NCBI RefSeq assembly: GCF_000746525.1 | Contig: NZ_CP009048.1 | Coordinates: 1 to 64,000, forward strand | Source: Pseudomonas alkylphenolica | Lineage (GTDB): Bacteria > Pseudomonadota > Gammaproteobacteria > Pseudomonadales > Pseudomonadaceae | Direction of reading: 5' to 3' | DNA length: 64,000 nt | Part shown: in pieces, positions 1-64,000 of the stretch | Layout: each line of letters opens with the position of its first letter | Numbering within the stretch: the first letter of the stretch is position 1 | Made by a program: the position numbers and the translations under genes | The notes under the pieces: generated by a model | Database searches by the model: none | What the model was told of the DNA's origin: nothing | The model's input: only the letters and a program-made list of their open reading frames with translations

Positions 1-146
1 AACTGCTCCTCGAAAGTCGACCAACCAGTCAGCTATGACTTGGCATAATTTGTGCCGACAAAATGCGCGCAGAGTATAGGGGCGGTTTAACCCCTATTCA
101 ACTGCCGGGTAGTGATTTCCGACTACGCGCTACAAAAGCAATTGTT

Positions 147-1019
147 TCAGCGGATGTGAGCTAGCACACCTTGCAACTCATCTAACGAGTTGTAACGGAT
201 AACTAACTGACCTTTTCCCTTGTTGCCGTGACGTATCTGTACTGCCGAGCCCAAACGCTCTGCCAGACGTTGTTCAAGCCGGGTGATGTCCGGGTCTGGC
301 TTGGCCGGTTCGACCGGTTCCGGCTTGCCATTGAGCCACTGGCGCACCAGGGCTTCGGTCTGCCGTACGGTCAGGCCACGTGCGACAACGTGACGCGCCC
401 CATCCACCTGCTGTTCTTCCGGTAAACCAAGCAATGCCCGGGCATGACCCATTTCCAGATCGCCGTGCGAGAGCATGGTCTTGATCACTTCCGGCAGCGA
501 GATCAGGCGCAGCAGGTTGGCCACGGTAACCCGCGACTTGCCCACTGCATCGGCAACCTGCTGCTGGGTCAGCTGGAACTCCACCTGCAGACGCTGCAGG
601 GCAATGGCCTCTTCCACCGGGTTGAGGTCTTCGCGCTGGATGTTCTCGATCAGGGCCATGGCGATGGCCGCTTCGTCGGGTACATCGCGGACCATGGCCG
701 GAATGGTTTCCATGCCGGCCTGCTGGCTGGCGCGCCAACGGCGTTCGCCGGCGATGATTTCGAAGCGGTTGTCAGCAATCGGGCGCACCACGATCGGCTG
801 CATCACGCCCTGGCTCTTGATCGACTGAGCCAGTTCTTCCAACGCTTGCGGGTCCATGTCCCGACGTGGCTGGTACTTGCCGCGCTCGATCAGGTCGAGC
901 GGCAGATGTTGCAGTTCTTTCTGGTCGACCTTCACAGCCTGCTCTTCGAGCGCGCTGACGGTAGGACCACTGAGCAGTGCATCCAACCCACGTCCGAGAC
1001 CCCGTTTCTTAACGGCCAT
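147..1019 (-). CDS. parB: Chromosome partitioning protein ParB
   Basis: CTP-dependent DNA clamp that loads at parS and works with ParA to segregate the origin region. The 290-residue protein shows the ParB N-domain with the CTP-binding box GERRWR (residues 91-96) and ENIQRE (125-130), a helix-turn-helix around residues 149-175, and a C-terminal dimerisation domain. The ATG is preceded by AAGGA. It follows parA after 9 bases, so the two are co-transcribed. Two parS palindromes lie in recF in this window. The 146 bases before it at the window edge show no gene. Confidence 0.98.
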   Translation of the reverse strand: MAVKKRGLGRGLDALLSGPTVSALEEQAVKVDQKELQHLPLDLIERGKYQPRRDMDPQALEELAQSIKSQGVMQPIVVRPIADNRFEIIAGERRWRASQQAGMETIPAMVRDVPDEAAIAMALIENIQREDLNPVEEAIALQRLQVEFQLTQQQVADAVGKSRVTVANLLRLISLPEVIKTMLSHGDLEMGHARALLGLPEEQQVDGARHVVARGLTVRQTEALVRQWLNGKPEPVEPAKPDPDITRLEQRLAERLGSAVQIRHGNKGKGQLVIRYNSLDELQGVLAHIR

Positions 1020-1028
1020 ACGGATTCC

Positions 1029-1820
1029 TTAAGTTGTTTGTGCAGTGCGTGATGGACGACGCTGACGGCGTACCAGTTCCCCAGCCAGGGCCAGGTAAGC
1101 CAGCGCGCCGCGCGATTGCTTGTCATACGCCAGGGCCGGCATGCCGAAACTCGGCGCCTCGGCCAGGCGGATGTTACGCGGGATCACCGTGTCGTAGAGC
1201 TGATCGCCGAAGTGTTCCTTGAGCTGCGCGGAGACATCGTTGATCAGGCTCAGGCGCGGGTCGTACATGGTCCGCAACAGGCCTTCGACCTTCAGGTTCG
1301 GGTTCAGACGCTCACCGATACGCTTGATGTTATCCACAAGATCGCTCAGGCCTTCCAGGGCAAAGTATTCACATTGCATCGGAATGATCACGCCATCGGC
1401 GGCGACCAGGGCGTTGAGGGTCAGCATCGACAACGACGGCGGGCAGTCGATCAGGATGTAGTCGTAGTTCTCGCGGATCGGCGCCAGCGCGGTGCGCAGG
1501 CGGCTCTCCTTCATCTGCATTTCCAGCAGCACCACTTCCGCAGCGGTCAGGTCGCGGTTGGCCGGCAGCAGTTGATAACCACCGTGCTCGGAGAAGTGCA
1601 TGGCCTGGGCCAGATCGCATTCACCGATCAGCAGGTCGTAGACCGAATGTTCCAGGACGTGTTTATCCACACCACTACCCATGGTGGCGTTGCCCTGTGG
1701 ATCGAGATCGATCAGCAGCACCCGGCGCTTGGTAGCGACCAGCGATGCTGCGAGGTTGATACAGGTGGTGGTCTTGCCCACACCACCTTTCTGGTTCGCG
1801 ATAGCGAATACCTTAGCCAT
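1029..1820 (-). CDS. parA: Chromosome partitioning ATPase ParA (Soj family)
   Basis: Deviant Walker-type ATPase that forms gradients on the nucleoid and moves ParB-parS complexes. The P-loop KGGVGKTT is at residues 11-18, followed by a DPQGNAT motif and the switch IDCPPS. I chose the ATG giving MAKVFAIANQ because it puts the P-loop at the usual distance from the N terminus; an in-frame start 18 bases upstream adds six non-conserved residues. It lies between rsmG (18-base gap) and parB. Confidence 0.97.
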   Translation of the reverse strand: MAKVFAIANQKGGVGKTTTCINLAASLVATKRRVLLIDLDPQGNATMGSGVDKHVLEHSVYDLLIGECDLAQAMHFSEHGGYQLLPANRDLTAAEVVLLEMQMKESRLRTALAPIRENYDYILIDCPPSLSMLTLNALVAADGVIIPMQCEYFALEGLSDLVDNIKRIGERLNPNLKVEGLLRTMYDPRLSLINDVSAQLKEHFGDQLYDTVIPRNIRLAEAPSFGMPALAYDKQSRGALAYLALAGELVRRQRRPSRTAQTT

Positions 1821-1838
1821 TCTTGCTTGTGTTCCCAA

Positions 1839-2483
1839 TCATGCCGTGCGGCGCAGTATCAGCAGATGGCGCTGGCCTTGGCAACCCGGAACGGTCAAGG
1901 CCTGCTCGCTATCCACTCTGAAATCTGCCGGCAATGCTACCAGCTCATCGGCAGGATGCAGCCCTTTCATTGCCAGCCACTGCGTCTGTTCGTCGCCAAG
2001 GTGGCGCGTCCAGTTGGTGAAGTTCTCCATGCTGCTGAAAGCTCGGGAAACAATTCCGGTGAACGGCTGCGTTGGCTGGAACTCTTCGACCCGCTTGTGG
2101 ATAACTGTCAGGTTATCCAGCTTCAGTTCAAGTTTTACCTGGGTCAGGAAGCGGGTTTTCTTGCCATTGCTGTCGAGCACCGTGACCTGCTTGTCCGGAT
2201 GCAGGATCGCCAGGGGAATACCGGGCATGCCGCCGCCGCTGCCCACGTCGAGCCAGCGCTCGCTGTGGATAAACGGCATGACGCTTAAGCTGTCGAGCAG
2301 ATGGCGGGACACCATTTCGTCCGGATTACGCACGGCGGTCAGGTTGTAGGCCTTGTTCCACTTGATCAGCAAGGCCAGGTAGGCCAGCAATTGCGCATGC
2401 TGCGCCTCGCTCAGCTCGACACCGAGCTGGCGGGCACCTGTGGACAACTCTTCGGCGTGTTGAGGGGTGACCTGAGAACTCAA
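1839..2483 (-). CDS. rsmG: 16S rRNA (guanine-527-N7) methyltransferase RsmG
   Basis: Methylates G527 of 16S rRNA using S-adenosylmethionine. The 214-residue protein has the SAM-binding glycine loop [16 protein letters not shown] around residues 77-91. Its start overlaps the mnmG stop by 4 bases (ATGA type), which indicates translational coupling. Formerly called gidB; the mnmG-rsmG-parA-parB order is typical of gammaproteobacteria other than enterics. Confidence 0.97.
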
Positions 2484-4375
2484 GCGCTTTGCTCCAACTC
2501 GCGGCCAGCGCCGCGTTTTTTCAGATGAATCAGCAACAGGGAAATCGCCGCCGGGGTCACACCGGGGATCCGCGACGCCTGGCCAAGGGTTTCAGGCCGG
2601 GTCTGACCGAGCTTGCTCTGAATCTCCTTGGACAGACCGGAAATACCGCTGTAGTCGATATCGTCGGGCAAGCGGGTATCTTCGCTGGCACGCAGCCGGG
2701 CGATTTCTTCCTGTTGCCGGTCGATGTAACCGGCGTATTTGGTCTTGATCTCGACCTGTTCGGCCACTTGTGGATCGATCTCGCTGCCGCCGGTCACTTC
2801 CATCAGGCCAGCGTAGTCGATTTCCGGACGGGTCAGCAGGTTGAGCAGGTTGTACTCGTGGCTCAACGGCGTGCCGAATTTCTCGGCAATCGCCTGACCT
2901 TGCGCGGTGTCCGGACGAACCCAGGTGGATTTCAGCCGTTGCTCTTCCAGCGCGATGCTTTCGCGCTTGGCGCTGAAAGCAGCCCAGCGCTGGTCATCGA
3001 TCAGACCCAGCTCGCGGCCTTTTTCGGTCAGGCGCAGATCGGCGTTGTCTTCGCGCAGGATCAGCCGGTATTCGGCGCGCGACGTGAACATGCGGTACGG
3101 CTCTTGGGTACCCAGGGTAATCAGGTCATCAACCAGCACGCCGATATACGCTTCGTCGCGGCGCGGGCACCAGCTTTCGCGGCCCTGCGCACGCAGTGCG
3201 GCGTTGGTTCCGGCGAGCAGGCCCTGGGCACCGGCTTCTTCGTAGCCGGTGGTGCCGTTGATCTGTCCGGCGAAGAACAGACCGCCGATGACTTTGGTTT
3301 CCAGGCTGTACTTGAGGTCACGCGGGTCGAAGTAGTCGTACTCGATGGCGTAGCCCGGACGCACGATGTGCGCGTTTTCCATGCCGCGGATCGAGCGGAC
3401 GATCTCCAGTTGCACGTCGAACGGCAAGGATGTGGATATCCCGTTCGGGTACAGCTCGTGAGTGTTCAGGCCTTCCGGCTCGATGAACACCTGGTGGCTT
3501 TCCTTGTCGGCAAAGCGATGGATCTTGTCTTCGATCGACGGGCAATAGCGCGGACCGATGCCTTCGATAACCCCGGAGTACATCGGCGAACGGTCGAGGT
3601 TCGAAGCAATGATTTCGTGGGTACGGGCATTGGTGTGGGTAATCCAGCAGCTCACTTGCCGCGGATGCATGGCCTTGTCGCCCATGAACGACATCACCGG
3701 AATCGGCGTATCACCAGGCTGCTCAGTCATTACCGAGAAATCCACGGAGCGACCGTCGATACGCGGCGGGGTCCCGGTTTTCAGGCGACCGACGCGCAGC
3801 GGCAATTCACGCAGACGATGGGCCAGAGCGATAGCTGGCGGATCTCCGGCACGACCGCCGGAGTAATTCTGCAGACCAATGTGGATAAGTCCACCGAGGA
3901 AGGTCCCGGTGGTCAATACCACGGAGTCGGCGAGAAAACGCAGACCCATTTGCGTCACTACACCACGCACCTGGTCCTGCTCGACGATGAGGTCATCGCA
4001 GGACTGCTGAAATATCCACAGGTTGGGTTGGTTCTCAAGAATCTCGCGCACTACCGCTTTGTAGATAGCGCGGTCGGCCTGGGCGCGAGTAGCGCGTACG
4101 GCCGGGCCTTTGCGGTTGTTCAAAACACGGAATTGGATACCGCTCTTGTCAGTAGCCAGCGCCATGGCGCCGCCGAGCGCGTCAATTTCCTTGACCAGGT
4201 GGCTCTTGCCGATGCCACCGATGGCCGGGTTGCAACTCATATGACCGAGGGTTTCCACGTTATGGGTCAGCAGCAGGGTTTTTACGCCCATGCGTGCAGA
4301 CGCAAGCGCAGCCTCGGTACCGGCATGGCCGCCGCCGATGACGATCACTTCAAAACGGGAAGGGAAATCCACCAC
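2480..4375 (-). CDS. mnmG: tRNA uridine-34 carboxymethylaminomethyl-modifying enzyme MnmG
   Basis: FAD-dependent subunit of the MnmE-MnmG complex that installs (carboxymethyl)aminomethyl groups at U34 of certain tRNAs. The 631-residue protein has the dinucleotide-binding motif [14 protein letters not shown] near the N terminus and the [15 protein letters not shown] segment of the family; length is normal. Its partner gene mnmE lies upstream across a 513-base non-coding region rich in DnaA boxes. Confidence 0.98.
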
Positions 4376-4888
4376 GCACCTCGTGCCTGTTTCGGGAATA
4401 GATAGGGATAACGCACAAGTATAGGGACTTACCCCCCTCTAAAGGAACCTTTTGCACAAAATTTAACCAGGCTGTGGATGAGTGGCGAGCAATAGAAATA
4501 AAGAGAGAGAAATTTATTAAAGCTTTGTTTTTATGTTTATTCTTATGCACCACCCTTTCTGTGGATAAAGTTCTACAGGCCTTTATTTACTTCATGTACA
4601 GAGGTTCAAAACCCTGTGGTCTACCGGCCATGAGCGTTCTGGATAAGCGCTTTAAGCCTGTGGATGAAATGCCTACTTACCCACAAGCGGATTTATCTTC
4701 AGCTTTGAAGGGCAGTTATCAACGGAGCTGAGGCGGGGTTTTCCACAGGGCTTATTTCACAGATTTGTGGATAGCCGCGCAGGTAGGAAGGCAGGACTCG
4801 CGCATTGGCAGTCCTGAAAGGAAGGGAAAATCGAAGGAAGGAGTACAGCAACCAGGCCCGTTGCGGGCCCGGCAGTGGATAAGGACGC
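4376..4888. other. Second DnaA-box cluster, origin-like region between mnmG and mnmE
   Basis: No gene is seen here. DnaA-box matches to TTWTNCACA, exact or with one mismatch, lie at 4450-4458, 4473-4481, 4560-4568 (exact TGTGGATAA on this strand), 4659-4667, 4677-4685, 4739-4747 and 4766-4774. An AT-rich stretch covers about 4490-4550. The segment 4560-4609 aligns without gaps to 9064-9113 in oriC with about 39 of 50 identical positions, and both are preceded by a run containing TTAAAGCTTT. That points to a duplicated or shared origin module. Whether it fires as an origin, titrates DnaA or is a remnant cannot be read from sequence. A GC hairpin near 4852-4870 precedes the mnmE stop. Confidence 0.7.
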
Positions 4889-6259
4889 TTACTTACCGAT
4901 GCAGAAGCTGGAGAAGATTCGGCCCAGGAGGTCGTCGGAACTGAATGCACCGGTGATTTCACCCAAGGCTTGCTGAGCCTGGCGCAGATCCTCTGCCAGC
5001 AGTTCACCGGCACCCGCAAGGGTCAGCTGGGCACGACCGTGTTCCAGGTGTGCACTGGCCTGGCGCAGTGCCTCCAGATGGCGCCTGCGGGCGCTGAAGC
5101 TGCTTTCGGCGGTCTGTTCATAACCCATGCAGGCCTTCAGGTGCTCGCGCAGCAGCTCAAGCCCCATGTCGGCATCCTTGGCACTGAGGGTAATGGTGAC
5201 GTGGCCATCAGCGCTTTGTTCCATGGCGACCGTCTCACCACTCAGATCCGCCTTGTTACGAATCAGCGTGACTTTCGCAGGGTCCGGTCGCAGATCGAGG
5301 AATTCCGGCCACAGGGCAAAAGGATCACTGGCTTCCGGCGCGGTGGAATCGACGACCAACAACACCCGATCGGCTTCGTTGATGGCTTTGAGCGCACGCT
5401 CCACGCCGATCTTTTCCACATGATCGTCGGTATCGCGCAGCCCGGCAGTATCGACAACGTGCAGGGGCATGCCGTCGATGTGGATATGTTCGCGCAGGAT
5501 GTCCCGGGTAGTGCCGGCAATGTCGGTGACAATGGCCGCCTCACGTCCGGCCAGAACGTTAAGCAGGCTCGACTTGCCGGCATTCGGCCGACCGGCGATC
5601 ACTACGGTCATGCCATCACGCAACAAGGCCCCCTGCCCGGCCTCACGCTGCACTGTGGATAAATTCGTTCGCACGTCATCGAGCATGCTCAACACGTGAC
5701 CATCGGCGAGGAAGTCGATTTCCTCTTCAGGAAAGTCGATAGCCGCTTCGACATAGATCCGCAGGCTGATCAGTTTTTCGGTGAGTTTATCCACACGACG
5801 GGAAAATTCACCCTGCAGCGAACGCAACGCATTGCGCGCCGCCTGTGCAGAACTGGCTTCGATGAGGTCGGCAATCGCTTCGGCCTGGGCCAGGTCAAGC
5901 TTGTCATTGAGGAATGCGCGTTCGCTGAATTCACCTGGGCGGGCCAGTCGGCAACCCAGTTGTACACAGCGCTGCAGGAGCATATCCAATACTACCGGAC
6001 CACCGTGTCCCTGGAGTTCCAGCACGTCTTCGCCGGTGAAAGAGTTCGGGCCGGGAAAAAACAGCGCAATGCCTTCATCGATGACCAGGCCATCGTCAGC
6101 CCGAAACGGGCCGTAATGGGCATGCCGCGGCGTCAGTGACTTTGCACAGATCGCCAGCCCGGCTTGCTGCGCCAGGGGCCCGGACAGCCGCACGATCCCC
6201 ACGCCCCCACGTCCCTGGGCGGTAGCGATGGCGGCAATGGTTTCACGCACAGTGTTCAT
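4889..6259 (-). CDS. mnmE: tRNA modification GTPase MnmE
   Basis: Potassium-activated GTPase that dimerises with MnmG for U34 modification. It shows the N-terminal tetrahydrofolate-binding domain, a G domain with [23 protein letters not shown] and NKAD, and the invariant C-terminal FCIGK carrying the cysteine. The start giving [10 protein letters not shown] was chosen because it matches the family N terminus; an in-frame start 15 bases upstream adds unrelated residues. Length is 456 residues, as expected. Confidence 0.98.
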
Positions 6260-6295
6260 GCTCGAAGGCCTCACGACAAAAAACGACAGATAGCA

Positions 6296-6318
6296 AAACG
6301 CCCCACGAGGGGGCGTTT
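6296..6318 (-). terminator. Terminator after yidC
   Basis: Perfect stem AAACGCCCC / GGGGCGTTT with a short loop, lying between the end of yidC and the start of mnmE. In the minus direction it ends in a T-run, so it should close the rpmH-rnpA-yidD-yidC transcript. Confidence 0.8.
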
Positions 6319-6343
6319 ATCCACAGGTTAGCTGGCTAACCCG

Positions 6344-8026
6344 TTATGCAGCGGCTTTCTTGGTAGCCTTTTCGATGCTGCGGGTGATGTACCACTGCTG
6401 TGCGATCGACAGGCAGTTGTTCACAACCCAGTACAGCACCAGACCAGCCGGGAACCACAGGAAGAAGAAGGTGAAGATGATCGGCATCAGCTTCATCACT
6501 TTGGCCTGCATCGGATCCGGCGGCGTCGGGTTCAGCTGCTGCTGGATGAACATGGTTGCGCCCATGATGATCGGCAGAATGAAGAACGGATCCTTGATCG
6601 ACAGGTCGGTGATCCAGAACATCCACGGCGCCTGACGCATCTCGACGCTTTCCAGCAACACCCAGTACAGCGAGAGGAAGACCGGCATCTGCACCAGAAT
6701 CGGCAGGCAGCCACCCAGCGGGTTGATCTTCTCTTTCTTGTACAGCTCCATCATGGCTTGCGACATTTTCTGCCGGTCATCGCCATGTTGTTCTTTCAGC
6801 GCAGCCAGTTTTGGAGCCACGGCACGCATGCGCGCCATCGACTTGTAGCTGGCCGCAGACAGCGGGAAGAACAGCAGCTTGATCAGCATGGTCAGGACGA
6901 TGATCGACCAGCCCCAGTTGCCGAGCAGGCTGTGGATATGTTGCAGCAACCAGAAGATCGGCTGAGCGATGAACCACAGAATGCCGTAGTCGACAGTCAG
7001 TTCCAGACCTGGGGACAACTCTTTGAGCTTGTCCTGGATCTTCGGACCGGCGTACAGCATGGTGCTGGTTTCGCCTTTGGCGCCAGCGGCTACGTTCAGC
7101 GCCGGGCCGGTGAAACCGATGATGTAGTTGCCTTGGCTATCCTTGCGAGTCTGGACAATGTTGTTCTCAGACTTGTTTGGAATCCAGGCGGTAACGAAGT
7201 AGTGCTGCAGCCAGGCTACCCAACCGCCGGTAACATTTTCTTTCAGATTTCCCTTGTCGATGTCTTTCATCGACACCTTCTTGTAGGGTTCCGAACTTGT
7301 CCACAGGGCTGCACCCAGGTAGGTCGCAGTACCGGTCGCAGTGCTCGAGGATGGATCCGAGCTTGCGTCGCGCTTAAGTTGCGCAAACAGGTTACCGCTC
7401 CAAGGCTGGGCGCTCTGGTTGTCGATCAAGTAGGTAACGGTCAGGTCGTACTCACCGCGCTTGAAGCTGAAGCGCTTGATGTAGTTGACGCCGTTATCGC
7501 TGAACTTCAGGTCGACGACCAGTTGGTTCTGACCATCAGCCAGTTGATAACTTTTCTGATCGGCGGCGTACAGCGGACGACCGCTTGGACGTGCATCCGG
7601 ACCATTGGTACCGGTCAGGCCACTTTGGGCCAGATAAGTACGCTCGCTACCGTTGTCGAATAACTGGAACGGAATGTCCGGATGATCCTGACGGCGCGGA
7701 TACTTGGGCAGCATCAGCTGGGCGATGTCACCACCGTTTGGATCGATAGCCAGGTCGAGGACGTCAGTTTTGACCCGAATCAGGTCTTTGCTGACGGCAA
7801 CCGGAGCCAGTTCGGCTGGGCTGGATTCAGCGTTGGCGCTTGGCACATCGGCGCTGGCGCCAGTGTTGCCGGCCTGCGCGGTGTCCGGCAAAGCCGGGGC
7901 AGCGTTGCTGGCAGCAGTATTCTGAGTCGGCAAGGCAGCTTGGCCGTAGTCCTGGTTCCAGTTAAGGACCATGACGTAGGACACGATTGCCAGGGCGACG
8001 ATCAGGATCGTGCGTTTAATATCCAT
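6344..8026 (-). CDS. yidC: Membrane protein insertase YidC
   Basis: Inserts proteins into the inner membrane, alone or with SecYEG. The 560-residue protein has one N-terminal membrane segment (IKRTILIVALAIVSYVMVL), a large periplasmic beta domain, and the conserved C-terminal multi-helix insertase domain, ending in a lysine-rich tail (ATKKAAA). It starts 2 bases after the yidD stop. Confidence 0.98.
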   Translation of the reverse strand: MDIKRTILIVALAIVSYVMVLNWNQDYGQAALPTQNTAASNAAPALPDTAQAGNTGASADVPSANAESSPAELAPVAVSKDLIRVKTDVLDLAIDPNGGDIAQLMLPKYPRRQDHPDIPFQLFDNGSERTYLAQSGLTGTNGPDARPSGRPLYAADQKSYQLADGQNQLVVDLKFSDNGVNYIKRFSFKRGEYDLTVTYLIDNQSAQPWSGNLFAQLKRDASSDPSSSTATGTATYLGAALWTSSEPYKKVSMKDIDKGNLKENVTGGWVAWLQHYFVTAWIPNKSENNIVQTRKDSQGNYIIGFTGPALNVAAGAKGETSTMLYAGPKIQDKLKELSPGLELTVDYGILWFIAQPIFWLLQHIHSLLGNWGWSIIVLTMLIKLLFFPLSAASYKSMARMRAVAPKLAALKEQHGDDRQKMSQAMMELYKKEKINPLGGCLPILVQMPVFLSLYWVLLESVEMRQAPWMFWITDLSIKDPFFILPIIMGATMFIQQQLNPTPPDPMQAKVMKLMPIIFTFFFLWFPAGLVLYWVVNNCLSIAQQWYITRSIEKATKKAAA

Positions 8027-8028
8027 GA

Positions 8029-8274
8029 TTACTCGGCTATCGAAGAAGAACGGGAAGAGGGAGCTGGCGGAACCGGGTCAAAACCGCCGGCATTCCACGG
8101 GTGACAACGCCCCAGGCGACGAACGGTTAGCCACCCGCCACGTAAAAGACCATGGTTTTCGATGGCTTCTAACGCGTAACAGGAGCAACTGGGGTAGAAA
8201 CGACAGTGATTGGCCATCAGAGGACTAATGGCGTAACGGTAAAACTGGATCGGAACGAGTGCCAGTTTACGCAT
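8029..8274 (-). CDS. yidD: Membrane protein insertion efficiency factor YidD
   Basis: Small membrane-associated protein (about 81 residues) thought to assist YidC-dependent insertion. It contains the family signature [15 protein letters not shown] and the later [15 protein letters not shown]. Two adjacent ATGs are possible; the second gives the usual [14 protein letters not shown] start. The start overlaps the rnpA stop by 8 bases. Confidence 0.95.
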
Positions 8275-8671
8275 CATTTTTACTGTCTACCCCCACAGAG
8301 TCGGTGTTCACCACTGGAGCGGGCCGACTGCGTGCGAGGCGCTTCCAGAGCTTGCCAAAATGTTGGTGCAATTCTGGGTTTTCAATCTCGCCCAACCCTT
8401 TGCGCGCGACGATCACGATATCCCAACCTGCAAGCAAGTGCTGGTTCAGGCGAAACGAATCGCGCATCAGGCGTTTCAGGCGATTGCGTTGAACGGAGAG
8501 CTTGACGCTCTTTTTCCCGATCACAAGCCCCAGGCGGGGGTGATCCAGACCGTTCTCGCGGGCAAGGAGCAGCAGGTTTTTCCCTGGGACCTTGCCGGTT
8601 GGGGAGTCGAAGACCGCTTTGAATTGTCGGGGGATAAGCAGACGCTTTTCCCGACTGAAGTCCTGACTCAC
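8267..8671 (-). CDS. rnpA: Ribonuclease P protein component
   Basis: Protein subunit of RNase P, which matures tRNA 5' ends. The conserved basic motif around [20 protein letters not shown] is present. No ATG fits. Two consecutive GTG codons precede [11 protein letters not shown], and the second gives a 134-residue protein of normal length. The frame stays open upstream through rpmH, which is why longer calls are possible but wrong. Confidence 0.95.
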
Positions 8672-8687
8672 CACCTGTGCCGAAAAA

Positions 8688-8822
8688 TCAAACTGCCAGG
8701 CGCTTACGGCCTTTGGCACGGCGACGCGACAGAACGGCACGACCGTTCTTGGTGGCCATACGGGCACGGAAACCGTGAGTGCGAGCGCGCTTGATGGTGC
8801 TTGGTTGGAAAGTACGTTTCAT
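8688..8822 (-). CDS. rpmH: 50S ribosomal protein L34
   Basis: A 44-residue basic protein beginning [18 protein letters not shown] and ending GRKRLAV, unmistakably L34. It lies 16 bases upstream of rnpA and is the first gene of the rpmH-rnpA-yidD-yidC operon, next to oriC. It is too short for many gene callers. Confidence 0.97.
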
Positions 8823-9402
8823 GGCGTGTTACCTGGTTCGTCGACAACGGGCCGGAATGGCCCCCGTTTTAAGAGACCGGCGATTCTAGAGAAAGCGCAG
8901 CCATAGGTCAATTTCCAACCAGCTTTTCCTTATGGACGGAAAATCGGTCGTTTCAGGTAGGGGCGTCCTGGAGGAGAACCATCACACGCTTAAACATAAA
9001 AAAAGATAGAGGAATTATTTAAAGCTTTTCTGTAAAACTTATAAAGCTTAGGCGGCAAGTATCTGTGGATAAACCTCTACAGCCCTTTATCTACCTCGTG
9101 TACAGAGAACTGAAACCTTGTCGAGAAGAGGTGCTCTGGCTGTGTCGAAGGCTCGGAAAAGCTGTGGATCAAATCGATGGTTATCCACAGGGCGGTTATC
9201 CACCGATTTCAACCCCCAGTTGTGCAAAGACCTCAGGTGCGGTTATCCACAGAGCTTATTCACAGCACTGAAAGGCCATTTTGGTCACTAAGCTGCTGAT
9301 TTATCGCCATCCTCAACGCACCTGCATGTGGATAACTGCGCTGCTGCTCGGTACAATGGGGGCTTGTTTTTGCCTCACCGGCTTTCAACTCAGGGGATAT
9401 CC
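8823..9402. other. oriC: Chromosomal replication origin (oriC) between rpmH and dnaA
   Basis: Non-coding. DnaA boxes: 9064-9072 (minus, exact), 9163-9171 (minus, one mismatch), 9181-9189 (plus, exact TTATCCACA), 9196-9204 (plus, one mismatch), 9243-9251 (plus, exact), 9256-9264 (plus, TTATTCACA) and 9327-9335 (minus, exact). An AT-rich stretch at about 8995-9058 could be the unwinding element. Its position between rpmH and dnaA is the known location of functional Pseudomonas origins. The dnaA promoter and leader must also lie at its right edge, and the rpmH promoter at its left edge. Confidence 0.92.
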
Positions 9403-10917
9403 GTGTCAGTGGAACTTTGGCAGCAGTGCGTGGAGCTTCTGCGCGATGAACTGCCTGCCCAGCAATTCAACACCTGGATCCGTCCGCTACAGGTCGAAGC
9501 CGAAGGCGACGAGTTGCGCGTCTACGCGCCCAACCGTTTCGTTCTCGATTGGGTCAATGAGAAATACCTGAGCCGTCTGCTCGAGCTGTTAGGTGAGCAT
9601 GGCAACGGCATTGCGCCTGCCCTTTCCTTATTAATAGGCAGCAGACGCAGTTCGGCGCCTCGTGCCGCCCCTAACGCACCACTGGCTGCCGCTGTTGCCG
9701 CATCCCAGGCGCAGGCTGCACAGACTGCCGTGGTCAACGAACCCGTTGCCGCACCGGTTGCTGCTCCGGCTGCGGCTGAAGTCGAGCAAGCGCCTTCGCG
9801 TGACAGCTTCGATTCCATGGGCGAATCCGCTAATGCGCCGGCGCCAAGCGGTCGTACCGAGCAACGTACCGTGCAGGTCGAAGGTGCGCTCAAGCACACC
9901 AGCTACCTGAACCGTACCTTTACCTTCGAGAACTTCGTCGAAGGTAAGTCCAACCAGTTGGCTCGCGCAGCCGCCTGGCAGGTCGCCGACAATCCCAAGC
10001 ATGGCTACAACCCGCTGTTCCTTTATGGCGGCGTAGGCCTGGGTAAAACGCACTTGATGCATGCTGTGGGTAACCACCTGCTCAAGAAGAACCCGAATGC
10101 CAAGGTGGTCTACCTGCATTCCGAGCGTTTCGTTGCGGACATGGTCAAGGCACTGCAGCTCAATGCCATCAACGAGTTCAAGCGCTTCTACCGTTCGGTG
10201 GATGCGTTGCTCATCGATGACATTCAGTTCTTCGCCCGTAAAGAGCGTTCCCAGGAAGAGTTTTTCCACACCTTCAACGCCTTGCTCGAAGGCGGTCAGC
10301 AGGTAATCCTGACCAGTGACCGTTATCCGAAAGAGATTGAAGGGCTGGAAGAGCGTCTGAAATCGCGCTTCGGCTGGGGCCTGACCGTCGCGGTCGAGCC
10401 GCCGGAACTGGAAACCCGTGTCGCGATCCTGATGAAGAAGGCAGACCAGGCCAAGGTAGACTTGCCGCATGACGCTGCTTTCTTTATTGCCCAGCGTATT
10501 CGCTCCAATGTCCGTGAACTTGAAGGTGCTCTGAAGCGCGTCATCGCTCATTCGCACTTCATGGGACGCGACATCACCATTGAGCTGATTCGTGAATCGC
10601 TCAAGGATCTTCTCGCGCTGCAGGACAAACTGGTGAGTGTGGATAACATCCAGCGCACCGTGGCCGAGTACTACAAGATCAAGATCTCCGATCTGCTGTC
10701 CAAGCGCCGTTCCCGTTCGGTGGCCCGCCCGCGTCAGGTGGCTATGGCCCTGTCCAAGGAACTGACCAACCACAGTTTGCCGGAAATCGGTGACGTCTTC
10801 GGCGGCCGCGACCACACCACCGTGTTGCACGCGTGCCGCAAGATCAACGAACTCAAGGAATCCGACGCGGATATCCGCGAGGACTACAAGAACCTGCTGC
10901 GGACCCTGACGACGTGA
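9403..10917 (+). CDS. dnaA: Chromosomal replication initiator protein DnaA
   Basis: Binds the oriC DnaA boxes and opens the duplex. The start is GTG, preceded by AGGGGAT and giving [12 protein letters not shown], the family N terminus. Domains: I (about residues 1-80), a variable Ala/Pro-rich linker II, AAA+ domain III with [11 protein letters not shown] and LLIDDIQFF, and C-terminal domain IV with the box-recognition motif [15 protein letters not shown]. Length is 504 residues. It heads the dnaA-dnaN-recF-gyrB cluster. Confidence 0.98.
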
Positions 10918-10956
10918 TTGGCGTCAGCGCAGCTTATTAAGGCAAGGGACTAGACC

Positions 10957-12060
10957 ATGCACTTCACCATTCAACGCGAAGCCCTGTTGAAACCCCTGCA
11001 ACTGGTCGCAGGCGTCGTCGAGCGCCGCCAGACCTTGCCGGTACTGTCCAACGTACTGCTGGTTGTTCAGGGTCAGCAGCTTTCACTCACCGGTACAGAC
11101 CTGGAAGTGGAACTGGTTGGCCGTGTTCAACTGGAAGAACCTGCCGAGCCAGGCGAAATCACCGTACCTGCGCGCAAGCTTATGGATATCTGCAAGAGCT
11201 TGCCGAACGACGCGCTGATCGACATCAAGCTCGATGAGCAGAAGATCGTGGTCAAGGCCGGGCGCAGCCGTTTCACCCTGTCGACCCTGCCAGCCAATGA
11301 CTTCCCTACGGTTGAAGAAGGCCCGGGTTCGCTGACCTGCAACCTCGAGCAAAGCCGGCTGCGCCGCCTGATCGAGCGCACCAGCTTCGCCATGGCCCAA
11401 CAGGACGTGCGTTACTACCTCAACGGCATGCTGCTGGAAGTGTCCACCAACACCCTGCGTGCCGTAGCCACCGACGGTCACCGTTTGGCCATGTGCTCGA
11501 TGAGTGCCGACATCGGCCAGGCTGACCGTCACCAGGTCATCGTGCCGCGCAAAGGTATCCTTGAGCTGGCGCGCCTGCTCACCGAGCCGGATGGCATGGT
11601 CAGCATCGTCCTGGGCCAGCATCACATTCGCGCTACGACAGGTGAGTTCACCTTCACCTCGAAGCTGGTAGATGGCAAGTTCCCCGACTACGAGCGTGTA
11701 CTGCCCAAGGGCGGTGACAAGCTGGTGCTGGGTGATCGCCAGGCGCTGCGTGAAGCGTTCAGCCGTACCGCGATTCTGTCGAACGAGAAGTACCGTGGCA
11801 TCCGTCTGCAGCTGGCCAGCGGTCAGTTGAAGATCCAGGCCAACAACCCTGAGCAGGAAGAAGCGGAAGAAGAAATCAGCGTCGACTACAACGGTAGCGC
11901 GCTGGAAATCGGCTTCAACGTCAGCTATCTGCTGGATGTACTGGGCGTCATGACCACTGAGCAAGTTCGCCTGATCCTGTCGGACTCCAACAGCAGTGCG
12001 CTGCTGCAGGAAGCTGACAACGACGACTCCGCTTACGTTGTCATGCCGATGCGTCTGTAA
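10957..12060 (+). CDS. dnaN: DNA polymerase III beta subunit (sliding clamp)
   Basis: Ring-shaped processivity clamp; the 367-residue length and the start MHFTIQREALLKPLQLV are typical. It ends with the conserved hydrophobic/Met-Pro-Met-Arg-Leu tail. It starts 39 bases after dnaA and is followed by recF after 7 bases, so the genes probably share a transcript. Confidence 0.98.
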   Translation: MHFTIQREALLKPLQLVAGVVERRQTLPVLSNVLLVVQGQQLSLTGTDLEVELVGRVQLEEPAEPGEITVPARKLMDICKSLPNDALIDIKLDEQKIVVKAGRSRFTLSTLPANDFPTVEEGPGSLTCNLEQSRLRRLIERTSFAMAQQDVRYYLNGMLLEVSTNTLRAVATDGHRLAMCSMSADIGQADRHQVIVPRKGILELARLLTEPDGMVSIVLGQHHIRATTGEFTFTSKLVDGKFPDYERVLPKGGDKLVLGDRQALREAFSRTAILSNEKYRGIRLQLASGQLKIQANNPEQEEAEEEISVDYNGSALEIGFNVSYLLDVLGVMTTEQVRLILSDSNSSALLQEADNDDSAYVVMPMRL

Positions 12061-12067
12061 CTTCTAG

Positions 12068-15593
<3,526 letters not shown>

Positions 15594-15598
15594 TCAGG
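15594..15598. repeat. Left target-site duplication TCAGG
   Basis: TCAGG follows the gyrB stop codon directly and precedes a TGT-starting end. The same five bases follow the ACA at the right end of the element. Five bases is the duplication length of Tn7-type transposition. Confidence 0.75.
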
Positions 15599-15650
15599 TG
15601 TCGATGGGCACATTAAGTGTCGCAAGTGGGCGAGTTACTGTCGCTTTCTA
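15599..15650. mobile_element. Outer left transposon-end-like sequence
   Basis: It begins TGTCGATGGGCACATTAAG and repeats TGTCGC at short distance, which looks like a Tn7-type end with transposase-binding repeats. Compared with the reversed right end (TGTAGGTGGGCAAAGTTAA), 13 of 19 positions agree. It differs from the inner left end 260 bases further in. It directly abuts the TCAGG after gyrB, so it either is the true left end of the resident element or belongs to an earlier element at the same site. Confidence 0.5.
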
Positions 15651-15653
15651 GGG

Positions 15654-15682
15654 AAAACCCCGGCCTTGGTGTCGGGGTTTTT
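15654..15682. terminator. Hairpin terminator downstream of gyrB
   Basis: Stem AAAACCCCG / CGGGGTTTTT with T-runs in both directions, in the 260-base segment between the two left-end-like sequences. It probably terminates gyrB transcription in the present arrangement. Confidence 0.75.
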
Positions 15683-15796
15683 CTTTGTGGCGTAGCCTAG
15701 TCAAAGCGATACACACCAGGCTCCAAGCCCTAGTTTGGGTTTTATGGGCGATGTGATGGAGCATGGTTGCGGCTTCATCGAAACAAACTGCATCCT

Positions 15797-15856
15797 TGCT
15801 TGGCTGCTTGGCTGCTTGGCTGCTTGGCTGCTTGGCTGCTTGGCTGCTTGGCTGCT
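15797..15856. repeat. Seven-copy tandem repeat of TGGCTGCT
   Basis: Seven perfect head-to-tail copies of TGGCTGCT (15801-15856), preceded by half a copy, ending 2 bases before the inner left transposon end. Perfect identity implies recent slippage or copy-number variation. No gene covers it; the open frame across it only reflects the repeat. Confidence 0.95.
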
Positions 15857-15858
15857 TG

Positions 15859-15897
15859 TGTAGGTGGACAAAGTTAAAAGTCAGGGACAAAGTTAAC
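15859..15897. mobile_element. Inner left end with two TnsB-type sites
   Basis: It starts TGTAGGTGGACAAAGTTAA, the near-exact inverse of the right terminus. A second copy of GGACAAAGTTAA follows at 15885-15896. One terminal and one inner site fit a Tn7-type left end. The flanking bases GCTTG do not match the right flank TCAGG. Confidence 0.85.
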
Positions 15898-15904
15898 TGA
15901 AACG

Positions 15905-15939
15905 AAAAGCCCCCGGTGGATTGATCCACTGGGGGCTTT
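15905..15939. terminator. Terminator of the type I operon
   Basis: Long near-perfect stem AAAGCCCCC-GGTGGA / TCCACT-GGGGGCTTT with A- and T-runs either side, 20 bases beyond the metallopeptidase stop. It closes the minus-strand operon and also insulates it from transcription coming from gyrB. Confidence 0.85.
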
Positions 15940-15959
15940 CCGTTTCAAGGGTGTAGGAG

Positions 15960-16682
15960 TTACCAACGTTCGTCAGCAAGGTGAGAGCTGTTGAGCTGCT
16001 CTTTCAACAGGTGCCATTGAGGGAGATGCTGATCTAGCAGGCTGATGAATCGGTCGTTGTGGTGGCGTTCATGCAGGTGAGCCAGTTCGTGCACCAGAAT
16101 GTACTCCAGGCACTGCACCGGCTTCTTGGCTAGCTCCAGGTTGAGCCAGATGCGCCGGGCTTCAATGTTGCAGGTGCCCCACTTCGTCTTCATTCGCTTG
16201 ATGCCCCAAGCGCGCGCTTCAACTCCTAACTTCGGCTGCCATTTCTCCAGCAGCTCCGGCACCAGACGTTTCAGTTCGGCACGGTAGAAATTTTGTAGCA
16301 CCTGCTCACGGCGTTCGACTGTGGTATCGGTGCGCACGAATAGATCCATGGTGGCCTTACCGCGCAGAGCTATGCGCAGAGACCCAGTAGTTTCGTGAAC
16401 GCGTAGGCGGTAGCGACGGCCTAGAAAGTAATGGCTTTCACCACTGACCATCAGCCGTTCTGATTGTCGGGGCTGGGCCTGAAACTTTGCACGCTGGCGT
16501 TTGATCCAGCCGAGCTTACCGACCACTGCCAGGCGTACGGCTTCATCATCTACCGTCAACGGTGCCGCCACACGCACACGCCCCTGCGGCGGGTATACGC
16601 CTAGGTGCAGATTTTTGATCGGCTTGCGCACGACCTCCACGATCAAACCGCCGACCGTGATGTTGCGCGACTCAGTATTCAT
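15960..16682 (-). CDS. YgjP-type metallopeptidase (DUF45, M48-like)
   Basis: 240 residues with the zinc-metalloprotease motif in LVHELAHLHERHH (HExxH plus a further His) and the KTKWGTC...INLELAKKP segment typical of the YgjP/WLM-like family. No signal peptide is seen, so it is cytoplasmic. Its start overlaps the hsdR stop by 11 bases, making it the last gene of the restriction operon. Such peptidases often accompany type I systems; the substrate is unknown. Confidence 0.85.
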   Translation of the reverse strand: MNTESRNITVGGLIVEVVRKPIKNLHLGVYPPQGRVRVAAPLTVDDEAVRLAVVGKLGWIKRQRAKFQAQPRQSERLMVSGESHYFLGRRYRLRVHETTGSLRIALRGKATMDLFVRTDTTVERREQVLQNFYRAELKRLVPELLEKWQPKLGVEARAWGIKRMKTKWGTCNIEARRIWLNLELAKKPVQCLEYILVHELAHLHERHHNDRFISLLDQHLPQWHLLKEQLNSSHLADERW

Positions 16683-19600
16683 GCTGATGCTTTACCAGTT
16701 CCAGCAAGGCTTCCAGCCACTCGTTGTCCTGTCCTGCCGTGTAGTCGCCCAGGGTTTCAGTGGAGTCTTTGCACCACTGATCCAGCACGTTCTTGATCGC
16801 TAGGCGCACACGTTTGATCTTCATGGCATTGCCGCGCCAGTCGTCCTGCCGGCTATCCAGCACGGCAGCGTCCACGGCCAATGCTAGGCCGGCGTTCTGC
16901 CCCAGGTTGTCGTACAGCGCCTTTCGGGCATTACTGTTGATCGAGCCAGGGTAGCTGTTGGCGCTGGTGGGATTTTTCGCCTTTTTGGTCAGCTCCACCA
17001 CCTCTGCCAGGTATTCCTGATAGCTGATGGCGTCTTCCTTGCGCTTGGCGATCAGCGCATCGAGCAACGAGGACATGGTCTCGTAGTACTTCGGGTTGAT
17101 CGGCGACTCGTCGATAATCAACTTGCGCACGTTGTTCTCGATGGTCTCGGCCACGGCCTCCTGGCTTTTGCGGATGCCCTTGGGCAGCGCGTCGATTGCA
17201 CCCACACCGCGCTCAACGATCAGCTCAATCAGCGACATATCGTCGAAGGCAGAAATCTTCTCGCTATCTTCAGCACGGATGTAGGTGTCGATCAAAAAGC
17301 GCATGTCCGGCTCGTAGGCTTTGAGGTCGATGTAGTCGCCGCTGGCGAGCTTTACCTCATCACGAACCTTGGAGAAGTGATCGACTTCGGTCTGGATCTC
17401 GGCGACTTCCTTGTTGCTGTAACCCGCCTCCTCCAGCTCATTGGCGATATTGCCGAAGCAGCGGATCAGCGCTGAGGTCATCTTGTACAGGTTCAGGCGC
17501 TTGGGCTCATTAGCTTTGAGCTGCTCGGCGTTGCCCGGCTGGCTGCCGCAGAAGAAGCGTAGATAAGCTGGCGTATCCTTCGATTGTTCCACCGGTTCGC
17601 ACAAGGCCTTGATCGCCTCGCGGGCATCTTCCAGGTCTTCCTGTGCTTTGCTTAGGCGGTCTCCCAAAAGACCAGCCACATCGGCCTCGTCATATCCGTC
17701 CAGCGCACCGCTGGTGTAGTCGCCAATGGCGCCTTCCAGCTGCTTGAACAAGTCCTTGTAATCGATGATGTAGCCGTACTGCTTGTCCTCGCCATCGAGG
17801 CGGTTGACCCGGCAGATGGCCTGGAACAGGCCATGGTCACGCATCTGCTTGTCGATGTAGAGGTAGGTCGCGGAAGGAGCGTCAAAGCCGGTCAGCAGCT
17901 TGTCCACCACGATGAGCAGGCGCATCTGCCCTGGCTCCTTGATGAAACGCTGCTTCACCTCCTTCTCGAAGGTCTCCGGATCTTTGTCGCCCAGCATCTG
18001 GTTGTAGATGGCGTACTGACGCAGCTTCTCGGTCAGCCCTTCACCGGTGGCCTCGCCCTTGATGTCGGCAGGTGATGGCTTGTAGCTGGTGACGATGGCG
18101 CACTTGTCACCCATGCCCGCTTTGCTGAATAGCTCGTAGCACTTACAGGCTTCAAAGATGCTGCTGGTTACCAGCATGGCATTGCCTCGGCCATCGGCCA
18201 GGCGCTGCTTGGTGGCCATATCCAGCAGGATGTCGGCAACGATTTTCTCCAGCCGCGACTGGCTCGACAGCACTTTCTGCAAGGTGCCCCAACGCTGCTT
18301 CAGCTGAGCCTTGGCCAGGTCGTTCAGGCCTTTGGTCTTGGCCTCAAACCACTGATCGATCTTCTTCTGTGATGTGATGTTCTGGTCGATATCGCGGGCT
18401 TCGTAGCGCAGGTCGAGGACTACTCCATCAGCCACGGCTTCATTGAACTTGTAGGTATGGATGTAGCGGCCAAACACCTCGATGCTCTTCTGCTTGTCGG
18501 CCTTAAGCAGCGGCGTACCGGTAAAACCGATAAACACCGCATTGGGCAGGATCATCTTCATGGCTTTGTGCAGCTCGCCGGATTGGGTGCGGTGGCACTC
18601 ATCGACGAACACATAGAGATCGCCCTTGGCGCGGAAGTCTGGCGGCAGGCTCTTACGCAGCTCCTCCACAAAGCCCTCCACATCGGCATCTTCACGGGCA
18701 CCGAACTTGTGAATCAGCGAGCAAAGTAGCCAAGGTGAGGGCTGGTTGAGTTTGTCGATCAGATCGGCACCGCTGGTGGTGCGGTAAATCTGTTCGTTGA
18801 CGCCGCTAAACACCTTCTCGATCTGCTCATCAAGCTCGGTGCGGTCGGTGATGATCAGCACCCGCGAGTCCTGGATATTTTCCCGAATCCACTTGGTCAG
18901 CCAGACCATGGTCAGGGATTTTCCCGAGCCCTGGGTGTGCCAGATGATCCCGCCCTCGCGCCGGCGCAGATAGCGTTGCGCTTCACGAATGCCGAAGTAT
19001 TGGTTGTGCCGGCAGAGCTTCTTCACCCCGCTGTCGTACACGATGTAGTCGTGGATCAGCTCCAGAAAGCGCGTCTTGTTGCACAGCTGGAGTAGGTGCC
19101 GATCCAGCAGATTGTCGGCAGAGTTGCCCTCTTCGCTCTCTTCCTTCCAGGTGAGGTAGTACTTCTCTCCGGTCTGGATGGTGCCGTAACGCAGGCCCTG
19201 GGTATCGTTGCCGGCCATCACGTACTGCATGGTGGAGAAGAACGGCTGGATAAACTCAGACTTCTGATTATCCAGATTTTGACGAACCCCGTGATTGACG
19301 GCCTTCACCGAACGCTTCAGCTCCAGCACGCCAAGGGCGATACCATTAACATAGAGAACGATGTCCGGGCGCTTGGTCTGGGCCTTGGCATCGGCCCCCT
19401 TGACCGTCACTTCCTCGGCAATGGCAAAATTGTTGCGCTCGGGCTGCTTCCAGTCGATCAGCCAGACGGTCTGGGTGTTTTCGCCCACCTCAGGCTTGAT
19501 TTTCACCCCATAGCGCAGCAGCTCGTACACCGCCTTGTTGCGATCATACAGCCCTTTACTGGCATCGTTTGCAACCCTGTTCAGCTCGAAAATGGCGCGA

Positions 19601-19779
19601 CTGGCTAGGTTGGCTTCAACGCGCTGCTCAAGTAGCCAGCAACGTAGTAGCTCCGGCTCGATATTGGCGTTATAGGGGCGCTCGGCCCAGTCGCCAAGGT
19701 AGTCGTACTTCAGTTGCTGTTGGAACAGCTTGACCACGCGTTGCTGGGTCTTTCTTTCGATTTGGCCGACGGTGCTCAT
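16672..19779 (-). CDS. hsdR: Type I restriction enzyme R subunit
   Basis: 1035 residues. An N-terminal PD-(D/E)xK nuclease is seen as PDIVLYVNG...LELKR (Asp139, Glu153, Lys155). The SF2 translocase follows, with Walker A TQGSGKS (282-288), the DECH box in VFVDECHRT, and FIGFTGTP. A long C-terminal helical region should contact the methyltransferase. It cuts DNA lacking the cognate methylation after translocation. It is separated from hsdS by a 53-codon gene and overlaps the metallopeptidase gene. Confidence 0.96.
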   Translation of the reverse strand: MSTVGQIERKTQQRVVKLFQQQLKYDYLGDWAERPYNANIEPELLRCWLLEQRVEANLASRAIFELNRVANDASKGLYDRNKAVYELLRYGVKIKPEVGENTQTVWLIDWKQPERNNFAIAEEVTVKGADAKAQTKRPDIVLYVNGIALGVLELKRSVKAVNHGVRQNLDNQKSEFIQPFFSTMQYVMAGNDTQGLRYGTIQTGEKYYLTWKEESEEGNSADNLLDRHLLQLCNKTRFLELIHDYIVYDSGVKKLCRHNQYFGIREAQRYLRRREGGIIWHTQGSGKSLTMVWLTKWIRENIQDSRVLIITDRTELDEQIEKVFSGVNEQIYRTTSGADLIDKLNQPSPWLLCSLIHKFGAREDADVEGFVEELRKSLPPDFRAKGDLYVFVDECHRTQSGELHKAMKMILPNAVFIGFTGTPLLKADKQKSIEVFGRYIHTYKFNEAVADGVVLDLRYEARDIDQNITSQKKIDQWFEAKTKGLNDLAKAQLKQRWGTLQKVLSSQSRLEKIVADILLDMATKQRLADGRGNAMLVTSSIFEACKCYELFSKAGMGDKCAIVTSYKPSPADIKGEATGEGLTEKLRQYAIYNQMLGDKDPETFEKEVKQRFIKEPGQMRLLIVVDKLLTGFDAPSATYLYIDKQMRDHGLFQAICRVNRLDGEDKQYGYIIDYKDLFKQLEGAIGDYTSGALDGYDEADVAGLLGDRLSKAQEDLEDAREAIKALCEPVEQSKDTPAYLRFFCGSQPGNAEQLKANEPKRLNLYKMTSALIRCFGNIANELEEAGYSNKEVAEIQTEVDHFSKVRDEVKLASGDYIDLKAYEPDMRFLIDTYIRAEDSEKISAFDDMSLIELIVERGVGAIDALPKGIRKSQEAVAETIENNVRKLIIDESPINPKYYETMSSLLDALIAKRKEDAISYQEYLAEVVELTKKAKNPTSANSYPGSINSNARKALYDNLGQNAGLALAVDAAVLDSRQDDWRGNAMKIKRVRLAIKNVLDQWCKDSTETLGDYTAGQDNEWLEALLELVKHQHEY

Positions 19780-19864
19780 CAGTCTGTTTCCTTAGTGCGT
19801 CCTGCAAAAGAAGTGGCTGTCGCCGTGGGCTTTTGCCGTTAGCTGTTTGGCCTTGGTTAATACA

Positions 19865-20026
19865 CTACTTGCGCTTCAACTCTTTAGGAAGAAAGGCGTC
19901 AATTTCTTCATCAGAGAACGTCATATCCTCCAGCTTTTGGAGGGGCTTTTGAGCGGCACGATATGCTGCGTAATTACCAACTGCCAAGTCGCTGAGAAAC
20001 TCAGTAAAAATATCTGAGGTACTCAT
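19865..20026 (-). CDS. Small protein between hsdS and hsdR (53 residues)
   Basis: An unannotated short frame starting MSTSDIFTEFLSDLAVGN and ending PKELKRK, stop TAG. Its ATG overlaps the hsdS stop in an ATGA arrangement, exactly as hsdS overlaps hsdM, which strongly suggests it is translated. It is acidic in the middle (EDMTFSDEEID) and basic at the end. I do not recognise a family. It might bind the S or R subunit, or act as a small regulator. The remaining 85 bases before hsdR show nothing else. Confidence 0.65.
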   Translation of the reverse strand: MSTSDIFTEFLSDLAVGNYAAYRAAQKPLQKLEDMTFSDEEIDAFLPKELKRK

Positions 20027-21210
20027 GGCAGTCGAATCCTTCCAGTAAGTAGCTCCTGCACCATGCCCTGCTTGAGCTGGCGAGCCTTGTCGCGGCGGGC
20101 TTCGAGAGCGACGAGTTCAGCACTCATATCGGATAGAACGGTGGCAATGGCTGTTTGTTCTTCCTCTAAAGGTTGGGGGATTTCGAGCTGCATAAAGGCG
20201 CTTTTCGCGATGTTGTAGCGGGTCGCGCCCTGTGCCAGTATGGACATAGCAGCACGCCCTGCCTTGCTCCTGAACCAGTATGCGAAGAAAAGCCCATTCA
20301 CTTTTGCCGCTGTGTTGAAGCGGAAGCCAAAGCAGAAGCTGTTCAGGTAGAGGTTCGGAATCTCCTCAAGCAAAACGGAGCAGAAGCCCACTTCCTGAGG
20401 CGTTTCTGAGGAGCCATTGAAGAAAAGGTCTCCCTTTTTGGCGAGGTTTTGTGCTTCGTCCGGAGCAACATCGACAGGTTCAAGCCAGCTTGCATCGATC
20501 ACCGTATCGGTCATCACATTCATGAAGGGTATGTAGCGAGCTTCGCCCTGGCCGAAATTAATCTTTGTCTTTCCGGCGAGGCCGCCATAGGTAGTACCCA
20601 ATGCTCGCATGGGTTTTATGTCCCACGCTCCACTAAACCCCGGCAGGCGGAGTTGTCCGGAGAGAAGTTGTTGCATGGTGGCTTGCTGAATGTCGCGCTT
20701 TTTGGCGATCAGCTGATCCAGGCTACTGATCAGATCCTCCATTTCAGACAGAGCAGTGACAATTTTAACCTGCTCTTCTCGAGCGGGGATTGGGATTGGG
20801 ATACTCTTAAGTTGAGTGCCTGTAATCAATGGCTGCCCTGATCCAAAGATCAGGCGGTTCAGTCCATATCGTTTCAATTGGAGCAGGCAGTAAGTGTGAT
20901 CGGTACCCGGTTTTAGTCGAATCGCTATAGTGTTATCTGTGACTCCATAGCGACCATCTGCTGAATTCAATAAGCCAGCATTTGCGCCTACCCGAGCAAC
21001 CAGAATCGATTCTCCAGTGTGGGACGGAGTGTTTGTGTAGCCGATGACACCTGTAGACCCGAATACAGGGAACTGTCCGAATTCGGCATCCACCTTTGAT
21101 CTACCAGAAGCAATGGAACCAGAAAGTTCGGCTAGCTGGTGAACTTTCCAGTCCGCTGGGATCATACCGGCCTCAGATTGTTTGTATCCAGAATTCTCAT
21201 TCGCATTCAT
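20023..21210 (-). CDS. hsdS: Type I restriction system specificity subunit
   Basis: 395 residues with two target-recognition domains, each followed by a conserved helix: the first repeat ends near IVTALSEMEDLISSLDQLIAK and the second near IATVLSDMSAELVALEARRD. The phrases QQLLSGQLRLP and QELLTGRIRLP close the two halves. It determines the bipartite recognition sequence, which cannot be predicted here. It overlaps hsdM by 4 bases and the 53-codon gene by 4 bases. Confidence 0.95.
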   Translation of the reverse strand: MNANENSGYKQSEAGMIPADWKVHQLAELSGSIASGRSKVDAEFGQFPVFGSTGVIGYTNTPSHTGESILVARVGANAGLLNSADGRYGVTDNTIAIRLKPGTDHTYCLLQLKRYGLNRLIFGSGQPLITGTQLKSIPIPIPAREEQVKIVTALSEMEDLISSLDQLIAKKRDIQQATMQQLLSGQLRLPGFSGAWDIKPMRALGTTYGGLAGKTKINFGQGEARYIPFMNVMTDTVIDASWLEPVDVAPDEAQNLAKKGDLFFNGSSETPQEVGFCSVLLEEIPNLYLNSFCFGFRFNTAAKVNGLFFAYWFRSKAGRAAMSILAQGATRYNIAKSAFMQLEIPQPLEEEQTAIATVLSDMSAELVALEARRDKARQLKQGMVQELLTGRIRLP

Positions 21211-23606
21211 ACTGAAAACCCCATCTTCGCGAGATGTGCACTGACCTTGGCCGCCAGTACTTCTACCTCAGCATTTAGCGCAGGGAGTGGCGTGGTATAG
21301 CGCTCGGCAAGTTGGCGAATACGGCCACTCAGCGCTTGGGACACCCGATCCAGCTCGGTCTTCACATCGGCTTGTAGGGCAGTCAGCCATTTATCGTCTA
21401 CCACCAAGGCTTTCAGCTCGACTTCACTGAGCTGGGCATAGTGGCCCTGCACCTTGGCATCCAGCACCTTCTGCGCAGCTTTGACCTTTTTGCTGGCCAC
21501 CGCTTCACGCTCGATCAGCGTCAGGCAATGATCTAACGCCCGGCGCTCCTCGTCGGCTTCTACGTCGTACCTTATCGCTTTGAGGCGGTCTTTTACGCTT
21601 TTGGCGGTGAACTTGCCCTTGTCGGTTTTGCCTTCGGCCAGCGAGCCGTCTTCGCCACCCTGCTCCTCTTCCAGCTCTTCCAGCTCGCGGCTGACGGCAT
21701 CGCGATTGGCTTCCAGCTCGGCGATGGTGGCAGCTTCGGCGGCGTAGTAGCGGCGCACGATCAGCTCGGGGGGCAGCAGGTCGGTATTCGGTTCACCCTT
21801 GCTCGGGCCACTGGCAATCAGCGGCTGCCAACCGTCGATCACCAGTTGGTAAACGTCATCTTGCAATGTGGCGTACCAGTAGTCCTGGAGGTGCTGGTAC
21901 ACGTCGTAGGCGTCCAATAGAGGCGCGAACTCGAAGCGGTGCAGCAGGTCTTCGGCCAGAGTATTCAGCAATGCCTTGGGTCGGTCGCCAATGGCGATAT
22001 TTTGCAGGCGTGGGCGGTGCTCGTTGCGCCAGGCATCGAACAGGTCGCTTTTGGTCTGGTTAAAGGCGGTGAACTCAGGGTGAGCAAAGATGCCGGGCTT
22101 GATCTCGGCCTGCGGCACCTTGAGTTGCAGATAGCTTGGGCGCAGTGGGGCGAACAATGCGCTGCGCAGGTTGGGCATCACCTCCCAGTAAGCTTGCAAG
22201 GCATCCACATCGCGTTCGGGGATGCCGCCGTGCAGGTGGGCGTCGATGTCTTGCAGGTCTTCCGCTGCGCTGGTGTCGATATAGCGCGGGATATTCAGGT
22301 TGAAGTCGTTGGCCTCGATCTCGGCCAGCGGCACCAGGCGTGAGAATTTCGGCAGCTCACGTTGTTGGGTGCAGGCATCGACGATCTTGTGGATGTCCTG
22401 CTCGCGCAGGCGGTTCTTGTTGCCGTCTTTGATAAAGCCCTTGCTGGCGTCGATCAGGAACAGCCCCTTGCGCCCAGCACTGCCGGCTTTGTCGAGAATG
22501 ATGATGCAGGCAGGAATGCCAGTACCGAAGAACAGATTGGCAGGCAAACCTATGATGGCCTGGATATAGCCTTGCTGGAGGATGCGCTTGCGGATAACCC
22601 CTTCGGCCCCGCCCCGGAACAACACGCCGTGGGGCAAAATTACCGCCGCCTTGCCGGTGCTTTTCAGTGAGGTGAGCATGTGCAGAAGAAAGGCGTAGTC
22701 GCCGTTCTTCTCTGGTGGAATGCCGTAGCTGAAGCGGTTGTAGTCGTCCTCAGTTGGGTTGAAGCCATTGCTCCAGGCCTTGGTGGAGAACGGCGGGTTG
22801 GCGACGATGAAGTCGAACAGCTTGAGGTTGCCCATCGGGTCTTTGAAATGTGGTGCGGACAGGGTGTTGTCCTTCCAGATTTCGGCCGTTGGGCAGTCGT
22901 GTAGGATCATGTTCATCTTGGCCAAGGCGCTGGTGGCGTTGTCCATTTCCTGGCCGTAGATGGCCAAGTCGAGCCCGGTGGTGCTCTTGGCTTCGTCGTG
23001 GGCCTTGAGCAGCAGCGAGCCGGAGCCGCAGGTCGGGTCGTAAATGCTCTGCTTGCTGTCGGTAGCGCCGGCTAGGCCGATAACCTGGGCCATGATCCGC
23101 GAGACTTCTGCTGGGGTGTAAAACTGCCCCTTGCTCTTGCCGGATTCAGTGGCAAAGTGGCGCATCAGGTATTCGTAGGCATCGCCGAGGATGTCGTCGC
23201 CTTGAGCACGGTTGCTGCGAAAATCCAGACCTGGCGTGTTGAAGATGCTGACCAGGTTGGACAGGCGGTCGACCATCTCCTTGCCCTTGCCGAGCTTCTC
23301 CTGATCGTTGAAATCGGCCACGTCGATGACGCCAGTGAGGTTATTGGCCTCAGCCAGGCGGGAGATGATCTTGTTGATCTTGTCGCCGATCTCCTTGTCG
23401 CCCTTGAGCGCCACCATATCGGCAAAGCTGCCTCCCTCAGGCACCTCGATCAGCGAGTTGGGGTCGCCGGCGTACTTGTCCGACACGTACTTCACGAACA
23501 GCAGCACCAGGACGTAATCCTTGTACTGCGAGGCATCCATCCCGCCACGCAGCTCGTCGCAGGATTTCCACAGAGAGGAATAGAGTTCGGATTTCTTGAT
23601 GGCCAT
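21207..23606 (-). CDS. hsdM: Type I restriction system N6-adenine methyltransferase
   Basis: 799 residues with an N-terminal helical domain, SAM motif I YDPTCGSGSLLLKA (from about residue 189) and catalytic NPPF (270-273). The C-terminal third is unusually long and rich in charged helices (LEELEEEQGG...), and is likely to bind the S subunit and DNA. Both catalytic motifs are intact, unlike in the upstream fusion gene. Likely active with HsdS. Confidence 0.96.
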   Translation of the reverse strand: MAIKKSELYSSLWKSCDELRGGMDASQYKDYVLVLLFVKYVSDKYAGDPNSLIEVPEGGSFADMVALKGDKEIGDKINKIISRLAEANNLTGVIDVADFNDQEKLGKGKEMVDRLSNLVSIFNTPGLDFRSNRAQGDDILGDAYEYLMRHFATESGKSKGQFYTPAEVSRIMAQVIGLAGATDSKQSIYDPTCGSGSLLLKAHDEAKSTTGLDLAIYGQEMDNATSALAKMNMILHDCPTAEIWKDNTLSAPHFKDPMGNLKLFDFIVANPPFSTKAWSNGFNPTEDDYNRFSYGIPPEKNGDYAFLLHMLTSLKSTGKAAVILPHGVLFRGGAEGVIRKRILQQGYIQAIIGLPANLFFGTGIPACIIILDKAGSAGRKGLFLIDASKGFIKDGNKNRLREQDIHKIVDACTQQRELPKFSRLVPLAEIEANDFNLNIPRYIDTSAAEDLQDIDAHLHGGIPERDVDALQAYWEVMPNLRSALFAPLRPSYLQLKVPQAEIKPGIFAHPEFTAFNQTKSDLFDAWRNEHRPRLQNIAIGDRPKALLNTLAEDLLHRFEFAPLLDAYDVYQHLQDYWYATLQDDVYQLVIDGWQPLIASGPSKGEPNTDLLPPELIVRRYYAAEAATIAELEANRDAVSRELEELEEEQGGEDGSLAEGKTDKGKFTAKSVKDRLKAIRYDVEADEERRALDHCLTLIEREAVASKKVKAAQKVLDAKVQGHYAQLSEVELKALVVDDKWLTALQADVKTELDRVSQALSGRIRQLAERYTTPLPALNAEVEVLAAKVSAHLAKMGFSV

Positions 23607-23701
23607 GTGGTTCGTTGTGTCCCGTTGTTAATAACAAGGTTGTAAGTTAGGCACTCGACTGCTCCGAAGTAGGAAGAGTATTCCTGCTTGTCGGGCGCGG
23701 A

Positions 23702-25465
23702 TCAGAGTGACCAAAAGTCGCTAGATAACTCTGTCTGCCGGTTGCGCAGCCGCTCGATCTCAGCCTGGATTTGAGCCTCTTCGTCGAATGCCCGAACCAT
23801 TGGCTGCATAACCTCAACTGAAGGCATGGGAATTTCCAATTCCTTGAGTGCCGAGAGCTGGAGTGATGGAATCGAGGCACTGACTGCCATCCGGCTCAGT
23901 AGCCCTTGGCCCATGGCTGACCGCAGATAAATTAACAGTGCTTTTGGAGGATAGATTTCGGGGAATCGGCTGCGCAAAATCACCAGAGACTGACCTGTTA
24001 TCCAGCCATCCTTCCCTGAGTTTGGGACAATGCCTGCGATGCCTGTTTTGCCAACGACCCCTTTGAATGTCATCAGGACATCATTAGGCCTGATGAAATA
24101 TGAATTTGCCTTGGGGGAATCGAGGTCAAATTGCGTTTCTTTGCTGGCGTGTTGGATGTAGCCGTACTGCGGGATGTCTTGAGCCTGTACTTCCCACACC
24201 TGCACACCGCGTGAAGCAGTCGTGTGCTGGCGCGGACGGATGATGTCAAACAGTTCGCTCAGTTTACGGGTTTCATAACGTGTCAGCGACTCGTTTAGCC
24301 TGCGCGCCGACTCATCTAATACATAACGGTTGACCTCAAGACTGAAGTCATTATCAGCAATCTGGCTGATCGGAATGCTGGCCGCAACAGCAGAAGTGCT
24401 CTTGTTCGCGATCAATGCCAGCAGATCAGGGATATTCTTCAGCGCACAACGCTTTTTCGCCGAAAGCTCACGAAACTCGTCAGTGTCTGCGTTGACGAAG
24501 CGTATGACGTCAGTCCGACGGCTTTTACTCATAACAAGAATTGTTAGTGGGATTGCCGTGTGGGTACAGAGGCCGGCAGGCAATGCGATGACCGCGTCCA
24601 GATAGCCATGCTTGAGCAGATACTCGCGCAGTTGTTTTTCAGCACCTTTACCGAACAGCACGGAATTTGGAACAGTGACCACGATACGGCCCTTGGTCTG
24701 AGCCAAGAGGTGCTGGATATGAAGAACGTTACCAACCGGCGTTTTCTCTTCAAACCGCCCCCAAAGGTCATTTCCAGAGATATCCTGAGAGTAGCGGACA
24801 CCCATCGGGGGGGCACAGACTGCCGCATCAAACTGGATCAACTGGCCTTTTTCAAGAGCAGCAGGCGCTTGTACTGGATTGGTAGGGTGCAGCTTCCAGC
24901 CAGTTGCGTTGATCAGGCTAAGTATTTGCGCAGGCGTTGTGGGTATCTGGGACTCAATCCAAACCTTGGCGTTGCTTCGTACTACCCGTGCGGCAATCTG
25001 TCCAGCCCCCTCCCAAGGAACGTACACGGTTTGCTGTGGAGTGATTTCCGAAAGAGCAACCAGCAAGTTACACAAGGTCGGGGCGTACCCAAAAATACCT
25101 TGGCTATAGTCAGCTACCCAGAAGCAGGCATCGTCTACAGCTAGGGTGTCTAGTAAACCTTGGGTTTCCAAAGCACGAATCTTTTGCATCAGCGGGGAAA
25201 CGTCTCGCACGCCATGGATACTTTGCCATACGCCTTCATCCATGAACGGAAACGTTGTGTATGACTGCAAGTTACGCAGCGCCGCGACCTGCTCTGCTAG
25301 CCTCTGATCCGCCACTGTTTCGAAGCGGAGTTCCACTGGAACAGTCGGGTCTTTGGACAGCTTTTGCCAGCACAGCAGCTGAAGAATCAGCGATAGGGAG
25401 GCATGGGACGTCAACGCGAGTCCACGTATCGAGTCCATTAGCTGGGTGAAAATCTTCTCGTTCAT
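23702..25465 (-). CDS. HsdM-like/HsdS fusion with altered methyltransferase motifs
   Basis: 587 residues. Residues 1 to about 385 follow the layout of an N6-adenine methyltransferase, and about 390-587 form a single target-recognition domain (KLSELFDIIRPRQ...QVWEVQAQDI...KELEIPMPSVEV) with a terminal helix. Motif I reads VYVPWEGAGQI (147-157) instead of DPTCGSG, and the catalytic Asn-Pro-Pro-Phe position reads Ala-Pro-Pro-Met (218-221). Loss of that Asn should abolish or greatly weaken methylation. It lies 95 bases upstream of hsdM, in the same direction. It could be a DNA-sensing accessory, a decoy or a regulator of the type I complex, or a diverged solo methyltransferase. Confidence 0.8.
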   Translation of the reverse strand: MNEKIFTQLMDSIRGLALTSHASLSLILQLLCWQKLSKDPTVPVELRFETVADQRLAEQVAALRNLQSYTTFPFMDEGVWQSIHGVRDVSPLMQKIRALETQGLLDTLAVDDACFWVADYSQGIFGYAPTLCNLLVALSEITPQQTVYVPWEGAGQIAARVVRSNAKVWIESQIPTTPAQILSLINATGWKLHPTNPVQAPAALEKGQLIQFDAAVCAPPMGVRYSQDISGNDLWGRFEEKTPVGNVLHIQHLLAQTKGRIVVTVPNSVLFGKGAEKQLREYLLKHGYLDAVIALPAGLCTHTAIPLTILVMSKSRRTDVIRFVNADTDEFRELSAKKRCALKNIPDLLALIANKSTSAVAASIPISQIADNDFSLEVNRYVLDESARRLNESLTRYETRKLSELFDIIRPRQHTTASRGVQVWEVQAQDIPQYGYIQHASKETQFDLDSPKANSYFIRPNDVLMTFKGVVGKTGIAGIVPNSGKDGWITGQSLVILRSRFPEIYPPKALLIYLRSAMGQGLLSRMAVSASIPSLQLSALKELEIPMPSVEVMQPMVRAFDEEAQIQAEIERLRNRQTELSSDFWSL

Positions 25466-25495
25466 ACTGCTTCCTGAAAGAGGGCGAGTAGGCGA

Positions 25496-25750
25496 TTAAG
25501 CGCGCTGTGTGCAGTTGTAGGTGGTAATCAGTGCATCCCCTTTCGCCACGACCACGATGCCCCCCTTATCTTGGATATTCATCAGTAAGCGCTTTTCCCT
25601 CTCTAAATCAGCCAGGCGTTGCTTGGCTTCCTTGGTACTGATGATGAATTTGTCCTGATCCACTGTGTCGTGAGCAAGCACGTAATCGATCATTTTTAGC
25701 GGGATGCCGCGCTGGGCTTGGCGGGCTTTGCTGTGGTGAGTTGCGTGCAT
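25496..25750 (-). CDS. DUF4258-like small protein heading the restriction operon
   Basis: 84 residues starting MHATHHSKARQAQRGIPLK. The pattern (a His/Arg-rich start, QRGI, and IVVVAKGDALITTY near the end) resembles DUF4258 proteins, which relate to toxin-like RNase folds. The ATG was chosen because AGGAG lies 9 bases upstream; a longer frame has no ribosome site. It precedes the methyltransferase-specificity fusion by 30 bases and is probably the first gene of the operon. Confidence 0.65.
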   Translation of the reverse strand: MHATHHSKARQAQRGIPLKMIDYVLAHDTVDQDKFIISTKEAKQRLADLEREKRLLMNIQDKGGIVVVAKGDALITTYNCTQRA

Positions 25751-25807
25751 GCAGTGTGCTCCTGGTGGCAAACCATGAGCCAAATCTAGAGGAAAGTTTT
25801 TTACCCG

Positions 25808-25837
25808 TCAATAAAGCAATTACTGCTTTTTTATTGA
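25808..25837. promoter_or_regulatory. Inverted repeat upstream of the type I operon
   Basis: TCAATAAAGCA and TGCTTTTTTATTGA form an imperfect AT-rich inverted repeat about 60 bases upstream of the DUF4258-like gene. It could be an operator or hairpin in the operon promoter. No clear sigma70 hexamers could be assigned. Confidence 0.3.
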
Positions 25838-25945
25838 TCTGTGTTGCTTATTCCAATGGGCAACATGTTCGCGTTCACTGAAGAAGTCACCGGTTGTGTA
25901 GGTGCAGGAATAGTCGGTGGATCAGAAATACACTGGCGCCACTCT

Positions 25946-26176
25946 TTACAACTCGACCGTCAGCATCTTGATTCCCACCCCCTCGCAGAACCGCCCTACC
26001 GCTGTCAGTGAGCGCCAATACCTCACCGGTTCGCGCCTTGAGCGCACCGGTAGCCATTTCACGCCGAGGCGCAGTTCCAGGCGCCAGGCCTCGCCGTCGC
26101 GCAGCACGCGAAACTCCCGCGCCACCCCGGTCTCGACCAACGCCTGCAACGTCTCCTGCTCGATGGCTCGTTTCAT
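25946..26176 (-). CDS. Small protein resembling ParC-type partition-associated proteins
   Basis: 76 residues starting MKRAIEQETLQALVETGV, followed by a short beta-rich pattern (FRVLRDGEAWRLELRLG) and a final helix/strand (FCEGVGIKMLTVEL). This layout resembles small 'partition-associated' proteins of Pseudomonas integrative elements, from memory only. AGGGG lies 6 bases before the ATG. It stands alone between the restriction operon and the Sel1 gene. Neighbouring bases 26177-26423 hold no other gene that I can support. Confidence 0.5.
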   Translation of the reverse strand: MKRAIEQETLQALVETGVAREFRVLRDGEAWRLELRLGVKWLPVRSRREPVRYWRSLTAVGRFCEGVGIKMLTVEL

Positions 26177-26423
26177 GTCGAGCCCCTGCGCTCGCGTCCA
26201 ACCAGTCCCCAGGGTATTGGTATAGCGCAGTCATGGCATCCGGCGACCAGGATGGCCCTTCAGCTGCACCAGACGGTGTATCACGGTGGGGGCTGATTTA
26301 ACATAACTGCCAATTACACGCAGGCATTCGACGCCAACGCCCCAAACGCGTGATAGCATTTTGCGACTTGTCGCTTGAGCCTTTGCGCGAGCACCTTTTA
26401 ATCGGATCAGGGAGCGATCATTC

Positions 26424-27887
26424 GTGAACAGCCTTCGCCAAACCGCCCAGCAGGGGGATGCTGCTGCCCAATACAGCCTAGGTAGCTTGTACGAAAGTGG
26501 TGAGGGTGTCGCGCCAGACCTTGAGAAAGCGGCTGGTTGGTACCGCAAGGCCGCCAGGCAGGGCCATGGCTGGGCCCAGTACACCATGGGGCGCCTTTAT
26601 GAGACTGGGCAAGGTGTGCCCCAGGATTTGGCGAAAGCGGCCAACTGGTACCGCAAGGCCGCCGAGCAGGGCGTCGACTGGGCCGAGTATGCACTGGGCG
26701 ATCTGTACACCAAGGGCGAAGGCGTTCCACAAAGTTTTGAAACGGCGGCAACGTGGTACCAGAGGGCTGCCATACAGACCCTTGCGGAGGCGCAGCATGC
26801 CCTGGCTTGCCTTTACGAAGAGGGTGAAGGCGTCGCGCAGGATCTGCTGAAAGCAGCTACTTTGCACCGTAAAGCCGCAGAACAAGGCTATGTTTTTGCC
26901 CAGCACTCCCTCGGTGACCTGTACAAGAAAGGAGTCGGTGTTCGACAAAGTTTTGAAAAGGCGGGCGCGTGGTACCGCAAAGCCGCCATGCAAGGATACA
27001 GCTGGGCCCAACTTGCCCTCGGCGAGCTGTACGAGAAGGGCGATGGCGTCAAGTACAACGCGGCCAAGGCGGAGGATTGGTATATGAAAGCCGCCGTTCA
27101 GGGGAATCGCTGGGCCGAATACGCGCTAGGCCGTCTATACGAAAAAGGTGAACCTTGTTCACGGGACTTCGCGGAAGCGGCAGCCTGGTATCGCAAAGCG
27201 GCAGAGCAAGGTCATGCTTCGGCTCAGGACGCGCTGGCACGCTTGTATTCAAATGGCCAAGGTGTGCCTCAGGACTTCGCAGAGGCAATTGTTTGGCACC
27301 ATAAGGCTGCCGAACAGGGCTCGGCTTGGGCTCAGTATGCGCTAGGTGATGTTTACGAAAGCGGCAAAATCACCCCCCCGAATTTTTCAAAGGCCGCTGT
27401 CTGGTACCGTAAGGCGGCTGAGCAGGGATCCGACTTGGCCCAAGATGCTCTTGGGACGCTGTATGCGAAAGGCCGAGGTGTCCCGCAAGACTTCGTAGAG
27501 GCTGCCGTCTGGTACCGAAAGGCTGCTGAGCAAGGAGATGAGTATGCTCAGTACACGCTTGGGCGCCTTTACAAAAAAGGGCGAGGCGTGCCGCAGGACT
27601 TTGTAGAGGCGGCAACGTGGTGCCGCAAGTCCGCTGAGCAGGGGAATGCCCAGGCTCAGTACGTCTTGGGAGGTTTGTACAAGAACGGTGAGGGTGTTCA
27701 GCAGGATTATCAGAGCGCCTATATCTGGCTCTCGCTCTCTGTGAAGAATCGATGCTATATGAAAGGTTTCGGTAAGCTGCTTAACGTGGTAGCCCAGAAG
27801 CTTTCAGCGGTGCAGCTAGAATCAGCGGAAAGCACCATTGCAGAATACTTGGAGCTGTATAGAACCGTACGTTCTGCAGCAGCATAA
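26424..27887 (+). CDS. Sel1-like repeat protein
   Basis: 487 residues made almost entirely of about twelve 36-residue Sel1 repeats, each of the form AQYxLGxLYExGxGVxxDxxKAxxWYRKAAEQG. The start is GTG with GGGAG 9 bases upstream. There is no signal peptide or membrane segment, so it is probably a cytoplasmic scaffold for protein interactions. The final portion (residues about 430-487) leaves the repeat and is helical. The repeats are also similar in DNA, so repeat number may vary. The partner is unknown; the context is transposon cargo. Confidence 0.92.
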   Translation: MNSLRQTAQQGDAAAQYSLGSLYESGEGVAPDLEKAAGWYRKAARQGHGWAQYTMGRLYETGQGVPQDLAKAANWYRKAAEQGVDWAEYALGDLYTKGEGVPQSFETAATWYQRAAIQTLAEAQHALACLYEEGEGVAQDLLKAATLHRKAAEQGYVFAQHSLGDLYKKGVGVRQSFEKAGAWYRKAAMQGYSWAQLALGELYEKGDGVKYNAAKAEDWYMKAAVQGNRWAEYALGRLYEKGEPCSRDFAEAAAWYRKAAEQGHASAQDALARLYSNGQGVPQDFAEAIVWHHKAAEQGSAWAQYALGDVYESGKITPPNFSKAAVWYRKAAEQGSDLAQDALGTLYAKGRGVPQDFVEAAVWYRKAAEQGDEYAQYTLGRLYKKGRGVPQDFVEAATWCRKSAEQGNAQAQYVLGGLYKNGEGVQQDYQSAYIWLSLSVKNRCYMKGFGKLLNVVAQKLSAVQLESAESTIAEYLELYRTVRSAAA

Positions 27888-27974
27888 GGTTTTTCTGCAG
27901 GTTCTAATGAGCGGCCTCACCATGTTCCTCTCGTCCGCATTACTGGATCGGGGCTTTTCAATTGAAACTATCGG

Positions 27975-28781
27975 TCAAGAGGAATGGCCTTGGCGCTCCT
28001 GAGCCTTGCGAAAGGCTAAGGCCATGGTCGTGGCCGTGGTCGTTGGCAGGCGATCAGTTTGCTTCTTCGGTCTACGCTGGACGGTGCGCTTGCGTGGGTC
28101 GGATGGCTTGATCGACGAAGAATTTCGGTCACCGGAACTGATGGGTTTCGCCGAATTAGCTGGTGTGCTCATACCATCTCTCGCCTGGGCGAGCAGGCTG
28201 TACACGTTGAGTGTGATCGGTGAGCCCTGCGGGAGCAGGATCGACAGCTGAAAATGGCTGTCGGTGAGGGCTTTGATCTGCGCCAGGTTATGCGCGGACA
28301 GCATTTGGTGGTGTTGATGGTGTGCCACGACCCGGCGAAGGTACAGAGACAGGCGACGCCCCTGACTGACTCCGGTCAGCTTGAGATAGTCTTTGTCGAT
28401 ACCGGTGACCGATTCGATAATGAACGGTTGCCAACCGTCGCGCTGCCACGCATAGGGGGGAGGCTGATCTGCCAAGCTCGAAGTGGCAGGCAATCTTCCC
28501 GGTTGGCTGGTGGTATTGGTGCAGGGGTGTTTCGGCCAGGGAGGGCCCAGTTCGTCGAAGAAGACCCGACCACCGCGATCCGATTGATAAAAGAATACCG
28601 CCGCCCCGCACACCGGGCAGCTGGCGTTAGGATTGACGTAGCTCGCGTAGGTATTCGTCAGCGACATGAACCAACCGCCGTAAGCGGCTGGTGTGCTGAG
28701 GGGCTTCGCGGATCGCCCCGAGTATCCTCCACCGCCCCAGCCGCAGCTGCAGTTTTTGGGATGATTCCAGGCATTACACAT
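27975..28781 (-). CDS. Zinc-ribbon protein of unknown function
   Basis: 268 residues. An N-terminal Cys/His segment (MCNAWNHPKNCSCGWGG) is followed by a zinc ribbon CPVCGAAVFFYQSDRGGRVF and a GPPWPKHPC motif; the C terminus is basic and low in complexity. Two ATGs compete. AAGGAG sits 6 bases before the one chosen and directly against the upstream one, so the shorter form is preferred. The family is familiar as an uncharacterised protein in mobile elements. It is not obviously linked to its neighbours. Confidence 0.7.
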   Translation of the reverse strand: MCNAWNHPKNCSCGWGGGGYSGRSAKPLSTPAAYGGWFMSLTNTYASYVNPNASCPVCGAAVFFYQSDRGGRVFFDELGPPWPKHPCTNTTSQPGRLPATSSLADQPPPYAWQRDGWQPFIIESVTGIDKDYLKLTGVSQGRRLSLYLRRVVAHHQHHQMLSAHNLAQIKALTDSHFQLSILLPQGSPITLNVYSLLAQARDGMSTPANSAKPISSGDRNSSSIKPSDPRKRTVQRRPKKQTDRLPTTTATTMALAFRKAQERQGHSS

Positions 28782-29234
28782 CGGCATCTCCTTATGCTCG
28801 GGTACGCTGGCGGTTCGAATATCAGGTATTCAAAACCTCGGGCATGGGGCAAGTTCTGCACAAAAAATGACCAATTATAAGCCAGCCATAATTTCCACTA
28901 ATTTTCTAGCATACCCTCTCTGCCCGAGAGACTGCCCGTTTCGGCTCAACGCGGCAAGGTCAAACCCAGAGCAGGCCTGCTTCAGGCTCCGTGAGCTGAC
29001 CGAATGGCGGAGTAACCAAGTTTGTTTCCTCCGCTACAGTGGAAATGCGCAAAAAAATCGGCAAATTTTTGGCAACCCTAGGGCCGTAACCCAGTGAGGA
29101 CGCAGGCTCCAAGGTTTAGCACAATCCGTGAAACCAGTCGCTGTAGCTGCAATGGCCGTCGGCGCAAGCCTGTGGCCATCTAGCGGCGAGACACGAAGCT
29201 CACGTTCTTTTGACCGAGCTCGTCCTAGACCCAC
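28782..29234. other. Intergenic stretch without a supported gene
   Basis: About 450 bases between two minus-strand genes. A plus-strand frame beginning at 28867 has no ribosome-binding site and no recognisable sequence, so it is not called. The upstream half probably holds the promoter of the zinc-ribbon gene. Nothing else stands out. Confidence 0.5.
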
Positions 29235-30134
29235 TCAGGTTTCCAGAATCGGTAAAAACTCTCCATATTTCTTCGCCCTATCCCGGACGGCAAAGCCTTC
29301 CCATTTGAGGGGGCTACCGCCAAACAGCTCTTCTGTGAAGGCGCGTGCTTGGTTCCAGAACTTCTCAATCGCTTGTTCCTCTTCGCTAAGCGTGGCGAGG
29401 AATAGCCAGTTGTCGAACGCTTCGATGGCACGTGCATGATATGCAAGCTCGTGCACGACCCCGGAGGGCTCGGGGAACACAAACCAGATTTTTTCGAAAT
29501 AAGGTCGGGCCATGCTAGCCAGCTTCAGGAGGTCGGCGGCGGCCTTTTCTTGCTTGCGGGAGGTGTCGCCGACCCGAATAAAAATGGCAGCCTTCTGCAG
29601 TCCATTCACCTGGATCATGAAAAATTGGCTAAAGAAATCGGAGTGCGTGACTTTGATGATCTCCCCGCCCGGAAAGCCAAAAAATTCCACACCGGCCTGC
29701 AGGATCGCCGCCGCCGCCACACGTTCATGGTTAGCCACGCGGCTCCGTGCCTTTGAACGGGCTGTGGTGGCCGGTGTACCGGCTATGTTGGCGTAGTGCG
29801 TAATGGTTTCCCGTAAGGTGTGTAAGGTGTGCTGGTTCGCCAGGGTTGCGGATAGCATGGAGGTGGCAATGTCGGCATCCAGCTGATGCAAGCGTTCCAA
29901 GAGCTCGATATGCGCATAGCCACACTTCACCTGTTCCGGCGCCAGCGTAGGTGCAAGGCTATCGAGAAAGTGACCGGCCTTGAGCATGCGCGAGACGACT
30001 TTGGCGTCATAACCCGCCTCTCGCGCCAATTGTCGTATCAGTAAGTTAATGCTCTCTGTGCCTTGATAGGCATTGATGCGAGTGCGCACGGCTTGAAAAA
30101 GCACGTACCACGGCTGTTTGGCCTGTCTCCCCAT
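29235..30134 (-). CDS. Putative regulator divergent from tnsABC-tniQ
   Basis: 299 residues, family not recognised. The N-terminal half is helical and contains a likely helix-turn-helix (LIRQLAREAGYDAKVVSRML) reminiscent of ParB/KorB-type DNA-binding domains. The C-terminal half alternates strands and helices (AIFIRVGD, IWFVFPEP) in a way that could be a nuclease-like or ligand-binding fold, with no confident catalytic motif. The ATG has GGGGGAAGGA directly upstream; an in-frame TTG 12 bases earlier is less likely. It is transcribed divergently from tnsA across a promoter bracketed by inverted repeats, so it is a good candidate repressor of the transposase operon. Confidence 0.6.
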   Translation of the reverse strand: MGRQAKQPWYVLFQAVRTRINAYQGTESINLLIRQLAREAGYDAKVVSRMLKAGHFLDSLAPTLAPEQVKCGYAHIELLERLHQLDADIATSMLSATLANQHTLHTLRETITHYANIAGTPATTARSKARSRVANHERVAAAAILQAGVEFFGFPGGEIIKVTHSDFFSQFFMIQVNGLQKAAIFIRVGDTSRKQEKAAADLLKLASMARPYFEKIWFVFPEPSGVVHELAYHARAIEAFDNWLFLATLSEEEQAIEKFWNQARAFTEELFGGSPLKWEGFAVRDRAKKYGEFLPILET

Positions 30135-30175
30135 TCCTTCCCCCAACCCAATGCAAGGGTGTGCCTACCCTTTTG

Positions 30176-30252
30176 GGTACACCTCACCAAATATTGACAG
30201 TCTACCGAGTCGGGGTTATACCTGACAGCTCAAGCATTTGGTGAAGTGTACC
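30176..30252 (+). promoter_or_regulatory. tnsA promoter bracketed by an inverted-repeat operator
   Basis: A sigma70-type promoter TTGACA (30194-30199), 17-base spacer, TATACC (30217-30222) reads toward tnsA. It is flanked by GGTACACCTCACCAAAT (30176-30192) and its near-perfect inverse ATTTGGTGAAGTGTACC (30236-30252), one mismatch. The right arm ends 1 base before the tnsA start codon and so covers its leader. A related half-site, GGGTGTGCCTACCC, lies just left of the left arm. This layout suggests repression by looping or by cooperative binding, with the divergent gene product as the obvious candidate. Confidence 0.7.
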
Positions 30253-30253
30253 A

Positions 30254-30970
30254 ATGAAATTTGATACCCAAAGCCCTGCCTCCAGCCGCGATGTCGCCAA
30301 GCGCTCCAAGCGTGCGCGAAGGGCGCATGTCATGTGCTCACCGAAAAACGGGTTTGTCGAAATTCGACTGGAGTCGCGACTGGAGCAATCGGTCGCGCAG
30401 GCATTAGAACTCGATCCCCGAGTGCGGGCTTACCGTGCCCAGCCATTCACGCTTGATTTGACATCGGGTGAGCGGTTGGCGGCCAAGCCACCCCACAAGC
30501 CGCCGGGAGCGGTGTATTACACCCCGGATTTCATTGTGGACTTGGACGACCTAGAGGTCGTTGTCGAAGTAAAGCCCAGCGCATTCGTGGAAAAGCATCG
30601 GGCGCTGCTGGCGGAGGTGCGCGGCGCTTTGCTCAAGCAAGGATTGCGCTTCTGCGTCATCACCGAGGCGGATTTTCAGGGCCACTACCTGAGAAATGCG
30701 CAACTCTTCCTGCAGTATCTGGCGCAAGCTGCCCCTGCCCTCCCCAGGTGGGCCGTTGCCTTGCAAGCGCGAGATCCTCATGAGCTGATGGGGCCCGTCG
30801 CCCATGTGCTAAGCGGCGATGTGCCACTGAACCATCAGTTGGCCGCAGGCGTTTTGCTCGGGCTCATACAGTTCGACCTGGTACGTCATCCATTTGAGCA
30901 CATGGACTTCGACATCGCCCCAGCGTTCGGCAGTTTGAGCGCCTTCGAGGTCATTCGTTATGAACAGTAA
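30254..30970 (+). CDS. tnsA: Tn7-type transposase endonuclease subunit TnsA
   Basis: 238 residues. It cuts the 5' ends of the transposon so that movement is cut-and-paste. The restriction-endonuclease-like core is visible as ESRLE (Glu40/Glu44), YYTPDF with Asp92, and EVK (Glu105, Lys107). It overlaps tnsB by 11 bases. Presence of TnsA separates this element from TnsA-less Tn5053/Tn552-type relatives. Confidence 0.92.
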   Translation: MKFDTQSPASSRDVAKRSKRARRAHVMCSPKNGFVEIRLESRLEQSVAQALELDPRVRAYRAQPFTLDLTSGERLAAKPPHKPPGAVYYTPDFIVDLDDLEVVVEVKPSAFVEKHRALLAEVRGALLKQGLRFCVITEADFQGHYLRNAQLFLQYLAQAAPALPRWAVALQARDPHELMGPVAHVLSGDVPLNHQLAAGVLLGLIQFDLVRHPFEHMDFDIAPAFGSLSAFEVIRYEQ

Positions 30971-32885
30971 TCTGCAAGTTGGCCAAGCCGTGGTTTGGCA
31001 GGATACGTGTTACGTCATCAAGGCGATCAAGCCGACGCTGGGCGATATCGTCCTCGAAGCCAAGGGCGGAGCGGAGCGTGCTGTCGATATCATCGCTTTT
31101 TACAATCACATTGCCTCGGGCGAGATTGAGCTGTCGCAACGGCAAATTGAAGCCACGCAGCGTTCTTGGACGGTCAGCGAACAACGCGAGGCTGACTTTC
31201 GTCAGCAGCTGCTCGAGTTTCAGCGGTCACTGGAAAAACAAGGTCTCGACCAGTCGACCTGTGACGCACAGATTGATCAATACTGTCAGCGGCAAGGTCA
31301 CAAACGGCCTTCCAACAAGACTATCCGGGGCTATCGCAAAAACTTAAAACGCTTTGGCTTTGAGGGGCTCATTCCCAGCTTCAGTCGTCGAGGGGGGACA
31401 GGGTGGGCCAAAAAAGCCGCAGCGAAGGCGGTTGCCGAGAAGGTGTTGATTCAGACCTTCATGAAGGACGACAAAGTCAATTTGTCTTCTGTGGCATTGA
31501 TGGTCAATGAAGAGCTGAAGACGCACAATCAGGCCACTGGAGCCGATGAGAAAGTCGATCGCAAAACCATCGCGCGTTTGCTCCTGCAGCTGCCGAAGTC
31601 GCTGGTCAAAGAGGGTCGACTCGACCCGCGTACCTACAACTTGTGGAACCGGCAAGCCGTCCGCCGTTACGACGTCAAACTGCCTTTTGAACGGGTGGAG
31701 ATTGATGCCAAGACGATTGATGTGTACTGCTGTGACGAGTATGGCCATCGCTACACGGAGCTGACCTTGTACGCCATGGTTTGCGCGCGTACCTCCTACC
31801 CCGTCGGTGTATTTGTCAGTGGCGGCAAGCCCAGCGAATACACCCTGCTCAAAGTGTTTGAGTTTTTTTTTACGCCGAAAGACTTGGCCTTCAACGCGCG
31901 GTTCGGCATCGAAACGAATTGGGTGCAGCCTTGCGGGATTGCCTTGGTAGTGCTCGACAACGCGTCAGAGAATTTCTCGGATCTGGCATTGGCTATCGTG
32001 CGCCGACTGGGTATTCAAATCGAGTATGCCCGGATCGCGCGCGGCGACGATAAACCGCATGTGGAGTCCTTTTTTAAAGCGGCGGACGAGGGTCTGTTCA
32101 GCAAGATGCCGGGGGCGAAAAAAAGCCAGGACAAGCGCATCAAAAATCGGCATGCCAAAGCTGCAGCCGAAGCGTGTTACTCCATTGAAGAGATCTACCG
32201 CCACCTGGTGAGCTTCGTCGCAGATGTGTACATCCATCGACCGAATCAAAAGCTGGGGTTCCGCCATGGCAAGCCGATGACCATCAAGAGTGCCATGGAC
32301 GAAGCGCTCACCAATTTCCTGCCCGTACCGCCGCCTTCACTCGAGCAACTCAAGAAATTGCTGCTAGAGGTCAACCGGGATAATCGCAAAATTCAGCATT
32401 ACGGCGTCGATTTTGACGGGTTCCAGTTCCACAGTCAGGCGCTGGCAGTGCTGGCGCGTGAACGTAACCTCAGCGACATCGACATCCTGTTCAATCCGGA
32501 AGACTGCACGGCGATTTATGCCGTGCACCCGGACGACGGCAGCCACATCCGCCTAGAGAACAAGACGATCGGCATGCCTGAGGTATCCTTTGAGGTCGCC
32601 AAAACCCTCAAAAAAGCCTATTCGGGCCATGCAGCTACGATGTCCGGCCATGACTATCAGCGTGTGTACGCTCAGATGCTGGCGCAGTTCACCGCTGATA
32701 GCCAGCGCCGCCCCAGCATCAAGACCAACAACCAGGCATTGCGTGCGCGCGAGAAACTCGCGCAGAAGGCGGACATCGCCGCGCAGTTTGCACAGCACGC
32801 GCCGAAGTCGCGTCCTTTGCCTCGTACCCCGACGGTAGCCGATGGCGATGATGACTTCCGTCCAGCGCCACGGAGGACGGTATGA
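30960..32885 (+). CDS. tnsB: DDE transposase TnsB
   Basis: 641 residues. Retroviral-integrase-type catalytic core with Asp249 (VEIDAKTID), Asp333 (VVLDNASENF) and Glu369 (KPHVESFFKAA). N-terminal DNA-binding helices should recognise the GGACAAAGTTAA repeats at the element ends. The start overlaps the tnsA stop, and the stop overlaps tnsC by 4 bases. All three acidic residues are intact, so it is probably active. Confidence 0.94.
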   Translation: MNSNLQVGQAVVWQDTCYVIKAIKPTLGDIVLEAKGGAERAVDIIAFYNHIASGEIELSQRQIEATQRSWTVSEQREADFRQQLLEFQRSLEKQGLDQSTCDAQIDQYCQRQGHKRPSNKTIRGYRKNLKRFGFEGLIPSFSRRGGTGWAKKAAAKAVAEKVLIQTFMKDDKVNLSSVALMVNEELKTHNQATGADEKVDRKTIARLLLQLPKSLVKEGRLDPRTYNLWNRQAVRRYDVKLPFERVEIDAKTIDVYCCDEYGHRYTELTLYAMVCARTSYPVGVFVSGGKPSEYTLLKVFEFFFTPKDLAFNARFGIETNWVQPCGIALVVLDNASENFSDLALAIVRRLGIQIEYARIARGDDKPHVESFFKAADEGLFSKMPGAKKSQDKRIKNRHAKAAAEACYSIEEIYRHLVSFVADVYIHRPNQKLGFRHGKPMTIKSAMDEALTNFLPVPPPSLEQLKKLLLEVNRDNRKIQHYGVDFDGFQFHSQALAVLARERNLSDIDILFNPEDCTAIYAVHPDDGSHIRLENKTIGMPEVSFEVAKTLKKAYSGHAATMSGHDYQRVYAQMLAQFTADSQRRPSIKTNNQALRAREKLAQKADIAAQFAQHAPKSRPLPRTPTVADGDDDFRPAPRRTV

Positions 32886-33790
32886 GTACGATCGCCAATC
32901 AGTTGGTGGGGCACGCTCGTTTTAATACCGTACAAGGTCAGTTGGAGGAAGTCTTAACACGGGCCAGAGCCGGTGACCCACAAATCCTTCCGATTGTCGG
33001 GCCGACGCGGGTCGGCAAGACGTGCCTGCTGACCAATTTCAGGGCGATGAATTCGATTTCGGAGACAAGCCGCTCCCGCGAGATTATCAGTGTCGTCAGC
33101 CCGAAGCATTTGACCGGTCGGGCCCTGCCGGATGCTTGCTTGGCGAGCCTCGGTATGAACCCCGCGCTGTTCAGCAATCATGTCGCTGCGACAGACGCAT
33201 TTATCAAGGCGGTCAACAAGCATGCTGCACGCTTGATCATCTTTGATGAAACGCAGCACATGCTTGAGCGTGGTAGCAGCACCACGGTGCGCGCGGCAGC
33301 GGACTTTCTCAAAGGCCTCTTCGATCAGGCTCAGGCCAGTATCGTCCTGGTGGGGTTGCCGAGTCTGATCGGCCTGTTCCATGCCAACGAACAACTGGCT
33401 GATCGCGCGCGGCGTCCGGTGGAGTACTACCCATACCACTGGCAGGGTACGGATTACATCAATTTTCGCAGCGCCTTGGGCAGTGCGCTCGAATACCTGG
33501 TGGAGAGTGGTTGGGACACTTTCGAATTCAACGATCGCGATTTTGCCCAACGCATGTACGTCGCGACCGCCGGCCGTTACGGCCTCATCAACAAGATTTT
33601 TATCGAGGTGCAGGCACTTGCTGATACAGCGAAGATCGCACGTTATGACGCCTTTGCGAGGGCTTTTGAGCAAGCCGTGATGAACCGTCTGATCGAGCTC
33701 AATCCGTTCGATGTCGATCAGACGATTCAGACGGAGCACATGGCTTTGGTGTATGCCAAGGTCATGCAAGAAGCCGGTGTGAAGGTCTAG
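32882..33790 (+). CDS. tnsC: Transposition ATPase TnsC
   Basis: 302 residues, AAA+ regulator that links target selection to the transposase. Walker A GPTRVGKT is at residues 40-47 and Walker B LIIFDE at 118-123. It is shorter than TnsC of Tn7 itself (more than 500 residues) and closer in size to TniB. It overlaps tnsB by 4 bases and precedes tniQ by 10 bases. Confidence 0.92.
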   Translation: MSTIANQLVGHARFNTVQGQLEEVLTRARAGDPQILPIVGPTRVGKTCLLTNFRAMNSISETSRSREIISVVSPKHLTGRALPDACLASLGMNPALFSNHVAATDAFIKAVNKHAARLIIFDETQHMLERGSSTTVRAAADFLKGLFDQAQASIVLVGLPSLIGLFHANEQLADRARRPVEYYPYHWQGTDYINFRSALGSALEYLVESGWDTFEFNDRDFAQRMYVATAGRYGLINKIFIEVQALADTAKIARYDAFARAFEQAVMNRLIELNPFDVDQTIQTEHMALVYAKVMQEAGVKV

Positions 33791-33800
33791 GAGCAATACC

Positions 33801-35717
33801 ATGTTGGCATTTATTCCCGAGACCGACTTCGCTGACGAAAGTCTCAACGGTTACTTACTGCGCCTCGCCGAAGAGAATTTTCTTGGCTCGACCACTGCCC
33901 TGCTGCGCCCAATAGGGATCAGGCTCAAGGCCCAGTATTCGCAGCGGGAACTGCAGGCCATTGCCGAGTATCACGGCCTAGAGCTGCAGCGACTGCAATG
34001 CCTGGCAGGTTTTCCGGCCCTCAATGGTTCGTTGCAGTCCGGCGCCTTTATGCGTAAGGCCGCGACCGCGGTGTGCCCTGAGTGTCTTCGGCAGGAAGGT
34101 TACATTCGCCAGGCCTGGCATCATGAACTGTTTACTGCGTGCCCGACGCATCAGCTACTGTTGATGGATCAATGCCCCGAGTGCGACGCGCCAGCGGAAC
34201 TCAATCGCGGCGCGGTGTCTCGCTGTCGCTGTGGTTATGCGCTGAGCGAGGCTGGCGGACACCCTGCCGACGCAGCGAATTTATTCATCTCGTCGGTGTT
34301 GCTGGCGCAGCCTTCCCGCCCGTGCGGGCTGAGCGGGCTCAGTGATGAGCCGGGTGTGCCAGCGGATATCGACAAGTTTCTCCTGTTTCTGGCGAACTTG
34401 ACCTTGCCGACACCCCAGCGCAAAAACGCCGCGATCAGTTTTCACCGCGCGTTGGAAATTAATGATGCCTGCTACGCCCTGGCGGAGAATCTGCCAGAAC
34501 GGTTTCGTGCCTTCGTGCAGAACAAGGTTCAGGCGGCCAACCAGCTCAAGTCCAGTCGCTTCGTCCACAACCTCGGCCCCTGGTACAAAGAACTGAATAC
34601 ATCGTTCGCGTCCAGCGCCTATAGCTCGGTTCGAGCCACAGTCTGTAGCGTGATGCTCGAACGGGCTGATGCTCCTATCAACCGAAAAATGAAGTACATC
34701 GCTGCCGAACTGTTGGGGCAAAAAAAGACTTTTACCGCCTGCGAGGCAGCGCGGCTGCTCGGCTCCTCCCCGGATCGAATCGTCTCCTTGGTGAAGACCG
34801 GAAAACTAGCGGGGGAAATCATGAGTGGCGCCGCTGTGGAATTTTGCGTGGTCGATCGGGCGGCGGTGGAAGCGCAGCAGAAGGCCGCCAAGGGATTGGT
34901 CGCTGGCAAGGAGCTGCTTAGCCTGCTCAACATCACTCGTCGGGTGCGTGAGCGCTTGCTGGCGTCGGGTGTGCTGAATCGTGTGCCTGACAACGACAAG
35001 CCGCTGTTCGCCAAAGGTGAGTATCGTGTAGAGGATATCCAGCGCTTGATCGATACCTTGAATGGTGGGTGTTGCCACGCTGCGTCTGTCTCTAGCTTGG
35101 GGCTCGATGACATCAGTGGCAAACGCTTTTCCCATGAGCAGGCGCAAGAGTTATACCGGTTGATATTCAGCGGTCAGATCAAGCCGGTAATGCGAGATAT
35201 CGGTATCCAGGGCTTGGCAGCGTTCAAGTTTGATCATGACGAACTGCGACGTCACCTTCGGCAAGAGCCGACCATGCCTGAACTAAGCATTACTGATCTG
35301 ACCAAGATCACGCGCTGGAAACACGAAACCATCAGAGCGTGGATTGAGAGGGGCTTGCTGCCTGCGCGCACCGAGTTCGACGAGGGCAGGCGCCGGGTGT
35401 TTATTTCCGTGGCAAACCTGGTGACATTTCTCTCGCGCTATGTGGTGGCGGCTGATGCCGCTGAGCGATTGGGGAGCAAGTCGATTTGGTTGACCAAACC
35501 GCTCAAAACCAAAGGTGTGCTGGCGCAAGGGGCGCACGCCACCCGCGATGGAAGCCTGCGTGGCGTCCTGTTGTCGGCTGACGCTTTGATCAACGTGGCC
35601 TCCGGTCGGTCGTCCGACTGGGCCCGCCAGCCAACATTGGAGTGGGCGGATCCTCGAGCACTCCTGGCGGATAAACAGCACAGGCCCGCGCTGTCCTTCG
35701 TGGAGACGCAGCCATGA
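33801..35717 (+). CDS. tniQ: TniQ/TnsD-type target selector
   Basis: 638 residues. The N-terminal TniQ domain has the zinc-binding set Cys92, Cys95, Cys114, His117, Cys125 and Cys128 (VCPECLRQEG ... CPTH ... CPEC), then CRC at 142-144. A long C-terminal part with several helix-turn-helix-like segments (for example LSITDLTKITRWKHETIRAWI) fits a sequence-specific TnsD that reads an attachment site. Given where the element sits, the site should lie in the 3' end of gyrB; this is inference. The start has TAGGAGC upstream. Confidence 0.92.
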   Translation: MLAFIPETDFADESLNGYLLRLAEENFLGSTTALLRPIGIRLKAQYSQRELQAIAEYHGLELQRLQCLAGFPALNGSLQSGAFMRKAATAVCPECLRQEGYIRQAWHHELFTACPTHQLLLMDQCPECDAPAELNRGAVSRCRCGYALSEAGGHPADAANLFISSVLLAQPSRPCGLSGLSDEPGVPADIDKFLLFLANLTLPTPQRKNAAISFHRALEINDACYALAENLPERFRAFVQNKVQAANQLKSSRFVHNLGPWYKELNTSFASSAYSSVRATVCSVMLERADAPINRKMKYIAAELLGQKKTFTACEAARLLGSSPDRIVSLVKTGKLAGEIMSGAAVEFCVVDRAAVEAQQKAAKGLVAGKELLSLLNITRRVRERLLASGVLNRVPDNDKPLFAKGEYRVEDIQRLIDTLNGGCCHAASVSSLGLDDISGKRFSHEQAQELYRLIFSGQIKPVMRDIGIQGLAAFKFDHDELRRHLRQEPTMPELSITDLTKITRWKHETIRAWIERGLLPARTEFDEGRRRVFISVANLVTFLSRYVVAADAAERLGSKSIWLTKPLKTKGVLAQGAHATRDGSLRGVLLSADALINVASGRSSDWARQPTLEWADPRALLADKQHRPALSFVETQP

Positions 35718-36070
35718 CCGTTCCGGACACCTGGGCTGAGCGGCAGTTGCAGGAAGCGCTACGTACCCCGTTCGCCACGCCGGTCACGGCCTACCTTACC
35801 GACGTGTACATATGCAGTTGCTGTGCCGTGGGGGTTATTCATCACGATGCACGACCAGCTGAGCGCGAGCTGTTTCTGGATGGTCAGCGCATTCGTACGT
35901 CTGACATCCGAAGTGTCTCTCGTGATGGGCATTACTGGGTCATCCACACAGCGAGTCAGAGTCGCTATGTCCTCGTCACCTTTCATGCCGATGGTGGAAA
36001 AAAGTCGTTTATCGATTTTTTGATGATTTTGTCCAACGGTTTCTATTCCACTCCGGGTCGACTGCACTAA
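35714..36070 (+). CDS. Small protein coupled to tniQ (paralogue A)
   Basis: 118 residues, family not recognised. The core pattern is YLTDVYICSCCAVG near the start and SRYVLVTF...GGKKSFIDF...NGFYSTP at the end. It overlaps the tniQ stop by 4 bases, so it is translated from the tns operon. The next gene, split by IS21, encodes a clear relative, which shows a local duplication and a conserved role. The paired cysteines after the first strand may bind metal. A role in targeting or regulation is inference from position only. Confidence 0.7.
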   Translation: MTVPDTWAERQLQEALRTPFATPVTAYLTDVYICSCCAVGVIHHDARPAERELFLDGQRIRTSDIRSVSRDGHYWVIHTASQSRYVLVTFHADGGKKSFIDFLMILSNGFYSTPGRLH

Positions 36071-36145
36071 CCGGGAGGTAGGCGGATGACAGCGGCGTTC
36101 GAGCTGGCGCAGGCACTAAGTAATCGTGAGCTGTGGTTATCCATG

Positions 36146-36151
36146 ACGGCC
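36146..36151. repeat. IS21 target duplication, left copy (ACGGCC)
   Basis: ACGGCC precedes the left terminus TGCGGATTCC and recurs directly after the right terminus. The duplicated bases are in frame in the interrupted gene on both sides. Confidence 0.9.
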
Positions 36152-36279
36152 TGCGGATTCCACGCCATCCGGCCACCCAGTCCGCTCTCATCTGGCCAGG
36201 CATTCCAGGGCCATCTGGCCACCTGTTCCACGGCCATCCGGCCGGGCAGTCGGAGCGCAGCGACGCAGGGGTGGCATTG

Positions 36280-37035
36280 TTAGTCCGGGTTGGCTGGCGT
36301 CGTCAATTTCTGCGTCCGTTTGCGCATTGATTCACCCTTCAGATTGATCCGGTAAGCGTTGTGCACCAGGCGGTCGAGGATAGCGTCGGCCAGGGTCGGA
36401 TCGCCGATCAGTTCGTGCCAGTTGTCCACCGGCATCTGGCTGGTAACGATGGTCGAGCGCTGGCCGTAGCGGTCGTCCAGTAGCTCCAGCATGTCGCGCC
36501 GCTGTTCGGCGGTGAACGGGGCCAAGCCCCAGTCATCGAGGATCAGCAGGTCGGTCTTGGCGTAGCTGCTCATCAGCTTGGCGAAGCGCCCGTCGCCATG
36601 GGCCAGACCCAGTTCTTCCAGCAAACGCGGCAAGCGCAGGTAACGCACGCTGTAGCCTTCTCGGCAGGCCTGGTGGGCCAGGGCGCAGGCCAGCCAGGTT
36701 TTACCGACACCGGTGGGGCCGCCGATGATCAGGTTGAGGCCGTCGCGTAGCCACTGGCCGCCGCTCAGTTGCAGGATCAGCGCCTTATCCAGCCCGCGCG
36801 GGCTGCGGTAGTCGATGTCTTCGAGGCAGGCGTTGTGCTTGAGCCGGGCCTGGCGCAGGCGGCTGCTCAGGCGCTTGTCGTCGCGTTCAGTCAGCTCGCG
36901 GTCGACCAGCAGGCCGAGGCGTTCCTCGAAGCTCAGGCTGTCGATGTCCGGGGTTTTCAGTTGTTCGTTCAGCGCCTTGAGCATGCCGTGCAGGCGCAGG
37001 GTTTGCAGCTTGTCCAGGGTCGGATGGGGCAGCAT
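36280..37035 (-). CDS. istB: IS21-family helper ATPase IstB
   Basis: 251 residues starting MLPHPTLDKLQTLRLHGM. It is a DnaA/DnaC-type AAA+ protein with Walker A GGPTGVGKTWLA and Walker B LLILDDWGLAPF. It directs the IstA transposase to target DNA. The frame is open far upstream inside istA, but the family start and the 17-base spacing after the istA stop fix the ATG. Confidence 0.95.
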   Translation of the reverse strand: MLPHPTLDKLQTLRLHGMLKALNEQLKTPDIDSLSFEERLGLLVDRELTERDDKRLSSRLRQARLKHNACLEDIDYRSPRGLDKALILQLSGGQWLRDGLNLIIGGPTGVGKTWLACALAHQACREGYSVRYLRLPRLLEELGLAHGDGRFAKLMSSYAKTDLLILDDWGLAPFTAEQRRDMLELLDDRYGQRSTIVTSQMPVDNWHELIGDPTLADAILDRLVHNAYRINLKGESMRKRTQKLTTPANPD

Positions 37036-37052
37036 GGTGGGATTCCTTGTGT

Positions 37053-38567
37053 TCAGTGGTAGTAGCCGGGGCCGCGCAGGTTGGCGTGGTCGTCCGGCAG
37101 CAGGGGCAGGTGCTGCTGGGCCAGCGGCAGGTTCTCCAGCCCCTGGCGCAGGATCGATTCGAGGCTCTTGTAGCTGCACGTGCCGAGGCTGATGGCGCGA
37201 CGGCAGGCCAACTCCAGGCGCACTTCGCCGTGGGTTTTGCCCAGGCGCAGGATGCCCAGGCAGGCCCGGTAGCCCTGCTGCGGATGGATGCGCCGTTCGA
37301 GGATGTGCCGGATCACGCCGGCGGTGTTCGGCCCGGTCTGCTCGGCCCAGCGGATCAGCCGTTGTGGCGTCCACTCGGCATGCTCGCGATGGCTCTTGGG
37401 CATGTGCTCGGCCTGCGTGCTGTGCCGGCCCTTGTGCATTGAGCGCAGGTGGCTGGCCACTCGCTGGTTGGCGTGGAAACACTCGACGGTGCGCGCCGTC
37501 AGGCGCACCTCCAGCTGCTTCTTCACCAGTTGATACGGCACCGAGTAGTAATGCCCATCGACCTCGACGTGGTAGTCGATGTGCACCCGCGCTTTCTTCC
37601 ACTCGGCGTAGACGTAGGGTTGCTCCGGCAGGGGGCGCAGCGCCGGACGATCCAGGCTGTCGAAGGCCGTCTGGCGCGAGCCCGGCAGCTTCTTGAACGG
37701 GCGTTGGTTGAGCCGCTCCAGCAACACGGAGATGGCGCTGTTGAGTTCGTCCAAGGAGAAGAACTGACGGTTGCGCAGGGCCGCGAGGATCCAACGCTCG
37801 ACCACCTGCACGCCGACTTCGGCCTTGGCCTTGTCGCGCGGTTTGCGTGCCCGCGCCGGCACCACCGCCACTCCGTAGTGCTCGGCAAGGTCGCGGTAGC
37901 TGGGGTTGATGTCCGGCTCGTAACGATGGGCCTTGCTCACCGCGCTGCGCAGGTTGTCCGGCACCACGATCTCCGGCACGCCGCCGAGGAAGGCGAAGCA
38001 ACGGGTATGCGAGCCTAGCCAGTCCGGCAGCTGCTGCGACCAGGTGGCTTCGGCGAAGGTGTAGCTGGACGCGCCGAGCACCGCGACGAACACCTGCGCC
38101 TGGCGGATCTCGCCGCTGTGGCGGTCGATAACCGGCACCGTCTGGCCGGCATAGTCGACGAACAGCTTCTCGCCGACGCGGTGCTCCTGACGCATCACCA
38201 CGTCCAGCTTGCCCTGCCAGGCCCGGTAGTGCTCACAGAACCAGCTGTACTGAAAGCCCTGCGGCTGGCTCAGGCGGTACTCCTGCCAGAGCAGCGCCAG
38301 GGTCACCCCGGGGCGGCGCAGTTCGGCATGCACCCATGCCCAATCGGGTAAAGGCCGCTTCTCGCTGGCAACCGCCGGGGCCGGCGGGAACAGTTGCTGC
38401 TCCAACTCGGCATCGGACAACGAACAGGGCCAACTGAGACCACTGGCGGCAAAACGATTGAGGTAGTCGCCGACGGTGACACGACCGACCTGCACGCTGA
38501 CCGCAATCTGGCGAGCTGATAGTCCGACCTCGAACTTGAGACGTAGTACTTCGCGAATCTTACGCAT
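37053..38567 (-). CDS. istA: IS21-family transposase IstA
   Basis: 504 residues. N-terminal helix-turn-helix (GLSARQIAVSVQVGRVTV) and an integrase-type core with KLFVDYAGQ, VVPDNLRSAV and DKAKAEVGVQ carrying the Asp, Asp and Glu. The ATG giving MRKIREVLRLKFE has GGAG 9 bases upstream; an in-frame GTG 15 bases earlier is less likely. Intact. Confidence 0.95.
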   Translation of the reverse strand: MRKIREVLRLKFEVGLSARQIAVSVQVGRVTVGDYLNRFAASGLSWPCSLSDAELEQQLFPPAPAVASEKRPLPDWAWVHAELRRPGVTLALLWQEYRLSQPQGFQYSWFCEHYRAWQGKLDVVMRQEHRVGEKLFVDYAGQTVPVIDRHSGEIRQAQVFVAVLGASSYTFAEATWSQQLPDWLGSHTRCFAFLGGVPEIVVPDNLRSAVSKAHRYEPDINPSYRDLAEHYGVAVVPARARKPRDKAKAEVGVQVVERWILAALRNRQFFSLDELNSAISVLLERLNQRPFKKLPGSRQTAFDSLDRPALRPLPEQPYVYAEWKKARVHIDYHVEVDGHYYSVPYQLVKKQLEVRLTARTVECFHANQRVASHLRSMHKGRHSTQAEHMPKSHREHAEWTPQRLIRWAEQTGPNTAGVIRHILERRIHPQQGYRACLGILRLGKTHGEVRLELACRRAISLGTCSYKSLESILRQGLENLPLAQQHLPLLPDDHANLRGPGYYH

Positions 38568-38771
38568 GGATAAACGCTCCACGACGACCTCTCTGCTTCG
38601 AAAAAGAGGTCGATGGTAGTGAAGAAATCCTGCGTAGCTGCCTGCCCGGTTGAGTGGCCGGATGGCCGTGGAATCAGTGGCCGGATGCGCGTGGAATGGG
38701 TGGCCGGATCAGCGTGGAATCGGTGGTCAGATGCTCATGGAATGGGTGGCCAGATGACCGTGGAATCCGCA

Positions 38772-38777
38772 ACGGCC
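38772..38777. repeat. IS21 target duplication, right copy (ACGGCC)
   Basis: The second copy of ACGGCC, following the right terminus and leading in frame into the 3' part of the interrupted gene. Confidence 0.9.
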
Positions 38778-39140
38778 TTTCTGGTCGAGGTGCGGATCGA
38801 GTGTGATTGTGCCTGCGGACGAGTGTATGCCGATGTGTTGGAACGAGTGGCTGACGGTACTGCGCTGTGTACTGCCGAGATCGATAGCCTGGTGATACGC
38901 CAGGGCTATTGGACATTCAAGACGGTTGAAGCTGAACGATATGTGATCGTCAGCTTCGATGGCCCGGCGGGGCGACGTTCGTTCTATGCGTTCGCCCGGT
39001 TGATGGCCGGTGGTCTTTTTCGCACTCCGACCACGCGGCAATAACCGAGCACAAACCACCGGCTTGGCCGGTACCAACGATGGCTACCCGGCGTCGATAT
39101 CAACGCCCCGGCGCTTGATCGTTCAACGGAGGTTAGCGTG

Positions 39141-39548
39141 ATGAGCGAATCGAATCCGTTGGCGCAGATGGCCAACTTTCTCTATGGCGCCGGCACGCCG
39201 ACAGCGGGCCTAAACCTCAACCCAGAGGAGGCGAGCCGTGAAGCGCAGCGTCGCTACCCACATAAACAATACTGCCTGGTCACGCAGTGGATGCTGGTGG
39301 ATTTGCTCGTGGCGGATCCGGCACTGTGGGCGGTTGAGCATCCGGGCAAGGTGCCGCGCCTGGTGTTGGCGCATAACATTGTGTTCGACAGCGCTGGACG
39401 TTTTCCGCCGGGCTATTGGGTGAGAAGTACCTTTCAAGTCTCATATGCAGAAGAGGGTTTTTTTGAGACCGGCAATACCGTGTACGCCCTTCTGGGTGAG
39501 GGCTGCAGCAAAACCGAAGCGCTGGAGGTGGTGTTCAGCCTGTATTGA
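39141..39548 (+). CDS. DUF6957-like small protein
   Basis: 135 residues starting MSESNPLAQMANFLYG. The segment YPHKQYCLVTQWMLVDLLV and the ending RFPPGYWVRSTFQVSYAEEG...FETGNTVYALLGEG resemble what I remember of DUF6957 proteins in Pseudomonas, not checked. ACGGAGG lies 8 bases before the ATG; a GTG one codon earlier is possible. It follows the paralogue pair in the same direction. Function unknown. Confidence 0.65.
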   Translation: MSESNPLAQMANFLYGAGTPTAGLNLNPEEASREAQRRYPHKQYCLVTQWMLVDLLVADPALWAVEHPGKVPRLVLAHNIVFDSAGRFPPGYWVRSTFQVSYAEEGFFETGNTVYALLGEGCSKTEALEVVFSLY

Positions 39549-39725
39549 CGCGCCACCCCCGGCTTCGCATCTTTTCAGGTGCTACCGTTACCGATTCGCT
39601 TGGCCCACCGGCGCGTGATCGGCGGGCGGCTGACAGCGTTGACCCAGCGGGTGGCGGCGGACGGGACGGCAACACTTCGCCCCGCAGCAGGTAGGCCAAC
39701 GGCCCGTTGATTATGAGGTGGTGCC

Positions 39726-40460
39726 ATGCGTGTGTATGTGCTCTCCGATTTGCACCTGGAATTCACCCCCTTCGTACCGCCCACGCTGGACGCGGATGTG
39801 GTGATCTTGGCCGGTGATATCGATGTCGGGACTCGAGGCTTGCTCTGGGCGCAGCGCACCTTCAGCTGTCCGGTGCTGTATGTCGCCGGCAATCATGAGT
39901 ATTACGGTGGCCATCTCAGCCGTACTCTGGAGAAACTGCGGGCGTTGCAAATCCCACACGTACAGGTACTCGAGCGCGATGAGGTGGTGATCGAAGGCGT
40001 GCGCTTCCTCGGCACCACCGCCTGGACGGACTACACCGCCACCGGCAATCCCATGCGCGCGCAGCGGTTGGCGCAGGCGCAGATGAGCGACTTTCGCCGC
40101 ATTCGCACGGGCGAATACCGGCGGGTGCGGCCCATCGATTTTCTGGTGCATAACTTTCAGGCGCTGACCTGGTTGCAGCAACGGCTTGCGCACACCTACG
40201 TTGGGCCAACGGTGGTGATTACTCACCACGCGCCGTCGCTAATGTCATTGACGAGTAATCTGGAGGCAGGCACGGATCTGGATGCGGCGTATGCGAATGG
40301 CTGGGACGAGCTCATGGGCGATGCGGTACAGCTGTGGGTGCATGGGCATGTGCACACGGCGGTGGACTATGTGCTCCTTGGTACTCGAGTGGTGTGCAAC
40401 CCCCGTGGTTATCCGGGGGAAACCACCGGTTTTGATCCCGGGTTGCTCATCACTATCTGA
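39726..40460 (+). CDS. Calcineurin-type metallophosphoesterase
   Basis: 244 residues with the dimetal phosphoesterase motifs in order: LSDLHLEF (DxH), VILAGDID (GDxxD-like), VAGNHEYY (GNHE), VVITHHAP and WVHGHVHTAVDY (GHxH). The start has GAGGTGG upstream. Such stand-alone enzymes cut phosphodiesters of nucleic acids or nucleotides, and the substrate cannot be predicted. It is preceded by 177 non-coding bases. Confidence 0.9.
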   Translation: MRVYVLSDLHLEFTPFVPPTLDADVVILAGDIDVGTRGLLWAQRTFSCPVLYVAGNHEYYGGHLSRTLEKLRALQIPHVQVLERDEVVIEGVRFLGTTAWTDYTATGNPMRAQRLAQAQMSDFRRIRTGEYRRVRPIDFLVHNFQALTWLQQRLAHTYVGPTVVITHHAPSLMSLTSNLEAGTDLDAAYANGWDELMGDAVQLWVHGHVHTAVDYVLLGTRVVCNPRGYPGETTGFDPGLLITI

Positions 40461-40763
40461 GTCTGTTGGGCCATACACGTGGCGATAGGAGGGATTCGAA
40501 CCACGCTGCGCATAACCCATCATCGGTTAGTTCGGGTTCGGCTGCGTCCATCGTAAAGCCCGTGAAGCAGGGTACGCCGCAACCGCCCGGCGGCGGGTGT
40601 GTAACCTGTGCACGCTCAAATAGGGGGGGCGTCGACCATTGCCACCTGTGTCTGCAGTGCATTCTTGCGGGGCTCCGCCGCCACCTGCATTGATCCGGGC
40701 AACGTGTTCTGCCCGACTGGCCCACTGCACGCGATCGTTCGGTGCCCGGTATGACAGTGGGCG
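40461..40763. other. Non-coding stretch with a tRNA 3'-end remnant
   Basis: No gene is seen in these 300 bases. On the minus strand, about 40480-40504 reads GGTTCGAATCCCTCCTATCG followed by CCA, which looks like the T-loop, acceptor strand and CCA of a tRNA. The 5' partner of the T-stem is not preserved and no anticodon arm was found upstream, so this is a fragment and not a tRNA gene. It could be an old attachment-site remnant. Confidence 0.45.
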
Positions 40764-41669
40764 TTACTCTCGTTCAAGGTGACGCGCATCGGAACTAACC
40801 GCCTCCATGATGGACACTAACTCCTCAAGCAGGTCAGCATGGTAACGGTAGAGGTAACCGGCAATCGCATCATTCCGTAGTACCCGAGCGATGTAGCCTT
40901 TCGCTACGACCAAGACCAACATCGTTTCCCCAAGCGTGTCCTCGACGGATTTGTAGTCGTGGTAGAGCTTTTCCATTTCCCGTTCCATGCGAGCAATGTC
41001 TTCGGCGTTGGCTTCATTGCTCCCCTTTTTCTTCGCTTCCACCAACATCTCTGGACGTGTGGCGGCCAGTACCATGCGGGCATAGTTCTGCGTAAAGCAG
41101 TTCGCGGACGTCATTAGCTCAACGGTTTCGAATTGCCGGAAGGGCTTCATCTTTTTCAGGATGCGAAAGACCTCTCGGCCAACCATTCTGACCTTCAGCA
41201 TGTCGACGACCTCTGGTGCAATACCGTCCAGTAAGTGCTGGCGCTCGCGCACTCGATCTACGTGGATCCCCAGAACTTTGGCGATGAGGGCCGGTTCGAT
41301 ACCTTTCTTCACTGCCGCCATGATCATCTTGTGTTCCTGAACCGGTGTCAGACGATTGATTTGGCGGTTGTAGGTGAAGCCTTCGTCGTCCGTTGAAATC
41401 AGGCACAAGGCTTCCTTGCCACCCAGCGCCTTCAGGGCTGCTAAACGGAGGTGACCGTCCAAGAGAATGAACGAGGCGACCCCATCGGTGACTACCGGCT
41501 GAGGATGAACAGCCAGCGGCTCAATCACCCCTAGCTCGCGGATTGAAGAGAGGATCGTCGAGTATTTTTTGCTACTTTGAACGTCTTTGTCCAACTTGTG
41601 CGTCGGGAGTATGCGTTCGAGGGGGATCGTGATTATCCTTCGTTCAAAGGCGTGTTTAATTTGCCCCAT
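40764..41669 (-). CDS. RepB/ParB-like protein (third gene of the recombinase operon)
   Basis: 301 residues. N-terminal ParB-type segment (IPLERILPTHKLDK...ELGVIEPLAVHP...FILLDGHLRLAALKALG), where the usual GERR box is replaced by DGHLR. It is followed by a helix-turn-helix around IAKVLGIHVDRVRERQ and a C-terminal domain like that of RepB-type partition proteins. Its ATG shares one base with the preceding stop (TGATG), so translation is coupled. Without a ParA in the module, classical plasmid partition is unlikely. Confidence 0.8.
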   Translation of the reverse strand: MGQIKHAFERRIITIPLERILPTHKLDKDVQSSKKYSTILSSIRELGVIEPLAVHPQPVVTDGVASFILLDGHLRLAALKALGGKEALCLISTDDEGFTYNRQINRLTPVQEHKMIMAAVKKGIEPALIAKVLGIHVDRVRERQHLLDGIAPEVVDMLKVRMVGREVFRILKKMKPFRQFETVELMTSANCFTQNYARMVLAATRPEMLVEAKKKGSNEANAEDIARMEREMEKLYHDYKSVEDTLGETMLVLVVAKGYIARVLRNDAIAGYLYRYHADLLEELVSIMEAVSSDARHLERE

Positions 41670-42589
41670 CAGGATGCCTCACCTTGTATGCGATCCGCCA
41701 AGGCCTTGGGCATATCTTGAATGGCTTCGGTACGCAGCAACGTGCAGAAGTATTCGTCGGCAAGGAGTTTGCGCATGGCGGTCACCATAATCAGCAAGCG
41801 CTGCTCATTAATGTCGGCCTTTTTAATCATGACCTTCTGCCGGCGGACTTCGTTCTGATAGGCATTGAGCAGTTTTTGTGGCGTGGTGAGCTGTTCAGCA
41901 CTATGGGGGCGGTGGCTGTAGTTCTTTCCTAGGGCCTTACGTCGATCAATGAGTCGGCGGATTTTTATTATTTGATCCCCTTTGAGCACGCCTGACTCAT
42001 ACGCTTCGACCATTGCCAGCTGGGTCTCACTGTCACTGGCACGGGCGATAATGGTGGCCACTTTGATCGGTAACCAACCCTTCTCTACTGCAGCAATCAA
42101 GCGTTCTTCGCCCTGACGCAAGAGCATGAGAATACAGTTGACATAGGCGGGATCCAGCCCAGTTTTCGCGGCAATTTCCTTCGTGCTGTAGCCCCGCTCG
42201 GACAGAATGTTCATGGACGACAGCAGATCGCGATTGGAGTGCTTCCGTCGGGCCAGGTTTTCTACCAGACTGATGAGAAAACGATCTGCTTCTTTCGCGC
42301 TAACCACCACACACGGGATTTCCTGTTCTCCCAACGTGCTAAATGCTTCGAAGCGGCCTTGGCCGCAGACCAGGTCGAATGTCTCGCCATGATCGTCAGC
42401 CCCATTCACGCTGACGGTGATGGGGCGTTTCAGGCCGATGGCCGCAATGTTTTCCACCAATTTGGCGAAGACCGCTTTATTGCGTACACGCGGGTTCAAT
42501 ACGCGAATGCGATCTAGGCGAATGAGTTGAATCGTCGAAGCGCCTGCGACATGCAGGTGAGCTTTTTCTAACCGCTGGCTAGGGTTCAT
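41669..42589 (-). CDS. ParB-like protein (second gene of the recombinase operon)
   Basis: 306 residues. ParB-like N domain (IQLIRLDRIRVLNPRVRNKA...GLKRPITVSV...FDLVCGQGRFEAFSTLGEQEIPCVV), with GQGRFEA in place of GERRWRA, then LVENLARRKHSNRD, a variant of the ENIQRE box. The helix-turn-helix is YSTKEIAAKTGLDPAYVNCIL. It overlaps the recombinase stop by 4 bases. The two ParB-like proteins are distinct from each other and from the chromosomal ParB. They may act as heteromeric DNA-sliding or recombination-directionality factors; this is inference. Confidence 0.82.
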   Translation of the reverse strand: MNPSQRLEKAHLHVAGASTIQLIRLDRIRVLNPRVRNKAVFAKLVENIAAIGLKRPITVSVNGADDHGETFDLVCGQGRFEAFSTLGEQEIPCVVVSAKEADRFLISLVENLARRKHSNRDLLSSMNILSERGYSTKEIAAKTGLDPAYVNCILMLLRQGEERLIAAVEKGWLPIKVATIIARASDSETQLAMVEAYESGVLKGDQIIKIRRLIDRRKALGKNYSHRPHSAEQLTTPQKLLNAYQNEVRRQKVMIKKADINEQRLLIMVTAMRKLLADEYFCTLLRTEAIQDMPKALADRIQGEAS

Positions 42590-44154
42590 GCTGCTCTCCT
42601 GTAGTGGGATCGGCGAGAAAGATCAGCCAACATGTCCAACGTGGAGAATCGGTAAATCTCGAGGTTGGATTGGTTGTTTTCGGCCAGACGCAGGTGGGGG
42701 GTGTGCATATCGACGGCAGGCAGGATGTAGTAGTCCAGAGCCATTTCTTCGCCTGGAGCCATACGCACGGCGATGGTGATGTCCGGGTTGAGACCTAAAT
42801 CAAAGCGCACTTTCCAGCGCTTGGTGCCCGCCCCCGAAATGTGGCAACGACAGAGCACCAAAGAAACTGCCAACTCGTCATTGAGCCGCAATAGCTGTGT
42901 CGTAGGGTCGACGACGACTTGCCCACCGACCGCGTGTATTTTCTCAGTGGTCTCATTGAGCAGGCGCGGATGCATCAGGCGCAGCTGCCGATTGGCTTCG
43001 AGGTATTGATAGTCCCTGGACGGGGTGTAGCCAATCAGCGAGTAAGTGCGCAACAGGCTGCCAAAGCGATTTTGATAAGCGCTACTGGACGGGCAGGTTT
43101 CCGCCTCATCGATCAGCAGACCTGAGAGATATCCACGCTGTTCATACAATCCTTTGAGGCGGCGCAGCATTTCCTGGTCAGGCATTCGGTACGAGCGGGT
43201 TTGGATGATTTCTTGAGCGGCGACAAACAACAACTGGCTAACGATGGGTTGAAAAGCCGCATCTGATCGCACCCATTGTGCTGGCTCATTGCGCATGCGC
43301 TGTTGTTTGAGTTTGAACGAATAGCGATTCCAGACGTTATTACCAATGTATTTTTCGTTTATGAGCACTTGGTGGACGGTGCCGCGCGTCCAGGGGCGCT
43401 CAAGGTCAGTCAGAACACCATTGGCATTGAGTCGGTCGGCAATTTCGCGTTCACTTCGTCCCTCCTCTACAAAGTCGCGATAGATTTGTTGCACGACGTG
43501 GATTTCTTCCCTTGGCCCAGGCACCAAGATCACACGATCCGTCTGGATACTCTTATGCGTCCCTCGGGTCAGCTCGCCTTTGGACGATCCAGTGGCATCG
43601 ATCAGCTGCCGCCGTAAACCAAAGCCAGCGGTGCCACCTTGACGGTAGCCAAGCTCGATAAGGCGAGATTGGCCGGCAAACACTTTGACTGAGAGTTCGC
43701 GACTGTACTCACCCGCCATCATGCGCTTCACACTCTTAATGATGTTGGAGACTGGTGAGCCGTCGTTTTGAAATTGCTCGGCGCAGTATTGAACGGAGAC
43801 CCCGGCCTGGCGACAGCGAACCTCATAGCTGGCACTTACATCCGGATCTTGAAACCGTCCCCAGCGGCTAACGTCATAAACCAAGATGGTTGAGTACATT
43901 GCCTGTCCGCTTTCAACGTCGTCGAAAAGCTGTTTCAGCGCATCACGTCCCTTCAGCCGTAAACCGCTTTTCCCTGCGTCGGTGTAGACCTGAACAATTT
44001 CGAGTGCGTGCGTCAGTGCATAGAGTCGAATCGTGTCGAGTTGGTTTTCGGTGGAGTACTGCTGATGTTCAGTCGACATCCTTACATAGGCCGCTGCCAG
44101 AGCGGGATCCCGAACCGGTTGATCGGCGGTCTGGGCATAATTTCGCTTCCGCAT
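42586..44154 (-). CDS. Large serine recombinase
   Basis: 522 residues. N-terminal resolvase domain with YVRMSTEHQ (catalytic Ser27, with the Tyr-x-Arg-x-Ser pattern), YDVSRWGR and MAGEYSREL, then a Recombinase domain (GFGLRR...EIADRLNANGV...WTRGTVHQVLINEKYIGN). The C-terminal 150 residues lack the usual zinc ribbon and coiled coil and have a distinctive ending (LDYYILPAVDM...YRFSTLDMLADL). The ATG has AGGGGG 9 bases upstream; an in-frame GTG 27 bases earlier is less likely. It heads a coupled operon with two ParB-like genes. Confidence 0.9.
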   Translation of the reverse strand: MRKRNYAQTADQPVRDPALAAAYVRMSTEHQQYSTENQLDTIRLYALTHALEIVQVYTDAGKSGLRLKGRDALKQLFDDVESGQAMYSTILVYDVSRWGRFQDPDVSASYEVRCRQAGVSVQYCAEQFQNDGSPVSNIIKSVKRMMAGEYSRELSVKVFAGQSRLIELGYRQGGTAGFGLRRQLIDATGSSKGELTRGTHKSIQTDRVILVPGPREEIHVVQQIYRDFVEEGRSEREIADRLNANGVLTDLERPWTRGTVHQVLINEKYIGNNVWNRYSFKLKQQRMRNEPAQWVRSDAAFQPIVSQLLFVAAQEIIQTRSYRMPDQEMLRRLKGLYEQRGYLSGLLIDEAETCPSSSAYQNRFGSLLRTYSLIGYTPSRDYQYLEANRQLRLMHPRLLNETTEKIHAVGGQVVVDPTTQLLRLNDELAVSLVLCRCHISGAGTKRWKVRFDLGLNPDITIAVRMAPGEEMALDYYILPAVDMHTPHLRLAENNQSNLEIYRFSTLDMLADLSRRSHYRRAA

Positions 44155-44253
44155 CGGCAATGGCCCCCTGCAAGGCACCACAGGTTGTTTTGATCTATGG
44201 AGATTCAGCTGCTGTGAGCATTTAAATGACGATAGAAGAGGGGAAATGGAAAA

Positions 44254-44622
44254 ATGTTACCTAAAACGGGCAGTTTTTTTCTGAGCCATGAACAGTACGC
44301 CGAAGGCATCGCCAGGGCATTGCGGACAGAGCTAGGTGCTACGCACCAGGCGGTGAAAACACTCATGAAATGGACGAATGCAAATGAAAGGACGGCAAAA
44401 AACTGGTTGGCAGGTGTCAGTGGCCCAAGGGGAGAACACCTTGCTGCGCTGATTCAACACTCAGATCTGGCCCTCGACACGTTTCTACACATGGCCCAAC
44501 GGCGGCAGGCTGTGGTGGCGTCGACCCTGCCCACACTCAGGGACAAACTCATGATGGCTGTGGCGACAATTGATGCTTGTCTGAGCGATACAGTAGCCAA
44601 CGACCTCGCTTCTCAAGCATGA
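44254..44622 (+). CDS. Small HTH-like protein divergent from the recombinase operon
   Basis: 122 residues. Central segment LGATHQAVKTLMKWTNANERTAKNWLAG reads like a helix-turn-helix used by small regulators, followed by helical C-terminal residues. AGAGGGGAAA precedes the ATG. It is transcribed away from the recombinase operon across about 100 bases, and so is a likely regulator of both. I have seen similar proteins next to recombinases of this type but cannot name the family. Confidence 0.65.
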   Translation: MLPKTGSFFLSHEQYAEGIARALRTELGATHQAVKTLMKWTNANERTAKNWLAGVSGPRGEHLAALIQHSDLALDTFLHMAQRRQAVVASTLPTLRDKLMMAVATIDACLSDTVANDLASQA

Positions 44623-44668
44623 GCCTCATTGCAGGGAAGGTAGAATCCGTTTTAAACATGGATTCATG

Positions 44669-44698
44669 TTTTGACAATTTGTCAAAACCAATTATATT
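44669..44698 (+). promoter_or_regulatory. Palindrome-overlapped promoter facing the right transposon end
   Basis: TTGACA (44671-44676), 16-base spacer, TATATT (44693-44698): a strong sigma70-type promoter. The perfect palindrome TTTTGACAATTTGTCAAAA (44669-44687) covers the -35 element and is a likely repressor site. No gene lies downstream before the element end, so the transcript would run through the end or be a short RNA. Confidence 0.55.
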
Positions 44699-44746
44699 GA
44701 AGTGATAGTTTCCTGTTTGCGGGTGGCCTATTACTACGATTAAATT

Positions 44747-44764
44747 TAACTTCAGCCGAAGTTA
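44747..44764. repeat. Hairpin inside the right end
   Basis: TAACTTCAGCCGAAGTTA is a perfect inverted repeat with a 4-base loop just inside the TnsB-type sites. Its arm AACTT resembles half of the GTTAACTTTG sites, so it may be a diverged outer binding site. Confidence 0.4.
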
Positions 44765-44775
44765 GGTGTCGGTCG

Positions 44776-44872
44776 GTTAACTTTGTCCAAATGGAAGATT
44801 AACTTTGACCGAAGTCATTGTATAATGCTGATATTAAAAGTTGTCAAAGTCGATTAACTTTGCCCACCTACA
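44776..44872. mobile_element. Right end with three TnsB-type sites
   Basis: Sites with consensus RTTAACTTTGNCC at 44776-44788, 44798-44810 and 44853-44865; the last runs into the terminus CACCTACA. A weaker match (GTTGTCAAAG) lies between the second and third. Three sites at the right and two at the left reproduce the asymmetric end layout of Tn7-type elements. Confidence 0.88.
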
Positions 44873-44877
44873 TCAGG
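44873..44877. repeat. Right target-site duplication TCAGG
   Basis: TCAGG follows the terminal ACA and equals the five bases after the gyrB stop. It is followed by TGTAGG, which with the transposon terminus makes CCTACA-TCAGG-TGTAGG, an accidental-looking inverted repeat across the junction. Confidence 0.78.
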
Positions 44878-44899
44878 TGTAGGTTCGCCGAAAAGCTGC

Positions 44900-44931
44900 A
44901 AAAAAAAGCCCGCTCACGCGGGTTTTTTTTT
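44900..44931. terminator. Strong bidirectional terminator, ancestral gyrB terminator
   Basis: Stem GCCCGC / GCGGGT with a TCAC loop and eight or more A and T residues on either side. Before the insertion it would have terminated gyrB; it now serves the DUF2950 gene on the minus strand and blocks reading out of the element. Confidence 0.9.
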
Positions 44932-44950
44932 GCGTTGGTTTCCACTTGGT

Positions 44951-45841
44951 TCAGCGCGCGTCCTCCTCGTCCTTTACTTCAGTCCAACTGCTGTCGGGGT
45001 CGAAACGCGTAATCGCAGCAGCTTGCTTGGTGCTGTCCCGGCCGAGGTCTTTCTCGAACAATTCGCCGTCGTGGCTGATCATGAAGCTCATCACGCCAGT
45101 GTCCCCATAGTCCGTCGGCCAGGCGATCACGGCAAAACCGCGGGTCATGCGATCGCCGATCTTGTAGTCATAGGCGCCACCCGGCGCCGAAGGGCCCTGG
45201 GCAGTGAGGATACGGTAGTGATAGCCGTGCCAGTCGTCACCCTTCGCGGCATCACCGAACAGCGGCCCGAGTGGACTTTCTTCGACGCCTTCCTCTTCCG
45301 GCCAGTACAGGCCGTCGAACTGCCCGTCGCTACTGATGAACTTCTGCGCGTATTCGAGGACCCCATCGTTATTGCGATCAACCTCGGCGTAATCCATCTG
45401 CGCGTCGTGATAGGCACGCGCTGCTTGAATGGTCGCCAGTTCGTTGCGCCCGATGCGGCGCAGGCGGATTTCCTCGGCACCGGCTTTGGTGTCGAAGGCC
45501 CAACCGCCAGCATTGTGTCGGATGGGAATCGGGAATACCCAGGGCGTGTCGCCGACGACCAGATGCGCACGCTTCGGGCTGTCGGACTGAACCTGATGTT
45601 TTTCCTTGTAGAGGGCGAGAAAGGCGTCGACATCTTTACGGTCGACGTTCTTGGTCGGGATGTAACTCTTCCAGTCGTTGCCGAGCAAGTTGGCCAACAG
45701 TTGGCTATCAGCCTTTTCGCTACCAAGCGCCTGCACCAGTGCTTCGCCGGCGGCCTCCGCGTTCGGGAAATGTGTTTGAGCGTAACTGCTGGACGTCCAG
45801 AGCAGGAGCAGAACCAGCGCAATTCGACTTGCAGCATTCAT
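44951..45841 (-). CDS. DUF2950 family exported protein
   Basis: 296 residues with an N-terminal signal peptide (ASRIALVLLLLWTSSSYAQ, cleavage near SYA-Q). The rest fits DUF2950: PIRHNAGGWAFDTKAG, GRNELATIQAARAYHDAQMDYA, WHGYHYRILTAQG and a final DPDSSW. The ATG with GAGAGGAGAG upstream was preferred to an in-frame TTG. Function unknown. It lies 14 bases downstream of the DUF3300 gene, a pairing common in Proteobacteria. Confidence 0.9.
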   Translation of the reverse strand: MNAASRIALVLLLLWTSSSYAQTHFPNAEAAGEALVQALGSEKADSQLLANLLGNDWKSYIPTKNVDRKDVDAFLALYKEKHQVQSDSPKRAHLVVGDTPWVFPIPIRHNAGGWAFDTKAGAEEIRLRRIGRNELATIQAARAYHDAQMDYAEVDRNNDGVLEYAQKFISSDGQFDGLYWPEEEGVEESPLGPLFGDAAKGDDWHGYHYRILTAQGPSAPGGAYDYKIGDRMTRGFAVIAWPTDYGDTGVMSFMISHDGELFEKDLGRDSTKQAAAITRFDPDSSWTEVKDEEDAR

Positions 45842-45855
45842 GACTGACTCTCCTC

Positions 45856-47388
45856 TCAACGGCGACGGCCGCCACCGCCGGATTGCATCCGTACGGGTCG
45901 TTGTACCTGATGGCCCGCAGACGCTGCGGAGGGTCGGCTGGCGCTCCGTTGGCTGACCTGGCCACGATTGCTCGCGACGCGTGTCTGCGAAGGATTGCGT
46001 ACACCAGCCAACGCATTGTTGCGGGGCGCCTGGGCGCTAGCATGTTGCTGGCGGACTTGCTGGCGTACTTGTTGGTTGCGCACCGGCTGCTGTTGCTGGC
46101 GTTTCTGCACGGTCGTTTGCGCACGCTGGCGGGCCTGACCGTCATTCTTCAGTTGGCGGTCGGCAACCTGGGCGCGCTCGCGTGCGCTGCCTGACTGGTT
46201 GATGCCACGTTGTTCCAGGCTTTGTTGGGCGCGCTCGCGGTCGGCACTCTGTACACGTTGGCGGGCCTCAAGGTTACTGGTTGCCGGTGCTTCGATGCCA
46301 CGCTGTGCGAGGCTTTCACGGGCTCGTGCGCGGTCTTCGACACGGGCCGGGGTGTCACCGCGGTAGGCTGTGCGCTGTGCGCTGCCGGGTAGGCGCCGGT
46401 CGAACTGAGCTCGGCTGGCTTGGTCGCGGTACGGAACGCCGTCGCGATACACAGGGTTATGGCGCCAGTTGTTCTGGTTGGCATCGAGTCTGCGGTTGAC
46501 GTTGTTGATGTTGTTGTAGCGATTGACGTTGATATCGACGTCATGATCATCCCAGTCGCAATCCCCCCACAGCGAATTGACGATCGCTACGCCAGCACCG
46601 AAAGCCAGGCCGGTGGCCAATGCCGTTCCGATGGCATACCCCGGTGATGGCGGGTAATACGCCGGTGGGGAGGATGGATAGGGCCAACTGCCGTACACCA
46701 CTGAGGGGTTGTAGCTTGGGACGTATACAACCTGCGGGTTGGTCGGCTGGATAACGATGGTTTGCGCCGGCGCGGCACCTTGTACCACCGTGGTCGTGCC
46801 GCTTGTGGGAGTGCTTGACGGTTGCACGATAACGGTCTGTTGCTCGTTGGACTCCAGGTGCCCAGTGGCCTTGGCCTTGGCGCGCAGACGCTGCACCGAG
46901 TTCATGACCGCGTCGGGCTGGGCGAGGAAGGCATCGCCGACTCGCTGTACCCAGACCGGGTCCTGGCCAAGGGTGGCCAGCACCTGCGGAAAAGCCACCA
47001 ACGATTGCACACTCGGGTCCCAGGGTTGGTCGGCGACCTGTTTGACCGCGGCATCACCACTGACGTTCGGATGCGCCTTGGACCAGGCAACCGCGTCGGC
47101 GACATTGCCTGGATAGGTGGTGGCCATCAGTACTTGAGCCAGCAAAGCGTCCGGATACAGCGCCAATGGCGCCAGCATTTGATCAAGCTGTTCGGTGCTG
47201 AACACCGCCTCGCTTGGCGTCGTCGGAGCGGCTGGTGCGGCTGGTGCGGCTGGTGCGGCTGGTGCGGCTGGTGCGGTCGCTGCGGGCGCCGTGGCCGTTG
47301 CCTTGGGTTGCGCATCCTCATCGGAACAACCTGAGAGTGCGAGCATGGCGATGGTGAGCAGGATCGCCCGGTGAAGGCAGGCAGACAT
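45856..47388 (-). CDS. DUF3300 family lipoprotein
   Basis: 510 residues. Lipobox LSGC with Cys21, then an Ala-Ala-Pro tract encoded by 9-base repeats, the DUF3300 domain (LDQMLAPLALYPDALLAQVLMA...WDPSVQSLVAFPQVLATLG), a Pro/Tyr-rich stretch and a long Arg/Gln-rich low-complexity C terminus ending in GGGGRRR. The start with AGGAG upstream fits the lipoprotein signal; a longer frame does not. It is probably anchored in the envelope. Function unknown. Confidence 0.9.
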   Translation of the reverse strand: MSACLHRAILLTIAMLALSGCSDEDAQPKATATAPAATAPAAPAAPAAPAAPAAPTTPSEAVFSTEQLDQMLAPLALYPDALLAQVLMATTYPGNVADAVAWSKAHPNVSGDAAVKQVADQPWDPSVQSLVAFPQVLATLGQDPVWVQRVGDAFLAQPDAVMNSVQRLRAKAKATGHLESNEQQTVIVQPSSTPTSGTTTVVQGAAPAQTIVIQPTNPQVVYVPSYNPSVVYGSWPYPSSPPAYYPPSPGYAIGTALATGLAFGAGVAIVNSLWGDCDWDDHDVDINVNRYNNINNVNRRLDANQNNWRHNPVYRDGVPYRDQASRAQFDRRLPGSAQRTAYRGDTPARVEDRARARESLAQRGIEAPATSNLEARQRVQSADRERAQQSLEQRGINQSGSARERAQVADRQLKNDGQARQRAQTTVQKRQQQQPVRNQQVRQQVRQQHASAQAPRNNALAGVRNPSQTRVASNRGQVSQRSASRPSAASAGHQVQRPVRMQSGGGGRRR

Positions 47389-47585
47389 GACGATGCTCCT
47401 GTGGGAGAAAAGACAGAGCGGAACGTCAGGCGCCCTGACACCCAACGGTTTACCGACTCGGCGATCGACGTACGCAAAGCCCTCCGCTGCGGCTGAGCAG
47501 TATCAGCGTAGAAGAAAAAATGCCCTGCCGGATGACCACGATCAAATGAAACCGTGTGTTTATCTTCGGTTCATGCCCTGCGGGA

Positions 47586-48902
47586 TCAAAGCCCAAGTTC
47601 ACGTAAGCGGCGGTAGAGGGTCCGCTCACTTAAGCCCAGATGCCGGGCCAACTCGCTGCGCGAGCCGTCAAAGCTCTCCAGGGCCTGGGCCAGCTGCCCA
47701 AGGTTTTCTTTGTTGCGCCGCCGCACTGACGCTTGCGGATTGTCCATCCCGCTGCGCAGATCTGCCGGCAAGTGCTCGGCACGGATTACGCCGTCATCAG
47801 CAAACAACCGCGCCCGCTCGAGGATGTTACGCAGCTCGCGGATGTTTCCGGGAAAACTGTGCAGGCCCAACAGCTTTAATACTTCACCATCGACCTGAGG
47901 TGCCGTCTTGCCAGCCATTCGTTGCAGCAGGCTGTCGATCAGCAATGGCAGATCATCAACCCGTTCACGTAGCGCGGGTAAGCGAATGGGAAAGCCGCTG
48001 ATGCGGTAATAGAGGTCTTCACGAAAGCTGCCGGCCGCCACCATTTCCTTGAGCGGCTTGTGGGTGGCCGAGACCAGCCGGAAGTCCGAGTGGACGGTGC
48101 GCAAGCTACCGACTGGACGAAAGCTGCCGGACTCGATCAGGCGCAACAGTTTCACCTGCATGGCCAGTGGTACTTCGCCGATCTCATCAAGAAACAAGGT
48201 GCCGCCATGGGCCGCTTCGGCAAGGCCGATCTTGCGTTGCAGTGCACCGGTGAAAGCGCCCTTCTCGTAACCGAACAGCTCGCTTTCGAACAACGACTCG
48301 GTCAGGCCGGTGCAATCGACCACGACCAGCGGGCCGTTGGCGCGGGGGCTGCCAAGGTGTAACGCGCGGGCGAAGAGTTCTTTGCCGGTACCCGACTCAC
48401 CCTGTAGCAGTACCGGAATCTGAGCAGGCGCTGCTCGCTGCAAACTGGACAACGAGTCTGTGAACGCTACTGAGCGCCCTACCAGGCCTCGTTGCTGTGG
48501 CTGGGCTGACGCCACGGCGATGCTGGTCAGACGTTCGACAAAGGCCACCACTTCACCGTGCTGATCCAGGATCGGACGCAACTCAACGTCAACGTGTTCA
48601 GGCCCGCGTGGTGTGTGATGAACATGCAACACGCGTTCAGGCGCGCGGCTGTCCCAGGCCTTGCGCATCGGGCACAGCTCACCGGCCTGATCGCATGGCA
48701 CCGCATAGTGATGGGAAACCCGATGACATTTACCGCCGATCGGCGGCTGGCCTTCCACGCCGAACTGGCGCCGATAGGCAGCGTTGGCGGCGAGGATGTT
48801 GTAGTCGGTATCCAGCACGATGGCCGGTTGAGCATCGTGTTCGAGATACGACACCAGCGCCTGCACGGCAGGATCGGGAATAATTGGCGAAGAATAAGAC
48901 AT
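47586..48902 (-). CDS. fisR: FisR-like sigma54-dependent activator of sulfide oxidation
   Basis: 438 residues: a PAS-like sensor, a sigma54-interacting AAA+ domain ([44 protein letters not shown]) and a C-terminal Fis-type helix-turn-helix ([21 protein letters not shown]). The sensor has Cys59, Cys70 and Cys77, spaced 11 and 7, the same as the sulfane-sulfur-sensing cysteines of FisR as I remember them. It is divergent from the dioxygenase-sqr operon. The ATG giving [11 protein letters not shown] was chosen because upstream residues are not domain-like. Confidence 0.85.
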
Positions 48903-48949
48903 AAGGCACCAGGAGAAGCAGGCAAGCAGCTTAACTGAAGGCGAGAGGC

Positions 48950-49086
48950 ACTGCCAAAAACTGCCAGAGACTGCCAATGCCTGACAGCCAGAACGGCAGT
49001 CCGCATCAGGGCGAATCCCTGACAGCCAATGAAATCGCTGCTTGAGTGCAAAAAATGGTCAGTGCAACGATGGCATGCATCTTGAT
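48950..49086 (+). promoter_or_regulatory. Activator sites and possible sigma54 promoter of the sulfide operon
   Basis: Three direct repeats ACTGCCA start at 48950, 48960 and 48970, exactly one helical turn apart. CTGACAGCC and GGCAGT follow at 48981-49000. This is a plausible enhancer for the FisR-like activator. TGGCATGCATCTTGAT (49071-49086) is a reasonable -24/-12 element, though the -12 part is TTGA and not TTGC. A second candidate at 49122 is too close to the start codon. Confidence 0.45.
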
Positions 49087-49150
49087 AACAGCCTGACCCA
49101 TGCGCGTAAGGCTCAATGCCCTGGCACACGGAATTATCTGGAGAGCGGTA

Positions 49151-50035
49151 ATGATCATCGGCGGCAACTTGTATGTGGAAGCGTTGTTCGACAGCGTAAC
49201 TTCGACCATCAGCTATCTACTGATGGATCGTGGCAGCGGTGATTGCGCGTTGATCGACAGCGTACTGGACTACGACCCCAAGTCCGGTCGAACCGACAGC
49301 GCCTCGGCAGACAAGCTGATTGCCCGGGTCAATGAACTGGGCGGTAAGGTTCAATGGATTCTGGAAACCCATGTGCACGCCGACCACCTGTCTGCCGCGG
49401 CGTATCTCAAGCAGGCCCTGGGTGGCCAGATTGCCATCGGTAGCCAGATCACCCAGGTGCAGAAAGTTTTCGGCACGCTGTTCAATGCCGACAGTGGCTT
49501 CGCCCGTGACGGCAGCCAGTTCGATGTGCTGTTCGACGATGAGCAGCCGTTTACCATTGGCAACCTGCAGGCGCGTGCCCTGCACACCCCAGGGCATACG
49601 CCGGCGTGCATGACCTATGTGGTGGAAGTCGATGGCCAGAGCATCGCCTTTGTCGGCGACACCCTGTTCATGCCTGACTACGGCACGGCCCGTTGTGATT
49701 TTCCCGGTGCCAGCGCCCGCACCTTGTACCGGTCTATCCAGCGCATTCTCGCCCTCCCCGCTGATACCCGATTGTTCATGTGCCATGACTACCTGCCGGG
49801 TGGCCGCGAGCTGCGCTACATGACCACGGTGGCGGAACAGCGCGCCAGCAATATCCATGTCCGCGAAGGCATCAGCGAAGACAGTTTTGTTGCCATGCGC
49901 GAAGCCCGCGACGCCACCCTCGACATGCCGGTGCTGATTCTGCCTTCGGTGCAGATCAACATGCGCAGCGGTCAGCTCCCCGAACCTGAAGACAACGGTG
50001 TGCGCTATCTGAAGATCCCGCTCAACGTGCTCTGA
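49151..50035 (+). CDS. Persulfide dioxygenase-like MBL-fold protein
   Basis: 294 residues. Metallo-beta-lactamase fold with THVHADHLSAA, HTPGHTPACMTYV, FVGDTLFMPDYGTARCDFPG and MCHDYLPGG, matching ETHE1/Blh-type persulfide dioxygenases that oxidise glutathione persulfide to sulfite. The ATG giving MIIGGNLYVEALFD fits the family. It is the first gene of the operon under the FisR-like activator; sqr follows after 37 bases. Confidence 0.9.
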   Translation: MIIGGNLYVEALFDSVTSTISYLLMDRGSGDCALIDSVLDYDPKSGRTDSASADKLIARVNELGGKVQWILETHVHADHLSAAAYLKQALGGQIAIGSQITQVQKVFGTLFNADSGFARDGSQFDVLFDDEQPFTIGNLQARALHTPGHTPACMTYVVEVDGQSIAFVGDTLFMPDYGTARCDFPGASARTLYRSIQRILALPADTRLFMCHDYLPGGRELRYMTTVAEQRASNIHVREGISEDSFVAMREARDATLDMPVLILPSVQINMRSGQLPEPEDNGVRYLKIPLNVL

Positions 50036-50072
50036 GCTGTACCCAGAATTATTATTAAAGGAACACCTTGCC

Positions 50073-51344
50073 ATGCCTGCTCACACCACATCGTCGAAAG
50101 GCGATCATCACAAGGTCCTGATTGTCGGCGCGGGGGCTGCCGGTATCGCCGTGGCTTCAAGCTTGATGTGCCGCGATCCGTCGCTGGATATTGCCCTCAT
50201 CGACCCGGCCGACACTCATTACTATCAGCCCGGCTGGACGATGGTCGGTGCCGGTGTCTTCAATGCGCCCAGCACCGCGCGGAGCATGGCGTCGACCATC
50301 CCTTCCGGGGTTCGCTGGATCAAGGCCAGCGTCGAAAGCTTCGACCCTCAGGCGCAAGCGCTGACCCTGGATGATGGACGCTTGCTGAGCTACGAGCAGT
50401 TGGTGGTGTGCCCGGGTCTGAAGCTTGACTGGGAGGCCATCGATGGCCTGAGCGAAACCCTCGGCCGTAATGGTGTGACTTCCAACTATCGCTATGACCT
50501 GGCGCCCTACACCTGGCAGCTGGTGCAGAACCTGCGCGAAGGCCGTGCGCTGTTCAGCCAGCCGCCAATGCCGATCAAATGCGCAGGCGCACCACAGAAA
50601 GCCTTGTACCTGTCGTGCGATCACTGGTTGCGTGCGGGGCGTCTGGGTAACATCCAGGCGCAGTTCTTCAATGCTGGCGCGGTGCTGTTCGGGGTGGCGG
50701 ATTATGTTCCTGCGCTGATGGAGTACATCGACAAGTACGCGGTGGATCTGCAGTACTCCCATCGTCTGGTCGCAGTCGATGGCCCGGCCAGGCAGGCCAC
50801 TTTTGTTCGAACCTTGCCCGATGGCAGTAGCGAAACCCGGGTTCAGCCGTTCGACATGCTGCATGTGGTGCCGCCACAAGTGCCTGCCGATTTCATCCGC
50901 AATAGTCCCTTGGCCGATGCTGCTGGCTGGATAGATGTCGATCCGGCGACCTTGCGTCATCGTCACTTCGCCAACATCCACGCCCTGGGTGACGGGATCA
51001 ACACGACCAATGCCAAGACCGCTGCAGCCGCGCGCAAGCAGGCGCCGGTGGTGGCCAATAACGTGCTGGTCGCCTTGGGGCGTCTGCCGAAGTTGGCGCA
51101 CTACGATGGTTACGGCTCCTGCCCGCTGACCGTCGAGCGCGGCAAGATCGTATTGGCCGAGTTCACCTATGGCGGCAAGCTGGCGCCGAGCTTCCCGCGC
51201 TGGCTGCTCGATGGTCGCCGCCCTACCCGGCTGGCCTGGCTGCTCAAGGCGCAGATCCTGCCGCCGCTGTACTGGCGTTGCATGCTCAAGGGCCGCGAGT
51301 GGCTGGCCAAACCGCAGACAGTCGTTGCTGAGGTCCAGCAGTGA
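50073..51344 (+). CDS. sqr: Sulfide:quinone oxidoreductase
   Basis: 423 residues. FAD-binding VLIVGAGAAGIAVASSL near the N terminus, YYQPGWTMVGAG, VVCPGLKLDW and MPIKCAGAPQKALYLSCDHW with likely redox cysteines. It oxidises sulfide to sulfane sulfur and passes electrons to the quinone pool at the inner membrane. AAAGGAAC precedes the ATG. The TauE/SafE gene overlaps its stop by 4 bases. Confidence 0.92.
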   Translation: MPAHTTSSKGDHHKVLIVGAGAAGIAVASSLMCRDPSLDIALIDPADTHYYQPGWTMVGAGVFNAPSTARSMASTIPSGVRWIKASVESFDPQAQALTLDDGRLLSYEQLVVCPGLKLDWEAIDGLSETLGRNGVTSNYRYDLAPYTWQLVQNLREGRALFSQPPMPIKCAGAPQKALYLSCDHWLRAGRLGNIQAQFFNAGAVLFGVADYVPALMEYIDKYAVDLQYSHRLVAVDGPARQATFVRTLPDGSSETRVQPFDMLHVVPPQVPADFIRNSPLADAAGWIDVDPATLRHRHFANIHALGDGINTTNAKTAAAARKQAPVVANNVLVALGRLPKLAHYDGYGSCPLTVERGKIVLAEFTYGGKLAPSFPRWLLDGRRPTRLAWLLKAQILPPLYWRCMLKGREWLAKPQTVVAEVQQ

Positions 51345-52159
51345 TCGAACAGCCATTTCTCGCTGCAGGACTGGGAGCGATCATTGGTGCGGTGCTGGCG
51401 CTGACCGGGGCTGGCGGCGGCATTCTGGCCGTGCCCTTGCTGGTCTTCGGCCTTGGCCTGTCGATGGTCGAGGCGGCGCCGGTCGGACTGCTGGCCGTCG
51501 GCATGGCCGCGGCGGTCGGTGCCGTCCTGGGGTTGCGCCAAGGGGTGGTGCGCTACCGGGCTGCGGCTTTTGTAGCGCTGATCGGTATCGTTGCTGCCCC
51601 GTTCGGACTGATGCTGGCGCATCAACTGCCCAACGCACCGCTGGCCCTGGCCTTCGCGGCAGTGCTGGTGTATGCCTGTGTGCGCATGCTGCTCAAGGCG
51701 CGCCGCGAGCTGCGAGGTGAGCCGCCACTGGGCAAGCGTATGGTCATGCCGTGTGTGCTCAACCCGCTGCAGGGACGCCTGCGCTGGACCCTGCCCTGTG
51801 CCCGTGCGTTGGCGTTTACCGGTACGTTGTCCGGGCTGCTCTCGGGATTGCTCGGTGTCGGTGGCGGCTTTGTGATCATCCCGGCACTGAGTCGTTACAC
51901 CAACCTGGACATGAAAAGCATCGTCGCCACCTCGCTGGCAGTGATTGCCCTGGTGTCCACCGGGAGCGTGATCAGCGCCAGCGTCGGTGGGGTGATGCAC
52001 TGGAGCGTGGGTGCGCCGTTTGCCGGCGGTGCCGTGTTGGGGCTGCTGGTGGCCCGGCAGTTTGCCGGTCGCCTGGCCGGCCCACGCCTGCAGCAACTGT
52101 TCGCCACTGTCGGGATCTGTGCGGCAGTGCTGCTGGCGGTGAAAACGCTGGGCGCTTGA
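51341..52159 (+). CDS. TauE/SafE family sulfite/anion exporter
   Basis: 272 residues with about eight hydrophobic segments and the duplicated glycine-rich motif (GAGGGILAVPLLVF in the first half, GVGGGFVIIPAL in the second). The start is GTG overlapping the sqr stop (GTGA). Placed after the dioxygenase and sqr, it probably exports the sulfite or related sulfur anion formed. Confidence 0.9.
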   Translation: MIEQPFLAAGLGAIIGAVLALTGAGGGILAVPLLVFGLGLSMVEAAPVGLLAVGMAAAVGAVLGLRQGVVRYRAAAFVALIGIVAAPFGLMLAHQLPNAPLALAFAAVLVYACVRMLLKARRELRGEPPLGKRMVMPCVLNPLQGRLRWTLPCARALAFTGTLSGLLSGLLGVGGGFVIIPALSRYTNLDMKSIVATSLAVIALVSTGSVISASVGGVMHWSVGAPFAGGAVLGLLVARQFAGRLAGPRLQQLFATVGICAAVLLAVKTLGA

Positions 52160-52162
52160 GCC

Positions 52163-53050
52163 CTACTCTGCCAGCAAGGCGTCCTGCTCTTGCGCGCACA
52201 GCGCCAAGAGAAAATCCCAGACCACCCGCAAGCGTACTGACTTGTGCAGTTCGCGGCGGGTGCAGATCCAGTAGCTGCGCTGGATGGTTTCGCTGGGCAG
52301 TACCCGGACCAGCGCCGGGTCATGCCGGGCCATGTAGTTGGGCAGCACGGCAATCCCCAAGCCGGCACGCGCAGCCTGCTGCTGGGCGATCACGCTGGTG
52401 CTGCGAAACACTACATTCGGGGCGCGGCAGAAGCTGTTGAGGAACAGCAGTTCCTGGCTGAACAACAGGTCGTCGACATAGCCGATCCAGCTGTGCCTGG
52501 CCAGGTCTTCGCGGTGATGCAGCGCTGGCGCCTGGGCCAGGTACTCGGGGCTGGCATACAACGCCAGGCGGTAATCGGTGAGTTTGCGGGTGATCAACAG
52601 GTCGGCATTCGGTCGTTCCAGGTGGATGCTGATTTCCGCCTCGCGGTTGAGGATGCTGACGAAGCGCGGCACCGCAACCAGTTCCACCTCCAGCCCCGGA
52701 TAGCGTTCGAACAGGCTGCCCATGCGCGGGGTGAAGAACATGATGCCGATGCCTTCGGTGACACCCAGACGAATCTTGCCTAGCGGGGTGATGGCCTGAG
52801 TGATTTCTTCCTGGGCCAGCAGGGCGACGTTTTCCATGGCTTCGGCGTGCTTGAGCAGGGCCTGGCCGGAAGGTGTCAGTTCGTAGCCTTGAGCGTGCTG
52901 GACGAACAAAGCGGTGCCCAGACTCTGCTCGATATTATCGATATGCCGGGCCACGGTGCTGTGGGTGGTATTGAGGCGCTTGGCGGCTGTCAGCAGGCGG
53001 CCGCTACGCTGCAACTCGAGAAAAAACCGCAGATCATTCCAGTCGAACAT
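52163..53050 (-). CDS. LysR-type transcriptional regulator
   Basis: 295 residues. N-terminal winged helix (LRFFLELQRSGRLLTAAKRLNTTHSTVARHI) and a substrate-binding domain. Its stop is 3 bases from that of the TauE/SafE gene (convergent), and it is divergent from the GMC oxidoreductase, which it may control. Inducer unknown. Confidence 0.92.
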   Translation of the reverse strand: MFDWNDLRFFLELQRSGRLLTAAKRLNTTHSTVARHIDNIEQSLGTALFVQHAQGYELTPSGQALLKHAEAMENVALLAQEEITQAITPLGKIRLGVTEGIGIMFFTPRMGSLFERYPGLEVELVAVPRFVSILNREAEISIHLERPNADLLITRKLTDYRLALYASPEYLAQAPALHHREDLARHSWIGYVDDLLFSQELLFLNSFCRAPNVVFRSTSVIAQQQAARAGLGIAVLPNYMARHDPALVRVLPSETIQRSYWICTRRELHKSVRLRVVWDFLLALCAQEQDALLAE

Positions 53051-53187
53051 GCTTTTCCTTGTGAATCAGGTGTTCACGGACGTTGTGTTAAAACGCACAG
53101 CACTTGAGTGAAATCTAACGTTTTCATCTCGAAATTAATCAATAACATGGACCAGGACAAGAATAATAATCAGGCGCGAGGTTGCCC

Positions 53188-54837
53188 ATGCCATCAGCCG
53201 ATCCTGTCTACGATTACGTGGTCGTCGGTGCCGGTCCCGCCGGATGCCTGCTGGCCAATCGTTTGTCTGCCGACCCAAGCTGTCGGGTATTGCTGCTCGA
53301 AGCGGGCGGCAAAGACAACTATCCGTGGATTCATATTCCGGTGGGTTACCTGTATTGCATCGGTAACCCACGTACCGACTGGTGCTTCAAGACCGAAGCC
53401 CAGCCTGGCCTCAACGGACGTGCCCTGGGTTATCCACGGGGCAAGGTGCTCGGCGGCTGTTCCTCGATCAACGGCATGATCTATATGCGTGGCCAGGCTG
53501 GCGACTACGACCGCTGGGCCGAGCAAGGCAACGCCGGCTGGGCCTGGAAAGACGTGTTGCCGCTGTTCAAGGCCAGCGAAAACCATTTCGGCGGTGCCAG
53601 TGATACACACGGCGATGAAGGCGAGTGGCGGGTCGAACAGCAACGTTATTCGTGGCCGATCCTCGATGCTTTCCGTGCAGCGGCGGCCCAGAGCGGAATT
53701 GAAAGCGTCGCCGATTTCAACGGTGGTGATAACCAGGGCTGTGGATACTTTCAGGTCAACCAGCGTTCCGGGATTCGCTGGAACTCGGCCAAGGCCTTTC
53801 TTCGTCCGGTACGCAACCGTCCTAACCTGACCGTACTGACCGATGTGCTGGTCGATCAGGTAATCCTCGACGCCGGTCGTGCCTCGGCGGTAAGGGCACG
53901 CTGGCAAGGTAACTGGCAAAACTTCAGCGCCCGCCGCGAAATCATCCTTTGCGCAGGCTCGGTGGGTTCTCCCGGGATCCTGCAACGTTCCGGCATCGGC
54001 CCGCGTGGACTGCTGGAAAGCCTGGGGATAACTGTCCGGCACGAATTGCCGGGGGTTGGCGGCAACCTGCAGGACCACCTGCAACTGCGGCTGATCTATC
54101 AGGTCAGCGGTGCACGTACCCTCAATCAGGTCGCCAACAGTGCCTTGGGCAAGCTGGGCATGGGCCTGCGCTATCTGTATGACCGCAGTGGTCCGCTGGC
54201 CATGGCGCCGAGCCAGCTGGGGGCGTTTGTCCGCTCCGGGCCGGAACAGGCCACGGCCAACCTGCAATACCATGTGCAGCCGCTATCGCTGGAGCGCTTC
54301 GGCGAGCCGCTGCACCGCTTTCCGGCCTTTACCGCATCGGTGTGCAATTTGCGCCCGGCGAGCCGTGGGCGCATCGATATCCGCTCGGCCAACCCGGACG
54401 ATTCACCGCTGATCGATCCCAACTACCTGAGCGACCCGGAAGACTTGCGCGTTGCCGCCCAGGCCATTCGCATCACCCGCAAGATCGTCCAGGCGCCTGC
54501 CCTGGCGGCGTTCAGCCCACGCGAATACCTGCCTGGGCCGGATCTGCAAAGCGAAGAACAGCTGCACGAAGCGGCAGGCCAGATCGGTACCACCATTTTC
54601 CATCCGGTCGGTACCTGCCGGATGGGCAACGGTCCGCTGGACGTGGTCGATGACCAGCTGCGCGTGCACGGTGTGCCGGGGCTGCGTATCGCCGATGCCT
54701 CGATCATGCCGCAGATTGTCTCCGGCAATACCTGCTCACCCACCTTGATGATTGCCGAAAAGGCGGCGCAACTGATTACCCGGGGAATGTTATCCACAGC
54801 TCGGATCGATGAAGAAAACGCAATACCGACGCCCTGA
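53188..54837 (+). CDS. GMC-family FAD oxidoreductase (choline dehydrogenase-like)
   Basis: 549 residues. FAD motif YDYVVVGAGPAGCLLANRLS, the GMC signature GGCSSINGMIYMRG, and C-terminal HPVGTCRMG with the catalytic His region. The ATG was chosen over an in-frame TTG 6 bases upstream. It oxidises an alcohol that cannot be named from sequence. It is followed by an MFS transporter, so the pair may take up and oxidise one substrate. Confidence 0.9.
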   Translation: MPSADPVYDYVVVGAGPAGCLLANRLSADPSCRVLLLEAGGKDNYPWIHIPVGYLYCIGNPRTDWCFKTEAQPGLNGRALGYPRGKVLGGCSSINGMIYMRGQAGDYDRWAEQGNAGWAWKDVLPLFKASENHFGGASDTHGDEGEWRVEQQRYSWPILDAFRAAAAQSGIESVADFNGGDNQGCGYFQVNQRSGIRWNSAKAFLRPVRNRPNLTVLTDVLVDQVILDAGRASAVRARWQGNWQNFSARREIILCAGSVGSPGILQRSGIGPRGLLESLGITVRHELPGVGGNLQDHLQLRLIYQVSGARTLNQVANSALGKLGMGLRYLYDRSGPLAMAPSQLGAFVRSGPEQATANLQYHVQPLSLERFGEPLHRFPAFTASVCNLRPASRGRIDIRSANPDDSPLIDPNYLSDPEDLRVAAQAIRITRKIVQAPALAAFSPREYLPGPDLQSEEQLHEAAGQIGTTIFHPVGTCRMGNGPLDVVDDQLRVHGVPGLRIADASIMPQIVSGNTCSPTLMIAEKAAQLITRGMLSTARIDEENAIPTP

Positions 54838-54937
54838 CCAGGGTGCGTAGCAACAACGACACCGGACGCGGTCTGCCGGCGTCGACAGTGGAACAACAAG
54901 AATAATCACTGGGGCCTTGAGGCCGAGGACAGCAACG

Positions 54938-56560
54938 ATGTCGGATTACATTCAGGAGCAAGGCGCGGCGACGGTCAGCAACAGTCGCCGTGAAGAGCGC
55001 AAGATCATTTTCGCGTCATCCCTCGGGACAGTGTTCGAGTGGTATGACTTTTTTCTCTATGGGGCACTGGCCGCCGTCATCAGCAAGCAGTTCTTTGCCG
55101 GCGTGAACGACACCACTGCCTTTATCTTCGCCTTGATGGCGTTTGCCGCGGGCTTCCTGGTAAGGCCGTTCGGGGCACTGGTGTTCGGTCGTCTGGGGGA
55201 TATGATCGGCCGCAAGTACACCTTCCTGGTGACCATCGTGCTGATGGGCCTGTCGACCTTTGCGGTCGGCCTGCTACCGACCTACGCCAGTATCGGCATC
55301 GCCGCACCGATCATTCTGGTGATCCTGCGCATGCTTCAGGGCCTGGCGCTGGGTGGCGAGTATGGCGGCGCTGCAACCTATGTGGCTGAGCATGCGCCAC
55401 CGGGCAAGCGTGGTTTCCACACCGGCTTTATCCAGTCGACAGCGACCCTCGGTTTGCTGCTGTCGCTGCTGGTGGTGTTGGGCAGCCGCTACATCAGTGG
55501 TGATCAGTTCGAAGTCTGGGGCTGGCGCTTGCCGTTCCTGCTGTCGATCGTACTGCTGGCGATTTCCACCTGGATTCGTATGAGCATGCACGAATCGCCA
55601 GCCTTCGTGAAAATGAAGGCCCAGGGCAAAACCAGTAAAGCGCCGATTCGTGAGTCCTTCGGTTCCTGGGCCAACCTCAAGATCGTGCTCACTGCCCTGT
55701 TCAGCATCAACGCAGGGCAGGCGGTGACCTTCTACACCGCGCAGTTCTACGTGCTGTTCTTCCTCACCCAGATGCTCAAGATGGACCCGGCCCAGGCCAA
55801 TACCCTGCTGATTATCAGTGTGGTGATCGGCGCGCCGTTCTTCGTGTTCTTTGGCTGGCTGTCGGACCGTATCGGACGCAAGCCGATCCTGATGCTCGGC
55901 CTGTTGCTGGCTACCCTGCTCTACTTCCCGCTGTTCAAAGCCCTGAGCCATTACGCCAACCCGCAGATCGATGCTGCCAGCCGCCAATCGCCGATTGTGG
56001 TCATGGCCGATCCACAAAGCTGCACCTTCCAGTTCGACCCGGTCGGTAAAGCGCGTTTTGACAGTCCATGCGACAAGGCCAAGACCTTCCTGGTCAAGCA
56101 GGGCCTGCCCTACAGCTCTGAATCCGCCGCTGCCGGTAGCGAAGTGGTGGTGACCGTCGGCGACCAGCGCATCAACGGTTTCGATGAAGTGGCGCTGCGG
56201 GCTGCGATCGAAAAAGCGGGTTACCCGGCCAAGGCGGATCCTGCCAGTGTCAACGAAACCATGGTGGTGGTGCTGATCGTGGCGATGATCCTGATTGCGA
56301 CCATGACCTACGGCCCGCTGGCGGCGGTGATGGTCGAGCTGTTCCCGACCCGGATCCGCTACACCTCGATGTCGCTGCCTTATCACATTGGCAACGGCTG
56401 GTTCGGTGGCTTCCTGCCGACGGTGTCGTTCGCTCTGGTGGTGTACACCGGCGATATCTTCTATGGGCTGTGGTATCCGGTGTTGATCACTGGGGTCAGC
56501 CTGGTGGTCGGGCTGTTTTGCCTGAAAGAAACCCGCGATGTGAATATCGACAAGGTCTGA
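54938..56560 (+). CDS. MFS transporter, metabolite:H+ symporter type
   Basis: 540 residues with twelve predicted membrane segments and the MFS motif GRLGDMIGRKYTF and its second-half copy GWLSDRIGRKPIL. Residues about 340-440, between the membrane segments following the second motif, form a large hydrophilic insertion with two cysteines, likely periplasmic. That insertion is found in a subgroup of these symporters. It lies 100 bases downstream of the GMC oxidoreductase. Confidence 0.9.
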   Translation: MSDYIQEQGAATVSNSRREERKIIFASSLGTVFEWYDFFLYGALAAVISKQFFAGVNDTTAFIFALMAFAAGFLVRPFGALVFGRLGDMIGRKYTFLVTIVLMGLSTFAVGLLPTYASIGIAAPIILVILRMLQGLALGGEYGGAATYVAEHAPPGKRGFHTGFIQSTATLGLLLSLLVVLGSRYISGDQFEVWGWRLPFLLSIVLLAISTWIRMSMHESPAFVKMKAQGKTSKAPIRESFGSWANLKIVLTALFSINAGQAVTFYTAQFYVLFFLTQMLKMDPAQANTLLIISVVIGAPFFVFFGWLSDRIGRKPILMLGLLLATLLYFPLFKALSHYANPQIDAASRQSPIVVMADPQSCTFQFDPVGKARFDSPCDKAKTFLVKQGLPYSSESAAAGSEVVVTVGDQRINGFDEVALRAAIEKAGYPAKADPASVNETMVVVLIVAMILIATMTYGPLAAVMVELFPTRIRYTSMSLPYHIGNGWFGGFLPTVSFALVVYTGDIFYGLWYPVLITGVSLVVGLFCLKETRDVNIDKV

Positions 56561-56587
56561 AAGCTGTTAGCTGGGGATAACTGGCTG

Positions 56588-56660
56588 TGGCAGCGGGCTT
56601 GCCCCGCGATGCGATGTGACTGATGCATCGCCATCGCGGGGCAAGCCCGCTCCCACCTAG
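56588..56660. repeat. REP inverted pair
   Basis: Two inverted copies of the P. putida-type REP core GCGGGCTTGCCCCGCGATG, separated by a short spacer, between the MFS and plsC genes. It folds into a long hairpin and lies where two convergent transcripts end. Confidence 0.9.
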
Positions 56661-56799
56661 CCGGTTTTTTTATGCCGCGGAAAAACTTATGCACGATTTC
56701 AGGAAAACAGTCATACACAGAAATAAGTAAGTAAATTAATCACTTAGCGAATTTTTCAGCGAAAGATCCAAATACTGTACACAAGTTATCCACAGATCG

Positions 56800-57570
56800 T
56801 CAGGCAACGCCTTGCGCGGCGTTCGGGGCTTGTGCCGGCAACGAACCCAGGTCGCGTTGGGTCTGTTCGTTCCAGGCCGCTGCCCGGTCGTTGAGCTCGG
56901 CAATCGCGCGAGGGCCAGTGCCTTCAGCGTACATCGGCGCACCGATCACTACTTCAATGGTGCCAGCCCGCTTGTTCCAACCCTGCTTGGGCCAGAACTT
57001 GCCGGCGTTGTGGGCAATCGGCAGGACAGGCAAGCCGGCATTCACCGCCAGAGCGGTGCCACCGCGGGAGAATTTGCCGATCTGGCCGAACGGCACACGG
57101 GTGCCTTCTGGGAAGATCAGCACCCAGACGCCGTCCTTGAGCAGCTTGTCGCCTTCGCTGGCAACTTGCTTGAGCGCAGCCTTCGGGTTGTCGCGGTCAA
57201 TCGCGATCGGCCGCAGCATGGCCATGGCCCAGCCGAAGAACGGCACGTACAACAGTTCACGTTTGAGTACCTGGCTCAACGGCGAAAAATACGCCGAGAG
57301 GAAGAACGTCTCCCAGGTGCTCTGGTGATTGGAGAGGATCACACAGGGCTGCTTGGGAATGTTCTCAGCCCCGCTGACCTTGACCTTGATGTTCAGGAAC
57401 ACCCGCACCAACACCAGCGCGAAACGGCACCAGTAGACATTGATGAAGCGATAACGGGCGCTGAATGGCAGAAACGGCGCAATAAAAAAGCTCAGGGTGC
57501 ACCACAGCAAAGAGCTGGTACCCAGTAGCAGGTAAAAAAGAAAAATTCTGATCGCCTGCAGGATCGACAT
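56800..57570 (-). CDS. plsC: 1-acyl-sn-glycerol-3-phosphate acyltransferase
   Basis: 256 residues. N-terminal membrane segments, the acyltransferase motif NHQSTWET (H(x)4E variant of HX4D) and FPEGTR. It makes phosphatidic acid at the inner membrane. The ancestral neighbours are gmhB-glyS-glyQ upstream on the same strand. Its C terminus is Ala/Gln-rich. Confidence 0.93.
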   Translation of the reverse strand: MSILQAIRIFLFYLLLGTSSLLWCTLSFFIAPFLPFSARYRFINVYWCRFALVLVRVFLNIKVKVSGAENIPKQPCVILSNHQSTWETFFLSAYFSPLSQVLKRELLYVPFFGWAMAMLRPIAIDRDNPKAALKQVASEGDKLLKDGVWVLIFPEGTRVPFGQIGKFSRGGTALAVNAGLPVLPIAHNAGKFWPKQGWNKRAGTIEVVIGAPMYAEGTGPRAIAELNDRAAAWNEQTQRDLGSLPAQAPNAAQGVA

Positions 57571-57631
57571 AGCGGCATGTACCGTTGCGGGCTTGCCCGC
57601 CTAGTAAAAGTGCGCCTGGTTCGCAGACGCC

Positions 57632-58165
57632 CTATTTGTGGATAAGTTCTCTGGCGATGGCTGCCAGATCATCGAAAATCAACGTGCCTTCGGGAATTCC
57701 CTTGCTCAGGGTTTTCTCGCCTTTTCCGGTTTTTACCAGAATCGGTTGAGCATCGACGGTCAATGCGGCTTCCAGGTCACCCTTACTATCACCGACAAAC
57801 CACAACCCGGCCAGATCTGCCTGGTAATGCGCGGCAATGGTTCGCAGCATGCCCGGCTTGGGCTTGCGGCAGTCGCAGCCTTCATCCGGACCGTGAGGGC
57901 AACAGACGATCAGGCCAACCTCGCCACCCTGCTCGGCCACCAGCATGCGCAGGCGCTCATGCATGGCCTCGAGGGTTGCCAGATCGTAGTAGCCGCGAGC
58001 GATGCCGGACTGGTTGGTGGCGACCGCCACCGTCCAGCCGGCTTTGCTCAACTGCGCGATCGCATCGATCGACCCGGGGATGGGGATCCACTCGTCCAGC
58101 GACTTGATGTAGGCGTCGGAGTCCTGGTTGATCACCCCGTCCCGATCGAGAATCAGCAGCTTCAA
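57632..58165 (-). CDS. gmhB: D-glycero-beta-D-manno-heptose-1,7-bisphosphate 7-phosphatase
   Basis: 177 residues, HAD-type phosphatase of LPS core heptose synthesis. Nucleophile motif DRDGVINQDS near the N terminus, and zinc-site CCPHGPDEGCDCRKPKPGML. The start appears to be TTG (giving MKLLILDRDG), 3 bases after the glyS stop. No ATG fits the conserved N terminus. Confidence 0.93.
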   Translation of the reverse strand: MKLLILDRDGVINQDSDAYIKSLDEWIPIPGSIDAIAQLSKAGWTVAVATNQSGIARGYYDLATLEAMHERLRMLVAEQGGEVGLIVCCPHGPDEGCDCRKPKPGMLRTIAAHYQADLAGLWFVGDSKGDLEAALTVDAQPILVKTGKGEKTLSKGIPEGTLIFDDLAAIARELIHK

Positions 58166-58168
58166 GAC

Positions 58169-60223
58169 TTACCCCAGCAGCGAAATGTCGGCCACGCCCA
58201 GGAACAGACCGCGCAGGCGGCTGAGCAAGGCATAGCGGTTGGCCCGCACTTTGGCGTCGTCGGCGTTGACCATCACCGCCTCGAAGAAGGCGTCGACCGG
58301 TTCACGCAGGGCAGCCAGACGTGCCAGCGACTCGCTGTACTGACGCGCAGCGGCCATCGGTTGCACCGCCTGGTCGGCTTGCTGGATCGCCGAGTACAGG
58401 GAGAACTCGTTGGCATTGTCGAAGTACTTCGGCTCGACCGTGGTCGCCACCGCGCCTTCGGCCTTGCTCAGCAGGTTCGACACGCGCTTGTTCACCGCGG
58501 CCAGGGCAGCGGCTTCAGGCAGCTGACGGAAGGCCTGTACGGCCTGTACGCGCTGGTCGAAGTCGAGAGCCGAACCAGGCTTGAGGGCACGTACCGACAG
58601 GTAAGTGGCAACGTCGATGCCTTCGTCTTCGTAACGGGCACGCAGACGGTCGAAGACGAACTCCAGCACCTGGTCAGCCAGGCCGGCGGCTTTGACCTTG
58701 CTGCCGAACTGGCTGACAGCGAAGTTCACCGCTTCGTTCAGGTCCAGGTCCAGCTGCTTCTCGATCAGGATCCGCAGCACGCCCAGCGCTGCACGACGCA
58801 GGGCATAGGGGTCTTTGCTGCCGGTTGGCAGCATGCCGATACCGAAGATACCGACCAGGGTGTCGAGCTTGTCGGCGATGGCCACGGCCGCACCGGTCAG
58901 GGTCGACGGCAGTTCGGCACCGGCACCGCGCGGCATGTACTGCTCGTTCAGGGCCAGGGCGACGTCTTCCGGTTCGCCATCGTTGAGGGCGTAGTAGTAG
59001 CCGGCAACACCCTGCATCTCAGGGAATTCACCGACCATCTCGGTGGCCAGGTCGCACTTGGACAGCAGGCCGGCACGGGCTGCGCGCTGAGCATCGCCGC
59101 CAATGCGCTGGGCAATGAATGCGGCCAGCTTGGCAACGCGCTCGGCCTTGTCGAAGACGCTGCCCAGCTGAGCCTGGAACACCACGTTCTTGAGGCGTTC
59201 GTTGAAGCTTTCCAGCGGCTGCTTCTTGTCTTGCTTGAAGAAGAACTCGGCGTCGGTCAGGCGTGGGCGCACGACCTTCTCGTTACCTTCGACGATCTGC
59301 TTGGGATCGCGGCTTTCAACGTTGGCGACGGTGATGAAGCGCGGCAGCAGCTTGCCGTCGACGTCCAGCAGGCAGAAGTACTTCTGGTTGTCCTGCATGG
59401 TGGTGATCAGGGCTTCTTGCGGCACTTCGAGGAAACGCTCCTCGAACGAGCAGACCAGCGGCACTGGCCACTCGACCAGCGCGGTCACTTCATCGAGCAG
59501 CGCCGGCGGCACGATGGCGGTGCCTTCCTGCTGCATGGCGAGTTCGGCGGTACGCTTGCTGATCAGCTCGCGGCGCTCGGCAAAATCGGCCAGCACGTAG
59601 GCTTTGCGCAGGTCTTCCAGGTAGTTCGCCGGGGCGCTGATGCGCACGTCTTCCGGGTGGTGGAAGCGGTGACCACGGGAATCACGACCGGCCTTCTGGG
59701 CGAGGATGGTGCAGTCGACGACGTCGTCGCCCAGCAGCATCACCAGCCATTGGGTCGGACGCACGAACTCTTCCTTGCGCGCACCCCAACGCATGCGTTT
59801 CGGGATCGGCAGGTCGTTCAGCGAGTCTTCGACGATGGTTGGCAGCAGGCTGGCGGTGGCCTTGCCCGGGATGTGCTGGGAGAAGCGCAGCTTGGCACCG
59901 CTCTGATCGATTTCCGCCAGCTCTACACCGCACTTCTTGGCGAAGCCGAGGGCAGCCTGGGTCGGGTTGCCTTCAGCGTCGAAGGCGGCCTGACGGGGCG
60001 GGCCGTCGACGTTGATGCTGCGGTCCGGCTGCTGGGTGTCCAGTTGACGGATCAGCACGGCCAGACGGCGTGGCGCAGCGTAGACCTGCTTGCCGGTGTA
60101 GTTCAGGCCAGCGGCCTGCAGGCCTTTCTCGATACCGGCGAGAAAGGCGTCAGCCAGGGCGCTCAGGGCCTTGGGCGGCAGTTCTTCGGTGCCCAGTTCA
60201 ACCAGGAAATCTTGAGCACTCAT
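58169..60223 (-). CDS. glyS: Glycyl-tRNA synthetase beta subunit
   Basis: 684 residues starting [20 protein letters not shown], the family N terminus, with the C-terminal anticodon-binding domain. With GlyQ it forms the alpha2beta2 glycyl-tRNA synthetase. It overlaps glyQ by 4 bases. Confidence 0.98.
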
Positions 60224-61167
60224 TGTGCAGCCTCCAGCTTGGCCAATGCTTCATCACGCAATTCAGGGGACGCCATCGGGAAGCCCAGCTTGGCGCGGGC
60301 TTGCAGATAGCTTTGCGCCACGGCCCGGGCCAGGGTGCGTACGCGCAGGATGTACTGCTGACGTGCGGTCACCGAGATGGCGCGGCGGGCGTCGAGCAGG
60401 TTGAAGGTGTGGGAGGCCTTGAGGACCATTTCATAGGTCGGCAGTGGCAGTTCCAGCTCGATCAGGCGATTGGCTTCGCTTTCGTAGAAGTCGAACAGTT
60501 CGAACAGCTTCTCGACGTTGGCGTGTTCGAAGTTGTAGGTCGACTGTTCCACTTCGTTCTGGTGGAACACGTCGCCGTAGGTCACCTTGCCGAACGGACC
60601 GTCGGTCCAGACCAGGTCGTAGACCGAGTCGACGCCCTGCAGGTACATGGCCAGACGCTCCAGGCCATAGGTGATTTCACCGGTAACCGGCATGCACTCG
60701 ATACCGCCCACTTGCTGGAAGTAGGTGAACTGGGTGACTTCCATGCCGTTGAGCCAGATTTCCCAACCCAGACCCCAGGCACCGAGGGTCGGCGACTCCC
60801 AGTTGTCTTCGACGAAACGGATGTCGTGCACCAGCGGGTCAAGGCCGATGGCCTTCAGCGAGCCCAGGTACAGCTCCTGGAAGTTCGCCGGGTTTGGCTT
60901 GAGCACCACCTGGAACTGGTAGTAGTGCTGCAGGCGGTTGGGGTTTTCGCCATAGCGACCGTCAGCCGGGCGACGGCTCGGCTGTACGTAGGCGGCGTTC
61001 CAGATTTCCGGGCCGACGGCGCGCAGGAACGTGGCGGTATGGAAAGTGCCGGCGCCTACTTCCATATCGTAGGGCTGAAGCACCACACAACCTTGCTCGG
61101 CCCAGTAGTTCTGCAGGGCGAGGATCAAGTCTTGGAAGGTACGCACGGCTGGCGTAGGCTGGCTCAC
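60220..61167 (-). CDS. glyQ: Glycyl-tRNA synthetase alpha subunit
   Basis: 315 residues, class II synthetase catalytic subunit ([32 protein letters not shown]). The start is GTG giving [11 protein letters not shown], with AGGTGA upstream; a second in-frame GTG three codons earlier overlaps that ribosome site and is less likely. Confidence 0.96.
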
Positions 61168-61249
61168 GAAATTCACCTGTTTCTAGGGCTGCGAATATAA
61201 AGAGCGGGAGTATAACCCGATTCGCCCACGCCTCTACCCTTGGAGCCTT

Positions 61250-61801
61250 ATGCCACGTTGCTTTTGGTGTACCGACGATCCGCTTTACCAGGCGTACCAC
61301 GATCAGGAATGGGGCACGCCGCAGCGTGAGCCGGGGCAATTGTTCGAAATGTTGTTGCTCGAAGGCTTCCAGGCGGGGCTGTCGTGGATCACCGTGCTGA
61401 AAAAGCGCGAACGTTACCGTGAGGTGTTGTTCGGCTTCGACCCGCAGCGCCTGGCGCAGATGAGCGATGAAGAAATCGAGGAACGCATGCTCGATCCCGG
61501 GATCATCCGCAACCGCCTCAAACTCAATGCCGCGCGGCGCAATTCCAAGGCCTGGCTGGCTTTGGAGAACCCTGCGGAGTGGCTGTGGTCGTTTGTCGGC
61601 GGTGTGCCGAAGATCAATCATTTCAGCCAGCGCAGTGACGTTCCGGCGGTGACCGATGAAGCCAAGGCGATGAGCAAGGCCCTGCAGAAAGCCGGCTTCA
61701 CTTTTGTCGGCCCGACCATCTGCTATGCCTTCATGCAGGCCACCGGCATGGTCATGGACCACACCACCGATTGTGATCGCTACGCCGCTCTGCTGCGCTG
61801 A
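61250..61801 (+). CDS. tag: DNA-3-methyladenine glycosylase I
   Basis: 183 residues beginning MPRCFWCTDDPLYQAYHDQEWG, with the zinc-binding Cys/His set of Tag and the catalytic region following. It removes 3-methyladenine from alkylated DNA. It is divergent from glyQ and followed by an acyltransferase gene after 39 bases. Confidence 0.95.
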   Translation: MPRCFWCTDDPLYQAYHDQEWGTPQREPGQLFEMLLLEGFQAGLSWITVLKKRERYREVLFGFDPQRLAQMSDEEIEERMLDPGIIRNRLKLNAARRNSKAWLALENPAEWLWSFVGGVPKINHFSQRSDVPAVTDEAKAMSKALQKAGFTFVGPTICYAFMQATGMVMDHTTDCDRYAALLR

Positions 61802-61840
61802 GGGGTACAATGGCCGGCTTGCAGAAAGAGGAACCAGCCT

Positions 61841-62728
61841 GTGGATAAATTCAAGGGCGCCTTGATGGTCGGGGCGTTGCGATTGTTTGCCAAGCTCCCT
61901 TGGGGCGCGGTACAGCGGGTCGGCGCGGCCATCGGCTGGCTCATGTGGAAGGTGCCGAACAGCTCGCGCGAAGTGGTGCGCATCAACCTGGCCAAGTGTT
62001 TTCCGGAGATGGACCCGGTTGCCCGTGAGCAACTGGTCGGCCAGACCCTGATGGACATCGGCAAGTCCTTTACCGAAAGCGCCTGCGCCTGGATCTGGCC
62101 GGCCCAGCGTTCACTGGACCTGGTGCGCGAAGTCGAAGGCCTGGAAGTGCTGCAGGCCGCCCTGGCCTCAGGCAAAGGCGTGGTCGGCATCACCAGCCAC
62201 CTGGGCAACTGGGAAGTGCTCAACCACTTCTATTGCAACCAGTGCAAACCGATCATTTTCTACCGCCCGCCCAAGCTCAAGGCGGTCGACGACCTATTGC
62301 GCGAACAGCGCGTGCAGTTGGGTAACCGCGTGGCCGCTTCCACCAAAGAAGGCATTCTGAGCATCATCAAGGAAGTGCGTAGAGGCGGTCAGGTCGGTAT
62401 TCCGGCAGACCCGGAGCCGGCCGAATCGGCGGGAATCTTCGTGCCGTTCTTCGCCACCAAGGCGCTGACCAGCAAATTTGTGCCGAACATGCTCGCTGGC
62501 GGCAAGGCAGTCGGGGTGTTTCTGCATGCCTTGCGCCTGCCCGACGGTTCCGGGTTCAAGGTGATTCTGGAAGCGGCACCCGAGGCGATGTACAGCGAAG
62601 ACACCGAAACCTCGGCGGCGGCCATGAGCCAGGTGGTCGAGCGCTATGTGCGGGCTTATCCGAGCCAGTACATGTGGAGCATGAAGCGCTTCAAGAAGCG
62701 TCCGCCGGGAGAGGCGCGCTGGTACTGA
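61841..62728 (+). CDS. Lipid A biosynthesis acyltransferase (LpxL/HtrB family)
   Basis: 295 residues. It transfers a secondary acyl chain to lipid A at the inner membrane. An N-terminal hydrophobic segment and the catalytic H(x)4E in TSHLGNWEVLNHF are visible. The start is GTG with AGAGGA upstream; the first codons overlap the sequence TGTGGATAA, a DnaA-box match of no evident role. Confidence 0.9.
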   Translation: MDKFKGALMVGALRLFAKLPWGAVQRVGAAIGWLMWKVPNSSREVVRINLAKCFPEMDPVAREQLVGQTLMDIGKSFTESACAWIWPAQRSLDLVREVEGLEVLQAALASGKGVVGITSHLGNWEVLNHFYCNQCKPIIFYRPPKLKAVDDLLREQRVQLGNRVAASTKEGILSIIKEVRRGGQVGIPADPEPAESAGIFVPFFATKALTSKFVPNMLAGGKAVGVFLHALRLPDGSGFKVILEAAPEAMYSEDTETSAAAMSQVVERYVRAYPSQYMWSMKRFKKRPPGEARWY

Positions 62729-62735
62729 AAATGCT

Positions 62736-62808
62736 GATCGCGGGGCAAGCCCGCTCCCACAGGGATTGTGTATAACTCTGTGGGAGCGGGCTTGCCCCGC
62801 GATGGTTT
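62736..62808. repeat. REP inverted pair
   Basis: GCGGGGCAAGCCCGCTCCCACA and its inverse around a short AT-rich spacer, between the convergent acyltransferase and TPR genes. It is of the same type as the pair near plsC and able to form a long hairpin. Confidence 0.9.
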
Positions 62809-63118
62809 AACCTGCTTTATCCAGCTTCTTGAGAAACACCGTCATCTCTTTCTCGGCCTGCTTGTCACCATGGGCCCTGGCTGCTTCCAGCCCTTGCTCC
62901 CAGGCCAGGCGTGCCGCCGCTTTATCGCCCTGTAGCTGATGGGCCTTGCCCAACAGCTTCCACGCCGCCGAATACTTTGGATCGAACTCGACGCAGCGCT
63001 GCAGATGAACAGCCGCTTCGGCGCCGTTGCCTTCATCCAGCCAGGCCTTGCCCAGGCCGAAGCGCAACAGAGCATTATCCACACCCTTGGCCAGCATCTT
63101 TTCCAGTGATTCACGCAT
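62807..63118 (-). CDS. Tetratricopeptide-repeat protein
   Basis: 103 residues with about two TPR units (ALLRFGLGKAWLDEGNGAEAAVHLQRCVEFDPKY is the clearest, cited here as one motif in two halves: ALLRFGLGKAWLDEG and AVHLQRCVEFDP). There is no signal peptide. It lies 11 bases downstream of trkA on the same strand and is probably co-transcribed with it. Partner unknown. Confidence 0.85.
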   Translation of the reverse strand: MRESLEKMLAKGVDNALLRFGLGKAWLDEGNGAEAAVHLQRCVEFDPKYSAAWKLLGKAHQLQGDKAAARLAWEQGLEAARAHGDKQAEKEMTVFLKKLDKAG

Positions 63119-63129
63119 GTTCTGCTCCT

Positions 63130-64000
63130 TCAGAAGAAGCTCAACCCTACATGGAACAGCTTCTCGACGTCACGGATGTACTTTTTATCCACAACGAAGA
63201 GGATCACATGGTCACCCGCTTCGATCACCGTGTCGTCGTGGGCGATCAGCACTTCTTCGTCGCGAATGATCGCGCCGATGGTGGTGCCGGGTGGCAGGGC
63301 AATATCTTCAATGGCTTTGCCAATCACTTTGCTCGACTTGGAGTCACCGTGAGCGATGGCCTCAATGGCCTCCGCCGCACCACGGCGCAGTGAGTGCACG
63401 CTGACGATGTCGCCGCGGCGCACGTGGGCGAGCAAGGTGCCGATGGTGGCCAGCTGTGGGCTGATGGCGATATCGATATCGCCACCCTGGACCAGGTCGA
63501 CGTAGGCCGGGTTGTTGATGATGGTCATCACCTTGCGCGCGCCCAAGCGTTTGGCCAGCAGCGAGGACATGATGTTGGCCTCGTCATCGTTGGTCAGGGC
63601 CAGGAAGATGTCGGCTTCGGCGATGTTCTCTTCGAGCATCAGGTCGCGGTCCGAGGCGCTGCCTTGCAACACCACGGTGCTGTCCAGGGTATCGGAGAGG
63701 TAGCGGCAGCGCGCTGGGTTCATCTCGATGATCTTCACCTGGTAGCGGCTTTCGATCGCCTCGGCCAGGCGCTCGCCAATTTGCCCGCCACCGGCGATGA
63801 CCACACGTTTGTTGGTCTCATCGATACGCCGCAGTTCCCCCATCACCGCGCGGATGTGGGCTTTGGCAGCGATGAAGAACACCTCGTCGTCGGCCTCGAT
63901 CACCGTATCGCCCTGGGGCAGGATCGGCCGGTCACGGCGGAAGATCGCTGCCACGCGGGTGTCGACGTTGGGCATGTGCTCACGGATCTGGCGCAGTTGC
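63130..64000 (-). CDS. trkA: Trk potassium uptake protein TrkA (partial)
   Basis: Cytoplasmic NAD-binding gating subunit of the Trk potassium transporter. The window holds the C-terminal 289 residues: the end of the first TrkA-C domain, the second RCK N domain with [18 protein letters not shown], and the last TrkA-C domain. The frame runs open to the window edge, so the start lies outside. Confidence 0.95.

Follow-up and report, generated by a model that had tools for sequence, protein, structure and literature searches.

A Tn7-like element directly behind gyrB

The DNA analysed here, a stretch of 64 kb referred to as the window, carries a 29-kb Tn7-like element immediately 3′ of gyrB. This attachment gene (13113–15593, plus strand) was assigned by its Pfam gyrase B domains and by the motif and spacing seen in relatives. 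The sequence TCAGG flanks the element on both sides: as the first-pass annotation had stated, it follows the gyrB TGA (15594–15598) and recurs exactly past the right terminus (44873–44877), where it is preceded by ...CCCACCTACA and followed by the native flank. Sequence and empty-site comparison mark the two copies as target-site duplications. The annotation had also predicted a clean junction of gyrB and the right flank in Pseudomonas genomes lacking the element. Indeed, a search of 199 genus genomes with the right flank gave G089, G007 and G015 as the three best relatives, and in these gyrB continues into the right flank of the window with a single TCAGG or CCAGG between, which rules out a chance match of TCAGG. 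In G015 about 50 extra bases lie ahead of the terminator. The next six loci inspected (L005–L010) were uninformative for the empty site, since a gyrB was not detected in their 1.5 kb of upstream DNA.

Inside the element, adjacent open frames at 30254–35717 (plus strand) represent the tnsABC and tniQ genes that the annotation had placed there: tnsA (30254–30970, Tn7_TnsA-like_N), tnsB (30960–32885, Mu-transpos_C), tnsC (32882–33790, a TniB-like AAA ATPase by Pfam) and a tniQ/tnsD-type target selector of 638 aa (33801–35717). This gene set identifies the element as Tn7-like, as do the 5-bp duplication and the site-specific insertion beside a conserved gene. D249/D254, D333 and E369 of TnsB are invariant in an alignment of 13 TnsB proteins and are candidates for the DDE triad. 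According to Pfam and to an AlphaFold2 model with its structure matches, TniQ combines a TniQ domain at its N-terminus with winged-helix/MerR-like units at its C-terminus. A small protein is encoded 3′ of tniQ (orf118, 35714–36070, plus strand); comparison of members places it in both element families described below. With regard to a second route to plasmids, by TnsE or a guide RNA, no TnsE or Cas match was obtained among the 29 longer window ORFs scanned with Pfam, and no Rfam match reached the gathering scores. None of the 20 direct-repeat families listed (of 33) was array-like, although a short atypical CRISPR array could be missed in this way.

The cargo includes a block on the minus strand (15960–25465; Pfam, PADLOC) with a YgjP-like metallopeptidase (15960–16682) and a type I restriction-modification system (hsdR, hsdS, hsdM and a second N6-methylase/S-like ORF), and a protein with 12 Sel1 repeats (26424–27887, plus strand; Pfam). 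An IS21-family insertion with IstA and IstB (minus strand, approximate boundaries 36152–38772) lies inside a second orf118-like gene and was recognised by Pfam and by an alignment gap against G376 and G201. Two RepB/ParB-like genes and a large, CcrB-like serine recombinase (40764–44181, minus strand; Pfam, NCBIfam) are found in members of both families.

Insertions behind gyrB in Pseudomonas

A total of 26 gyrB insertions, the window included, were found in Pseudomonas, a lower bound from which no frequency follows. All start 48–51 bp behind the same gyrB codons. This distance, taken from the TTCAT of gyrB, was measured by script in 25 of 25 loci, and 51 bp were counted on the printed sequence of G317. 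Motif and spacing in these relatives point to a putative recognition region near the gyrB 3′ end, in the window TTCATCGAAAGCAACGCC at 15549 (plus strand). Matching 5-bp duplications flank the element in all nine relatives in which both ends were found, right ends being called as the best inverted end with at most 5 mismatches. A full-length related TniQ, matched with E ≤ 1e-60, is present in 14 of 398 genus genomes (window included), 12 of them with TniQ at gyrB; in the other two, G376 and G076, contig breaks conceal where TniQ lies. These data support the existence of a gyrB-directed Tn7-like lineage in Pseudomonas, which the first-pass annotation had regarded as a natural variation.

The genus-wide pattern TTCTGAN{2,6}TGTMGRYGG proved too loose, as it matched at least 126 of 398 genomes and the reversed control also matched often; 20 pattern matches were picked by eye for fetching and 10 of these are located behind gyrB. 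On plasmids, tblastn with TniQ gave 19 records, every one below 60% identity. In an order-wide draw, the TniQ profile hit 19 out of 193 further genomes; one hit fell in the same genus, and all had E values of 5.7e-27 or worse with partial profile coverage. Named matches of the protein search came mostly from Pseudomonas, Geopseudomonas and Halopseudomonas, the majority of matches being nameless. A match of G242 to a 265-bp query was merely its own gyrB. Distant TnsB-TniQ genes near gyrB in G217, G245, G119 and G045 were set aside; the three of these loci that were inspected show plain flank after the gyrB stop, and a search by eye revealed no ends. Our literature search yielded no publication naming gyrB as a Tn7-like attachment site, and searches covering immunity and nesting yielded nothing about the gyrB site. 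The available part of PMC3056050 mentions Tn7-family genes in P. putida and does not mention gyrB.

Two families of ends and an imitation of the gyrB 3′ end

Two element families, A with TGTCGATGGGCACA ends and B with TGTAGGTGGGCAAAG ends, use the gyrB site; they differ in their ends and in their TnsB proteins. The window combines both, which the first-pass annotation had missed: its transposition proteins are of the B type, an A end is located at 15599, and the B end at 44872 has its partner in another B end at 15859. The element carries TGT/ACA ends with arrays of repeats that represent putative transposase sites. Of the annotated TGT/ACA ends, the left one at 15599 (TGTCGATGGGCACATTAAG) was ruled out by end comparison as the inverted partner of the right one at 44872.

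The left end of the A family, TGTCGATGGGCACATTAAGTGTCGCAAGTGGGCGAGTTACTGTCG (15599–15651, plus strand), contains repeated putative TnsB sites; the same end stands behind gyrB in A elements, e.g. G099 and G350, whose duplications match at both ends. In the window it is followed on the plus strand by a terminator-like hairpin (15652–15683), similar to hairpins in most A/A2 ends inspected, an imitation of the gyrB 3′ end (15740–15787), an 8-bp tandem repeat (TGCTTGGC, 7.8 copies, 15797–15858; Tandem Repeats Finder) and the B-family left end with two GGACAAAGTTAA repeats (15859–15896). The B-family right end (44777–44872, minus strand) has inverted TTAACTTTG repeats and terminates in CCTACA. Its positions 44854–44872 match TGTAGGTGGACAAAGTTAA at 15859–15877 at 18 of 19 positions, which none of 100 shuffles achieved. 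The 5-bp flank of the inner B left end is not a matching one (GCTTG vs. TCAGG). Each of the nine relatives for which both ends were found has outer ends of a single type. Among these calls, the right end of G087 has 5 mismatches to the A consensus, and G277 has an extra, weaker right-end candidate (5 mismatches) with a non-matching flank. A-like ends also occur away from gyrB, in G204, in G082 and in G313, where the end follows an nrdB-like gene at a spacing of 50; G064 and G260 gave weaker matches.

The imitation comprises 48 nt, reads MGDVMEHGCGFIETN and sits between the A and B left ends. It matches gyrB at 32 of 48 nt (shuffles 20.1, sd 1.4, maximum 25), and gyrB is its best non-self match across the 64-kb window. 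The order A end, imitation, B left end recurs in seven other A-type elements. It is unlikely that the imitation resembles gyrB by chance or stems from unrelated host DNA, with the nested B end arriving by another route. Such an origin would suit the shortness of the stretch (48 nt, 63–75% identity in four elements), the G087 copy, which is no better than shuffles or background, the G093 copy, for which gyrB exceeds the runner-up by just 1 of 48, the altered TTCAT core in G192, and the spacing of 71–85 bp where repeats have grown. Against it, the gyrB 3′ end is the best non-imitation match in 64 kb, both strands, for six of seven imitations tested, the spacing is 48, 51 and 52 bp in G093, G051 and G136, respectively, and a B end follows inside 8 of 16 A/A2 left ends examined.

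The inner B end travels with A elements, as in G277, G128 and G087 it is enclosed by A or A2 ends whose duplications match. A elements might possess a working attachment-site copy and a stolen B end as a device against the rival B family at one site. We regard this as a tentative idea, rather improbable as it stands. The imitation could divert incoming B elements from gyrB into the resident A element, and/or the B end could trigger B target immunity, with bound TnsB clearing TnsC and keeping B elements away. Against this idea stand damage to the inner B end in G136, a change of its fifth base in G093 and degenerate imitations in three elements (G087, G192, G136), so that the arrangement may be partly a relic. 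In G051, which has the imitation and the B left end, no transposase gene or B right end was found in the 40 kb fetched.

Proposed mechanism, probable hybrid origin and comparison with known systems

We consider it likely that the window contains a TniQ-directed Tn7-like element with the gyrB 3′ end as attachment site, and that this copy is an A/B hybrid produced by recombination. TniQ would read the gyrB codons around TTCATCGA; TnsC would be recruited, and TnsAB would then place the element roughly 50 bp downstream of these codons, right at the stop codon, generating a 5-bp duplication. Insertion at this position leaves gyrB intact. The element may still be mobile. The left part of the window copy, from the A end through the imitation and the nested B left end to the restriction cargo, is similar to an A element like that of G128, and its transposase core and right end are of the B element type. 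This mosaic most likely formed by homologous recombination between tandem A and B elements at gyrB, their shared site.

Some observations speak against this explanation, namely the missing A–B tandem, an A-like RepB block and the A-like ends away from gyrB. No complete A–B tandem was found; in G128, about 62 kb of sequence following the second B left end showed neither a B right end nor a B transposase. The RepB-RepB-recombinase block shows 69–73% protein identity to A members vs. 37–55% to B members and nevertheless adjoins the B right end, so that more than one exchange would be needed.

A single transposon with unlike ends, in which B-type TnsAB paired the A end at 15599 with the B end at 44872, moved both as a unit and made TCAGG directly, is improbable. 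TCAGG flanks exactly this pair, and in G128 the A and B ends have 13 of 19 positions in common, with 6 mismatches. However, the single-type outer ends of the nine relatives and the closer partner at 15859 argue against such pairing, and TCAGG on each side is expected at the gyrB host site whichever element inserted. Much less probable still is that only the B unit 15859–44872 is mobile, the preceding 260 bp and the TCAGG match being ordinary host DNA: the similarity of the B ends to each other and the frequent occurrence of TCAGG as a 5-mer would fit, but none of the three empty sites contains the 260 bp, and in G099 and G350 the elements are delimited by A ends whose duplications match. That gyrB is a mere hot spot for untargeted insertion can practically be dismissed, as no supporting point was found, untargeted insertion would scatter whereas 25 of 25 loci fall within a 4-bp range, and spacing is similar at the non-gyrB site of G313, which bears a TTTATCGA motif.

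With this element, gyrB, an essential gene and drug target, joins the attachment sites of protein-guided Tn7-like elements. The target selector of the element could serve programmed insertion in Pseudomonas, and through its paired ends and the imitation site, direct tests of competition, tandem insertion and cross-immunity of two families at one site become possible.

Among known systems, the Tn7-like transposon B479_00025–B479_00140 of P. putida HB3267 (PMC4731212) possibly occupies the same site, its locus tags beginning at the number expected for the gene next after gyrB; the accessible part of that paper does not name gyrB as its attachment site. As far as described in the part of PMC10293859 available, Tn6022/AbaR-type elements likewise combine a Tn7-like core with a dedicated chromosomal site, but they use TnsF and sit in comM, whereas the window element sits behind gyrB and no TnsF-like partner was recognised among the ORFs scanned. 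In Tn7017-type I-F3 CASTs, according to the portion of PMC11406308 consulted, TniQ also directs insertion beside a gene for a type II topoisomerase subunit, parE. By analogy this may suggest kinship with parE-directed elements; the target in the window is gyrB, with gyrase B domains, and not parE, and neither Cascade genes nor any Cas protein or second TniQ appeared among the ORFs scanned with Pfam. Tn7 itself, with TnsD and the glmS site, shares TnsABC, a TniQ-domain selector, the 5-bp duplication and a position behind an essential gene, the coding end of which is read in Tn7 and, as proposed above, in the window element. The TnsD site extends from +23 to +58 relative to the insertion centre (PMC2918618, part available). 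Tn7 inserts about 20 bp behind its gene, whereas the window element targets gyrB and lies at the stop codon itself. Unlike in Tn7, tnsA lies about 14.6 kb from the end that faces gyrB, with mostly cargo in between, and the selector has winged-helix-like C-terminal units.

Insertion behind gyrB and the two types of element end

In the window gyrB (13113-15593) is followed by TCAGG, foreign DNA up to position 44872, a second TCAGG and a flank with a terminator. The right flank was used to search 199 genomes and the three best relatives were compared. In these, gyrB joins the right flank directly (flank identity 93, 90 and 84%) with one copy of TCAGG or CCAGG only; the third-best relative has about 50 additional bases ahead of the terminator. 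Because gyrB of the relatives runs into the right flank with this single copy, the insertion and the 5-bp duplication proposed by the first-pass annotation are real. A plain flank with TGTAGGTTC after the gyrB stop is also present in G217, G119 and G045 (G numbers designate the searched genomes of the genus Pseudomonas, L numbers loci in them; G000 apparently stands for the window).

The same annotation noted TGT/ACA ends at both junctions. The left end at 15599 (TGTCGATGGGCACATTAAG) is of another type than the right end at 44872; it is TGTAGGTGGACAAAGTTAA at 15859 that matches the inverted right end (44854-44872) in 18 of 19 positions. The gyrB site is used by two inserting families, A with ends TGTCGATGGGCAC (subtype A2, TGTCGACGGGCAAG) and B with ends TGTAGGTGGGCAAAG. 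Both ends with matching duplications were located in nine relatives: TCAGG (G099, G350), TCCAG (G128), ATTCC (G277) and CCAGC (G087) for A/A2, and TCCAG (G058), CCAGC (G325), TTGGG (G037) and TCCGG (G201) for B. G277 has an additional, weaker inverted end candidate, whose flank does not match. Among 13 TnsB proteins compared, identity to the window TnsB is 46-84% for B-ended and 24-29% for A/A2-ended elements, and the end type agrees with the TnsB clade in all 13, with the reservation that the G076 genes lie on a different contig from its gyrB end. The transposition proteins of the window are of B type. The native DNA after TCAGG (44878-44885, and the empty sites) starts with TGTAGGTT, whose first 7 bases are those of the B end, either by chance or as a remnant of an old end.

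gyrB as attachment site

Including the window, 26 gyrB insertions were counted. The outer end is of A or A2 type in 16 (G000, G099, G350, G351, G126, G128, G277, G105, G076, G313, G087, G136, G192, G255, G093, G225) and of B type in 10 (G058, G325, G037, G201, G395, G276, G293, G330, G069, G317). All 25 loci measured by script have the element 48-51 bp from the TTCAT motif near the gyrB 3′ end; for G317, 51 bp were counted on the sequence. A TniQ search of 398 genomes (E ≤ 1e-60) gave 14 positive genomes including the window, 12 of them with the match at gyrB and none with a match sited elsewhere, G376 and G076 running into contig breaks. The near-constant spacing, the number of insertions and the siting of related TniQ support the suggested gyrB-directed lineage.

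Counter-examples are A-like ends away from gyrB in G313, G204 and G082. In G313 (L081/L082) a TTTATCGA / TTTATCGAGCAGAATGC motif precedes the A-type end by 50 bp, in the intergenic region after a gene which we take from its protein sequence to be nrdB-like; this is possibly a secondary attachment site.

A third, distant TnsB-TnsC-TniQ set, with about 21-22% TniQ identity, starts about 1.8-2 kb behind gyrB in G217, G245, G119 and G045 (L096, L097, L098, L101). The DNA after the A2-end terminator in L121 (G255) resembles the beginning of a group II intron.

An imitation of the gyrB 3′ end inside A elements

Between the A left end and the nested B left end of the window lies ATGGGCGATGTGATGGAGCATGGTTGCGGCTTCATCGAAACAAAC (15740-15787), reading MGDVMEHGCGFIETN. 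Of its 48 positions, 32 agree with the gyrB 3′ end, against an average of 20.1 for shuffles (sd 1.4, maximum 25). Corresponding copies score 36 (G277), 32 (G128) and 30 (G105), and the G087 copy 21, not above the level of shuffles. When seven copies were compared with both strands of the whole window, its own copy excluded, the gyrB 3′ end was the best match for six, with 27-33 of 48 positions; the runner-up matches reached 25-27, and the background averaged about 12 (sd 3). For G093 gyrB leads by just 1, and G087 shows no preference for gyrB.

In 8 of the 16 A/A2 left ends (G000, G277, G128, G105, G087, G192, G136, G093) the A/A2 end is followed by the imitation, then a short tandem repeat, then a B left end. 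The imitation is degenerate in G087, G192 and G136, being recognised chiefly by resemblance to the G093 copy, and the inner B end of G136 stops after about 15 bases. No such arrangement was seen in G099, G350, G351, G126, G313, G076 (about 2 kb read beyond gyrB), G225 and G255 (only about 700 bp each).

The imitation lies 48 bp (G093), 52 bp (G136) and 51 bp (G051, a site without A end) from the B end. In the remaining five copies measured, which have a longer tandem repeat, the distance is 71-85 bp. These distances fit a course in which B elements would enter at the imitation, guided by TniQ, after which the repeat would grow and the B right end be lost. B right ends used as queries gave no match inside the A elements. 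The repeats before the nested B end (15797-15858 in the window; also G128, G105, G277, G087, G136, G093) differ among elements (TTGGCTGC, TTGG, TTGGCTGA, CAGC, CACC), as if grown independently.

Gene content, origin of the window copy and known elements

The element encodes tnsA, tnsB, tnsC and TniQ (638 aa) at 30254-35717. D249/D254, D333 and E369 are invariant across 13 TnsB sequences, consistent with an intact DDE enzyme. As cargo it carries clustered type I restriction-modification genes together with a YgjP-like gene; a Sel1 protein, a DUF6957 protein and a metallophosphoesterase are also encoded. An IS21-family insertion with internal 23-bp repeats (36152-38772) splits a second orf118-like gene. 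Two RepB/ParB-like genes and a CcrB-like large serine recombinase lie near the right end (40764-44181); such a block near the distal end is found in members of both families and perhaps serves cointegrate resolution or as a second mobility module.

The first 10.6 kb of the window copy (gyrB, A end, imitation, nested B end, restriction cargo) mostly match G128 in the same order at 87-89%, except for the specificity gene, which falls in a gap. The transposase core matches the B elements of G376 and G201 (80-89%), and the last 120-136 bp correspond to B right ends at 75-81%. G128 carries an A element with a nested B end and, 7 bp past its right end, a second B left end (gyrB spacing 52), an arrangement that is likely the precursor of the window copy. 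Recombination of an A element with a downstream B element would yield what the window shows; since A and B insert at the same host base, TCAGG would stand on either side. In G128, however, no complete second B element was found, and the recombinase block of the window is closer to A members. This history is therefore inferred and would need more than one exchange.

No statement on gyrB as an attachment site of Tn7-like elements was found in the open-licence literature, supplements aside, and one may be in print elsewhere; passages of PMC8649781, PMC10293859, PMC11406308 and PMC12452197 do not mention it. A Tn7-like transposon of P. putida HB3267 comprises B479_00025-00140 (PMC4731212), and the locus-tag numbering suggests that it may occupy the same gyrB site.
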